A stretch of 64,000 nucleotides of DNA. It comes from Watersipora subatra. Lineage: Eukaryota; Bryozoa; Gymnolaemata; Cheilostomatida; Watersiporidae. The translations under genes were made by a program, and so were the position numbers. Where the stretch lies: contig NC_088712.1 in the NCBI RefSeq assembly GCF_963576615.1, forward strand, positions 7,818,541 to 7,882,540. The letters run 5' to 3'. Numbering within the stretch: the first letter of the stretch is position 1; each line of letters opens with the position of its first letter. Under the pieces are notes generated by a model, which saw only the letters and a program-made list of their open reading frames with translations, searched no databases and had not been told where the DNA came from. Positions 1 to 64,000 of the stretch are shown here, one piece after another.

Positions 1-573
1 ATAATATAATAATAATATAATAACAATAATAATCATAATAAATAATATAATAATAATACAAATAATATAATAATAATAAAAAATATAACAATAATAATAT
101 AATAATAATAATAATAAATAATATAATAATAATATAATAACAATAATAATCATAATAAATAATATAATAATAATACAAATAATATAATAATAATAAAAAA
201 TATAACAATAATAATATAATAATAATAATAATAAATAATATAATAATATTAATAAATAATATAATAATAATAATAAATATTAATAATAATAAATAATATA
301 ATAATAATATAATAACAATAATAATCATAATAAATAATATAATAATAATACAAATAATATAATAATAATAAATAATATAACAATAATAATAATATAATAA
401 TAATAAATAATATAATAATAATATAATAATAATAAAAATAATATAATAATAATATAATAATAATATAATAATAATATAATAAAAATAAAAATAATATAAT
501 AATAATGATAATAATAAAAAATATAATAACAATAATAAATAACATAATAATAATAATAATATTGCCTGTGATA
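1..573. repeat. TAA/TAATA-rich satellite with about 117-bp higher-order period
   Basis: The sequence is almost purely A and T, built from ATA/AAT units. Rare C bases mark a longer unit: the motif TAACAATAATAATCATAATA starts at about 21 and again at about 138, a 117-bp shift, and a third degenerate copy lies near 313. Unique sequence resumes after about 573. The long low-complexity frames in here are artefacts. Confidence 0.9.
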
Positions 574-1826
574 ATGGGTAATCAACAAAATACACAAAAC
601 CGCATCCATTCTCAAAAATTGGGAAACAATTTTTTACTCCTGAGCTAAATCTTTTCATCTAAAAAAATGGAGTGATACCATCCCATCCACGATAAACTAG
701 TACGCTCAACAAATCTGATATCACAGCAGGCCGATGTTAAACCATGCTCATGCCTAATCTGCGTGACAGTTGTTTTAACAGATAAAATGACTGTGGTTTT
801 GATTTATAATATGTCTTTTTAGCTATACTGTCATTTTTATTGATGGTTACATTGAAATGCATAATATATACTAACACGATCTAATTGAAAATTGGACACG
901 CCAGAAGTAGTATGTTAGCATAGCCTTCTGGTTTTTAATAAATATCAATCTGTTTGTACCAAAGATGGCTGTATATGCTTGAATGTTGCTTTTTTGTGAT
1001 TGATTTTAATTTTTTATTATAAACTTTGTATTTTGTGATAGAAAAATGTACCAAGTCATGATTACGAAAGCATTTTTTTATGGTACATCAGATATTTTGG
1101 TAGGAGTCTTGACTAGTTTTAGCTAGAACCAGGAGGTGGCTAATAAGTTGTGTTTTGCTAAAAAATATTTTCACCATAGCAGAAAATATTAGCTACTTTT
1201 TATGTTTGTCAATTTATCAAGGCTCTGTGTTTATCATGGAAATTAATGAAAGGGTGCTATTTGCAGCTGTAGGGGGATCTGTAATCTGGCATATGTGAAT
1301 ACGCAAACTCAGATATATGAGAAGACAAATTTGGACTGGATTTATAAAAACGAAAATTTTGTTTGTCATATTGGCGACATGTGTTGATGGACATTAGTAC
1401 CTTTAGAATGAATAGAACAGCTAGCGAATTGCTCTGCGCTGTGCTATAATGACTAGGGATACTGTGTTTATTATCACCTACTGGTTATTACGTACAGAGC
1501 TTATGATTTAGTCTTTTGATAAGAGTCTCCTTTACAACTAAACATGCATGTTGAGGAACCACAGTTTTTATCTAGAAGATGAGGTCAACTCTGCAATCTG
1601 AGTTCTCACAAAAGTTACTTGTTTACCTGCTAGCAGTTAGTTGCTTAACCTACTGTTAAATCTCTTTGCTACAATCTTCAAATAAGTAGAAAAAATAAGA
1701 GCTTGGATATTTTACTCATTTTGCATTTGTATTTTGGAAATCAATCATTGAATTTCTGCTAGAGAGAAAATACATCAGATATCAATAAAGCAAATTGGTG
1801 TTCCTTTTATCGTCATGGCAATGTAA
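574..1826. other. 3' flank of copy 1; shared segmental-duplication sequence
   Basis: I see no coding exon here. About 1240-1640 resembles the 3' flank of copy 3 (about 29,500-29,870) and, inverted, that of copy 4 (about 42,160-42,500). All three show a shared run around the phrase 'taatctggcat' followed by a similar order of short matches. The flanks were therefore duplicated together with the genes. Confidence 0.6.
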
Positions 1827-3216
1827 CTAGATAAAAACAGCTGAGCCTATGCCTGAGATATCTATTACGGGTTGTACAAAGTCACACTTTTTGCAGGTAC
1901 ATTCGTCAGCTCCATTAAGGGATCCAATGTGGCATCCTTTATCTTTGCAATGCTCTCGACATGAGCTCGAGTCACCATCATGAGGGCATCTTTCACATCT
2001 GCAGAGGTTACTATTTGGAATGTGCCGTGAACCTTCGCACAAAACTTGAGCTTGACATAGATATTCACAAGGTAAACACGTGCACGAGAAGTAGTAGCAT
2101 CTTTTTATTTCACCATCGCCACATGTGATCTGCTCGTCACAATCAGATGTAGTTTCACAATTAATACGCATGGAATCCACTAAAATTAAACAGTAGACCG
2201 TAAGTATCAAAACTGAAATATCCACACATTGTGATTCACAACTTAAGCATTGGCAGACATTGTCAATAGAACTTCTTGTCTCACAGTCACTACATGTTAT
2301 CAGCTTTTCACAATCCAAAGAATTGTCACATGACAATGATGCATCAACTAAATTTTTTTTATAAAATATGAGTATCAGCTCTCTCTAATACCTCTGAATC
2401 ACAGAGATTTACCTAGTTGCTTGTCATTTACAACTTTTAGTTTTTTATTTGCTAGTGTATTATTGTTAAAGAGCATTTTAAGCAGATTATTGTGTAACAA
2501 GCATTTTGAAAAAAACACCCTTACAGAGCATTTAAAATTAGTTGAAATTATTCCTGACATATAAAAATAAGAAGTTAGCAAGCCAAAGCTTCCAAGACAA
2601 AATCCTGGCAAATTATAAGAAAAGGCGGTCAAGGCCAACTCTTTTTATGGCAATAAAGGTGCAAAGATTGTGTCGGTAAGTCCTTTATAATTTTGGTTCG
2701 ATACAAGAACAAATACTTGTCTGCGTTATCCTGTGTAAATACATATACAATGAAAATTTGCACTTGCTAGACACTATTTTTAATAAAAAAATCATTTATA
2801 ATACATTATCAATTTTGTTATAATTAAATAGAAATTGTTATAGGAAAAAAATTATCTATAAAACAAAACCAACCTTTTGGATTAAAATAAGTAACTTTTG
2901 ATTTTACACAGAACTTTAATCAAGTTAGTTAAAAGTAGTGTATTTTTTGGACTAAAGTTTTGGTTTCTACGTGCATAACAGGTAATAGAACTATCCAAAC
3001 GCACTTTGATTAAATTGTATCTTATTTGCAAATTTTAAATACTAAAATTTTAGTTTCAAATATTTAAATTAATTTATGGATTACACAATTATGTATTATT
3101 TACTATTATTATTATTAATTATTATCAAATATACAATTATATATCAGTTACTACTAACCTTTTGTTGAGAAGAGTTGTATCGCCAGAATAGCACTGATAT
3201 AAAGAGCGCACTTCAT
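1827..3216 (-). CDS. Secreted 18-cysteine protein, copy 1, with extra half-module
   Basis: Minus-strand spliced gene. The signal-peptide exon is 3159-3246, with its ATG at 3216 (begins MKCALYISAILAIQLFS) and a GTTAGT donor after 3159; coding phase is 1. The mature exon ends at a stop at 1827. Two acceptors fit the same frame. The distal one (after AAATTTAG, exon start 2347) gives 192 aa. The proximal one (after TTTAATTTTAG, exon start 2179), which matches the acceptor of copies 3 and 4, gives 136 aa. The long form adds an eight-cysteine duplicate of the first module, then a hydrophobic linker that is in-frame former intron sequence. The core domain has the family's 18 cysteines in exact spacing. 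The C-terminus is about 17 residues longer than in copies 3 and 4. Product: probably a small disulfide-rich secreted protein of unknown function. Confidence 0.8.
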
Positions 3217-3386
3217 CTCTCTTGTTTGTTTGTCTGCTGACTACAACTGAAATTATAGAGCATTGCTTATTTAAAATATTTATTATTATTAAACAGCTTT
3301 CAAAAATAAAAAAGTGAAATAGAGAACAATTTTTTTAAAGCAAGTTCTTGCTTATTTATACGCTGAGTACACAAGTTTTATCATAC

Positions 3387-3462
3387 CTGACTTCGAATGT
3401 TCTCACATGAGATGGACTATACATTTCAGTGTTTGTGTTTATATTTGATTGTTAACCAATCA
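3387..3462 (-). promoter_or_regulatory. Promoter and 5'UTR exon of copy 1
   Basis: On the minus strand an ATTGG box (3456-3460) is followed by TATAAA (3438-3443). A short 5'UTR exon then ends at 3387 with donor GTCAG/GTATGA. The next acceptor (TAATTTCAG, exon from 3246) leads to the ATG exon. The arrangement CCAAT-type box, TATA-like box, noncoding exon and short intron is shared with copies 3 and 4. The transcription start is inferred, not seen. Confidence 0.6.
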
Positions 3463-3966
3463 CACGCAGTTTAAGACACTAGAGCTTTAAAGTTGATTCA
3501 ACCAATAGGATAAAGATAAATGGAATGTTGGGAGTGTTTTCAGTGTCACTAGTCAACAGGTGGCTGGTATTAGATGCTCGCTCAACCGAAGTGTATCTTT
3601 TACATGCTATTGGTTTTGTTTTACACTTCCTTAATAGTTTCTATTTAAATATCGACGATGCTTGTTTTAGTCGATGTTTTACTATCATGACAGTGTTTAG
3701 GAGCTACATGACACTGAACTCAATCGATTCAGTAGAAAACAATGCATACGAAAATGACAAAGTTTTTCATATTCACCGGCCTAAAATGCATTAGAATAAT
3801 TTTATTGTATACTCATAACGCTTTTTTAAAACCACCAGTTTGAATTTTAGTTGAATCGCAGCTAATCACCAGTTTTAAACATGTTATATTACTCACAACA
3901 TTAAACTATAGACTAGCTACAAATACTAAAATTAATTACGACCGATAGATATCTCATAACAATAAC

Positions 3967-4023
3967 ATTTTGTAGAAAAGAACAGTGTAATTAAAACACC
4001 AATGAAATAAAGTTACAGTTCAT
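3967..4023 (-). pseudogene. Relic signal-peptide exon of another family member
   Basis: On the minus strand an acceptor (CATTTTATTTTAG) is followed by a leader like that of the real copies and an ATG at 4023, then sequence aligning with the family's signal-peptide exon through its donor (GTTATT after 3967). The frame is broken by an in-frame TAA after ten codons, and the coding part is 57 nt instead of 58. No mature exon follows: copy 1's own promoter begins where one would be expected. It is the 5' stump of a tandem duplicate. Confidence 0.65.
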
Positions 4024-4164
4024 TTTTGTGTTAGGTTGTAAGCTAATCACAGCTAAAATAAAATGTGTAAACTATTTACAAGATAATTTAGGATTTCTAA
4101 TCACACAAAATTGCAAAAGAAAGAAAAAAGTATCGTTTTTTATAAAAAAATTCGCTGATCTGTA

Positions 4165-4270
4165 AGGACGCCAGTTTTATAGCTCCTGCCTTCATATGTT
4201 CTTCTTTTAGACAGCATATATATATCACTGCTAAAGTTAATATTTGATTGCTGCTGGATCACATGTAATT
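4165..4270 (-). pseudogene. Relic promoter/5'UTR exon paired with the stump at 3967
   Basis: On the minus strand this matches the promoter and first exon of copies 3 and 4: CAATCAAATATTAACT, then AGAAGAAC, then GAAGGCAG. The donor has decayed: where copies 1, 3 and 4 have GT, this copy reads GA (GGCAG/GAGCTA). This supports loss of function for the 3967-4023 relic. Confidence 0.55.
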
Positions 4271-4299
4271 TAAGATTATGGTATGATTAAGTCTATTTA

Positions 4300-7200
4300 A
4301 TCAATTTTGTTTACCACAAATTGATTTGTTTGGTATTGCGCTTTGACTTGTCCAATCAACTGGTTGTTTGTAGTACATGATAGAGAAACAAAACTGCATG
4401 TCTTGACATATTATTAGCTGCTTTATTGACTTTATTAATAATTTTTTGTTGCACATCCAAGATGCTGTATTGACTTGGCACAGAAACCGTGCAAATCATG
4501 TTCTGCAAAAGCATTTTGATATTGCTGATATCACAATCATTGAAATCTTTTGTAGTCAACTGCACTCTTTTCTCCAAAAAAATTGATCGCAAAGAGATTT
4601 TTGTTGCAAATTTTTGCTGCTGTATATACTGCAGTTACTAGATATCCAATGAAGTATTAACCCGTGAAAACACACTAATAGCTTTTTTCCGGGCCCCTAT
4701 AACTGTACATGAGTTCATTCTTTTTATTTAAAAATTTTTTAGGTGGGGACTAACCAAACTTGTGATGACTTATTTTAAGGTATGCAGTGTGAATGATTAG
4801 GCAGCATGGATACAGTAAGATATATTTGGCAATTTTAAAAGCTAGTTATTTTTTCTCTTAAACCATTAGGATTATTTTGATACATGGTTTTAATTATGCA
4901 TTACCAAGCCTTTCTATGTTACAATTGTATTTATTGCAGTGTTATACCTACTTGAACAGATTAGACAAAGACATTCTGACACCGCTCATAGAAATCTCAT
5001 CATTGAAGAACAACAGGGTAACAAAACTGTGTTTTTCCTTTTGATCATCATCTAGCTCACTCAACAAAAAGGACATCACAGCCTAACAATGTTAAACAAT
5101 GCCCATGCCAAACCTGAATAGTTGCAGCTATGACACGCTTAATGTGACTGAGGCTTTGATATCTACCGAGTCTTTCTAACTATACTTTCATTTTTATTCA
5201 TGCTTACACTAATATGTCTAATAACAACCATTTATAGCGCGACATTTACACTAAAATTTGCGTCAGAAGTGACAAAGGAAAAATACATCAGCATAATATT
5301 ATTGTATCAAATCTATTATTATTACTTTCATCGTGATTATTATTATATAAACACTTATTTGGCTGTAATAAGTACCGTTCTGTTCATACCTAAGATAGCT
5401 GTAAATTCTTTAGTTTTACAACTGTCTTTGTGCCTTGAAAAACTGATTTTTATTTGTTATTGTATCTAAATTTTATAGCTTATGTTAGAAAAGTAAACTG
5501 ATGCATGATTATGGGTATATCTTTATTTAATGGAAATATCCTTTAACTGCAGCAGTGAATGTTAAACACTTTTGTGGGTTATCAATTCAGCAGGGCTCTC
5601 TATTCATTGCAGGAATCGCTACAATAAAGGGATGATCAATCCAAATATAGCGGTTTCACAAACATGGCAAACATGTACATGTATACACAAGCCCCAATAT
5701 ATAAGGGATCTGCATGGTGTATGCTGAACCCATTATTTGAATCAAAACTTGAGTCTTTATGTTAAGAGATTTCATAAGTACAGATAATTTTTAATATAGT
5801 ACAATTAGTATTTGAGTAAAATCTTTCTAAATATAATTGCCAGACAAGTGAACAAAATTCTGTAATTTTACTATTAGTTTCTTGATGCTATTAAGCATGA
5901 AAATTTGTAGATTGCCTTTGTAACCATTTTGTAACCACTCTGGTCATTCATAACCTTCGTACCAAAAAAATGCAAAATATAAGCTCTCCAGTTGAAGGTC
6001 CAAAATTCCCCAAACTAGTTGGTTGATTGACTCAAACGTCTTAATGTCTTTCCTGATATGGATGAATTGGCAATAGCTTTCACTCTTTCTTCTGTTTGTC
6101 TGTTTAAGGAAGTTTCCTGCAATAAGGCTCCTGAAATCTTAGTACATTGTCAACATCACTCGACATTTCTCCCTTATCTGTATTTCTTTGTGACAGGAGC
6201 TGACAGGTGTTTTCACTAAGCTCAATCTGCCACTTTTACTCTAGCTCATACTGACTTGTCAGAACTGACAAATTATTTTTAGCTGGTTACGTAGCTAAAA
6301 CTTTCGGCATTTAGTCATTTTTTGCTTTGCGTTATTTAAAGATGGATTTTAAGATATCTCCTTCTTTGAAAATAATGTTGAAGAATCCGGATTTTTGAAA
6401 CTCGAGCAATCACTTTGAAAGTGATGCAATAAAAACAAATCTATTTATGAACTTTTAATATACACAATAACATACTTTATACTGAGATTTGAACTACAGA
6501 ATAACCACAGCAAACACTTTAATGTTGCAACATCTAACCAAAAAATGTCTGAAGAAATTTAGAAAGTACATTTATGATAGATCAAGCTCATCATGCCTGA
6601 TTTATTAGCTAAGTAGTGGTTTATTTTTGTTCTCTTGGATCAGCTCTTTTAATTTTTGTTGTACCAGCTTAGTTTATTCAAAATTTGGAAAGTGAGTGGT
6701 TTTCTGCATAGATTGCTTAAAACGATTTAAATACTTGCTAAAAAACACAATTTTAGTGTAATCTATGCGTTAATCTTTATTTGAAATATTCTCACACAAA
6801 TTAAATCATTTTCCTGGTTTGTGATTAAATTTTTGAGTCTTTGCCAGTGTTTTATGATATTATACATTGATGTTAAATAACTCTGCAGCAACATCTACAT
6901 TTACTCATTGCTACCTTTTTATGGGTGTTCAAGTGTAGTTGGAAATAAACTTCATTTTTAACAACGGTTTGCTCTAAGGCCAAGTAGATTATCTAGTTTT
7001 TCATATCTGGTTAGACAGTTATGCAGTGATCGTAAGGCTGTTGAAGAAAAACCTTATTACTTATTAACATGTAATATATTGATGTTTCCACTCTAAACCA
7101 ACTCCACTAACATTCTGAAGTAGTCAAACGCAACTCATAAAATGAAAACTTATTAAAATAGTTATGAAAACCATTGATCATCCTTAATTTACTATCTACC

Positions 7201-7620
7201 TTTTAATTTATTTAACAATATTTTTTATAGTTGTATAACTCATTATACCTGCTTGATTCTTCTCATTTCTACATAGTCAGTTAATTTTCAATTGACATAC
7301 ATCATCAAACAAGTTTATTTCAGACAACCATTTTGATTCTCACTAGAGAACAACTGGAAGTTTATGTCATCACTATGTGTTATTTTAGATTATTATAGTA
7401 GACATCTTTATTTTGTGTGGCTATGTAAGTGCTATGTAAGGCTATGTAACTGGCAAGAAACAGAATTTTAAAGTTCATCAAAAGTACATACGATGCTGCT
7501 TTAACTGAGCTGATATTAGACAAAAAGGGCATAGCTGAGCTGATACTAGACAGTTTTAACTGCATTAGACAAATCAAATTTTAGCTCAAGGATAAATACA
7601 TGCGGTTTTTAGTGAAAAAA
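4300..7620. other. No gene seen; duplicated upstream block of copy 1
   Basis: I see no convincing exon. Much of it is diverged copy of the block upstream of copy 3: about 5,580-5,720 resembles 33,110-33,200; about 6,000-6,600 resembles 33,530-34,100 and again 34,190-34,720; about 7,250-7,570 resembles 32,570-32,860. The order differs from that near copy 3, so the block has been rearranged. ATG-started frames of 60-90 codons here have no homology-like features. Confidence 0.55.
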
Positions 7621-7959
7621 CGTCACTTTTGGAAGTGCGGGAATTATGTCGACAACTTTTCATTGCTACGAGCTCATCCAGCTGTATTAGATATTTTTAG
7701 AGCTAGTAATTTTGAGATAGTAGAAACTAAATAAGTTGCTTTGGCATGTAGGCCTGATGGTCACAGTTTACAACTATTCAGTATTGTTGATCAAAAACTG
7801 GAGACAAATAATTTAGAATCATAGAAGCTGCTAAACTTTGCCGAGATGCCAACTATACTTTCCATCGGTTTCTTAATATAATTATAAGTTTCTACTGTGA
7901 CGTCAAGATACGCTTTTATAACAATTGTTTATTTGTATTTACAACACTAAACTCAGCTT

Positions 7960-8150
7960 ACAACGGACTGAGAAAAACCAGTATCCAGTTATTAAATATC
8001 CAGTTACATTACAATTTGCAGCACGATCAACAATTTTCTATGTTCAGACAGAGCGACATACATTTTTGTTTTCATAGTAATTGATTCTCGCAATGGTTGT
8101 TTGTATAATTGAAACCAAATTGAACAAAAAACTTTAGTATTAACTCACAT
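7960..8150. repeat. Direct repeat, copy A (partner 9,720-9,900)
   Basis: Two segments about 1.75 kb apart share a long, nearly identical run that includes 'gagcgacatacatttttg'-type sequence and 'gattctcgcaatggt'. Weaker copies lie near 9,225-9,300 and 35,130-35,300, and inverted near 38,830-38,950. No frame is conserved between the copies. Confidence 0.7.
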
Positions 8151-8199
8151 TGGTATTGGCGTGTCTGAAAATTGTTATTCTAAGTACCAAATACCATTA

Positions 8200-9160
8200 A
8201 AGAAAAATGAAAACCTCATTTCTAAATATTGATTATCTTTTTTTATAGGAAAGGCAACGGATACACATAGATTTTTTGAGTAAAACTGTTTTTAAAACAA
8301 ACAGATATAATATTTCTGGTGTGATTTTTACGATCAGTTTTTGCAAGTATACTGAAGAACTGCAACTGAAGTTGCTGTTGTCAAATTTACAATTATAGTT
8401 ATAAAATATGGTACTCGCATGATTTGAAGGGATATCTAGTATATCATGACAACCATTTGATGAAACACTTCTGGAGTAAGAGTTTGAATAAAATACCACT
8501 CCAATGACATTGAAGAACCTTCAAGAAGTGTTATCAAGTATATATAGCAATTTTAAACATTCTTTTGCTGATATAATAGCTAGCTGGTGGCTTAAATTTA
8601 CATTCTTAGGATACCATTTTGAAATGGCTGTTTCAGAAAATTGGTTAATCTGATTTATATCTGACATACAGTATATATATTTTTATGTAGGTGTGGAGTA
8701 GGTTCAAAATAGCTGTGTTACAATGTGTGGCTAAAGCTACCACAGCTGATCTTGCAGCTGTTTGAACAAATGTTTAACATTGAACCACTATATTTTGACC
8801 AAAAAACTTTATAATAGCTATCTGGTGGTTTGTTTCCGCATTTCTTCTTTAGATGTTCAAGCCTTGTGGTAGTATCAGTTTGGTTAACTTGTTATCTACT
8901 TTGAAAGTGCTTTTTAGCCTAAAATCTTTCTTTGGTTTACGGCTATTTTTACACCATCCTGCTATTGAAGAATGTGTGAGAATAGTAAAAGACTATATTT
9001 AAAAAACCTAAGCTTGTTTACTGACGATTTAATGACTGTATTTTGATTTAATTCATATCCTTGTTTTTACCTAATATAGTATTGTTGTTGTATATGTTTA
9101 GCCAATCTGAGCTCTACTTGAAGCTTTCCTTTGCAGTACGGTTGTGTTTATTATAAATGA
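8200..9160. repeat. Dispersed repeat family, member 1
   Basis: A composite unit whose most recognisable motif is 'tataatagctatctggtgg'. Related copies are at about 14,560-15,300, 15,310-15,835 (tandem to the last), 23,540-24,170, 24,240-24,720, 25,270-25,760 and 28,830-29,165. The frame at 8,233-8,499 lies in this repeat and corresponds to diverged frames at 23,590 and 24,039. I see no terminal repeats and no recognisable protein, so it may be a non-autonomous element or a decayed fragment. Confidence 0.7.
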
Positions 9161-9719
9161 AAAAAACCAAGTTTTTCTGATACTAAAACACTGATACTGA
9201 TAAAATTGCTGTTATTTAATGATAGTTTGTAGAATTGAAACTAAATCGAACAAACCAAACTGTAGTATTAACTCGCTGTTAAATCTGAACATTAACGAGT
9301 TGTTAATCTTTAGTATTACCTAGTTGATAAACATCAGTGTTAATCAGTTTAATTAATATATGTATCTCTATTTGTATTACATATTCTTTGTAACAATGTT
9401 TCTAAACTATTCATTAAATAAAATTATAAAAGTTTGTAAGATTTTATAAAATTCACAAAAAAGTTTACCCTGGCATCATATCTATTACACATACATATGT
9501 ATGCTTGTTTATCATTATTTCATGACTTAAAATATACTGAAAAACTATATTTAATTTCATAAAAATATTTACTTCCATCATGATCCTTTATGACCTACCA
9601 ACAAACAAATTGTATCGATTTTTCCACGATATCGTTGGAATGAATATTGTAATGAGAATGAAGGCAGTTGGTAAAAATATTTGAAAACTGTTACAAATGA
9701 AAGTTAAAATTCCGATCTA

Positions 9720-9900
9720 ATCTCCTGGACTGAGAAAAATCAGTATCCAGTTATTAAATATTGTTACATTACAATTTGCAGCATGATCAACAATTTTCTA
9801 TGTTCAGACACAGCGACATACATTTTTGTTTTCATAGTAATTGATTCTCGCAATGGTAGTTTGTATAATTGAAACTAAATTGAACAAAAAACTTTAGCAT
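9720..9900. repeat. Direct repeat, copy B (partner 7,960-8,150)
   Basis: Near-identical to 7,960-8,150 over most of its length, with an extra deletion near 9,757. The following 100 bases (about 9,900-10,070) also repeat about 9,280-9,450. Confidence 0.7.
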
Positions 9901-11260
9901 TAACCAACTTTTAAATCTGAACATTAACGAGTTGTTAATCTTTAGTATTAACTAGCTGATAAACGTCAGTGTTAATCAGTTTAATAAATATATGTATCTC
10001 TAATTCTATAACATATTCTTTGTAACAATGTTTTTAAACTATTCATTAAATAAAATTATAAAAGTTTGTAACATTTTATTTGTAACATCTTCTTCACAAC
10101 CTGTTCATTGATGAGAAATGTTCTGTTGCACAAAATTGAATTAGCCACAAAATATTGTTTAATAATGGTTGTATTTAGCTTACCTCATCTTCGTCATTTC
10201 TGATGTATTCTAAAATAGATTGTTCACTTCTACGAATTATTCATACTTTTTGAAGATTGTCGTTTTATCTGTTTAGTTGAGATTGCCGATGGTTAACTAA
10301 TAGCTCCATTCTTTGGTATTTCTATATTCTATTATTATTTTCTGTAAGAGTTTTGGTGGCACTCGCTTCATTTCTTTTGTAAACAAATTAGTGCACTTGT
10401 AAATAATCTGTGGCAATCAAATGTGCATAAAAATATGTACCAGGTGGCGTTGTTGTGAGTTAAAAAACATCTTACATTAAAAGAATAATTTGGCAAAGCC
10501 TGTTTATATTGTCAGTTCTTGTGAAAATAGTTATGGAGTATGCTTGGCATCCTCCTAACGCTCTTTCAAGAAAGAAACATAATTTATTATTGACATGTTC
10601 TGTATGTAAATTTGTACTTGATAACTTACGTGTTTCTCTACAGTCTGAGTTATTTCTTGCTGAGTAAACAAAACTATTAAAAGCTCTACAGCGATTTGAA
10701 GAATCTTTTAAAAGTGTTTCAACATACTGCACATTTGCAATGTCTTAGTCCTTAAGTTGCTGGTTCGTTTTCTAGCTGCAGGTTTATTTTTTTCATTGTA
10801 TTCATGTATCTTTAAGATTTTTGTTACATCTGCTTGGTTACCCTTTCTGCTGGTAATTTGCTATGTTCTTCCTAGATATTTCTACTTGCTATTGATACTA
10901 TGTGAAACATTGTTGTTGGTGTTAGTGAAAATAAGATTTGTTCTAAACATGCAGATGTGCTAGCATGTCAACTGTAGTCAGCATGTAACAAAAGATATAA
11001 CATATAGTATTTTGATAGATTAAAAAGTATTTTACATAATAAAACTACTATTTTAAAAAGCTTATAAATGTATATAGTGAAAATTTGAATATTTTCGCTT
11101 CACAAACATCATAGAATTTAATGAAGTTTAGACTATTTCAAAGAGTTCTTTGTTTGGCAATGAATTGTTCACAAAGAAAATACTTTTTCAATTGGAGTAT
11201 ACAAGTTTTTTTGTGTGATTTAAAATGTGCTCATGTGTTTGAATTCAATGTGTAAATATG

Positions 11261-12535
11261 CATACATGGATATCTTGCACTTCATTTCTAAATATGAATC
11301 TGAATCCCAGCCAGAATCAGTTTGTATTATGTTTATTCAGTATTATGGCGCTAGGTATATTGTTAGTGAGTAATGTCCTAGATGAGACTTACTGTTATGG
11401 GTGTATTTAATGAATACTTTGGAACATAATTTGAAACATAACTTTTTTCAGTTATAGATCATCAGCCTTATATACCGCATATAAAGGGGTTTATTTTAAA
11501 AAATTAATGTTACTATAAAACAATCAAATATCAAACAAAGTCCGAGGTAACTAGTAGAAGTCTGACACTTTTACTCAATTGATGAGCAACAGTTCGGTAT
11601 TTCAAGCAACTTTGAGGTATTTTCTGGAGATGCGATCTTTTCTGTTTAATAATTTGGAGCAACTTTGTTTCAAGTGTAAATTGCATTTTATCTCCCTCTT
11701 TGTTACAAAAACAGACTTGCATTTGAGGACATAAAGTTTTCAACCAGAAAATGTTGTCAGGTGTGTAGATTCTTACAAATATATCAGTGCACTATAAAAC
11801 CTAACTTGTCAGGTACTTCAAAAATTGATCTCATATAATTACCCACTAGTTTATTTGTGATGCGTTACAGCGGTAGTCAATAGATATTTACTATTGCAAA
11901 CAGCTATAAGAATGGCATGCGCAAGCAGAGGTAAGTCACCAAAAACCAGCCAGACTTGCAACTTTCTAAAGCATTGTAGCAGTTATCATACCAGATCAGT
12001 AACCAGCGTTCAAAAAAACAAATATCAATAACACTTTTTCAATTGGTTATAAATATGGCTTATATCATTATTTCATTATAGAAAGTTGCATATTATATAA
12101 CATCACAAAAACATGCAGGTGCATAATGTAGTTGCACATAAAGGTGCAGCAATGTAAACACAAAAGAAGCGCTAAAAGAGGTGAGCCACACATGCAGGCA
12201 AAAAACAGAAGCCCAAGATAGTCAAAGAGCCTGCAGCAAAGAGCTAGCAGAGAATTGACTCATCTACAAGGAATCATACACTGCAAACACAATTCACCCA
12301 AAGAGTAGGCAAGCAGACAAGCCTTTGAACCATGAAAAAACATAGTTTAATTAGCCTTTAATCTAACTGTAAAGTAAATAGCTATCACTATATGCTTGTA
12401 TACACCAACTCATTGAACTTAAAAGGCCATAAGAAAGGGAGCTAAGTATACATGCATATTGTTATATTGGCTTTGGAAAATAAGAACTGCCAGAATAATT
12501 GTTACTTTGATTTTCTGAAAACAATCTTCTTAAAC
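11261..12535. repeat. 1.25-kb direct duplication, copy A
   Basis: Partner is 16,313-17,565, about 5.05 kb downstream in the same orientation; similarity is high, then fades at the 3' end. An internal part (about 12,226-12,600) is repeated again at 12,648-13,020. Both main copies contain a small ATG frame with a hydrophobic stretch (11,258-11,410 here), and both keep a strong GCAGAG/GTAAGT donor (about 11,925-11,932 here). I cannot assign a product. Confidence 0.8.
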
Positions 12536-13079
12536 TTCTATAAACAAAACAGCTAATCTGTTATTGTTTGTTGTAAGGCAATTACCTACAAATGGCTAGT
12601 TGACAGTAACCATGACATTATATTATTAAGTGCTATTATTTTACCAAAGAGCCTGTAGCAAACAGCTTTTAGATGATTTACTAATCTGCAAAGAAATACC
12701 TTGCAAACACAATTCAACTAATAAGGTGGCAAGCCAGCAAGACTGAAAGCTCTGAAGAAACAGAGTTTAATCAACCGTCTGATAGTAGAAACAGCTATCA
12801 CTACACGCACCGTATACACACACTTGTTGAACTTAGAAAGGACATATTAAATTGAGCTAAGTATACAAGCGTATTATTATCATATTTGCTTTGACTAGTA
12901 AGCTCTGCAAGAATTATTGTTGTTTTAATCGTTTGAAAGCAAATAACCTTAAATACTATGAGCATAACTGCTGGTCTGTTATTGTTTATTGTAGGACAGT
13001 CATCTACAGACGATTAACTGACATTAATAATGACAATATATTATCAGGTGATCAAATGAAGACAGTCAGAACAAACTAA

Positions 13080-14600
13080 TGATTACATGCTTATAAACTG
13101 CTTTGTTATCTAAAGTATAAATACTCAAATTTATTAAAGAGTATTGATGATTTATATTTATATTGTATATGTTTAAATCCTTTGGTAATGTCCCCATACA
13201 AACTGTCTTGGTTTGCCTACATTGACTTTTATGTCTATCATGCAAAGTCTAGCGCTCTAAATTGTTTGTACACTAGATATAATCGTCTGAGGCCACGCAG
13301 GCAAAGATAGGGCAAGTAGCACCACAATAAATAGTTGTTGGCACAATCTGTACTAAACCATAATATGACTACAAGTTTTGTTTTGGTCAATATCTGTTGT
13401 GCCGTCCATCTAATGCATTTCTATTACTTGCAGTAATTTTCAGCATCATATAAATAAATTTATTATTCAGGAAAGATTAATCTGCAGAATTGGTACCTTG
13501 GTCAGGAATTAAAATACTCATGATTTTAAAAAAATATAATTACCTTATTTGTTGTGTGGTAACTTGTCTCCGATCATTAGTATCCAGGTTCAATTATAGC
13601 ATTCTGGAAAAATAAATTCTAAATGTTTGCTTAATTAGCCTTGAAATTGTTCTGCTTACAACTGAAAGCCTCTAAAAGGTTTAATTGTAGTGAAAACATT
13701 ATCATGTATTGAATGTTTTGATTATCTTAATTTATACACCTTTATTTTTAAACACTTGCCTAATGTCTCTATACTTCCAGTTTTTGTTTGCCTACATCAA
13801 CTTTTATTTACACTGGTCTACTTCTAACTTTAAATTTGGTTTCAATGAGTAGTGTGACATAGCAATTTGAGGTCAAATAAGCAAATAATGAGCAAACATC
13901 AATGCAGTCGAGTAGCTAAAAGCAAAATTGGTATAAAACCATACAGGTTAATTAGGTACAAAAATATGTTTTCATTAAAATTAGGTTCATCTCTATTCGT
14001 TTTTGTATTATTCAGCATCATACAGATCAAATCATAAAAATAGGGATATAACTCTTAAATAAATCACAATTAAAAATATATATGTTATTGAGAACACGCG
14101 GTATTTTATCTACCAGTGTTAAGAATTCACGTTTTAAGTAACATTCTTAATTTTTCCTGCATAGTGGTGAGCTACACCTCACCTGAAAATTATTTCACTA
14201 TCATTCTAATTATGATCTCTATTTCTCTAGCGACCCGCAACTAATCGTGGTAATATCTTTAAGCACTAGCTACTTCCATTGATGAGTCAGTTTTGCTTTT
14301 ACTGCATTATAATTAGAGTTTTATTCAGCTACACTCACCAATATGAAGTAATCAGAGAAAAAAAGGTATTAATTTGTTTTATGTTTTAAGTACTTCTAAA
14401 CATAATTCATACTAAACTGTCAACTCCAGAAGAACCTCCACAAAAAGATTAAAGTTCTCACAATTAACCAATAAGCGTGTCTAAAAATAGTTATAGAGCC
14501 TTTTAAATCTAGTTAATCCTTACCACTGCTTATTTATCAGCTAACTGTTTTTTTTATAAATTCTTCTTATAGCTTTTTATTTAATTTTCAACCTCTGGGT
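13080..14600. other. No feature recognised
   Basis: AT-rich sequence without a convincing exon. A short stretch around 13,270-13,330 is an inverted match to about 37,860-37,920, so it is part of a dispersed repeat. Confidence 0.4.
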
Positions 14601-14813
14601 TGATTGTATTTATATTAGTATTACATTCAAGAAAATAGAAAGTAGAAAATTCTACATTCTTATCTTACCTTTTTGAGATAGCTGCTGTAGATAATTAATT
14701 AAGCCGATCTATATATTTTCTATGCATGTGTGGAATAGGTTTGAAGTTGTGTTAAAATGTGTGATTAAATATATATCAGCTCTTTTTGTAGCTGTTTGAA
14801 CAAGTGTTTATTA

Positions 14814-15015
14814 TAGTATAAATTATGTATTATATATCATATAGGGCCTATACTATTATATGTAATATTATATATAATATATAATATATATGATATATAT
14901 ATTACATATTATATAGACATATATTTTAAAATATATTATATATAATAATATTATTATATTATTATATTATATATAATATATTATATATAATATAATAAAT
15001 TATATTATATGTTAT
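14814..15015. repeat. TA-rich palindromic microsatellite
   Basis: Runs of TATAT/ATATA with many small inverted repeats, embedded in a member of the dispersed family described at 8,200-9,160. Confidence 0.85.
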
Positions 15016-15019
15016 AGTA

Positions 15020-15835
15020 TCTTTCTTATGAAAACATGATATAATAGATATCTGGTGGTTTATTTTCGCATTCCCTTTTTAAATTTTCATATCTTGTGAT
15101 AGCAGTTTGGTTAACTTGTTATTTATTTATAAAGTGCTTTTTAGCCTCAGCATTCTATTGGTTTATGGCTATTTCCACACCCTCCTACTGGTGAGGAAAG
15201 TGTGAGAAGAGTAATAAAGTCTATTTTGAAATACGTAGGCTTGTTTACTGAAAGTTTAATAACTGCTTTTTGATTTATTTCATTCCCTTTTCATACTTAC
15301 TAGAAGATTACTACTGATATATATTTTGGGATGGCAATATTTGATAAAAATAGGTGTGGATCAGCTTTGAAGTTTGTGTGTTAAAACATGTGATTAAAGA
15401 TATAACAGCTGACATTGGCATGATTTGAACAAATATTTAAAAACAAACTATCTTTTTACGAAGTCACGATGAAGTAGCTATTCAGTGCGTGATTTATGCA
15501 TTTCTTTTATAATTTTTTATACATGTAGTAGCTTGTTGTGGTATCTTTCTGGTTATCTTAGTTTCTACTTTTGAAGTGTTTTTAACCCTAGCATTATTTA
15601 GATTAATGGCTATTTTCACCACTTTGCTAGTGAAAAGTGTGTGGGAAGAGTAATTGTGTATATTTAAAACTACTTAAGCTTGTTTTTTGCCGACTCAATG
15701 ACTATTTTTTATTTAATTCAAATCCATCTAATGCCTACTATAAGATTGTTGTTGTATATGTTTAGCTGATCTGCATTCCATTCGCAACTTTTTATTGCAT
15801 TAAGGTTGTTTTTATCATACATGAAGGAATACATG
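15020..15835. repeat. Dispersed repeat family, two tandem members
   Basis: About 15,040-15,300 and 15,310-15,835 each align with 8,800-9,160: the 'tagatatctggtgg'-type motif, then 'gtttggttaacttgtta', then 'aagtgctttttagcc', then a run ending near a 'gttgttgtatatgtttag' motif. The tandem arrangement suggests local duplication. Confidence 0.65.
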
Positions 15836-16312
15836 TTTTGCTCATACCAAAATCAGTCACAGTTGTTTATTCCAAAACTCTTCGTGAGTTTGTGAGCTTT
15901 GAAGCTTTTTACATTTTCAATCCGTTTGAATTTTCTGGTGCTTTCCAGAATCTACAATTTTCTCGAAGACCAAGTTTACAAAGGAACCTGCTGATACAAA
16001 ATTACATATGTAGCAATTTTATTAAAGTATTGTTATAGTTTTATACTTACCGGTACATAGTTATTCACATATAGTGTACTGCCCTTTCAGAATGAGTTTT
16101 TTTGCAACTATAAACTTACCTAGGTTTTGTTTACATTTAATTGTTTGGCTATCAAAGTCTCCAGCAGTAGGCATTCCAAGATGCAGTGATCACACATATC
16201 TAATGGCGAATTGAAAAATGTATCTCATGCGTTACCAAACCAAGCAGACTGTTTGCACAAAATGTCAACTAACATATTAAAAAAGTCTTCATTCATCTTA
16301 CTGACAATGGAA

Positions 16313-17565
16313 CATACATGGATATCTTGCACTTCATTTCTAAATATGAATCTGAATCCCAGCCAGAATCAGTTTGTATTATGCTTATTCAGTATGATGG
16401 CGCTAAGTATATTGTTAGTGAGTAACGTCCTAGATGAGACTTACTGTTATGGGTGTATTTAATGAATAATTTGGGACATAATTTGAAACATAACTTTTTT
16501 CAGTTATAGATCATCAGCCTTATATACCGCACATAAAGTGGGTTTAGTTTAAAAAATTAATATCGCTATAAAACAATCAAATATCAAACAAGTACGAGGT
16601 AACTAGAAGTCTGACACTTTTACTCAATTGTTGAGCAACAGTTTGGTATTTCAAGCAACTTTGAGGTATTTTCTGGAGATGCGTTCTTTTCTGTTTAATA
16701 ATTTAAAGCAACTTTGTTTCAAGTGTAAATCGTATTTTATTTCCCTCTTTGTTATGGAAACAGACTTGCATTTGAGAACATAAAGTTGTCAGCCAGAAAA
16801 TGTTGTCAGGTGTGTAGATTTTTACAAATATATCAGTGCACTATAAAACCTAACTTGTCAGGTACGTCAAAAAATGGATCTCATATAATTACCCACTAGT
16901 TAATTTGCAATGCGTTACAGCGGCAGTCAGTAGATATTTACCAATGCAAACGTCTATAAGAATGACATGCGCAAGCAGAGGTAAGTCACCAAAAACCAGC
17001 CGGACTTGTAACTTTCTAAAGCATTGTAGCAGCTATCATACGGTAGATGAGTAACCGGTGTTCAAAAAACAAATATTAATAACACTTTTTCAGTTGGTTA
17101 TAAATATGGCTTATATCATTTTTTTATTATAGAAAGTTGCATATTATACAGCGTCACAAAAACATGCAGGTGCAAAATATTGTTGCACATAAAGGTGCAG
17201 CAATGCAAATGCCGAAGAAGCGCTAAAAGAGGGGTGCCCAACATGCTGGCAAAAAACAAAAGATTAAGATAGTCAAAGAGCCTGCAAAAAACAGCTTGCA
17301 GAAGATTGACTCATCTACACAGAAATACACTGCAAACACAATTCACCCAAAGAGTAGGCGAGCCAGCAAGCCTTTGAACCCTGAAAGAAACATAATTTGA
17401 TTAGCCTTTTATCTAACTGTAAAGTAAACAGCTAAGAAAGATAGCATAAGAAGAAGCATAAGAAGATAGCATAAGAAACATAGGTAAGTATACAAGCATA
17501 TTGTTATATTTCCTTCAGCAAGTATGTAAGCACTGCCACAATAATTGTTAGTTTAAAGAAAAGTA
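16313..17565. repeat. 1.25-kb direct duplication, copy B
   Basis: Partner of 11,261-12,535. The ATG frame with a hydrophobic stretch is at 16,307-16,462 and ends with the same residues (DETYCYGCI, stop) as the frame in copy A. A minus-strand frame that is open in copy A (11,531-11,743) has a stop in copy B, so that one is not conserved. Confidence 0.8.
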
Positions 17566-17569
17566 TTCT

Positions 17570-19110
17570 TTTCACAAGTCTGTTTGCAGCCTTCTCAACA
17601 AATTTTTGGTGCTATCCACAGTCAACAAAAATAACTGTTTGTTGTAATTCATTTGACTGAAATTGTATATTATATAATTATTGATATGATTATATAATAT
17701 ATAATTAATAATAAATAATATTAATAGTTTGTTGTAATTTATTTGACTGAAAACGATTATTGTCATAGCAGAGAGAATCTCATGAGTTTCTGTAGGCATT
17801 GGAGTCGAAGCATACGCTACTCATGTGTAGTACCTGCTTTGCTGGTCAGCAGCATGATGCTTTTGACTGGCTAACTAGCTCCTGTACTAATGTGGTACCT
17901 CATTTGTGTCACAGGCTTCTTGACTCTGACACCATCTTGGCTGCCGTTATAACTGTATCTAGTTTTGTGGAAAAAAAAGCCTGCTTTAGTTAGCTTGACT
18001 TTACTGACCTTTTCTGCTCTTTGCCTGTTTGTCACAAAATTTAGTAAAAGCTGTTTTTCTGGTATGTACGCTGTAGGTACAGTATGTAAAATGCATTCTC
18101 ACAAGATAACTAAACCTTTTTTGGTTTGGGAAATGTAGAGCGTTATGAAAGTTATTAAACATTTTGTATGCACAAGGGTCAGTTTCCACACAAGTGTGCA
18201 CTTGTTGGCAGGTTTTTTAAAATAATCTATTTTCACTTTTTGATAAATTAGCCTGATACGCTATTCTGCACATACATGGAAAAATTGCTATGGCTAACTT
18301 AAATGTGTAGTATACTGTATATAATCTTTGTTTCTTTACTGGTTTAAAAATTGAGGGCTTAATTTTCATTTACTTTCGTTTTACAAAATAATTTGCTTAA
18401 AAGCTTGAAAGTTTTACCTGAAATTGTAATTGCAACTCTTCACTAAGTTATTCAGTTCTTATGCTTATGCTTTACTGAGTCAAGTTACTGCCTTTAAAAA
18501 AATCACCATAAAAAATCTTGTTACTGACAAAATAACGCGACTTGACTAATTTCCATTTCTCCTCTTTAATACTCCGCTGCATGTAACATCTAACCAAAGT
18601 TTGTTTTGTCTAAGTTATAGTTGAAACGACTTAATACTTGAAGTAAAAGCATATGCCTTGGTGATAAAATTTTTAAACTCCTTTCCCTAATTTTTCTACA
18701 GTCTCCGTTAAAGAGCCATGTTGAATTACCTTGTTTTTCTTATAACACTCAATGGATACTACCTTGTAATAAAAACCTCATCAGTTGCTGAACAATGAGT
18801 AGTAATTGGACCATAAAAGTGCAGATGTAAAAAACAACTTACCAACTAAAAACTTGATTAAGCAAACCATAGCAATAACAAATTAAAAAATTGAAAAATA
18901 GAATGGGAAAAAAAAACGAACTGAAACCAGGTAATAAATCAGAAATGATGAGGATGAACTATTCTAAATGTGCTTTATAAGTTTTTTCACACATTTTTCA
19001 CAGTTAACTTTGATGACTTAAATGTATTTAATGTTGCTATGGTAACAAATAATCTGCAATCATCAGCTCAGAAAATTTTAAACAATCCTCACAAAGATAG
19101 TATTTTTAAA
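17570..19110. other. No gene recognised
   Basis: Contains a short AT tract (about 17,665-17,730) flanked by two direct copies of 'gtttgttgtaatt' plus 'atttgactgaaa'. The frames at 17,799-17,993 and 18,001-18,201 carry no recognisable domain and no supporting splice sites. Confidence 0.4.
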
Positions 19111-19114
19111 CCTG

Positions 19115-19250
19115 ATTGGTGATTGGACAAGAGGTGAAAATGTACATGAATCGTAAAATACTATTGGTTAGCTTACGATAGATAAAATTTTGAATATATA
19201 ATCTTTTGCCTTGTCTTTTTACATTTAATCTGACTTCAGAATCAGCAAAG
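19115..19250 (+). promoter_or_regulatory. Promoter and 5'UTR exon of copy 2
   Basis: GATTGGACAA at 19,121-19,130 is the same ten bases found upstream of copies 3 and 4. TATATAAT follows at 19,195-19,202. A putative 5'UTR exon ends at 19,250 with donor GCAAAG/GTTTGT. The next acceptor is ATTTTGCAG, with the exon from 19,449. The box-to-TATA spacing is longer than in copies 3 and 4. Confidence 0.55.
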
Positions 19251-19478
19251 GTTTGTTGATAAAAATGTGTCTAATCAATATTTACGTGTTAGGAGTGTGT
19301 TCTAAACTATGAAAGTAACTCTCGGAGTGTGTTAAATTAGCGCTGGAGTTGTGTAGGTTCCTTTTAATGTTTAATCACTATGTGCTTTAAAGTAGATATA
19401 GTATTTGACAAATGCCGTTATGGTAAATGAAAACAGTTCATTTTGCAGCTGTGATCACAAAGCAAAGTATCGAGTCAA

Positions 19479-20598
19479 ATGAAGTGTTTTGTTCCTTCTT
19501 GCTGTGATCAGCATTGGGTTTAATTTTGCTCAAGGTGAGTTCACATATACATGTAGTTAAACTTTCTAGCATTTTTGTATGCCTATGTTTCCATCTGTTT
19601 TATTTCTCTGACATATTAGACACACTAGCTTATGATAGCTATTTATCGGTTTTCACTTTACGAACATCTAATATAGATTAAATTTGATTGCTTTTGCAGA
19701 ATATTTGAAGCGAATGCATTTGTGCATGTAAAATTATATTGCTAGGACTGCTGCAAAGTTTATACCAACACAAAAAAACCTTTTATTTAGATTGAAAAAC
19801 ATGTGTAGGCTATATATAACGTTTGTGAAACCTAAAATAATTATTAAATAAATTTATGTAGTTTTATACAACAGCTTTTTGCTTGAAAAAAATTGATGGT
19901 GCATGATACACTAGCTCACAAACTTTGCATTTTGATAAGCGACAGAGTTACCGAAAAACTTACTTGTTTACATCCACTACCTTAATCAAATTATCACATA
20001 CAATCTAAACTGTTGTCTTGTACAACTCAAATCCTTTCCGTGAGACTTAAACCTTTAAGTTATTTATCTGAGAAGTTGTTTCCTAAACCTCAGAGTAATA
20101 TTTCACTTTCAACAAGATTGCTATGTTACGTTAGAAGCAGCTGTTTCTAATATTGTGGCATTTCTTCAAAGCAATGTAAAGCATAGAAGAATTGCACAAC
20201 ACCAATTTGTAACAATTTTTTATGATGCACTAGATAAAGGCAAAACAACAAATTTCATGCTGATTTCATTTTCAGCACAATCTCCTGCTCCTCCCTCACT
20301 ATGTCAGGTATCAGCAGATTGCGAGGGATTGCCATTCTGTGGTAGCCATTCTTCAAGAAGCTGTGTTTCAGGATTATGCCAATGCATCTCTTGCAGCTCT
20401 ATATGCACCAACCAAGTTAACTGCGAGAGATCACATCGTGTTGCACGAAACAACGTCTGCAGATGTCACAGGTGTCCGACTGATGGCCTATCGAGGTCAT
20501 GTCGCCAATACTGCAAAGAAAAGGGATGTAAAACTGGTTATATTGATGCACCAGGGCAGTGTGTTTGCAGAAAGTGTGAATATATACATCCAGTGTAA
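19479..20598 (+). CDS. 18-cysteine secreted protein, copy 2, with frameshifted signal exon
   Basis: The ATG (19,479) lies in an exon from 19,449 with a strong CAAG/GTGAGT donor after 19,534. From that ATG the frame stops after 14 codons. The frame that joins correctly in phase 1 to the mature exon, and that reads as a good hydrophobic signal peptide, is offset by one base and has no ATG; the coding part is 56 nt against 58 in the other copies. The mature exon (20,276-20,598, acceptor TTTTCAG) is intact and carries all 18 cysteines in the exact family spacing. It begins after a proline-rich stretch (SPAPP) and ends in EYIHPV. It is the most diverged copy. It could be a recent pseudogene, a sequencing error, or use another first exon. 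Confidence 0.7.
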
Positions 20599-20599
20599 T

Positions 20600-20605
20600 A
20601 TTAAA
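20600..20605 (+). terminator. Polyadenylation signal ATTAAA, copy 2
   Basis: ATTAAA begins two bases after the stop codon. A canonical AATAAA also occurs at 20,875-20,880. Either could serve copy 2. Confidence 0.4.
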
Positions 20606-20699
20606 GTTTACGATCTTTGTTATGACCCTTTGCAGTTGTAGCATTGGTCAGACCTTATTTTGTCTATGCAGACCTTTAATAGACTGCTTTCTCTTGTAT

Positions 20700-23146
20700 G
20701 GCCTTAAACTTGTTAAATACTGGATAATATTTTGATCTAACACTTGTGTTGTTATAATAATTTTTGATAGCAATTTTATTTAGTTTTTCAGCCTTGTAAG
20801 AACAAATACTTACCCAAACTATGTTTACATATCTGGGAAAGAACGCTTATTACAATATCTTTTAGAGTGGTTTAAATAAACCTTATAATTTGCATGCTTG
20901 TTAACAAAACTGCCTTTTTCTGCGGCATAACTTTCTAGTTTCTTATACATTGTGTAACTCAATTATTTGACTTTATGACATTTTCTCCCGCAATAAAACC
21001 GCATCATTATCATAACTTCTAGGCAGCTGTTCTATATATACAAAAGGCAACATATGTTGCTCCTACTAAACTACTTTGATTAAGAATGCATCAGAAGCAT
21101 CTTCCTTGTATAAATAGTAAAATTTCAGGTGTCACATTACTTGTTAAATGGGGGATTCATTTTGAATATTTTGTGATCACCATTTTGTGAATCATTTTGT
21201 GATCACCATTGCAAACAGAGACACAGTTGATAACTTAGCTTTTCCTTTTCTCTACTTTCTTAATTTATTATTACCTTTAATCCCTTTTTAGTGGTCTTTA
21301 TGTTTATTTAGTAAAAAGCAAACTAAAATTGAAACTCACACGCTGACTAAACCCAACTATTGTTTCTACACAAATCATCAAGACTTGTCAGCACAAGTGT
21401 TGAGCAAACTTAATGTGGTTTTCAAAATATAGCACAAAAACAATTTAGGCAGCAATATAATCAGGCCAGCAAATGTTTCTAAAAATAACACAAATGTAAA
21501 TTGGGCTGCAAGTCAACCCAACTACCATCAAACCTATTTGAATGACATTTATATTTGACTAATTTTATTTGACATTCTTAATTTTCACAAAACCCATAGT
21601 AGCAAATTATGATGAAAAAAGTGTTTACAAACAATGTACTAATCATGATTGGATTAGATCAATACCAACAAATTTGTTTTTTTGTTTTTGTTGGTATCTC
21701 ATACCTTACACATGTTTAGAGTTTGATGCAGCTGCACTTACAGGTGTGAAGTAATCAAAACCAACCAAGATATTAACTTGCTTTAGAAAGGCCTCTATAC
21801 ATAATTTATACTAAACTGGGAGCTCTAGATAAACCTCCGTAAAAATATTAAAGTTGTCACAACTAGCCAATAAAAGTATCTAAAAATAGAAAAAATGTAA
21901 AATCAGAAACAGTTCGGAAATAGTTAACTCGTACCACTGCTTATTTATCAGCTAGCTGCTGGTTTATTTTAATATTCTTCTTATACCTCTTTTAATTGGT
22001 TGTTGTACCTGCTTGAGTTATGTGATCTATATTTTTACACGATAAGATACTGTCAAGAGAGAAATGTTGTAATATTTAATTAAATATGAAATGCTTTGTC
22101 AATGGAGAAATTTTAAATTTAATATATTTATTTAATCATTTTACTAATTAAACAAATATATGAATAGTTTTGTTTTTGTTATAATAATTATTATAAAAGT
22201 ATTTGGTATTAAATAGTAATATAAATATGTATTGTGTTTGTGTTTCCATTGTGCGTAATAAAACTATGGTTCTATGGTTCTATGTGTAATGGTTAGCCTC
22301 TGGACCTTCCGCTTAATTAATAGTATTACATTAAATAAAAGTAATACATCATTTACTACGCTCTTTGTACCAGTGGAGAGAGATTGCCATTTTTCTTAGT
22401 TTTTCCAAGTTTCACAGGTCAGCGTTACCTGTCAAACAATTTACTTATAAATTGTGTTGACAAGTAACACGCTGTTTTAGCAAGGCTTCCAACACGGATG
22501 CTGTCCTAGCTTGGGGGGTTTTTCGTGCTGCCCTGTCATCACTTCCAAAACTGATGCAATCATATCTCCGCAGTCTGAGAGATTTATAGTTTGCAATACT
22601 AATGTATTCCTAGCTTGGCAGTTTATCACACTTTTGTTTTAGCATTACAATATCTGCGATGCCAGTTTTAGCGTGATTGATGCTTTCTGCAAAATTTCAA
22701 ACTTTCACACTTTTCAACCCTGGCAATACCTTTAACATCTGTGTTGATTTTGTTTATGTCAGCTGTTATTGCATTCCGAAAAATACCATTTATTTGCGTC
22801 GCAAAAATCTCAGAGAGCTTGTTGTGATAAAGATTTGTAGTCAAAGTGTTGCATTTGTTTGCATTCTCCCAAGTTAATAGTTGTTTGGTTAAAATTATAA
22901 AATTAACAAAATGCTCACAGCAAACTAAACATCTGAACATGCCTAACTTGCAACCTGATTCTGTGAACCTGTACTTTTTGGTTACAAAATTTAAAAAGAA
23001 AATATTTCCTATTGTTTTAATTTGCTCTTTTTTATTTTACATGCTTGAGCAAACACTTTGTTGTACACTGTGTTTTTACTCACTTGTATACAATGGCCAA
23101 GGTGTGTTGCAAAGATATATAAGTTTCCAGGATAAAAGTTCCAAAT
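20700..23146. other. No gene recognised
   Basis: AT-rich sequence. The overlapping ATG frames at about 22,668-23,178 have no domain-like features and no convincing splice sites. About 21,950-22,030 is a weak match to dispersed repeats (a 'cttatttatcagctagctg' motif also seen near 14,530). Confidence 0.35.
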
Positions 23147-23352
23147 CTGGCCATGTATCAAAGACTAAAATAAAGTAAAAAGCGAGTATTGAATGCTATC
23201 ACTAGAACATACACATAGAGAACTGAGCACCATTTGGTGGTTTCAAAGACTGGCCATGTATCAAAGACTAAAATAAAGTAAAAAGCGAGTATTGAATGCT
23301 ATCACTAGAACATACACATGGAGAACTGAGCACCATTTGGTGGTTTCAAATC
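23147..23352. repeat. Tandem duplication, two 103-bp units
   Basis: The units 23,147-23,249 and 23,250-23,352 are almost identical (for example 'atag' against 'atgg' late in the unit). This is a very recent local duplication. Confidence 0.9.
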
Positions 23353-23539
23353 AAAAGAGGAAAGATTATTTTGGCAAAAAATCTACCCGGCAAAGTGTTA
23401 AAGAAGAGGGCTAAAATTTAAAAAAGTCACTTTTTCTCTCTATCACAAGTTCCTTACCGTGTTTGTTTTCAGTCAGCCCTAGCTGATGATTTTAGTAGCA
23501 GTAACCCTGAGTCACTAAATCTTAAATAATGCAGGAAAA

Positions 23540-24720
23540 GTGTAAGTATTGGTATGTCTGAAAATTGTTATTATAAATACAAAGTACTACTAAAAAAACA
23601 AATTTTCTTTTAAAATATTGATTACCTTTTTAATAGAAAAGGCAACTGATACAAACTGTTTTTTTGGTAGTTGCTTTTTAAAAACAAAGAAATATAATAT
23701 TTCTGATGTGATTATTGTATGGTCAGCTTTTTGCAAGCACACTGAGGACCTGCAACTGAAGTTGCTGTTTTCGAATGTACAATTATAAATATCAAATATG
23801 GTAGTCACATGATTTGAAGGGATGTATAATATATATACCATGACAACCATGTGATGAAATCCTTTTGGAGTAAGAGTTTAAATAAAACAGCACTTCAATG
23901 ACATTGAAGAACCTTCAAAAAGTGTTATTGAGTATATTTGGCATACTTAAGGCTTTCATTGCTAATATAATAGCTTGCTGATGGTTTAACTTTACATTAT
24001 TAGCATACCTTTATGAGATGGCTGTTGCAGAAAAATGGTTAGTCTGATATATATCTGACATACATATATATATATACTTTTATGTAGGTGTGGAGTAGGT
24101 TTGAAGTTGTTGTGTTACAATGTGTGACTAAAGCTACCACAGCTGATCTTGCAGCTGTTTGAACAACGGATGAAACTCTGTTTGCAACGGATGAAACGTT
24201 TAATTTCTCCTTAGATGTTTTTACAATAAATATATATATAATTTTTGATAAAAGTTTCATGAGAGTTTTTTGCCAGTGTACTGAAAAAGTGTAACTTAAG
24301 TTGTAACTTAAGTTGTTGTTGACGAATGAACAATTATAGGTAAAAAATATGGTAGTCAAATGATTTGAAGGGATATCTCATATAGCTAACAAAACTCACC
24401 TAGAATAACAGTTTGAATTAAATAGCATTACACTGACATTGAAGAACATTTAAAAGTATTATTTAGCATATATAACATTTTAAATATTTTTATTGTTGAT
24501 ATAATAGTTATCTGGTGGTCTAATTTTGCATTCTTATCTTACCTTTTTGAGATAGCTGCTGTAGAAAACTAATTAGACTGATATATATATATATATATCA
24601 GTCTAATTAGTTTTCTATATATCTATTATATATATATATATATATTTTATATGTGGGTGTAGAATAGGTTTGAAGTTGTTGGGTTTGAACAAATATTTAA
24701 TCTGATATAGCTATATTTCA
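23540..24720. repeat. Dispersed repeat family, two members in tandem
   Basis: About 23,540-24,170 and 24,240-24,720 both align with 8,150-8,790. They keep the same order of motifs: the short minus-strand frame region, then 'gacattgaagaac', then 'gatataatag', then TA-rich DNA, then 'gtaggtgtggagtaggtt'. A perfect TA hairpin lies at about 24,565-24,620. Confidence 0.7.
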
Positions 24721-24810
24721 TATGAAAACTGATATAATAGCTGAAGGATAATAATAGGGAATATCAATAAAGCTGTAGGCCTAACCTACTGTAATGTATG
24801 TAATTTAACA

Positions 24811-25102
24811 ACAACAATAAGGAAATATGTTTATTATAACTCTGAAATTCAAAATTAGAAGTAAAATGGCAAGCTACTGTGTACTATACACAGTTTGAAA
24901 GTTACAAAGACTTGGTAACATATATAAACAGGTTTATATGTGTTTTGTATAGTTATTATACTTTAACGACTCTAAAAAACGATGGTTAAATTTATTGATG
25001 AGATTCCTTTACAACAATAATGAAATATGTTTATTATAACTCTGAAATGCAAAATTAGAAGTAAAATAGCAAGCTACTGTGTACTATACACAGTTTGAAA
25101 GT
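24811..25102. repeat. Direct repeat of about 90 bp, two copies
   Basis: About 24,811-24,903 and 25,013-25,102 share 'atatgtttattataactc' and the following 70 bases with few changes, about 201 bp apart. Confidence 0.8.
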
Positions 25103-26424
25103 TGGTTGTGTTGAATGTAGAATGGTTTTGATAACAAAATTTAACAGAAAGCAAGTATGAGCGTTCACGCGTCTGAAAGTTGTCTGCAAACTGAAGCAAA
25201 ATAAAAAAATGTTTTCGTCATAAAGGGGCGTTGTAGTTTGGCCCTAGCTTGTACATATCCACTTTGTGCAATCCACTGATTTTAAAAAACTATCAAGCAG
25301 TGTTATAGAACATATTTAATGTAGGAGAACTAATAATTTTAATTGCTGATATAATAGCTATCCAGTAGTTTATTTTTTCATCCCTAGCATGTTTTTTGTT
25401 GAGTTAGTTGTTGTAGACAGTTGGTTAACCTAATAGTTGTTTTGTAATGGTATTACTATTTGCAAATGTTGTCATGCGCCTCGGCTGACCTTTGGGTGAT
25501 TTGAACCAACATGTGATATAATACAATTATCTTTTTTACGAAAACACGATATAATAGTTATGTGGTGGTTAATTCTGCATTCCTTTTTTAAATTTTATAG
25601 ATTGTTGTTCTACGTGATTGGTCAACCTGATAATTACTTTAAATAGCTTTTTAAGTTCACAATTTGTTTGTTTCATGGGTCTTTTTCATTCAATACTGCG
25701 ATTGAAGAATTGAAGAATGTGTGGAAAGAATATTATTGCTTTATTTATTGCTGATCTAATAACTATTTCGGAAAAAAATGAAAGAACGACAAATAAATAC
25801 ATGAATCAGCACCAGTTCCACTCATACTCACCCTTTTTCAATATTCCTGATACATGCATCAGCTTTAAAGCTTCACTTTACTGCTTCAGTTAGAGAAGCT
25901 AAAATTTTATTAACAACAAGTTTCTAAAAAAATCTCGTGAGACACGATTATATATGGTGCAATATGATTTATACAAAACCTCTTATTATATCCTATTTAC
26001 TGGTATAAGTTCCTTTACATTCTTTCAGAATAGGTTTTGTGGAAATAGATCCTTACTTAACTTTCTCACTTTCTCACATAATACACAACCTGATTGTCGG
26101 CCTAGAATAACCAAATAAAACAAATATACGTTTATAAGTTATCCCGTTATATCCACCAATTTTATATTAACAACAGACTTATGGTAAACCTCTCATATGT
26201 TAACTTTGCATGATCGTGGTTTAGAGCCTTATTAAGTTTTTTGACAATGTGTTCATTTATATGTAGTTATACTGAATAACAACAGCTAAATAATAACAAT
26301 TGTTATTCACAAACCCTTATTATACTTGTTCCACTACTCACTAAAATCATATGCAAAAAAGAAAATCGCTATGTAATATTTCTTCTATAATATGTACTTT
26401 TTTGTTTATGCCAAAACTTGCTGC

Positions 26425-26490
26425 ATATGCTTGACTGCTACATCTGTGTTTGGACCTCTAAAACTAATTTTAATGTGTTATTCTGGCTAA
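26425..26490. repeat. Direct repeat of about 65 bp (partner 27,681-27,750)
   Basis: Both copies contain 'tgcttgactgctacatctgt' followed by 'gtttggacct'. They bracket the TA satellite and first long hairpin of this region. A related inverted match lies near 42,940. Confidence 0.75.
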
Positions 26491-26577
26491 GGCATACAGC
26501 TAGGAATGAATCAGTAATTGAAGCGATCACAGGTCGGCGCCATGTCTCAACGTTTTGGTAGTTGCTCAATTGACAAT

Positions 26578-26653
<76 letters not shown>

Positions 26654-26943
26654 GTGTATATATATATATTGTTATAACATATATAAATAACAAAATATAA
26701 CATATATAATATATATATTGTTATAACATAAATATATATATATGTATATATATATTTATATAACAATATATAACATATATAATATATATATAGCCTATAT
26801 ATTGTTATAACATATATATATTTAACATATATACAACATATATAATATAAATATATATATTATACATAATATATATATGTTATATGTATATAATATATAT
26901 ATATATATATATTATATATAGTATATATATTATATATACATAA
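26578..26943. repeat. TA microsatellite and TA-palindrome array
   Basis: A pure (TA)n run from about 26,581 is followed by interrupted TATATA blocks with repeated 'ttgttataacatata' motifs. No coding frame is real here. Confidence 0.95.
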
Positions 26944-27008
26944 AGTAGATGCTGCACAGTTCGTTACAGAGTGCTCAATGATAAATCGGAGCTAAATTAT
27001 AAAATTAT

Positions 27009-27226
27009 AAAATATGTATAAGTGGAACTTCCCTCTATAAGTTAAACATTTTATTACTAGTAGTTTCATGTGGTACAATAAGTATCACACTCTTCAGATA
27101 AAATTTATAAATGCCTATACATTTTTAGACATTTTATTTGAAGAGTGTGATACTTATTGTACCACATGAAACTATTAGTAATAAAATGTTTAACTTATAG
27201 AGTGAAGCTTCATTTATACATATTTT
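27009..27226. repeat. Long hairpin, about 96-bp arms
   Basis: The left arm (27,009-27,105) is the near-perfect reverse complement of the right arm (27,131-27,226), around a loop of about 25 bases. There are a handful of mismatches. It is flanked by TA-rich tracts on both sides (26,578-26,943 and 27,220-27,340). It could be a fold-back element or a source of hairpin RNA. Confidence 0.9.
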
Positions 27227-28030
27227 ATATTATATATACAATATATATAATATTTAATATATATAGTATATATAATATATATAAATATTATATATAATAA
27301 ATTTATATATTATATATATAATATATATAATATATACCAATATAGTGTTTTATTTATTTTGGTTGATTATTTCTCATTTTCAGACACTGGGGAAGACGCT
27401 CTTATTCCATTTTGAGCTACTTGAATGTTTTCAATCAGGCCTGCACTTCCTAGTTGCCAGTTGGTTTCTAAAGGTCAGGCAACTAATTAAGAGCAACACT
27501 TGGGAGTTTTGGTGACGGTCTAAGCCCCCCAATGGGATTCGAGGCAGTGCCCCAAAGTTCTGGAACTTTTAAGCTTTAACATCCCTCAAAATAACAACCA
27601 ATAATTCAATGAATGGTATAAAACTCATGACACTACAGATTTCTGTAAGGGACATTGACAGACCAAGAGCTGCCAAAGATTGCTGCAAATGCTTGACTGC
27701 TACATCTGTGTTTGGACCTCAAAACTAATTTTAATGTTTTATTCTGTCTATAATTTGAATTGTGTGTTTGACTCTTTCTACACATACAGTTATTATTATA
27801 AATCATAATCATACATAAAAAACTAAAATCATCTTTTAGCTGACGTTCTCTTCACTAATGTGTCTTTACATAGTACTTGTACTTGTGAGTTTAAAATATT
27901 TTATTAAATAGTCTTAAACTTAATGCTGTAAACTTAAACTATAATCTTAAACTATATTTTTCGGCGGCTGAGTACTAAGAATTGCAGTCTAAGTCCATTC
28001 GCTTGGAATTACTAATTACTAATTAATAGA

Positions 28031-28135
28031 GCTCTAGCGCTAGTCGCGCTCTAGCGCGACTAGCGCTAGAGCGCGTAGTCAGATATCCGTACATTTCATC
28101 GCTAGTCGCGCTCTAGCGCGACTAGCGATGAAATG
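28031..28135. repeat. Two GC-rich perfect palindromes sharing one core
   Basis: The first has 18-bp arms (28,031-28,048 and 28,055-28,072). The second has 19-bp arms (28,092-28,110 and 28,117-28,135). Both have the spacer CTCTAG and the same inner arm sequence (CGCTAGTCGCG), but different outer arm sequence. They stand out as GC-rich in AT-rich surroundings. Confidence 0.95.
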
Positions 28136-28208
28136 GAGAGGCTCACTAATCTAGTACATATTGGTTTTGCCCGCCACTAATGCAGTGATGAGGAGCGCTA
28201 CAGGACAG

Positions 28209-28400
28209 GCTCGTCTAAATAATCCTCTAATATTACACATGTATAAAGATATTGAAATAGATGCAGAATCAGTTGTGAAAGATTTTTGCCATAAAAGAAG
28301 TAGTATTACTTCTTTTATGGCAAAAATCTTTAACAACTGCTTCTGTATCTATTTCAATATCTTTATACATGTGTAATATTAGAGGATTATTTAGACGAGC
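28209..28400. repeat. 192-bp near-perfect palindrome
   Basis: The arms at 28,209-28,302 and 28,307-28,400 are 94 bp each, with a 4-bp spacer (GTAT) and only about three mismatches. The two opposite-strand frames over this region are mirror images of each other and are not evidence for a gene. Confidence 0.95.
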
Positions 28401-28829
28401 ATGCACCATAATGCTCTTCATCGATGTTTTGATTCAACATTGATTAAGTTTTATATGATAAGGAAAATGCAAGTTTCAGAATCTACTTCACACCCCCACT
28501 AGAAACAAAAAAGTTCAGTTTTCAAGTCATAACAAAGTCTCGCAACATCACTCATTTGGCGAGACCACCCGAAGACAATATAGAATGCTAGTTGCTAGTT
28601 AATTAGTGTTGAAAATTCTAAGTGAAGGAACTTAGACTGCAATTCCTGGTACTTAGCCGGCTAAAATCACTAAAAAGTAAGGGTTGCTTAGCCGCCCAGC
28701 CACCCCAAGGAATACGGGAGTGTTTGCAAGATAATTAAAGACTTGTTGTAGTGGAACACTCATGAAAAGAGAAAAGAGGAAGAGAGGAAAAACCTGCCTG
28801 CCGTAACAGCTTGAATACAGTAGCACTCC

Positions 28830-29165
28830 ACTGACTTTGAAAAACTATTAAACAGTGTTATGGAACATATTTAATGTAGGAGAACTAATCATTTCAATTG
28901 CTGATATATTAGCTAACCAGTAGTTTATTTTTACACCCATAGCATACTTTTGTTGAGTTAATTGTTGTAGATAGTTGGTTAACCTAATAGTTGTTTTGTA
29001 ATGATATTACTATTTGCAAATGTTGTCATGGATACAAGCTTTAAAATTGCTGCAGTAAAATGGTTAATTAAAGATGCAACGGCTGACTTTTGGGTGATTT
29101 GAACCAACGTTTAATATAGTATATTTATCTTTTTCATGAGAACATGGTATAGTAGCTATGCGTTA
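28830..29165. repeat. Dispersed repeat family member
   Basis: Closely matches 25,270-25,565, including 'gaacatatttaatgtagga' and 'ggttaacctaatagttgtt', and belongs to the family described at 8,200-9,160. Confidence 0.7.
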
Positions 29166-30003
29166 TATATATAAGCAAAGTCAACCTATACCTGACACTC
29201 TCTTCACTAATACGCATTTACATAGTACTTGTACTTGTGAGTTTTAGATCTGGTATTAAATAATTTTTAGCCTAATGCTGCATTAAGAAAACATGTTGGT
29301 AGAACCAAATGTCCACTAAAAGTTGCAAAAAAGATTAAACCAAGGCATGATTATGAATGCATAAAATTGTGATATCTTCAATAATTATATCTTTGCAAGT
29401 AGTCTAGGCTATTTTTATCTAAAGCTAGGAAGCTAACTTTTCTTAAATATTTTTTCAACATAACATGAATGCTTGCTATATTCTTGTTGTATCTACTCAG
29501 CAGAGTTCTCTATTGATTACAAGACTCTTTAAAATGAAAGAGGGGCTATTCCACCAATAAGTGTTTCTCTAATCTGGCATAAATAAATATGCAGCCTTTG
29601 ATTAATTAAAAACCAAGTTGGGCTATGATTTATAGAAATATAAAGTTTGCTTGTCATGTTGGACACATTTGTTGCTAGGTATCAATGCGTATAGAATAAG
29701 TAAAACAACTATGTGCCCTGCTCTGCACTATAACTAACGTGAGTTTATTATTGCCTAATTGTAATTATACACAGAGCTTACGATTGAGTATTTTAGTAAG
29801 AATTTGGTTTGCAACTAACTATGCATATCAAGTATGCATGCTTTTTAGTTAAAAGTCAGATATCCGTACAATCTTAGTTCTTGATAAAGAATATTTTATT
29901 ACTTGCTCACAGTTTACTGTTTTGGACTCTGGTTGAATATTTTTGGTACGGTCTTGAAATGATGACAGAAATAAAATTTTGAAAAAGTCATTCACTTTAG
30001 CTC

Positions 30004-30009
30004 TTTATT
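30004..30009 (-). terminator. Polyadenylation signal AATAAA, copy 3
   Basis: AATAAA on the minus strand about 190 bases past the stop. It lies in sequence shared with copy 4, whose AATAAA is at the same relative place, so conservation supports it. Confidence 0.65.
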
Positions 30010-30200
30010 TTGGAACTTGATATTTCAATTTTTTCTAGCGTACAATAAAGTAAATATCAGTAAAAGAAAGTTTTTTGTTTCATTTATGACATATCTTTGT
30101 GACAATTTTGATATAAGACAACACATTGTTTTAACAATCAGTTGATAGTTGTATTGGTAATTAACCAATCTTGGTTCAGTACAAGTGGAGCATGTGCATT

Positions 30201-31303
30201 TTAACACATTCTGCAGAAACAGTCATTGTATCTAGCAATGAACAACCCATGGCGACATCCTTTCTCTATGCAATTCAGTTGACATGACCTCCAGTCACCA
30301 TGGTGACGGCATCCTGAACAGGTGCAGAGGTTATTTCTTGAACCGCGAAGTGGCCTTGTGCACATGATTCCGAGACGACATACCTCATCACAAGTTTTAC
30401 AGGCGCACATTTCATCCATGCAGCTCCTTACTTTATCATTACCACATGTGATCAGCCCCTCACAATCAGATGAAAATTGACAAGAACTAATCTCTGCATT
30501 GGAATCAACTAAAATTAAACAGGGAAGTATGAGTATCAAAGTTGAGATATGTCTGATTGACAGTGCTTTACCTTCCTTGTTTGCCAAACTTATGCTTTTA
30601 CAAAGAATTTCTATATATAGAATTGAATAACTTCTATTTATAAAGAATTTTGATAGCCAATAATTGTTTACCACAAGTTCAAAACATAATTGTCTTCAGA
30701 AAACTGAAAATTACACTATTATTTTAGTCAAATTACTAACAGCTTGCCTCTATTAACGAGATGAAAATTTTGGCTCTCAAGAAAATATTCTTACATTAAA
30801 TGACAAATTTTCTAAAATAATTCTTACTTTGAAAACGATAATACAAATATTGCTCTAGTAAAGTCTTTATGATATTTGTCTACATATCCTTGTGTAAATA
30901 TATAATGATAAATTACAGTTGATAGATGCTAGATTTAATAAACAAACACATGACAAAAATTTATCAAGGTAGTTAAAAACTATGTAATTTTTGACTGAAC
31001 ACAAAACTATGATTTAGTTGAAAGAGATGATTACTAGCTTGTCATGCTTTTGTATCTCTACATGTACAATGAGTAACAGGATGAAAGTATCTCTGAAAGT
31101 CTTTTTTGAAACCATCAAAAGGAAGTTCAATGAATAGTATCTAAGAAATAGAGTTAATTATATGGTGTTAATTACGGTACGACAATAAAAATTAGTTATA
31201 GATAGTAAGTTTAACTAATACAAATGTATATTGATTACTACTAACCTCTTGCGGAAAAAAACAGTGTTATCATAGCAGCGAAGAAACAAGGAGCACACTT
31301 CAT
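30201..31303 (-). CDS. Secreted 18-cysteine protein, copy 3
   Basis: Minus-strand two-coding-exon gene of 121 aa. The signal exon is 31,246-31,330, with its ATG at 31,303 (begins MKCAPCFFAAMITLFFSAR), GTTAGT donor and phase 1. The intron is about 740 bp. The mature exon is 30,201-30,508, after acceptor GTTTAATTTTAG; its stop TAA follows CRMC. Signal cleavage is plausible near VDSNA. The mature part has 18 cysteines in the family spacing and three CxCxxC motifs. A motif GATGAG/GTATGT at the end of the first module resembles a splice donor. Very close to copy 4 and divergently oriented from it. Function unknown; extracellular disulfide-rich peptide inferred. Confidence 0.9.
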
Positions 31304-31455
31304 TTTTGTTACTTTGTCAGCCAACCTCAACTGAAATTAGAAAGAGTAAATTATCTTCAAAAATATGAACTATTTTCAAACCATGCAAAAGTGAAAAAGT
31401 GAATAGTTTTCTCGAAACCAAGTTTTTTCATGTGTATTTAAGTTCACTTGTTTTA

Positions 31456-31540
31456 TAACACCTGCCTTTTAAAGTTCTTCTGTGAACTGGACTGTACTTG
31501 TCAGTGCTTGAGTTAATATTTAATTGTTGTCCAATCACTG
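31456..31540 (-). promoter_or_regulatory. Promoter and 5'UTR exon of copy 3
   Basis: Minus strand: GATTGGACAA at 31,527-31,536, TATA-like AATATTAACT at 31,511-31,520, then a 5'UTR exon containing CACAGAAGAACTTTAAAAGG. The best donor is GGCAG/GTGTTA, ending the exon at 31,462; copy 4 splices a few bases earlier. The following acceptor is TAATTTCAG, with the exon from 31,330. Confidence 0.6.
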
Positions 31541-31869
31541 CACGCCTAAGACTCTTACATGGTGAAGCTCACTTAACCAATTGGAATTAAGCAAAAATGA
31601 AATGTTTGGTAGTGCATTGAATTTCACTAATGAACACTTTGTTTTAAGCGGATGTTACAGATGATGCATGTTTATCTCAATAATGCTTGCTTGGTTGGCT
31701 TTTATTATCATGACCCATTTTTGTAGACATAGTAGCTGCAGTTCTTTACAGTGACAAAACTTTGGCATGGCTTATGTTTCTATCATTTAGTTATATTGCG
31801 GTTAACTGCATTCTTATGTAAAAACATTATGGCATACAAGTGTGGGTTGAAAAAGTCTCATTATAGCTG

Positions 31870-34800
31870 GTTTATTGGCTAGAGAGTGGTTGATTTTTGC
31901 ATTTTCATAATAACTTTTTTAATTTGTTGCTTTACGAGCTTGGTTTGTCAGAATTTATTTAGTTGGTTTCTGCATGTTTTTGCTTATGGCTGCACCTACT
32001 ATAATATGGAAAAAACAATTTTCTGGTGTTTTTTCTGCATCTTAGGTTGTTGGCTTTTTCCAGTATTTAATTCAGATTATGTCCTGGTGTGTTTTACCCA
32101 TCGTTATTATTTGAAGTAATATTCTCATTTTTGTTACCTTGTGGTAATTTCATGAGTCCTCACAGGCGATGTATTATTATGTCAGCTGATGAGTTTTACC
32201 ATTTACAATTACTCCTTGAAATATCTTTACAGATTACCGAATATAGTTTTAAATAAATTTGATTTTCAAAAATGGTTTGATTTTAACACAGGTTGATTTT
32301 TTAATTTTTTATTTCTGGTTAGACAGCTGAACATTGGTTTTATTGCTGACTTGAAAGAAAATTATTACTTGTTAGCATATATCATATTGATTTGTCTATT
32401 TCAAACCACCTACAGTAAATATGCCAAATTCATGAGTAGCCTGTAGAATAAGAAAATTTGTTAAAAGAGTTAACAAAAACTATTCTTAGCTTTTGATTTA
32501 TTAGTTTCACTTTATTTCAACATTATTTTAATAACTTGTTTACCTAGTCTTTTTATTTGAATGATTGACCTCACTATACACAGTCAATTAATTTTTAAGT
32601 GATTCACTTCATCAAAGAACTTTATTTTATACATTCTGTTTAATGGTCAACAACTAGTGAACAACTAGAAGTTTATGTTATCGCTGTGTATCAGTTTTGA
32701 TTATTAAAGTATACAATTTTATTTTGTGTGGTTATGTGAAACAGACCGTGTGAAACGACAAAAATAAGAACCTTGAAGTTCATCAAAAGAATTTATGGTG
32801 CTGCCTTAGCTGAGCTGATATTACGTATAAGGGGTCACAACCAAGCTGATATTGGACAGTTTCTACAGCCCTCGACCAATTAAGTGAAAGTGGTTTTTGA
32901 TAAGTTATTATGTCTCCATTTTATACTTTTTGTTAGATAATAAACTGGAGCACGATTATAAATGCATATTTTATGGTGCTTTCAATCTTTTTTGGTAGGA
33001 GCGTTTGCTTGTTTTGGCTATATCCAGCATACTTATTGTCTTTTCTTCATAAAAAAACATGCCATCACAGTAGCAGACAATGTTAGCTACTTTTATAGTT
33101 CAGTAATTCAAAAGGGCTATTTATTTATTGCTGGAATCTTTACAGTAGAATGGTTTTAACTTCAACTCTAAGGGCTTCACAAATCTGGCACACACTTACA
33201 TGCACCTGCAAGCTGCAATATGTGAGAGATCTGGTCGGTATACTTTCTATGTATTATTTGAAATAAAACTTGACTCTTTATGTTACGAGCGTGTTTTGAT
33301 AAGTACAGATAATTTTAATGCAATTAGAATTATTTTTGAGTATTATATTTTTAATTATAATTGCATGACAAGTAAACAAAATGCTGTCATTTTATGATTA
33401 GCTTATTGATGCTATCAAGGATACAATTTTGTAGATAGCCTTTGTCATCATTGTAGACATTCATAACTTTTGTAGTCAAAAGGTGCAAAGAAATATGTCA
33501 AGTGGATGGTTCAAAAGTTTCCAATCTAGTTAGTTGATTGATTCAATGGTCTTAATGTATTTCTTGACTTGAATTGGCAAAAACTTTCCTTCTTTTTTGA
33601 TTTGCCTGCTTAAAGAAGTTTCCTGCAACAGGGCTCCTCAAATTCTAGAACACTGTCAACATCACTCGACACTTCTCACTTATCTATACTTATTTGTGAC
33701 AGATGATGACAGGTGTTTTCACTAGGCTCAATCTGCCAGTTATGTTCTAGCTCATAGTCTGCCACCAGAGCTGACAGTTTTTTTAGCAGGTTATTTAGCT
33801 AAAACTTTGCGGAAACTAGTCATTTCTTTTGCTTTGTGGTATTTAAATATAGATTTTAAGGAATCTCCCTCTTTCAAAATAATTTTGAAGAATCCGGATG
33901 TTTAAAACTCGGTTAATCACTTTGCAAGTGATGCAATAAAAACAAATACATGTATGAACTTTTAATATGCAAAACCAAATAGTTTGCACTGAGTTTTGAA
34001 CCACATAATAACCACATCAAACATATTAACGTTGCAACATCTAACCAATAAATGTCGGAAGAAAATTAGAAAGTACATTCATGACAGTTAAAGCTCATCA
34101 TGGCTGATTTATTAGCTAGGTAGTTGTTTATCTCTGCTTTCTTGAAACCGCTCCTTAATTGTTGTTGTACCAGCTTATTTTATTCTTACTGTTTACCTGC
34201 TTGAGAAAGTTTACTGCAATAGGGCCCCTCATATCCTAATACCCTGTCAACATCACTTGACATTTCTCACTGATCTGTACTTCATTGTGACAGGAGATGA
34301 CAGGTGTTGTCAGTCACCTCGATCCGTTACTTTTGTTTAGCTCATAGTCTGTCACAAAGGACAAAGGCTGATATATTATACTTTTAGCTATTTAGGCAGC
34401 TAAACCTTTGCGACATCTAGTCTGTTCGTTGGTTTTATGGTAATTAAATGCAGATTTTAAAGAATCTGCCTCATTGGAAGAAGACTTGTGAGAAACCGGA
34501 TTTTGAAAATGGAGTAATCAATTGGAAAGTGATACAATTAAAACAAATCTATTTATTGACTTTTACTATGCACAATAACATACTTTATACTGAGTTGTGA
34601 ACTACTGAATAACCACAGCTAACATAATAATGCTGCAACATCTAACCAAAAAATTGTCTAAGAAAATTTAAAGGGTACATTTGTGACAGTTCAAGCTCAT
34701 CATGGCTGATTTATTAGCTAGGTAGTTGTTTATTTTTGTTTTCTTGGATTAGCTCTTTTAATTGTTGTTGTGCAAGCTGATTTTATTCAATTGTTCGCAT

Positions 34801-35500
34801 TAAATTGGTTTTTGTATACAATATGTATATATATATTTTTTTTTTTGTACAATATTATTTTATTCAATTGCTGCTCATTGAATTGATTTTTCTATACAAA
34901 TATATACATGTATATATACAATGCCTATGAAAATTTGTACCTTTTTCTAAAAACCCAATTTCAGTGTAATCTATGCGTGTTAAGTTTTATTTAAAGCATT
35001 TTAACACAAATCAAATACTTTGTCATTAATCATTAATCAATGATAACTCAGCTTAAAACATGGTGAGAGAAGTATTTATTGAGTATCCAATTACTTCATG
35101 ATTTACAGTATAATTGACAATTTGCTCTATTCAAACACAGCGAGTTATATCATCATAACAATTGCTATTGATTATCGCCATGGTATTTTGCACAATTGAA
35201 ACTAAATTAAACAACCAAACCCGGGTGTTAACCAGCTGTTAAATCTGGAAACTAACTAGTTGGTAATCGTTAGTAATAAACAGCTGTTAAACCGAAATAT
35301 TAATCAGTTTAATAAATACGTACATATATAATATTTCTATAATGTATATAGTGTATATATAATGTATCTAATTTCATAAGATATTCTTTGTAGTATTTTA
35401 TCTACAACCTTTTCATAGAAGAGCCATTTTCTTATTGAAGTTATTACTCTTTACAAATTTGAAGTTGTCAGACATGACAGAGACATTGTTTAAGATGAGT
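31870..35500. other. No gene seen; duplicated upstream block of copy 3
   Basis: The frames at 31,886, 32,962 and 33,200 are hydrophobic or AT-driven and are not conserved in the inverted partner. Within it, about 33,590-34,160 and 34,190-34,800 are two diverged tandem copies of one unit that also occurs at 6,090-6,690. Short TA tracts lie near 34,820-34,920 and 35,320-35,370. Confidence 0.55.
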
Positions 35501-35582
35501 TTTTTTGTAGCTTTCCTCACTTTCATCAATATATAATATATATTAAAATATATATATATAATTTATATACATATAATATATA

Positions 35583-35852
35583 TATAAAATACTACAAAAA
35601 ATACTGATATAATCAAACTTAGAAGATTAATTTTTTCTATCTATCCACAATTTTTTGAAGAATGCTGTTGTATCTGTATGGTCGACATCGCCGATGTCAA
35701 CCTGTCGACTCGATATATACAAATCGATGTCGATTTGTATATATATATATATGTATATAAAATATTACAAAAAAGACTGATATAATCAAACTTGGATGAT
35801 TAATTTTTACTATCTATCCATAACTTTTTGAAGAATGCTGTTGTATCTATAT
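35583..35852. repeat. Direct repeat of about 98 bp around nested hairpins
   Basis: The repeats at 35,583-35,680 and 35,755-35,852 run from 'tataaaata' to 'gctgttgtatct'. Between them lies a perfect hairpin at about 35,714-35,745 (arms ATATATACAAATCGA) and a small one (GACATCGCCGATGTC). This is an insertion between duplicated flanks. Confidence 0.75.
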
Positions 35853-37611
35853 GATCTTATCACGTAAAATACTTTTCACACATTTGTGAAAAGCATAATG
35901 AAGTATGCTTGACATGTTAATAATGCTCCTCAAATATTACTATTATTATCTTCAAAAAGTATTCATAAATGCCGTACACTTGCAATACTGAATCTCTGTA
36001 ATTTCTGAGTCCCGGTCATTTCTGATTTAATATCTAGCTGTCGGTTTATTTTCTTATTCTATTCACACATACATCAACTTTGTTGTTGTGTCAGTTTGGT
36101 TTGCTTCAAGGTTGGTTATTTACTAACTTACTCTTTGGTATTTTTACTTGTTAGTGATACATTGTAGAAAATTGTTGCTTCTTTATATTTTTTGTAAACA
36201 TAGATATGCAATAGCACTAGTAGCATTAGCAGTAGTTGAATTATGTGACAAAAGGTATAACATATAGCTTTGTAGTGAGTTGAAAAAGTATCTGACGTAA
36301 TTAAACAACTATTTGAAGAGGTTTTATCCTTAAAACTTATATCTACTGAAAACACAAATTGGCAGTTGCTTGAGAGTTAAAAGACACACAATGTACAGAA
36401 GAAGTGTTTGCCCAAGAATGTTAAACAATTGAATATTAATGAAAACATCTTCTTAGGCATTTGCGGATAAATGGTGTTTTTCAGACTGTGGTAACAGCTG
36501 ACACAAACAAAAATTAATGCAAATGTTTAAAGTACATGTATCTTATCATGTAAGAATATAGGTCAATTCAATTAAGCAGGTGCAACAACAGATTAAAAGA
36601 GTTATAAGAAGAATGTCAAAATATACAAACAGCTAGCTAATAAATAAGCAGTGGTAAGAGTTAGTTATCACTGAACGGCTCCATAACTATTTAAAAATAC
36701 TTTTACTGGTTAGTTGTGACATCTTTGATCTTTTTACAGAGGTTCTTCCGGAGTTCACAGCTCAGTCTAAATCATGTATAGAGGTGCTCAAAAAGCAATC
36801 TAACAATTCGGTTTGTTCTTATTACTTTAAACCAGTAATTACAGCTGCATGAAACTTTGTATATAAAGCGGAAAAAAATTGAAACATTGACATGAAGAAA
36901 CTGGTGCTTAACTGTCTAAAATGCCAAGAAAATCAAATGGTCAGCCTTGACTACAATGGATCTAATAAAATACATCAAGTATAATTCAAACTAAATTTAT
37001 TTGCTCCCCTATTGAGATATTGCCATGATTAAGTGCTGATAGCCAGAGAAATAGAGATCAAGACTGACATGGTAGTAAAAGAATTGTCAGAACTGGTGTA
37101 GCTAGCCACTACGCAGAAAAAATTAAGAATTTTACTTAAATCAAAAATTGTTCCTTTTGCAGACAGAAGGCAGTATGTTTTCAATATGGTACATGTACAT
37201 TGTGTATTTGTGGTTTATTTGTGAGTTACATCCTAACTTTTGTATATTTCTATGTTTATGACGCTGGATACTACAAAAAAACAAAAAGATGTATAACTGG
37301 TACACCAAACTTTGATAGAAACACAAGTCATACGTATTGTAAATGTATGGCTTCATACCATTTTTGCCACCAAAACATGATTGCGTTGTTTTTTGCTAAT
37401 TATTTGCTTACATGACTCACACTAATGATTACAACTGAATTGAATGTTATATGTAGTCAAGTGTAAATAAGAGTTGACGCTGGCAAACATAAACTGTAGG
37501 TATAGAGAATTTAAGCAAACGTTCTAACAAAAATGAGTATAAATCTCTATTATCAAAACATTCAAGACATTTTAACATTTTCATTATAGATAAACAAAAA
37601 TGTTTACAGGC

Positions 37612-37848
37612 TTGCAATCATAAGCGAGAAAGCTACCCCAAAGTAAACAATGGAATAAAAACTCTTTAAACATGACTATTTCAATGCCTGACAAAAATAC
37701 CTCTATTAGCTTACTAATCTTACCATAGCAATAAATTCATGTAAATAGTGCTAATAATTACTGAAAGTGATAGAGGTGCCATAGATAAACGACATGACAG
37801 ATATTGATAAAAGCAATATTCGTAGTCAAGTTATGGTCTAGTTGCAAT
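37612..37848. mobile_element. 223-bp dispersed element with possible 7-bp target duplication
   Basis: The body 37,619-37,841 recurs at 47,172-47,394 with the same 223-bp length and only about six to eight differences. Here it is flanked on both sides by TTGCAAT (37,612-37,618 and 37,842-37,848), as expected of a target-site duplication. It starts CATAAGCGAG and ends TATGGTCTAG. No terminal inverted repeat and no coding capacity are seen. Confidence 0.6.
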
Positions 37849-37885
37849 TGTTCCAACGACTATTGATTGTGGTACAGCTTGCCCT

Positions 37886-37981
37886 ATCTTTGCCTACATA
37901 GCCTCAGACAGCTATATCTACTGTTTGAATAAAATCTTTGCCTACATAGCCTCAGACAGCTATATCTACTGTTTGAATAAA
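37886..37981. repeat. Tandem duplication, two exact 48-bp units
   Basis: 37,886-37,933 is repeated exactly at 37,934-37,981. The left part of the unit is an inverted match to about 13,270-13,320. Confidence 0.95.
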
Positions 37982-40469
37982 TTAAAAAGCTAGTAAATTT
38001 ACTGTAGGTACATATTTGTAAATAGTAGTTTAATTAAGTAATATACTTTATCAACTCACGAGAAAGGTAAATCTTATACTTTTTGTTACATGTTCCCACA
38101 TATCACATGCTAGTGCTTAGGTATGTTAACATAAAAACAAAACAGAAACAACATTATTCTACATAGTATCAATAACAAGTAAAATGCTAATGAGTATTAT
38201 AGCAAATAACCAACAATAAGGTTAAACAAACCAATGCAACAACAATCTTGATGTAGGTATAGATAAAAAAATAAACCGATCTCTAGATATTAATTTAGAA
38301 ATTACCGAGACTCATAAATGACAGGGATTCAGTATTGCAAGTGTGCAGTGTTTTTGAACACTTTTAATAGGATCTTCAAGTCGATTTACAGCTTTTAATA
38401 TTTTTTTTACGTTTAGTATAATAATTTAGTTTGGAGATAGAGAAGGAGAGAGATGTAGGTTATCAAGTACAGAGGTACTTGTAAAACAGGTCAATAATCT
38501 TGTCTGTCTTTCTATTTAAAGAGCATTATTAACGCGTAAAGCATGCTTCATATAGCGTTTAACATTCTTGGTAGCTGCGATGCACACAAACAACTTCACA
38601 CCAATAATGTAATTAGGCTTCATCAAATGGTGTTTTTATGTTAGATGTTTTTAAAATCACAACAAGGCCATCTGGTATACATTTTTTATGCACATTTGAA
38701 TGCTGCAGATGATAAATAAGGACATAATTATACTTACAAAAAACCAAACAAATACCATAAAAAATCTTACTCAAAGTATTAATAGAATGTAGAAATACTT
38801 AAGAGCAAGGTAATAGATAATCATCGACAATGTCACTGTAACTCGCTGTGACTGAATAGAGCAAACTGCTTATCATACTGTAAATCATAGGGTAATTGGA
38901 TACTCAATAAATGCTTCTGTAACCAGGTTTAAAACTGAGTTATCATTGATCAATATGAATAAACAATTTTAAAAAAAACTTATCTTGACATCATATCGAC
39001 ACTTTATACTTATATTGATAAGAGTATTGAAAGTATAGTTTGCATATCAACCAAATTACACAGTTTCTATGCATCTAAATTGGGTCCCTCAGGTATTTGG
39101 TTGACCGATATGAATAGTTGTGAATCGCCACTCTCAAGGCATGCCAACACACAGAACCACTCTATTTAGGTCCTATTGAGTCAAGGTTATTAGCACTAAC
39201 GTCAACAAAAATTTGATTCATCCAACGTAGTTAAAACTGTCTAATATGAGCTCAGCTAAGGCAGCACCATATGTCCTTTTGATGAACTTCAAAATTCTGC
39301 TTTTTTTTTGTTCCACATGGTCTGTTTCACAATGTCACACTAAATAAAATTGGGTAATTTAATAATCAAAACTAAAAGTTAGTGATAACGCAAACTTGTA
39401 GTTGTTCACTAGTGAGCATCAAACTGAATGTGTAAAATCATTTTGTTTGATGAAGTAGATCACTTAAAACATTATTGACTGTGTATAGTGAGGTCAATCA
39501 AGGAGATAAAATGATTAGATAACAAAGTGTTAAAATAATATTACAATACAACGCAATATAACTGATAAACCTAAAAAAAAAGTAAAGGTAAAGTTAACTT
39601 TTGCAACAATGTTGTTTAATTGGTTAATCATAAAAAACTAGACAACCAACCTGTGCTAAAATCAAACCATTTCTGAAAATCAAATTTAATTAAAACTACA
39701 TTCGGTAATTTGTAAAGATATTGCAATGAATAGTTGTAAATGGTATAAATCATCAGTTGACATAATAATGTATCACCTATGAGGACTCATGAAATTAACC
39801 ACAAGGTAACAAAAATAAGAATATTACTTCAACTAATAACAACATGTAAGACACACAAAGACATAATATGAATGAAAGAACTTGAAAAAACGACCAACAT
39901 AAGATACAGAAAATACCTAAAAATTTGTCTTTTCATGTTGTAGTAGGTACAGCCAAAAGCAACAACATGCAAAGCTAACTACACATAAATAAATATAATT
40001 TTGATAAACCAAACTGGTAAAACAACAAATTAAAAAAATTTATTATCAAAACGCAGAAATAAACTGCTCTCGATAGCTAATAAATCAGATATGACGGATT
40101 TATGCAACCTACACTTGTATGCTGCCATATATTTTCACATAAAAATGAAAGGAATAGCAATTAATCTAATTGATAGATACATTTGCCATACCAAAATTTT
40201 GTCATTGTTCAGAATTGTTGCGACTATGGCTACAAATAAGGGTCGTAATAGTAAACTCTCCACCGAGCAAAGATTGTTGAGACATAAATAGAAAGCCTCC
40301 TTGAGGATGTCAAACAAAACCAATAAAACATAAAAATAAAATTGTTGGTTGCTGGAACATCTACCTAAAAATACTTTTGACTGGTAACATCAAATGCAAC
40401 ACCAACAATTTTATATTTTTTTATTCTTGATTGGTTAAGTGAGCTTCACCATGTGAGAGTTCTAAGCTG

Positions 40470-40545
40470 TCTGTGATTGGACAACATTCGTATATTAACT
40501 CGAGCACTGACTAGTATAATTCATATCACAGAAGAACTTTAAAAG
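40470..40545 (+). promoter_or_regulatory. Promoter and 5'UTR exon of copy 4
   Basis: GTGATTGGACAA at 40,473-40,484, TATATTAACT at 40,491-40,500, then a 5'UTR exon ending at 40,545 with a strong donor AAAAG/GTAAGT. The acceptor TAATTTCAG precedes 40,682. A second ATTGG box lies near 40,430. Box order and sequence match copy 3. Confidence 0.65.
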
Positions 40546-40708
40546 GTAAGTTTTATAAAACTATTGTGTTTAAATACACGTTAGCTAAAGTACGTCTTGA
40601 GAAAACCATTTTCTATTTCAGTCTTGCATGATTTGAAGAAATTTCATTATTTTGAAGATAATTTACTCTTTGTAATTTCAGCTGAGGTTGGCAGACAAAC
40701 TAACAGAA

Positions 40709-41796
40709 ATGAAGTGTGCTCCTTGTTTCATCGCTGTTATGATCGCAATGTTCTTTTCTGCAAGAGGTTGGTGGTAGTCAATATAAATTTGTATTACTTG
40801 AGGCTCTTATTTGTAACTAATATTCATCATTGTACCGTAATTAACACAATATATTTAATTCTATTTATTAAATATCATTCAGCAAAGTTCATTTTGATGG
40901 TTTCAAAATAGTATTATGATCATGAGATACCCTCATCCTATTACTCATTACACGTGTAGAGATACAAAAGCATGACAAGCTATAGTTATCACTTTTAACT
41001 GAATTATAGTTTTGCGTTTAGTCAAAAATTATATAATTTTTACCTAGCTTGATCTTGTTTCATCATGCGCTTGCTCATTAAATGTAGCATCTATCAAGTG
41101 TAATTTATCATTATATATTTATGCAAAGAGATGTAGACAAATATCATAAAGACATTACCTGAGCAATATTTGTAATATCATTTTAAAAGTAAAAATTTTT
41201 TCAGACAGTTGTTCATCTAGTGTGACAATAAGTTTTTTTGAGAACCATGACTTTCGGCTCGTTAAAAGAGACAAGCTCTTAGTACTTTGCCTATAAAATA
41301 ATGTATTTTTCTATTAGCTGCAGACATTTATTTTTTTAATTTGTGTTAAGCAATTATTGGCTATCGAAGTGGTTTGTAAATATTTTAGTAGCAAACAAGC
41401 TGAAAGCATAAATTTGGCAAACAAGGAGGTAAAGCACTGTCAATCAGACATATCTCAGTTTTGCTACTCATACTTTACTGTTTGATTTTAGTTGATTCCA
41501 ATGCGGCGGTAATTTCTTGTGAAACTTCATTTGATTGTGACGGGCGGGTCACATGTGGTGAGCGTAAAACAAGGAGTTGCATGGCCAACATGTGCGCCTG
41601 TAAAACTTGCGATGAGGTATGTCGTCTCGGAGTCATGTGCACAAGGTCACTTGGCGATCCAAGAAATAATCTCTGCAACTGCGATGGATGCCGTCACAAT
41701 GGTGACTGGAGGTCATGTCGAATGAATTGCATACAGAAAGGATGTTTCTTTGGGTTCATTAATGATAACGATGACTGCAGCTGCAGAATGTGTTAA
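40709..41796 (+). CDS. Secreted 18-cysteine protein, copy 4
   Basis: Plus-strand gene of 120 aa. The signal exon is 40,682-40,766, with its ATG at 40,709 (begins MKCAPCFIAVMIAMFFSAR), donor AAGAG/GTTGGT and phase 1. The intron is about 725 bp. The mature exon is 41,492-41,796, after acceptor GTTTGATTTTAG. The signal peptide plausibly ends near VDSNA. The mature domain has 18 cysteines in the family spacing and three CxCxxC motifs; conserved non-cysteine positions include R(N)NLC, GDxRSC and KGC. The third module (CxxxC, then C, then CxC) recalls CSalphabeta defensins. It is the cleanest copy: every splice site is canonical. Frames that start upstream of 41,492 run into intron and are not real. 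Confidence 0.9.
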
Positions 41797-41987
41797 TATG
41801 CACATGTTCCATTTGTGCTGGACTAAGATTGGTTATTTACCAATACAACCATTTACTGATTGTTAAGATACTTTAATTTCTGGTATTAAAATCGCCACAA
41901 AAATATGTCATAAATGAAACAAAAAAATTTCTCTTACTGTTTTTTACTGTACTGTTTTCTAGTAAAAATTGAAATATCCAGTTACAA

Positions 41988-41993
41988 AATAAA
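41988..41993 (+). terminator. Polyadenylation signal AATAAA, copy 4
   Basis: AATAAA about 190 bases past the stop, in the same context (AAAATAAAGAG) as the signal of copy 3. Confidence 0.65.
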
Positions 41994-43299
41994 GAGATAA
42001 AAATGATTGACTTTTGCAAACTCTAATTTCTGTATTCATTTCAAGATGATACCACAAATATTCACTTAGAGTCCAATACAATAACTTGGGAGCAGGTTAT
42101 CAAATAATAATTTTCAAAAACTTAGATTGCACAGATAATCTATTTTTTAACTGAAAAACATGCATACTTGATGTGCATAGTAAGTTGCAAACCAAATTCT
42201 TACCAAAAGACCAAATCATAAGCTATGTGTATAATTATAATTAGGCTATAACAAACTCATGGTAACTAAACTTCAGAGCAGGGGAAATCATTACTTGTTT
42301 CACTTATTCTATACGCACTGATACCTAGCAACACATGTGTCCAACATGACAAACAAACTTTATATTTCTATAAATCATAACCCAACTTTGTTTTTAAGTA
42401 ATCAGAGGTTGCATATTTATTAATGCAAAATTAGAGAAACCCTTATTCGTGGAATAGTCCTTCTTTCAATTTAAAGAGTTTCGTAATAAATGGAAAAGTC
42501 TGATGATTAGGTATAACAAAAATGCAGCAAAATTTATACAATGTTGAAACTTTAAAAACATTCTAGCTTCTTAGTTTTTGCTGAAAATAGCCACGACTAG
42601 TTGCAAAGATATAACTAATGGAAATACCGTAGATTTATGCATTCATAGTCATGCCTCAGTTTAATCTCCTTGCAATTTTTAGTGAAATTTTTGTCCTGAA
42701 AAAGTTTTTTTCCAAATACAGCATTAAAGTTAAAATTATTCAATACAATATTTTAAATTCACAAGAACAAATACTATGTAAAAAGAAATGATTGAAGAGA
42801 GCGCCTGCTAAAGAATACTTTGGTTTTTATATATGACTATGATTTATTTTAATAACTGTATGTTTAGAAAGGCTCAAACACACAATGAAAAATATAAACA
42901 GAGCAACATATCAAAAAATATTTTGAAGACCAAAAACAGTTGTAGCAGTCAAGCATCTCAAGCAGTCAAACATGGCCATTTTTTTGCATCTGATGTTAGA
43001 GAGTAGTAATGGAGCAAGTATAATTAGGTTTTGTGAATAAATATTGTTATTATGAAACTATTTTCATTCAGAGTAATTATATAGAATGAAGCCTTGCTAA
43101 AAAAGCTAAATAAGGCTCTAAACCGCAATCATGCAGAGTTAACATATGAGTGGTTCACCGTTGGTCTGCTGTTAATATCACATCTGTGAATCTGACATGA
43201 TAACCTTTAAAACTAGACATATACTTGTTTCATTTGGTTATTCTAAGCCAAAAATTAGGTCGCGTATTTTGTGAGAAAATGAAAATATTCTTCAAATAC

Positions 43300-46200
43300 T
43301 TTTTGCCCGGCTTTTCATGGTTTGGGAAAATCAAGACCATTTTGTCAACAGTTTCATTAGCTCTCCTTAAAAACTCCTTACATCATGAAATTAATTTTTG
43401 TAGAGGTTATAGTTTATACTAAAAATAACAATCATCTTTTCTGAATGTTTTCAAAGGATTTGCTGGAATGCCTAAATATCCACAGCTACAATGACAGCTA
43501 CATCTGCTTCTAATATAATTTAATTTAGATAGTCAGTGAAAGAAAAAATAGTTAACAGTTCATTGAATTTCGGTGCTAACAGTTAAGTAAAGATGTTGAT
43601 GGTGTATATCCTGTTGTGGAGCTAAGTTTATAATATGGTACAATTCACAGCTTTACATCACTAATCATCTTGGAATTGTTTATTAAGGATGAACTGGATG
43701 TTCTAAGGTGCCAACAAAAGTTATATATCATGCATGAAACATGTGGTTGCTAAGCAACAGTTACATGTAATCTATGGTTTCTTACCAAAAACCCTTCAAT
43801 CAAAACACCGGATTTTACAGCTTGTAGCCTCATAAGTAGCTTGGCTTAACAGAGCAACCATCCTCGCTCAATGATTCTGATTTTATCTGTCGACATGATG
43901 ATTGTTGTTTATATGTGTTTATGGTTGACAGAAAATTAGCAATTTCTGAAAAAATCATTTTTAGGTAAATAAATGTTTTGTATTAAATTTTAATTAATTC
44001 AAATGACACATTTTGATGTTATGATTTGATCATTAAACTGAAATACTCTCCATAAAAAGTTCATATTACCCCAGTGATTTACTGATGGTTGTTAACACTC
44101 TGGGGTCAGCTATCGAGTGTCATTGTTTACAGCAGCCAAGATAAGTTTTTAAGAATTTCATTGTGTCAAGTGGATAAAAGTTACTGATTTCGTCTCTTAA
44201 AAATATTAACCAAACAATCAAAACAGCTGCATTTGAGTAGAGCCTCAGCTTTCAGTTCAAAATTGTTGAAAATGAGCATATCTAAGTTAAAATTTAGATA
44301 AAAACAAAACTTTCTTTTAATTTTAACTTTTGATCTATACCGAGTCTATGTTCGCCTCAACAGACTATGGAAAAATGGTTGATGGATTCATTTTAAGTTC
44401 AGGATGTGAACTAGGTAAAAAATCTACATTGAAGATGAAGACATGCTATGTTTATTTAAAAATGATAAAAACAGTTATTGACTCTGTCAAAGTTTAGGTT
44501 GGCACAATGGCCATATTAATTTTATCAATACTGAGAAAGGCATTGGTTCAGAAAGGCATTTCAGTATTTTAGAAAGGCATTGGTTCTAACTACTAAAAAT
44601 TCAAAATCTTAACTGGTTTAATTTTTACAGTTACCAAGTAGGTCTGTAGTTGGCCAATCAAAAAGTTATTATTCAAAAAAGATTTGCTTTTATTCTTGTT
44701 TCAAACTTTGGTAAAACTTACTTTTGTGTTGAATCAGTCCTAAAATAAGAAACTTTTTTAAAAAATTAGAAGTTTTAGCCTAAATAAAGCATGCACATAA
44801 AATGATTATTCCAATATTTACGTAAACAGAAAATACCAATTCTTGGTACTGTAAAAAGAGTTGACTGTCTCTTCAACCCATCTGATCAAGTGTTGAGTCA
44901 ATCACTTTTCTATCCTGTCTAGAACTGCATGGGCTATTACCCAAGTTGCCTCTTGCACAAGCATGCGCACCGATCAAGTGGCTCCTACTGCAGTGTTTTT
45001 GTTTTTTTATAAATATGAAAATTTGTTGGCATTTAGGTAACCAAATAAAATAATCAAAACATCACTTTGGGAAATAAAACTTGATTTTTAGACATTATGT
45101 TTTCCTTGCTCATGAGTTGTGTTTATAACTGATTTACTATCTGCGTTAAATAGCTGTGTGTGTAAGTATTCATTGGCAGCAAACACAGTGTCAAACTCCA
45201 AAACAACTAAAAGTATGAAAGTACAGAATGCTTGACTGGTTTGAATTGATTTGTCTTCTATTTGTCAGTATTGATGTTTTATTTGCATATTGAATACAAT
45301 TTTTCATGGTAAAACTTGTAAAAATGTACATATTTCATCATTACTCAAACCTTTGCAATGTAATATTCAACAAAACGCCTTAGTTTGCTTTGAAAAGTAC
45401 ACAGTGATAACAGTTTAGTTTGAGAATAGTAATTGGTTTTTGTAGGATGTTGCTTATACTAAAAAATTCTGCTTACACCAAAGTTAGCAGGTGCCATTCT
45501 GAGTGGGCTAAAACTCTTAAAGCGTTTATACTGATATATTTGACAGACTACCTACCACTACTCCCCATCCAATATCAAACCACCAAAACATCAATAAACC
45601 TACAAAACCTCAGTAGTGGAATTTTACCAGTACAGTGTTTAATATACTTACATTCAAATATGAGAGGACAGTATATGACATGATGCCGCAAGTAGAGTCA
45701 AGCATTCTTTACCGTTTTGCAGCTTGTCACTGCATTTGCTGCCAACGAATACTTACACACACAGCTATCTAACGCAGAAAACCAACTTTGCTAGCTTTAA
45801 AATTAATACATCACGTTGAAACTAGTGGTTTGTGAACTTCTAGCTCTACTCACAATGCATAATAGTTGGTAGTCTTGTTTAGTTTCCCTGACAATATTTT
45901 AATTCCTAATTTGATCAAGATGGCTGCGGTGCAACTTTTAATAAAAAATCGGTATACATAAAATGCTTTCAGCTGCAGCAACATGTTTTACTTTCTGAGT
46001 TGTTTATGTTATGTCAGATATGCCTAAGTATTCTCTTTGGCAACTCGCCAAATTACTTCGCCAAAGTTTAGAAACAAAATTTAACAGTCTGAATTGTTTA
46101 ATGTTTATCTTTGCTTATATTATACTTAGAATGGGCACAAATAGCTAACTATTCACCAACAATAAATTCATTACACTGTCAACAAGCCACTTGGCTTTGT

Positions 46201-47170
46201 TTATCACATTCGCTTTGGAAACTGCAGTCTTATTATTGAAGTGAGCTGGGTCGTTGATGAAACTGTGAACAGCCATAGAGTATTTCCAGATTGCCAAATT
46301 GAAAAATACTTCCTTGCTGTGTATAATTATTATTTATCATGAGAAAGTAGTCAATTGTGTTTTGAACAGAGCGAAAACTTTGATTTAAATGAATTATATT
46401 TAAAAACCACACATCGGCTGATATTGTACAGGTACATTATGCCATTGAATTTATTTGGCATTAATTTGTGTAGTCAAAAGATACTCACTAACCCAACATG
46501 TTTCAGCACCTAAAAGCTGTTAGACATTGTCCAGTACAATAGAGTTATTTTAATTCATGGAGGCATGTTATAAATAAGACATTCAATATATACGAGAAGT
46601 TGAAGGCTTGTTACAAACATCAAACTTGTTTATATAGGTTTTGCTTTAGGGAAATTTTCTTATGGTGGGTGATAGGGTTGACCGAATTCTCAAAGTCCCA
46701 ACTTTTTTACTGAGCCAGACTGCTAAAGGAAACCGCACTTTGCGCTAACAGTTGATAAGTGTAACAAAAACACTAAACAATTAACTGCTAGATCCTAACT
46801 TTTGAAAAAAATGTATTGTTTATAGCATGACTGGTAACCAACTCGTTTACTACATAGGTCGAAATGGGTCAATGAGCACTTTGAACTGCTACGGAAACTA
46901 GAGTTATGACATTTTAATGAGTTTGGTCACTATAAAGGAGTATTAGAGATACTTGCACAATTAATATACATAAACGCATATAGTAAAACTTGTACAAGCC
47001 AGATAATATTTCTCATATCATGATTATGCTCAGCTAGTATGAAGAGAGAGTGTGCAGTTTATGTTCAGCTTCAGATTAGTATGAAGAGAGTGTGGGTGTT
47101 TTTGTTGTGATAAAAAGCAACCTAAGAGTACAGAATACTCTGAAGTAACTTGTTTAGGCCAGTTAAGTAA
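43300..47170. other. No gene recognised
   Basis: AT-rich DNA. The frame at 45,420-45,683 has no domain and no supporting splice sites. A small inverted repeat (CCCCAGTG...CACTCTGGGG) lies at about 44,069-44,105. Confidence 0.35.
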
Positions 47171-47171
47171 T

Positions 47172-47394
47172 CATAAGCGAGAAAGCTACCCCAAAATAAA
47201 CAATGGAATAAAAACCTCTTAAACATGAATATTTCGATGCCTGACAAAAATACCTCTATTAGCTTACTAATCTTACCATAGCAATAAATTCATGCAAATA
47301 GTGCTAATAATTACTGAAAACGATAGAGGTGCCATAGATAAACGACATGACAGATATTGATAAAAGCAATATTCGTAGTCAAGTTATGGTCTAG
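47172..47394. mobile_element. 223-bp dispersed element, second copy
   Basis: Same length as, and nearly identical to, 37,619-37,841. No clear target-site duplication here (left flank TTAAGTAAT, right flank TCTCTTTAA). The two copies are in the same orientation. Confidence 0.6.
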
Positions 47395-48072
47395 TCTCTT
47401 TAAATTTTACGGCTAAAATTTTCAGCAAAGCTTTGATTTTGTTAGAAGACAAAGTCATTAAGATTTCTGGTAAGAGACTAGAGCAACTCTGATTCACATC
47501 GCCATGCAGATATTTAGACATGCTTCCACAAACAGAATTGCTACGAGAAACCAGTTGAATTATGGCAAATAACTTTTATGATTTTGTACCGAAATGAGTT
47601 ATTAACTCGCTTTATTCCCAATGATTTATGCACCTAACATAAAATAAAGAATTTTGTTAAAATCTATTCTTAGTGAAACATTAGATTTTAAGGACAAACG
47701 GTATATCTTTATTGTATGATGTTCTTTTGGTTTTTGAATTAATACAGATCAACGAATTGTCAAGCTAAAATCTTCCCGTTTATTTTTGTAACTAACTAAT
47801 TTTCTTTTGAGGATACCGTAAGGCGCCACAATTTCTGCTCACAAAATCTGCTTTCTTGCTAAAATTTCCATTAGGAAACCTAATTTGGTATCTGTTGCAT
47901 TTGCAATGCCATTGACATTTTTGAAAGTTGCTATGAAATATACATCCTTCGTATCTACATAATTTATTTCTTAAAGCACTTTGTGTACAAAAACAACAAT
48001 CATGGAAGTAACATATATTATATGTGATATATTGTATATATTGTATTTTATAGATTTGTTAAAACTAGCCCT

Positions 48073-48153
48073 TCACTTACAATCACCGCATGTCCCTATT
48101 CCTCCACAATCGGAGGAAGTTTCACATTCATGTGGGAATTTATCGGTATAACA
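48073..48153 (-). pseudogene. Relic half-module of the 18-cysteine family
   Basis: On the minus strand, after a possible acceptor (ATATTTCCAG), the frame reads CYTDKFPHECETSSDCGG and continues to a TCGDC before a stop at 48,073. This matches the start of the family's first module (CETSxDC...TCG). A strong GTAAGT donor-like site follows at 48,080. The frame after this acceptor is not the family's phase 1, and I find no signal exon or later modules nearby. It is probably a decayed fragment. Confidence 0.6.
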
Positions 48154-48179
48154 CTGGAAATATTCTGGCACTATGCTCA

Positions 48180-49300
48180 TCAAGAATCAAAGCATAAATT
48201 AACATTTTTACCTGAGTTTAGTACCTTAGACATTGTATTTAATGGTGTTGTTGGGATTTTCCGCTGCTAAGTAGAAAATTAGTAAATAAGCTCATAAATT
48301 AATTAATAAGATTAATAATAAAATTAATAAATAAGACAATAAATTATAAACTAGTTGAAGAAGCTGAAATGTAATTAATCTTTAGCTATTCACGAGATTC
48401 TAGTAGAATAAGTTGAAAGAAACATATTTAATTTTGTTAGATTCTTCATATCAAGAGATTGTGGCAAGGCATTTCATTGTTATCTTATGCTAATGTATTG
48501 TTCTTCTCATGACAAGTTGACAACCCTGAATTAGATTGTGATTAATTCAGATTTCGCAGAAAGTTTTTACCTGTTATTTTTTTCAAACCAGTGAGATAAA
48601 TATCTGTTTGAGAATAGAAACTTGAGTAATGCAATTTTTGGAAAATTTCAACTCAACTTTAGCAGAGCTGAGCTACATAATCAGAACAGCAATCAACAAA
48701 GAACAAAATGCATTTCACATTTGTTTTCCAATTGGTTTTCCTCTAATCAAAACTATAATAAAAAGTTAAACAGTCATTATGTAAACCGTCACCATCCACC
48801 AAAATGCTTTTCTGCATTCGTTGAACATTTAAGCTGAAAATTCATACAAACTAGGTAAAAAACAAATTTACAATTTAAAAAGACTTATTTATACCTATTA
48901 GACCAATTTCTTTGATTAGTAAGTACTCTGCTAGTTAGTATATTCTAGTGTGTATATGTTTTGATTTGGGGTCTGAGCCTCATCTAATTCTCTAGTATAT
49001 TTAGCGGACAGTGGTTATGCACTCTTTGCTGGTGGTAGAAAAAATGACGAAAGAAAAAACTATGGCAAAAAGCCACATTCTTTATGCCAAAATTAGATTT
49101 AAAGTAAGAACTGACATAGTCAAGGTAATGAAACAATACCTAATTGCAATGAGGACAACTCTGGGCCAACCATACATATAATGTATAAAACAAAAACAAT
49201 TGTTCTTTAGCTAACAAGGCAAAACCTTCAGCCGCAAGGAAAAAACTCCTGCAAAACAGCAAAAAACTGAAATTGCATCGAGACAAATTTTATAATTAAT
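48180..49300. other. No gene recognised
   Basis: AT-rich DNA. The frame at 48,622-48,837 lacks an ATG and has no recognisable domain. Confidence 0.35.
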
Positions 49301-49311
49301 TTGTTTTTGAA

Positions 49312-49425
49312 CATTATCTTGAAGCCTGTTAAAGCAAACCAGTTGGCCTAGTTTTACTGTGAGCTCATTTTAAACTCACCAAGAATTTTTGCCAACTGGT
49401 TGATCTAACAGGTTTCAAGACAATG
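49312..49425. repeat. Imperfect hairpin, 36-bp stem
   Basis: The arms 49,312-49,347 and 49,391-49,425 pair with about four to five mismatches or bulges around a loop of about 43 bases. The size is in the range of animal small-RNA precursors, but nothing else supports that reading. Confidence 0.7.
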
Positions 49426-49680
49426 CTACGACAAAAATTTAGTGTAAAATTTGCACCGATGCGACTTCAATATTTGGCTCCATTGCTGGAGTTTTTTCCT
49501 CTCAGTAAATTAATTATTACTAATATATATATTAATAAGTGTTTAACAATTTTTGAATTGTTTGCCTGCTTATTAGTCTATTTGATGCTAAATTTTTACT
49601 TTTTGTATATAGAGTGTGTTGCGATTTAAGTAACAATTTTTATTTTGTTGTAAATGAAGCAGTAATTTGGTCATCTTTGT

Positions 49681-49730
49681 CTCATTCTGTGAGACAAAGA
49701 TCTTGTCTCACAGAATGAGACAAGATCTTT
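49681..49730. repeat. Perfect short hairpin
   Basis: 17-bp arms (GTCTCATTCTGTGAGAC and its reverse complement) around a 9-bp spacer. The spacer sequence AAAGATCTT is itself echoed downstream (AAGATCTTT). A second hairpin with arms of about 16 bp (CTTAACACACATAGTAAC / GTTACTGTGTGTTAAG) lies at about 49,804-49,854. Confidence 0.85.
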
Positions 49731-50639
49731 GTCTTTGTTCTACATAGTTATCTGATCTGCAATGTACCTCATGATATAAAGTTTACTTCTCGTTATGTGT
49801 TAACTTAACACACATAGTAACTAAACACACAGAAACTTGTTACTGTGTGTTAAGTTTTATATTATGTGTTTGTGCCAACAAGATTCAGCAAAATTATGTG
49901 TGAAATACACAGCTGTTCTAGAAAACTCACTGATTTGGTATCTATGGTTTATTTAACAAGTGTTTTGATTTATAGTTTGGTATGCTTTGAAAGACAGAGG
50001 ATAAAGAATAAACTTAAAAATATGTCGAAATATTTTTTCTGCTCTAATAAACAAAACTTTTTCTTCTGAATGCGATTTATCTTTGATTTTTATTATGCAT
50101 TAGGCAAAAGCAAGTATATATAGCAAAATTTTGAGAGATCTAATTGACTACCTTAGTATATGCAAAACAATTTATTGGTTCTGAAATTTTTCACTTAAAC
50201 CTATTGTTACAGTGAACTGAACCCATTCTATTATTTTTCCATTATCAAAAACAGACAAATTGGTTTTTAAAATATTAACATTGCTCTTCACAACTCGTAG
50301 TTCAGGGTAATACAAACCTTTTGTTTCTCCTACATCAAATAAATGATAGTGCTTCCAAATTAATTGTTGTGCATTATGATTAATTTGCTGCGCCATGTAC
50401 TATTTCGATTTAAGTTTACCTGGTGTTATGTGATCACATATGATGTGGTTTATCATAACTTATGTGTTTATGTCAACTTAGGTTTTTTTTTGTTTCATGA
50501 AATATTGAGCCACTCAACTCAAACAGCCAAAACTTTTTTACTAATGACTTTCTTATTAAGCGTTGTCATTTACATCTTTGAAAAACATTTACATACTTTG
50601 AAAAACGAAGAATTGCAGAAAGACTAACAAACTTTAGAA

Positions 50640-52690
50640 ATATGTTTTTAACTGTGGATAAATACAGACAACAATGAGATGCCTCATTAATTGTATTTAA
50701 AAGTTAAACTAATTACAAATTATCAGTAAATTTTATAAGCTATTTGTTAAATTAATGCTATAATTTTTGCTTCTGTTTTGAAAAAAAGAAATATACAAGG
50801 TATGTAAATAATTTGTTTATGGTGAAAGTTTTTCTTAAACACTTGCTAAAACTTTTTGCTACCTTTGTAATTTATTTATTCACTTGATTCTATATTCTTA
50901 TGAGCCTGTTTAACATGAAAAAACGATAACTAAATGTTTAAACATTGTTTTTTATCATTGGAGGATGAATATGTAAAATTCAATGGACGAGCAAAAGTAT
51001 ACCCACACCAATAAAATACCACAATCTTAGTGTCATTCTAGAGACAGCTTTGTACAGAATTCTAGTACATTTGAAATAAGTGAATAAGTTGAAACCTTTC
51101 TGATATAAACTAAAATGACGAAAAGTGCTTTCTTCTTTGCTCATATTTGTAACACATCCGCCGATCTAATGCCGAAGTTTCTTCTATACTTGCTCACTTT
51201 CTAATTAACTATGCATAATCGTTGCTCAAGGTTTCCTAGCTAAACAAAAGAACGTGTGTGCCCAATTTATTTTTAAATGAGAATTGATGATTGCTACAAA
51301 CAAATGCTTTGAGTCTACTGGCAAATCTCTTTGCTACAAGATTAAAATCTTTATAAAGATAAAAACCTAGATATTTTTGTCAGTTTGTGTTTATATAATG
51401 TAAATATTGTTATTAATTCTGCATGGTTTAAAGTAGCTTGCATTTTAAATCATCAACATTCACTCATCACAAAGCGTAATTTAGAAGTAGGAAACGTTGT
51501 TTTCAATGCGAACCATTTTATCTTAAGGAAAAAAATACTTCACTTTTAATACATAATAAATTAGGATCAGAATATATTGTTGTTTAGACTGTAAAGCAGT
51601 CACTGCATTTTGCTGATGCACTAATTTTGTTTTATTTGAGTTATGTTTAGGTTTTCAGGATTATGCATGTTTGAAAATGATCTAATCAAAATAAACTTAA
51701 ATACTGACTTGATCTATAAGTACTTCTATACACAATAGCCTAGTTTATACCGAGTCATGATGTACAGGCTAATTACAGTAGAAATAATAAAGTTGCAACA
51801 CTTAACTCAGAAAAATGTATCAGGAGGTTTTTAATGTAAATTTGGGATAGTTTATGGTCATCATAGATTATTTTTAATTAGAAGCTACTATATTTTCACA
51901 TTTTATTCTTATCATTTTCTAAGTGTTTTTATTTGCTGGGCCGGTTTCTGCTTAATAATTAAAATCCTATGTTTTTGTTTTTTGTTTATGTTTGTTTTCC
52001 TTCTAACTTAGAACATTCAAGCGAGCTATATTATCTGCAGTTATGGTTGGTAGTTCTATTAGAAGTATTTTTATTGAAAGTGTTTCCAGGTTATTTATTC
52101 AGGTAATTATTTCTCTTGAGTGGCACATACATTTTATAAACAAATAAAATATAAGTAAAACCCAAGTTTTACTGACCTTCATGAAATTTCAAGATGTTTA
52201 TCTTGCAATACCCTTCCTTAGACCTATTTTGATCAGATTACAAAGAACTACATTGATGTTATTTTGTTAATATTTGCTTGCTCCTTTGTTTAAATGATAT
52301 GCCTGATAAGAAAATAAATTTTCAATATTTTGTTGAACCTCTAGAAATATTTTTGGAATTTTAAAGTACACAACATAAACTTATTTGGCTATGTATTTGA
52401 GACACTGGAAAAAGGTGGGAGACGACTTTACAAAGCCCATCAAAATACATAATCTTACATATTGTAACCAGTCTTCTATTAGATAGTTTCGACCATTTGT
52501 GGCCAAGATACGTTTTGATTGGAAAATATAAATTAAACAAAAAACAAAAAAAAGTTCCTAAAGACTTTGCATTTTATTTATAGTTTCTCACTTACTTTGT
52601 GCTTTTGTGGCTGTAGTTGATGCTTTTAAAGGTAGCAAGGTTGGTTCATTAGAGCTTAAATAAAAAGAGCTTTGGGCTGATATTTCACAA
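50640..52690. other. No gene recognised
   Basis: AT-rich DNA without a convincing exon or repeat boundary. A few short stretches echo the segmental-duplication sequence (for example 'ttgctacaagattaaaatct' near 51,330 and sequence near 1,670). Confidence 0.35.
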
Positions 52691-52692
52691 GA

Positions 52693-52905
52693 GTGGTAAT
52701 CTACAAAAGTATCAACTGCTGATGAACACAAATTAGAGACATAAAAACTTACATATGACTTGAATGCACACCATACTCATATGCCGATTATAAAATAGAA
52801 TTGTCAAAATTAATTTCTAGAGATCCGTTTTTTATATTAATTGGTATCTTATTTCTCAGCATGGAACACTGTAGAAGAGGTATTTATTTGATATTCAGTT
52901 TTTTC
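52693..52905. repeat. About 210-bp direct repeat, copy A
   Basis: Matches 54,720-54,923 at roughly 80 percent by eye, running from GTGGTAATC to a T-rich end. It lies about 200 bp beyond the integrase end of the Ty3/gypsy remnant. Confidence 0.75.
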
Positions 52906-53087
52906 CCACTCGCTGTATTAATAACCATTTGCTACATTATGTGTTTGAAGTATGAACGCTCAAAAACTTTATAATTTGTTTTTGTTCTACACCAAACATT
53001 GTAACCTAATGATAATAAACAACATCAAATTATCACAGTCATCTTTTAAGTGAATTCTCCAGAACACAGGTTTGTTCTACAGCCTTT

Positions 53088-55060
53088 TTAATTTATGTAC
53101 AAAATGTTCAATCTTTCATTTAGAGTGTGTTTGGAACACAAATGAGCTAATATAATTGATGGAAAAATGGCTGCAAAACTGTTTAAATTACTTAAGTTAA
53201 AATTTTGGCTTGTTGTCCGTAACTTTGTTTTTTGGTAGGCTTTCCAAGCTAATTTTAATATGTTAAAATAGACATCCAGAAACATTATTAAAGATATGCC
53301 TAAATAAATCTTTAAGAGCATGAATTGTTCTGGCAATATGCTCTGTGTAGTATCTATTATGCTGAAGCAAAGAAAGGTAAATATTTGAAAGTCACATCTT
53401 GCCTTTAAACTGCCCAGCAAAGATCAAGTGAATGCAACTCTAGGGCTCTTCTGAAATTTAGTGTTTGGCAGCTGCATGGTACATCTGCTTAAGAATGCCA
53501 CAAGAGCCTGTGATGGTCTCAGCGCCACAATTAACTCATTTGCACCATATGTAACGCCTAATCAGCTTTCTAAAATTATAGAACTCCTGGTGGAATTTGA
53601 GTAGAGTCTCTAGTGATGCAGATAAAAGTGCCTTCGTTAATACAGCTTTAAAATTTATACTTCTTTGAGTAAGAACCATACTGTCTCGTATGGTAAGAAA
53701 ATCTCTGTGCGCCAAAAATTTGTTGGGATCGTTCTCTTTAGGTTTGTTTTTACGTTAGTTTTTGTAGATTCATTAAGAGACAGTTCGAATTTTAGGATCC
53801 TGTTTTGTAGAAACCTCCTCAAACCACCCAACGTTTGATCCGCATTTAGTCACTTGGTTGCTTTTTTACTGTTTCTCTCAGCACAAAAAAAACTTCATAA
53901 GAATAAAACTGGTTGTCAGTAATCAGTTGTAGTCAAACAATGCATTGTAATTAGCATTTCTAATTATGTGATTGTGCCTTATGTCGTACTGGAAGCCGGT
54001 AAAAACCAGTTTCTATCTTTGAAGGCATTAAAAAATCATGGCAGTAAGACTTTTGCTTGGTAAATAATGCTTGCCACAAGCACATGATTTGTTTGAAAAA
54101 GAACCTTTTGTTCGTAGAGAATTTGACGGAACTTTGTGAGGCTAATCATAATGGAGAGTATTTCCGGCTCTATCCGTGAGTATTCTTTCTGATAAGTGAG
54201 AGTTTTGCAGTGAGAGTTTTGTAGTCAATGGCTATTAGAGTTTCACCATTATCATTGGTGTCCTGTAGTAAAATTACAGCAACTACTCTATTAAAGATGC
54301 ATCAGTTGCAAGTCCTAAGATTCTATTATAGTCATAAAATGATAAGTGAGTCACACTGACAACATCGTTCTTGAGCCTGATGAAGGCTCAATAATGAGTC
54401 CTTAGTTATTCCAGACATAGGGTACATTTTCTAAAAAGATAATGCAGTGATGATGCTTTTTCTGCCATGTTAAGGAAAACAGGACCATAGTAATTTATTT
54501 TTCTAACAAATACATAAATGAATGAATGAATGCATGAATGATAACTGTATAAGAGCAGTCATAAATGAAGTTAAAAAAGGTTTACTATGTTTGTCGATTA
54601 CAGAGCCTAGGTGTTTCGCAAAGCTTTTGAAAAAAATTACAATTATAAAGCCTCACGCAAAAAAAATTACTGTAGTTTTGCTAGAACCTGATTTAGGTTA
54701 ACCTCATGGTCAGCCTAAGGTGGTAATCCACACCTATCAACCACTGATGAACACAAAATAGAGACATAAAAACTTACATATGGCGTAGATGTACAATATA
54801 CTCATACACTGAAGATAGGATAGAAATGTCAAAATTTTTAAAATTTGTTTTTTATATTGATCTATTATTTCTCACCCTGGAACAATGTAGAAGAAGCATT
54901 TATTAAATATTCAACTTTTTTTTAAGCAAAGTTTTTTTTTTGTGTTTCCAACTAAGATAAGATTATCGAGGTAAACCGCCACATTTAGATGTTCTTGAGT
55001 CAAAGCCTTGAAATAGTGCAGGGCTTGAGTAAGCTCCAATGTGCATAAATCTATCAAACT
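53088..55060 (-). mobile_element. Decayed Ty3/gypsy-type pol remnant
   Basis: Minus strand, in the order expected for a gypsy pol gene. Reverse transcriptase: GAYSSPALFQ at 55,005-55,049, then after a frameshift VYLDN at 54,962-54,976 (catalytic YxDD changed to YLDN), then a weak LGSVID near 54,625. Thumb/connection: NYYGPVFLNMAEKASSLHYL at 54,428-54,495. RNase H-like: LATDASL at 54,292-54,312. Integrase: IHLIFAGQFKGKM at 53,396-53,436, with weaker matches either side. Many stops and frameshifts break it and no LTR or gag is seen. The family assignment rests on motif recognition and order; it is an old, inactive copy. Confidence 0.75.
54720..54923. repeat. About 210-bp direct repeat, copy B, inside the pol remnant
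   Basis: Partner of 52,693-52,905. It sits between the YLDN motif and the next reverse-transcriptase motif, where the remnant is about 190 bp longer than expected. That fits an insertion after the retroelement. Confidence 0.7.
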
Positions 55061-55069
55061 TTTCTCAAA

Positions 55070-58000
55070 CCAAAATTAAAATCATAAAAAATGTTAAGTA
55101 TAATATTTTCAATACAACTTTGTTAAAAAACTTTCAATACGATTCTATAAAGACTCTTCCCAATTGTTGATTCGCAAAATTTGAGCTTTACAAGTCCGAC
55201 TACTTGACTATTTTAAAATTCTAAGGCTCCATTAAAAAAACGAACATTGCCAGCTGGCATCGCTATGTCAAAACTTGCAATATTTAAAAACACAAAAAAC
55301 AAGTGCTACATCCGTTGCACTCTATTGAGTTCCAATGATTGACATTATTCTTGGCCTCATAATTTATTATTGATACAAAAAAAGTAAAATATTAAAAAGG
55401 CAACTTTAAAAAATGTTGCTCATACTATTACATCATAAATTGAAAAAGATAACGGATGATGGTAAAAAGTTAATAGCCTTTGTATAGAACCATTAATTGG
55501 GATTAATAAATTACCAAAGGAAGAGGCTATCAGTAACCTCTACATGTTACTAAATGTTACCAAAGTAAGTAGTTGCTTCCTCATCGGTTTTGAGGATGAG
55601 GAACTTCATTACATTAAAGTTGTTGGCCCCATTTGTATTGGAATGTATATATTTGGTAAAATGTAAAAACTTTTTTTATTTCCAAAAATAGATCTTTTTT
55701 AATTTGCTAAAGTTACAGAGATGAAATGCGTGCTTCAAGGCCATTGTGACATAGAAAAAATCAACAATTAATCCTTTACCTAAAGAAAAACAATTTGTTT
55801 CTTATTTAGAAACTGCTGCTTGTCACTTCAACTGATATAAGAAAATGTTGCAAAGCTAAGCAATGCTGTTTTTTGTACTGCCCATCCAGGAAGCAGAGTA
55901 GTCATTTTGCAATGAGGCAAGGAAATGCCAGGAACAGACAGTCACAGCATATGGATGTTTAAATATCAACCTAAGAATGTTACTATAACATGAAAATAAA
56001 ACTTCTTAAGAATATTTACCTGCTAGTAATAACCACCATCATTACCCTGTGCTCCAAAGTAATGGATAAAGTAATGCTTTCCCTAAGAAACTCTGAATAT
56101 TCTAAAATATCACCAAGCATTTATACATATGTATGGCTTGCTCAATAGTCAATACAGTGAGTTGTTTTCTCATTATTTCTGCTTTTTTAAATAATGAAAA
56201 GTAGCATGAGGAGACAAATCCTAGTGATGATTTCAAGCGTCCGCAGCAAAAATCTTTTAAAGAAAGTACCTAATAGTAATTCAGTGTGTGCGAGGAAGGG
56301 ATAGAAGGCATCAATTGGCTTGATCAATACGAGCAAGAGGAACGATGTCAACAACTTTGCAATGCTTCTACATAACATCAAGAAAAATTATTACTTACAA
56401 ACATGTATGTCAAACTATGTGCACCAAGCAACAAACCTGTGCTAAAAATTGACATAAAATTCTCACAAAAGTGTGACTTGATTCAATTAGTAATGACTTC
56501 CCTAAATATTAGTTTACCACTTTTGCTTGCTTTTTAGAATCAGTTTTTCATGTTATTCTCATTATTTCATTAAATATTATCTTTCTGAAATTGTCTGTTC
56601 AGTTATTGTTACTTTACTTCACAGATGGGACTACTTCAAAGAGACTGAAATTGATGTAGCAGTTTACCGATGGTAAAAATATTGTGCAAACTGAATGGAA
56701 GTTTATTTTAGCTCTGTTCATGATTTTGCGACAGGAATATAGAGCTGTTAGCTAGAAATTCATGAAAAGGTTTGGATTGCAAATAAACATTTACAACGTA
56801 TCACATTGGTCGCTGTTTGTAATGATGAGTGTCAGTATGGCACTACAGTTTAGCAGCAAACCAAGTGATTTAGACATAAACTATGTTCAGAAAAATTCTA
56901 TATTGCAAGATGCTTCTGTATGAAAATCTAGCAATCTTTATTCAGTAAGCTATGATAATGAAAAGAATAATAATTATCACAGATATTAAAATATTATATT
57001 ATTTGGAAAAAATCTTTTCATCATGAGTTTATGCAAAAGTGGGCCTATTTTCTTCAACAAAGAAAACCTATCAGCTGATAGGACAGAGACATGATGATGA
57101 TAACGCAAAGCACCCGATTCATAGCTTTATCCATTTTTAGGAATATCCGAAAAAACTAAAAATTAATTGTTTTTTGCAAGTGATATGTTCTCGCACACAA
57201 TGGACCTACAGACAAAGCTACAGACTGAAAATATTTTGATAAAAAGACTCACAACTATTTTACTAAAACTATACCAATCCTGCTATAGCTGTAAAGCTGA
57301 GTATATTTTAGGCCTGCTACTATATTATTTCAAAGCTTTTTTACATGGTCTTTATAAATGCTTTAGAAATATTTCATTTATTTTGGCTTATGATCAGAGT
57401 ACAGGTTTCTAACTAAGTTTTTAGTGCATCTTTTATTTAACTGATCTTACTGCGCATAATTTTCTTGTCTTATTAAACTATCATTTTGTCGCACCTTAAT
57501 AACTTTAGCTTGTCATTTTTGTTGGTACAGTTGTTGGAACGTGACTTATAATTAGATCATGACTCATCATCATTCGTGTGAGTTAACAGAACTTATGATT
57601 TTGACACTTTGTCATAAATAGCAATCCACTATTCTCTTTGCTAGTTAAAAAGCGATTTGTTTATTTGATAATAATGTTTGCAGTGTTTTTCCTTAGCTAT
57701 AAAGCATCATATAAACCAATTGGTACTACCACCCAAAAAATAGTTGAGCATTTTATGTTTTTTGAAACACGAAAATTGCAAAATCTAACCCATTTTTTCT
57801 CATGCACTGCATTTCTATGCTTTAACATTTAGTGTTGGCTCCACTCCCAAAAATGCTGAAATCTGAATGCATTTAATGCATTTTGCTCTGTTGCCTTTGT
57901 ACAAAACATTTCCTGCAAAAGTACTATCGAACATCATAAAAATTCTCACTGCATATGAACCTAAATTGATATTGCTCAGCTGAGCTCTCTACAGTAAAGA

Positions 58001-59820
58001 TAAAAAGTTTAACCGCACAACTACGTAGGTTTCTGCTATAAAAGCAATTTTTTATTATTCACTACTGTTTCTGTTTGACCTTATTTTACTAATATTTGCA
58101 TGCCAATGATAGATACGACGATGATGAAATAAGTTCTTTACATCTAGTAATTAAAACCAATGTACTTCACCCAGCTTCACATCTTTTAAAAATATCTACA
58201 TAATTATATATAGTGCAACTATGAATGGTCGTAACTGTAGGCTGAAGCTGTTTTTGAAAAAAACTACGAATACTTTGCAAGATTCTGGCCTTGGCCCCTA
58301 ATCTGCTATTGACATATGAACACTTGTAGTTGTCAGGTTGATCGCATTGATTTTGTCAGAGGCGTATTGGTCTAATAGAATGTTGTAATGAAAAGCATGA
58401 ATAGATAGATGCTTAGTATGCAGGCTTTCTATTCATAGATGTTTCATTGATTATTCGCGGTTCATCCAACTATGTTTACACAAGCCAGGCGAATGATGCT
58501 TGCAATGAAATATAACAATGTTAGCAATGCATTGTGTGTAGTGTTGACCAAACCTTGTTAGAACCTAAGCTATAGCCCTAAGAAATTTCTGAGCAAAACA
58601 CTGTCGAACCGGAAAGAAGATGGTAAGGCAATTTATATAAAAAATAACTTACGCACAATTTTATTAGATGTTATCAGAAAAAAATTATTATTTTCTATTA
58701 TTTGCAATTGTTATGAACACTTGAAGTGATCTGACTGACAAGATGTTTGAACATTCTAATATACAGCACATCATCGTATTTCAAACGCTCAAAAGAAATA
58801 TATGGGCAAAATTATGTCACTAATTATTGTAGCTATAGTTGACATAGGCTATTATATTCAAGTTGCAGTGTTAAAGTCTCTATTCTGGCTAACTCTTTGC
58901 AACTATAAACATTGTAACTAACACTTCGCTTCACCCGAGTATTTTAACTTTAAACAAATTTTACCAATTTCAATGTTGAAACATCTGAGCAGTCAAACCA
59001 TTTCAACCATAAAAAATCCAAAACTATAGGGAAATATTGACAATTAATAACAAAGGATACTCAAATTCTGTGCATGTTTATTTTCATAACGTGATATTTA
59101 AGCTATAATAATAGCTAGATGTAGTTTAGATTATTACTTTTTTTGCCTTTTATAAATCTAAAATTAATCGGTAGAAAGGCTTGAACATTTTTACTCGCAC
59201 AAACTTGTTTCATTCAGTTTATATTTAAGTAATTGGATTAGATGACTAAACAGTTAATACATGAAAAAGATGATGTTGAAAGACCTAATGGCTGAAAGCA
59301 AAATTTTAGCTACATTCAGTAATAAGTGCCAGTGCACCCATTTTTATTTCATAAATATTTAATCAAATAAGAGGGTTTAGTAGAAAAATCATATGTTAAA
59401 ATATGAACCGCTGATGCATTGGTAGGTTACTGACCAAATAGTTTTTTTGAGTATTAAATTAGTGTTGCAATAGCCTGATACACTGCCTATTATTAGAGAT
59501 AGTAGTTCAGGTCATTAGGCCAGTAGGTAGCTAGTGTGTTAGCTGTCAATAGCCTGTAATTCTAGCTATTTGCTTGGAAGAAACTTTGGTCAAAGCACAA
59601 TCGGAACAGCCATCATGAACAGCTCTTGTCTTGTCATCAAATTACATAAAACTGGTTTGGATGACTACCATTGTTTATGAATGATTAATAACCATTTGCC
59701 TGTTTGTATGTATCCAAAACATTGTGTCAACAAGCGTTTCTTTTGTGTGTCACTGTCTGTGGCTATATGTTATAACATAATATCTGCTGCCAGGCATTGA
59801 CTAGGATTCTTCTCATTTTT
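55070..59820. other. No gene recognised
   Basis: AT-rich DNA. The part next to 55,060 may hold more of the pol remnant, but I find no clear motif. The frames at 56,187-56,381 (-), 57,167-57,412 (+) and 57,638-57,832 (+) have no recognisable domain. Confidence 0.35.
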
Positions 59821-59824
59821 GATT

Positions 59825-60227
59825 ACTATGTTTCCATGATGCACACGGTTCACAAATTTAAACCAATTCACAAGTTACCGCATCAAAGGAATGGCATAAA
59901 CCCGTAAGCTGAGCGAGTTTTATGGTTTACAAAAATTTATCAAATCTATCATGGTTGCGAATAATGGAAACAGCACCTGCGAATGAGGCACAACAAAACA
60001 CCTCGCTCTCTTCATTTATCGATCGAGTTTCAACCGTTTGCATCGCTAACACATGCGTTGCTAAATGTTAACTTCTAGCGTACAATACCTTACCATTTTC
60101 AACAATATGCCGAAGCTCATCTGAATCATGCAAACGTTCATAGAAACCCTTAATTCAAACTGTAATGCAACTTACGCGCACCTCCAACTTTGCATAATAT
60201 GCATGATGCGAGTCATGGAAACATAGT
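59825..60227. mobile_element. 403-bp MITE-like element with 15-bp perfect terminal inverted repeats
   Basis: Begins ACTATGTTTCCATGA (59,825-59,839) and ends with its exact reverse complement (60,213-60,227). The interior is richer in CpG than the surroundings (for example ACGCGC, CGATCGAG) and has no coding frame. No clear target-site duplication is seen. It looks like a non-autonomous DNA transposon; this is inferred from structure only. Confidence 0.65.
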
Positions 60228-60764
60228 GTCTTAGATATCCCTCTTCACACACATGAATTCTTAACGTAAATTGCTACACTACTTCTACAAATAACATGGG
60301 AGCTTATGGTAATCACCTGTGTCCTTAACACTTACAAAGTTACACTCTTTAGTTTTTAATCCGATAGATTGTGGCATATGTCTATCTATCTATATATCTA
60401 TGTCTATAGAGAACACAAGTTTCAAGTTTGTAAATTGCTTCCGGTATTGCCTGAAGTCAGCTTGTTTTTGCACATGAAATAAGCTTTAGGTAGTGCATAG
60501 AAATCTGGCAGTATGATATTTTTTCACTTCTGCATGAATATTTTTGGTGTCACGGAATACCACTTTTATTCAAGTAAAAATTGTTTTACAATGATGAAAT
60601 ACTCGCAAAAATCTGTTTGTGTCATAATTTTGCTTAGAAAAATCATACTGAGAAATTAGTATAGATGGTAATAACAGTATCGTAAACTTTTATTTTGGTA
60701 TTTGAACACGATAATTTGAACTTGAAAAGGCAAATCGGATGCCTTTAAGCTTGTTGAGCTCAGC

Positions 60765-60895
60765 TTCAAGTGTGAGAATTGTTACACGCTTACAGCCTTT
60801 AAGCATGTAACAATGCTACACGTCATTGTAGCATTGTAGCAATGGCTACTATGACGTGTTCATTGTAACCAGCAATGCTTAAACCTTTTTAATGA
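60765..60895. repeat. Imperfect inverted repeat
   Basis: 'aagcatgtaacaatg' plus 'acacgtcat' on the left is mirrored by 'atgacgtgttcattgtaac' plus 'agcaatgctt' on the right, around repeats of GTAGCA/TGTAGC. Confidence 0.6.
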
Positions 60896-61903
60896 TCAAT
60901 GGTATAGCAAGTAAATTTCTGAGCTCCCAAAACTTAAGTAGAGGTTTTGAGATCAAATATTGTAAGCTTCAATGAAGAAGGCATGAAACATACCTGTGCA
61001 AAACTTGAAAGAAATTGGCAAAAATGTGAAAAATAAGCCATACTAAAAGACAGACAATGACACAGCGAGATTGATTAACTTAGATCATGATATAATATGC
61101 TACATATAATAATACATGAAGTATAAAAAATTGAAATATAGTATGCATTAATATTAAATATAATATGAAGTACAGTATCTATATATAGAAATCTCAGTGT
61201 TTGGAATGTTTATTTTTTCTTTTTTAATTGTTGTTTACAGATATACAGCAAATAAAGTTTAGCAATGAAAAATCTACACAGCACTGTATTTGTTCTCGAG
61301 ACATTTAGATGTAGAAGCAGTTAACTTAATCATTAAGCTGCACGGAATACAATTATTTGAGCAAATAGGTATTGTATTAGTTAAGATGACTCTGCATAAA
61401 GCTCTTACTCAGAGTTAATAACTGGCAATATGCACCATTACACTTGATGATTGTCAAGCTCATCCAAAACAATGATATTGTTTACGTAAATATATCAGCA
61501 AACCTCTAGTTTTCTAGGTAAGTTACTTAGTTTCATTAGGTAACAGTTATAAGTCATGTGCAACGCCGAGCATTTACCTAGTAATTTAATAGAGTAACTG
61601 GAAAGATTTGTGACAAGCATCAGCTGGTTGCTGTTACCTCAATTAACATATCCAGGAAAGCTCAGTGTAATTAGTACTCTGAACCTGATTTATTAGACTA
61701 ATTTTATTTAAAATTTAAATCTTGGTGTAGACAACTTTGAGTAAATTATATGTTGTATGATTGCAAAAGAAACAATCAGAATAATGCTTCAAAAGAAAGA
61801 AAATCGAAAAGGAAATTGATAACATTATTTTATAGAACCTTTCAACTACAAAAAGTCTGCTACATGTATATGACTTGCTGATATTAACAACATTCTGTTA
61901 AAG

Positions 61904-63375
61904 TTTTGGAAAAAAGTTATCTTGCTGGTGTCCATGCTGATCTTGACAATTGGTCAGACTGAAAGTCTACTACATGATGAAAACCTTTACAAGGTTCTTT
62001 TTGATGTCGACTTGCCGGAGGCATATGCCAAGACAAATTTTGCGCAAGAGCAAGGTGAGTACGCTCAAACATTGTAATGATGATTTATAGTAACAATTGA
62101 AGCTAAACAAATGTTACTTAATTGTTTCAGACAAGCTCTCAAAAGTTTTTTTTCTCATTTTCATGCACAACAATTAATTATGATAAACCATGCAAACTTA
62201 TTAGAAGTCACACTTGAAGAGGTAATTGATTAAAGTAACCTCAGCTAGTTGGTTAATAATGAATGCTAATCTGGGTGGAGCTCATGGAAGAACCAAACTT
62301 TTTATTAGAAGAATGCAAATACATGTAAGCCATATCATGGCCATATCATAACCAATTTACAACTTTTAAAATGGCATAATATTTTTGCAGATTATTATAA
62401 TTCTGTATTAGACCGCAGTTGGTCTGATGTGAAAATTAGGATGAGTTCCTTGTAATAACCTATTGCGTTATGATACATGATATTAAGATATAGTATGTAA
62501 AAACCAATATAATGTATGTATATATACATGTATGTATAAGGTATGCGTCTGGTATATATGTGTGGGTGTATGTGGATGTGTTTGTATGTGTGTGTGTGTG
62601 TTCGGGTGTGTGCGTGCGTGTGTGTCTGCGTGTGTGTTTGCGTGTGTGTGCATGTGTGTGTTTTTGTGCGTGTGCATGTGTGTGTGCCTAAGTGTGTGTG
62701 TGCATGTGTGCGCATGTGTACGTGTGCGCGTGTGTGCATGTGTACCCGTGTGTGCGTGTGTGTGTGTGCATGCGTCTGTGCGTGTGTGCGTGCGTGTGTG
62801 TGTTTTGTGTGTGTCTGGATTGTGTGCTTGTTTAGTGTGTGTGTTTTGTAGGTGCATTTGTGTGTGTGAGTAAAAGTGTGTGTGCTCATGTGTGGGTTGT
62901 TTGTGTGAATGTGTAAATGGTATTTCTTTTAAAGCAAACACAACATTTAATATAATGTTTGCTTTAAAATGGAAACTTTTCAGTCAATTTATTGACATAT
63001 CACTAGAAGTACTTTATCCTTCAAACTCTAAAAGGTGAAAGGTAGCAATAAATGATCGCTCATGTCACAGTGAGTTTGAGGGATCAATTCATTCGAGTTG
63101 CAATTCAAGACTAACCAATGAAAAAATACTTTGAAATTAATCAGATCAGTAAACGTTTGCATGCTATGTTACAGCCAGTTATGAATTAAAAGTATTGTGT
63201 AACGGTATTATAGCTACATTCCACAGTCACAATAGATCTGTTTAATATTTGTGTAAATCTCTTTGCAGCTATGAGACACGCTATGGCAACCCCAACCATT
63301 TACTTTGCTAGTTTACATACATTGCATTGGATTCTCCTAATTTATAGAACTGGTGAAATAACTTTTTTGAGTTAA
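61904..63375 (+). CDS. Candidate 5' exons of an unknown secreted or membrane protein
   Basis: A frame open from before 61,904 gives a basic-hydrophobic start ([19 protein letters not shown]), then a hydrophilic stretch ([13 protein letters not shown] and so on), and ends at a strong donor GAGCAAG/GTGAGT (62,054/62,055), phase 1. The only in-frame ATG is 61,934, which would shorten the signal-like segment; a possible acceptor (GTTAAAG) at 61,903 suggests the true start is in an upstream exon. The next good acceptor (AATCTCTTTGCAG, exon from 63,269) keeps phase 1 and is open to 63,375, but its sequence is less protein-like. Not recognised. The TG minisatellite lies in the intervening intron. 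Confidence 0.35.
62549..62900. repeat. TG/TGCG-rich minisatellite
   Basis: Interrupted (TG)n with CATG, CGTG and TCTG variants over about 350 bp. The overlapping cysteine/valine and threonine/histidine frames on the two strands are artefacts of the repeat. Confidence 0.95.
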
Positions 63376-63379
63376 CTTT

Positions 63380-64000
63380 TTCAATTCTGATTTTACAATT
63401 TGCTACGCCATTATGGAAAGAATACTACTATCAATTAAATTACATAATCTCAAAATAACTCTGAGATTTTCTTTTATCATACCTAATTATCACATTTTAA
63501 TCTATAAAATCTTTTTAAGCATTTTATAAGCAAAAACATCTTTAGTAATATTTAATTTTGTCAGCAAAACTTCTTAACATGAGAAATATTTTATTCGATT
63601 ATATAGAAATCTGTTCTTTGTTTCAACTTTCATTGGTAACTTCTTCTTTGCATCATGCTCATTGCTTTAGAACCAAAATTAGCAAATATTCAGTTAAAAG
63701 CCAATGTTGAAAGAATATCTAAATTATTATGCTACCGATATGCCTGAAACTTGTCATCAATTTATTAGAATAATCCAAAAATTATGTGATATCATTTCAC
63801 ATCAATTTTTGCTGCATATTTCTATTAAAAGTATTTCGATATCTAGCTGCATCTAAAACAAGATTATTTATTGCTCTTGAAAGTGTCCTGCGAAGAATAC
63901 GCTAAAAGCCTTTTCTTGTTGGAAGTTTTGTTTACTCTGACCTGCTATGAATTATTGTTACTTTAACAAAAGCATTTGTTTGGCAACACAATATTGACTT
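63380..64000. other. No feature recognised
   Basis: AT-rich DNA up to the window edge. It may be intron or intergenic DNA of the candidate gene at 61.9 kb. Confidence 0.3.

Follow-up and report, generated by a model that had tools for sequence, protein, structure and literature searches.

A clustered family of putative secreted defence proteins with probable tandem CS-alpha-beta modules in the bryozoan Watersipora subatra

The window, by which we mean the whole stretch of 64,000 nucleotides of Watersipora subatra chromosome 5 that was analysed, contains four open frames (c1 to c4) with 18 cysteines each in the mature part. From sequence comparison, we consider it fairly probable that they belong to a birth-and-death family of secreted putative host-defence proteins built of tandem CS-alpha-beta modules. 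Module 3 is, by its profile matches, a relative of insect and mollusc CS-alpha-beta defensins, and module 2 is, through its likeness to module 3, a putative CS-alpha-beta repeat.

Organisation of the cluster

Each of c1, c2, c3 and c4 contains three CxCxxC motifs, which bears out the three sub-modules, each closing with this motif, that were described in an earlier sequence-only reading. The cysteine spacing, which was taken to be identical in all four copies, is the same in c1, c2 and c4 but deviates in c3 by one additional residue (11 instead of 10 in the last long loop). All 18 cysteines are kept across all six pairs of copies, and five of the six pairs have only 14-23 of 75-81 non-cysteine residues in common, the c3-c4 pair being closer (46 of 75); the expected pattern of clustered, disulfide-rich sequences that vary between the cysteines is therefore present. 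Because the cysteines are kept despite so few common residues, and because further copies with the same frame occur in the genome, this likeness exceeds chance.

No intact copy beyond these four was found when the whole window was searched with a four-copy profile, which also detected pieces of a decayed fifth copy (E 0.006 and 0.17). Copies c3 and c4 lie in the arms of an inverted segmental duplication, whose matching blocks are 76-88% alike. Ten other long frames of the window gave no Pfam match above the cut-off, nor did the window in the Rfam (gathering score) and tRNA scans. The features are as follows.

1827..2179, minus strand: c1 exon 2, three modules, 18 cysteines, C-terminal tail (18-cysteine open frame 1830-2180)
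2225..2347, minus strand: c1 upstream half-copy of module 1, with its own acceptor and a frame that continues into exon 2
3159..3216, minus strand: c1 exon 1, start codon and leader, phase 1 end at a GT donor
3456..3506, minus strand: c1 ATTGG box pair, 46 nt apart
19479..19534, plus strand: c2 region homologous to exon 1, conserved ATG out of frame with exon 2
20276..20598, plus strand: c2 exon 2, three modules, 18 cysteines (open frame 20275-20595)
26131..32764, minus strand: left arm of the inverted segmental duplication, bearing c3
30201..30508, minus strand: c3 exon 2, 18 cysteines, last loop one residue longer (open frame 30204-30509)
31246..31303, minus strand: c3 exon 1, leader
31531..31581, minus strand: c3 ATTGG box pair, 46 nt apart
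39302..43211, plus strand: right arm of the inverted segmental duplication, bearing c4
40430..40480, plus strand: c4 ATTGG box pair, 46 nt apart
40709..40766, plus strand: c4 exon 1, leader
41492..41796, plus strand: c4 exon 2, 18 cysteines (open frame 41491-41793)
about 47795..48186, minus strand: decayed fifth copy, pieces with broken frames (profile search)

Copy c1 is a chimera with an additional half-module. Because the half-copy of module 1 precedes exon 2, its open frame comprises 27 cysteines. This half-module is closest to an upstream copy, L003 (84%), as are module 3 and the 3' side, and module 1 is closest to c4 (76%; 75% for L005).

Because c1, c3 and c4 have a leader exon, judged by eye and by a hydrophobicity score, their products are likely to be secreted. 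This exon ends in phase 1, is followed by GT and has an AG acceptor in register. In c2, a stop follows 14 codons after the conserved ATG and there is no usable start, and hence the phase-1 intron after the signal peptide, thought to be common to all copies, is found in three of them. The proposed common promoter boxes likewise hold for c1, c3 and c4, where the ATTGG pair has the same spacing, but not for c2, where boxes are present at a different spacing. The pair lies 232-290 nt 5' of the ATG in c1, c3, c4 and L003, and the boxes of L005 lie 290-336 nt before it. In sum, the earlier observation is partly confirmed.

Outside the window, all nine copies examined have a phase-1 acceptor before an unsplit mature exon, each acceptor being chosen by eye: of the one to six AGs in a frame, the T-rich AG was taken. 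A loose scan yielded a candidate phase-1 leader exon in four of the nine; candidates for L039 and L034 were not accepted, the best ones being in phase 2 and phase 0. In PMC6435467, defensin genes of scorpions, molluscs and arthropods are described as having a phase-1 intron and then an unsplit mature exon, and in this structure the bryozoan family resembles CS-alpha-beta defensin genes. Copies c1, c3 and c4, but not c2, have a single mature exon and a phase-1 intron located in the signal-peptide region.

Relation of the modules to CS-alpha-beta defensins

The modules of c4 are delimited as follows.

41515..41610, plus strand: c4 module 1 (C1-C7)
41608..41691, plus strand: c4 module 2 (C7-C12), putative repeat of module 3
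41689..41793, plus strand: c4 module 3 (C12-C18), CS-alpha-beta or defensin-related by profile search against PDB

A module-3 profile of five cluster copies gave five PDB matches at E<=10 (best E 0.031), namely three insect defensins, a channel blocker and a venom polypeptide. Extended to 13 rows, the profile gave 21 matches, headed by micasin (E 6.2e-5), 2b68 ('defensin', 0.0052) and insect defensin A (0.0065), and 19 of the 21 are defensins, defensin mutants, nasonins, drosomycin, channel-blocking toxins or a venom polypeptide. Because two column-shuffled controls of the five-row profile lost the likeness (defensin-type matches 0 of 6 and 0 of 0), it resides in the loops together with the cysteines; these controls cover the five-row profile, and the shuffling moved the gap column too, whereby a loop lost one residue in four of the five rows per control.

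The full-length five-row profile gave six PDB matches (E 0.2-4.9), complement-regulator chains first, among which the venom polypeptide (0.33) and insect defensin A (0.56) were both aligned to module 3. In Pfam, the window copies matched no defensin family and had isolated unrelated matches only (E 0.13-0.34). The relatives had matches below the cut-off to Toxin_2, Toxin_3, Nodulin_late, a chitin-binding-like family and EGF_Teneurin; the curated cut-offs of the Pfam defensin and toxin models were reached neither by window copies nor by relatives. As no profile matched, an EGF-, WAP- or EB-like interpretation of the cysteine pattern was dropped for all but module 1. The description as an unrecognised family stands over the full length (the four frames have no Pfam family, and a search with the single copy c4 gave no PDB match) but not for modules 3 and 2, with homology to solved CS-alpha-beta members being recognisable for module 3 only.

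Modules 2 and 3 of the wider family align over six cysteines (hhalign E 4.7e-5, probability 68%), and the match is weak with the five cluster rows alone (E 0.0052, probability 7%, 13 columns), for which module 1 matches either of them less well still. Five-row profiles of module 1 and module 2 had no PDB match. With 19 rows, module 2 gave E values of 0.3 to 5.3, first for two spider toxins, which we take to have another fold than CS-alpha-beta; two maurotoxin chains span the module at E 4.6-5.0.

Against the ten-cysteine reference array of PMC5116183, the aligned rows have CxxxC and CxC (C3, C4, C8, C9) in their modules 2 and 3. In the five cluster rows module 1 lacks this motif, as does module 3 of the diverged relative L030. 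Module 1 of the window copies has Cx5C in place of CxxxC. Because C6, a partner in the C2-C6 bond that is counted as completing the fold (PMC5116183), is missing in modules 2 and 3 of c1-c4, we term the window copies CS-alpha-beta-derived and not defensins proper. Relatives located on chromosomes 6 and 10 do have the residues for this bond; C6 is present in module 3 of L036, L039 and L040, which have the complete eight-cysteine array C-x2-C-x3-C-x4-C-x4-C-x4-C-x-C-x2-C. Read by eye, the optional cysteines of the module 1/2 pair are jointly present or jointly absent in 23 of 23 frames and those of the module-3 pair in 21 of 21, a paired gain or loss that may represent only one or two events in the tree.

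Module 3 shares CxxxC, a glycine near the helix end and CxC with CS-alpha-beta defensins such as insect defensin A, sapecin, 2b68 and micasin, and has the register of 2b68 over the whole length, the final CxCxxC included. The bryozoan chains differ from these defensins in having several modules, in an overall charge that is not cationic and, in the window copies, in lacking a C2-C6 residue. Mussel mytilins, as described in PMC7168163, share C-x3-C-x4-C, then CxC and a last cysteine two residues on, and their pairs C2-C6, C3-C7 and C4-C8 (mytilin numbering) would be kept in the bryozoan modules; the window modules are without the C1-C5 pair, and mytilins differ in being single domains of ~34 residues that carry a C-terminal extension and a strong positive charge and are encoded by four exons. 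Plant MtDef5 and bird AvBD11 also have more than one defensin unit per chain, but two where the bryozoan chain has three. The MtDef5 units are linked by seven residues, whereas the bryozoan C7 and C12 close one module where the next starts, and AvBD11 is a vertebrate beta-defensin, unlike the bryozoan modules.

The wider family and its sequence change

Upstream, the cluster continues with a 21-cysteine copy, another whose frame is broken, a relic and a diverged 20-cysteine copy, and further relatives are located on chromosomes 2, 5, 6, 7, 10 and 11. L003 has an odd cysteine count. Because only 5 of 17 inner branches of the 20-row family tree are well supported, we draw no family history except for close pairs.

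Outside the cysteines, c1, c3 and c4 gave an omega of 2.5 (p 0.0007; 0 of 200 neutral simulations), with the cysteine columns unchanged. For c1-c4 alone, the signal of omega above 1 is not significant (p 0.06), and all five sets that include L003 gave a non-significant omega of 0.80-1.43. The proposed comparison of dN/dS between copies thus revealed change faster than synonymous in c1/c3/c4 but in no set with L003, and positive selection across the cluster is unsupported once L003 is included. Net charge among family members ranges from -7 to +7, which makes cationic killing unlikely as a general mode; on this ground we reject the reading that every copy is, as a rule, a cationic antimicrobial peptide.

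Possible roles of the family

The window would contain one section of a bryozoan birth-and-death gene cluster, whose family is predicted to make secreted proteins of ~100 residues with a tandem of three small cystine modules. Modules 2 and 3 would be repeats of the invertebrate-defensin-type CS-alpha-beta domain, in which CxxxC probably pairs with CxC and the cysteine after the helix with the final cysteine of CxCxxC; for c4 the predicted pairs are C7-C10, C8-C11, C9-C12, C13-C16, C14-C17 and C15-C18. The C2-C6 bond usual in defensins would be missing from the window copies. Loops between fixed cystines may bind variable targets in extracellular host defence, and duplication, unequal exchange and loop change would renew the gene set. 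The defensin-type module, the gene structure and the fast change in one three-copy set make a putative defence or effector role better founded, and the earlier interpretation is, as a whole, partly supported. We hold more tentatively, at rather less than even confidence, that all three modules are interlocked CS-alpha-beta modules in a new architecture, with the cysteine ending one sitting at the start of the next (C7, C12), and that about twenty genes constitute a diversifying secreted recognition or defence repertoire of the bryozoan; because both optional cysteines are present or absent jointly, a module 1-2 bond may cross between modules.

The same fold could serve another job, as a venom-like or feeding or competition effector that blocks channels or proteases of neighbours or prey. 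The module-3 matches include channel-blocking toxins and a venom polypeptide, neutral and acidic members suit target-specific binding more than membrane killing, and the loops change in c1/c3/c4; nothing in this analysis points to a venom organ, however, and the gene structure is of defensin type with many scattered paralogues, as is often the case for immune families. We therefore consider such an effector unlikely. A structural or matrix role, in a cuticle, skeleton or adhesive, would suit proteins that are probably secreted, cystine-dense, modular and without cationic bias, but it is quite unlikely given the fast loop change in c1/c3/c4 and a defensin likeness that includes the loops and is lost in both shuffled controls.

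The least probable of these alternatives is convergence, in which a lineage-specific EGF-, knottin- or EB-like cystine module resembles CS-alpha-beta by chance. The pattern of module 1, which is not CS-alpha-beta, the weak matches of module 2 alone to spider toxins, the lack of a Pfam defensin match and the absence of C6 from the window copies are consistent with it, whereas the E value and composition of the 13-row module-3 matches, the complete array in three relatives and the defensin-like phase-1 gene structure argue against it.

Among the open-access literature matches listed, there was neither a CS-alpha-beta protein of a bryozoan nor a three-unit CS-alpha-beta chain of an animal. Bryozoan defence is represented among these matches by one report of big defensins, which resemble the present family in being a defence peptide of a bryozoan, Flustra foliacea (PMC7203481).

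The immunity of Bryozoa, a whole animal phylum, seems to be little described. The family provides a ready gene set for testing the tandem joining and diversification of defensin modules, and a comparison of its relatives with and without single disulfides can help to establish which bonds the fold requires.

The chromosome 5 cluster and the patchwork of c1

Each of the four window exons c1, c2, c3 and c4 carries 18 cysteines, as read from the sequence. The spacing 5,5,7,4,1,2,3,5,11,1,2,8,3,4,10,1,2, which the sequence-only reading had taken to be identical in all four copies, is common to c1, c2 and c4, but c3 has 11 in place of 10. A phase-1 intron behind a signal peptide, claimed there for every copy, fits c1, c3 and c4, whose first exon has a phase-1 end and encodes a short leader rich in hydrophobic residues, but not c2, where the exon-1 counterpart is out of frame. 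That the residues between the cysteines vary, as also proposed, was confirmed in five pairs of copies, in which 14-23 of 75-81 non-cysteine residues are identical; the remaining pair, c3 and c4, shares 46 of 75. These two lie one in each arm of an inverted duplication and are 81% identical in the intron and 83% in exon 2. A decayed copy is present near 48 kb of the window, which also contains two inverted repeats that may be hairpin-type mobile elements or fold-backs:

Inverted repeats in the window
27006-27229: 106 nt per arm, 92% complementary, 12 nt between the arms
28187-28422: 116 nt per arm, 91% complementary, 4 nt between the arms

The window covers positions 7,818,541 to 7,882,540 of chromosome 5 of the cheilostome bryozoan Watersipora subatra. 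A whole-genome search with the c4 core returned six places at E ≤ 0.001, all on chromosome 5 between 7.787 and 7.860 Mb. Two of them are outside the window, namely L003, with an open exon 2 and an odd number of cysteines (21), and L005, with a frame change within module 3. A relic copy and a diverged 20-cysteine copy were found at 7.778 and 7.758 Mb of the same chromosome.

The c1 gene is a patchwork. Its promoter with exon 1 (79% identical), its intron (69%) and its first half-exon (84%) are closest to L003, and the second acceptor followed by module 1 is closest to c4 (76%, compared with 75% for L005 and 73% for c3). Over module 3 and the 3′ side, the match to L003 is full length at 72%, whereas that to c4 is partial (71% over 111 nt). 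Unequal exchange between neighbours would leave such a trace.

Reverse-transcriptase-like frames, recognised by eye, flank the window on both sides (L013:525-3802 and L021:772-3055), and rhodopsin-type receptor-like frames, also recognised by eye, lie about 47-60 kb downstream (L021:6841-9999, minus strand; L022:9182-10000, plus strand). Elsewhere, the first 120 bases of the largest chromosome (in L009, G000:C1:1-4000) consist of CCCCAAA repeats (TTTGGGG on the opposite strand), not TTAGGG, possibly an unusual telomere or a satellite. Nothing similar was found at either end of chromosome 5, and the start of chromosome 2 reads N.

Relatives elsewhere in the genome and their gene structure

Genome searches at E ≤ 10 returned 23 places with c2 as query (28 candidates scored) and 18 with the chromosome 6 relative L039 (21 scored). 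Places unlike family members, such as L042, L059 and L060, were excluded, as were L035 and L037, whose frames contain stops. Outside the cluster, chromosomes 10 and 6 carry three genes whose mature part has 22 cysteines, a 16-cysteine group is spread over chromosomes 2, 7, 11 and 5, and chromosome 5 has additional relatives. Three near-identical copies of a 16-cysteine relative (L055-L057; G000:C5:9.58, 11.06 and 11.12 Mb) lie at most 1.5 Mb apart, which could mean that they were duplicated recently or that distant copies have exchanged sequence.

In nine of nine copies examined outside the window, the T-rich AG ahead of module 1 is in phase 1, with two bases of the interrupted codon following it. 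A candidate leader exon ending in phase 1 was found within the examined flank of L003, L031, L036 and L040, and not in that of the other five. According to PMC6435467, defensin genes of scorpions, molluscs and arthropods are built in this way too.

Module 3 as a relative of defensins and its likeness to module 2

Profiles of module 3 matched defensins and related chains in the PDB. The five-row profile returned five chains at E ≤ 10, none of which appeared with two column-shuffled controls (six ribosomal chains with one, nothing with the other). The 13-row profile returned 21 chains, down to an E of 6.

PDB matches of module 3 profiles (E)
Five-row, insect defensin A: 0.031
Five-row, sapecin: 0.088
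Five-row, lucifensin: 0.2
Five-row, channel blocker MarkTX-7: 0.34
Five-row, venom polypeptide: 0.85
13-row, micasin: 6.2e-5
13-row, 2b68 defensin: 0.0052, whole module including the final CxCxxC
13-row, insect defensin A: 0.0065

Several of the 21 chains are variants of one protein and so not independent matches. EC88 and 7pz2 were left unclassified; by name, the other nineteen are defensins or mutants of them, nasonins, drosomycin, channel-blocking toxins or a venom polypeptide. These nineteen share the CS-alpha-beta fold. PMC5116183 names sapecin and drosomycin among the proteins with that fold.

Modules 2 and 3 of the wider family matched each other with six cysteines aligned (hhalign E 4.7e-5, probability 68%), and weakly, over 13 columns, when only the five cluster rows were used. 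Against the PDB, module 2 gave weak matches with the wider-family profile and none with the five-row profile. The five-row profile of module 1 matched nothing in the PDB, and profile comparison did not match module 1 to modules 2 and 3.

In the reference array of PMC5116183, cysteines 3, 4, 8 and 9 hold the helix, a C2-C6 bond completes the CS-alpha-beta fold, and some members have a fourth bond, C5-C10. Of these positions, C3, C4, C5, C8, C9 and C10 are retained in modules 2 and 3 of the window copies, and C6 is missing. Complete eight-cysteine arrays are seen in module 3 of L039 (G000:C6:282698) and of the chromosome 10 relatives L036 and L040 (G000:C10:52.0 Mb). L036 also gave a sub-cut-off match (E 1.4e-4) to the model of plant late nodulins.

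The optional cysteines were compared by eye in 24 frames, a set that contains L033 (truncated), L005 (broken frame) and the near-identical L055-L057. The extra cysteine that gives module 1 a CxxC and the module 2 turn cysteine are jointly present or absent in 23 of 23 frames (present in 18; absent in c1-c4 and L005), and the extra cysteine before module 3 goes with the module 3 turn cysteine in 21 of 21 (present in L036, L039 and L040; absent in 18), although related sequences are counted many times here and the counts may equal only one or two events. L033 was excluded from both counts, and L005 and L030 from the second. Joint presence and absence is what bonded partners would be expected to do.

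Loop evolution and proposed working

For c1, c3 and c4, a codon model gave an omega near 0 for cysteine columns, a class chosen by its conservation, and of 2.5 elsewhere (p 0.0007), a signal reached by none of 200 neutral simulations; a single omega over all columns was 1.74 (p 0.04). Pairwise values were 2.3 (p 0.03; 1.7 with one class, p 0.18) for c3-c4, 3.2 (p 0.0009) for c1-c3 and 1.8 (p 0.06) for c1-c4. The patchwork of c1 bends tests of this kind. The elevated dN/dS between these copies did not extend to sets that include L003, where omega was 0.80-1.43 and not significant in five of five, and in comparisons with c2 the synonymous sites are at or close to saturation. The safe reading is that the cysteines are held, whereas the loops are under little constraint and some of their change is driven.

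We propose that the leader would send the protein out of the cell as a rigid chain of modules held by up to nine disulfides. Defensins of two units are reported from plants and from birds, and one bryozoan is reported to have big defensins; among the matches listed from our search of the open-access literature, there was neither a three-module CS-alpha-beta chain nor a bryozoan CS-alpha-beta protein. Loop sequence and charge vary between copies, with a net charge from -7 to +7 across 20 members, which suggests that the proteins would bind particular targets more than kill through membranes in general. Given the kinship with defensins, the likeliest predicted use is host defence.
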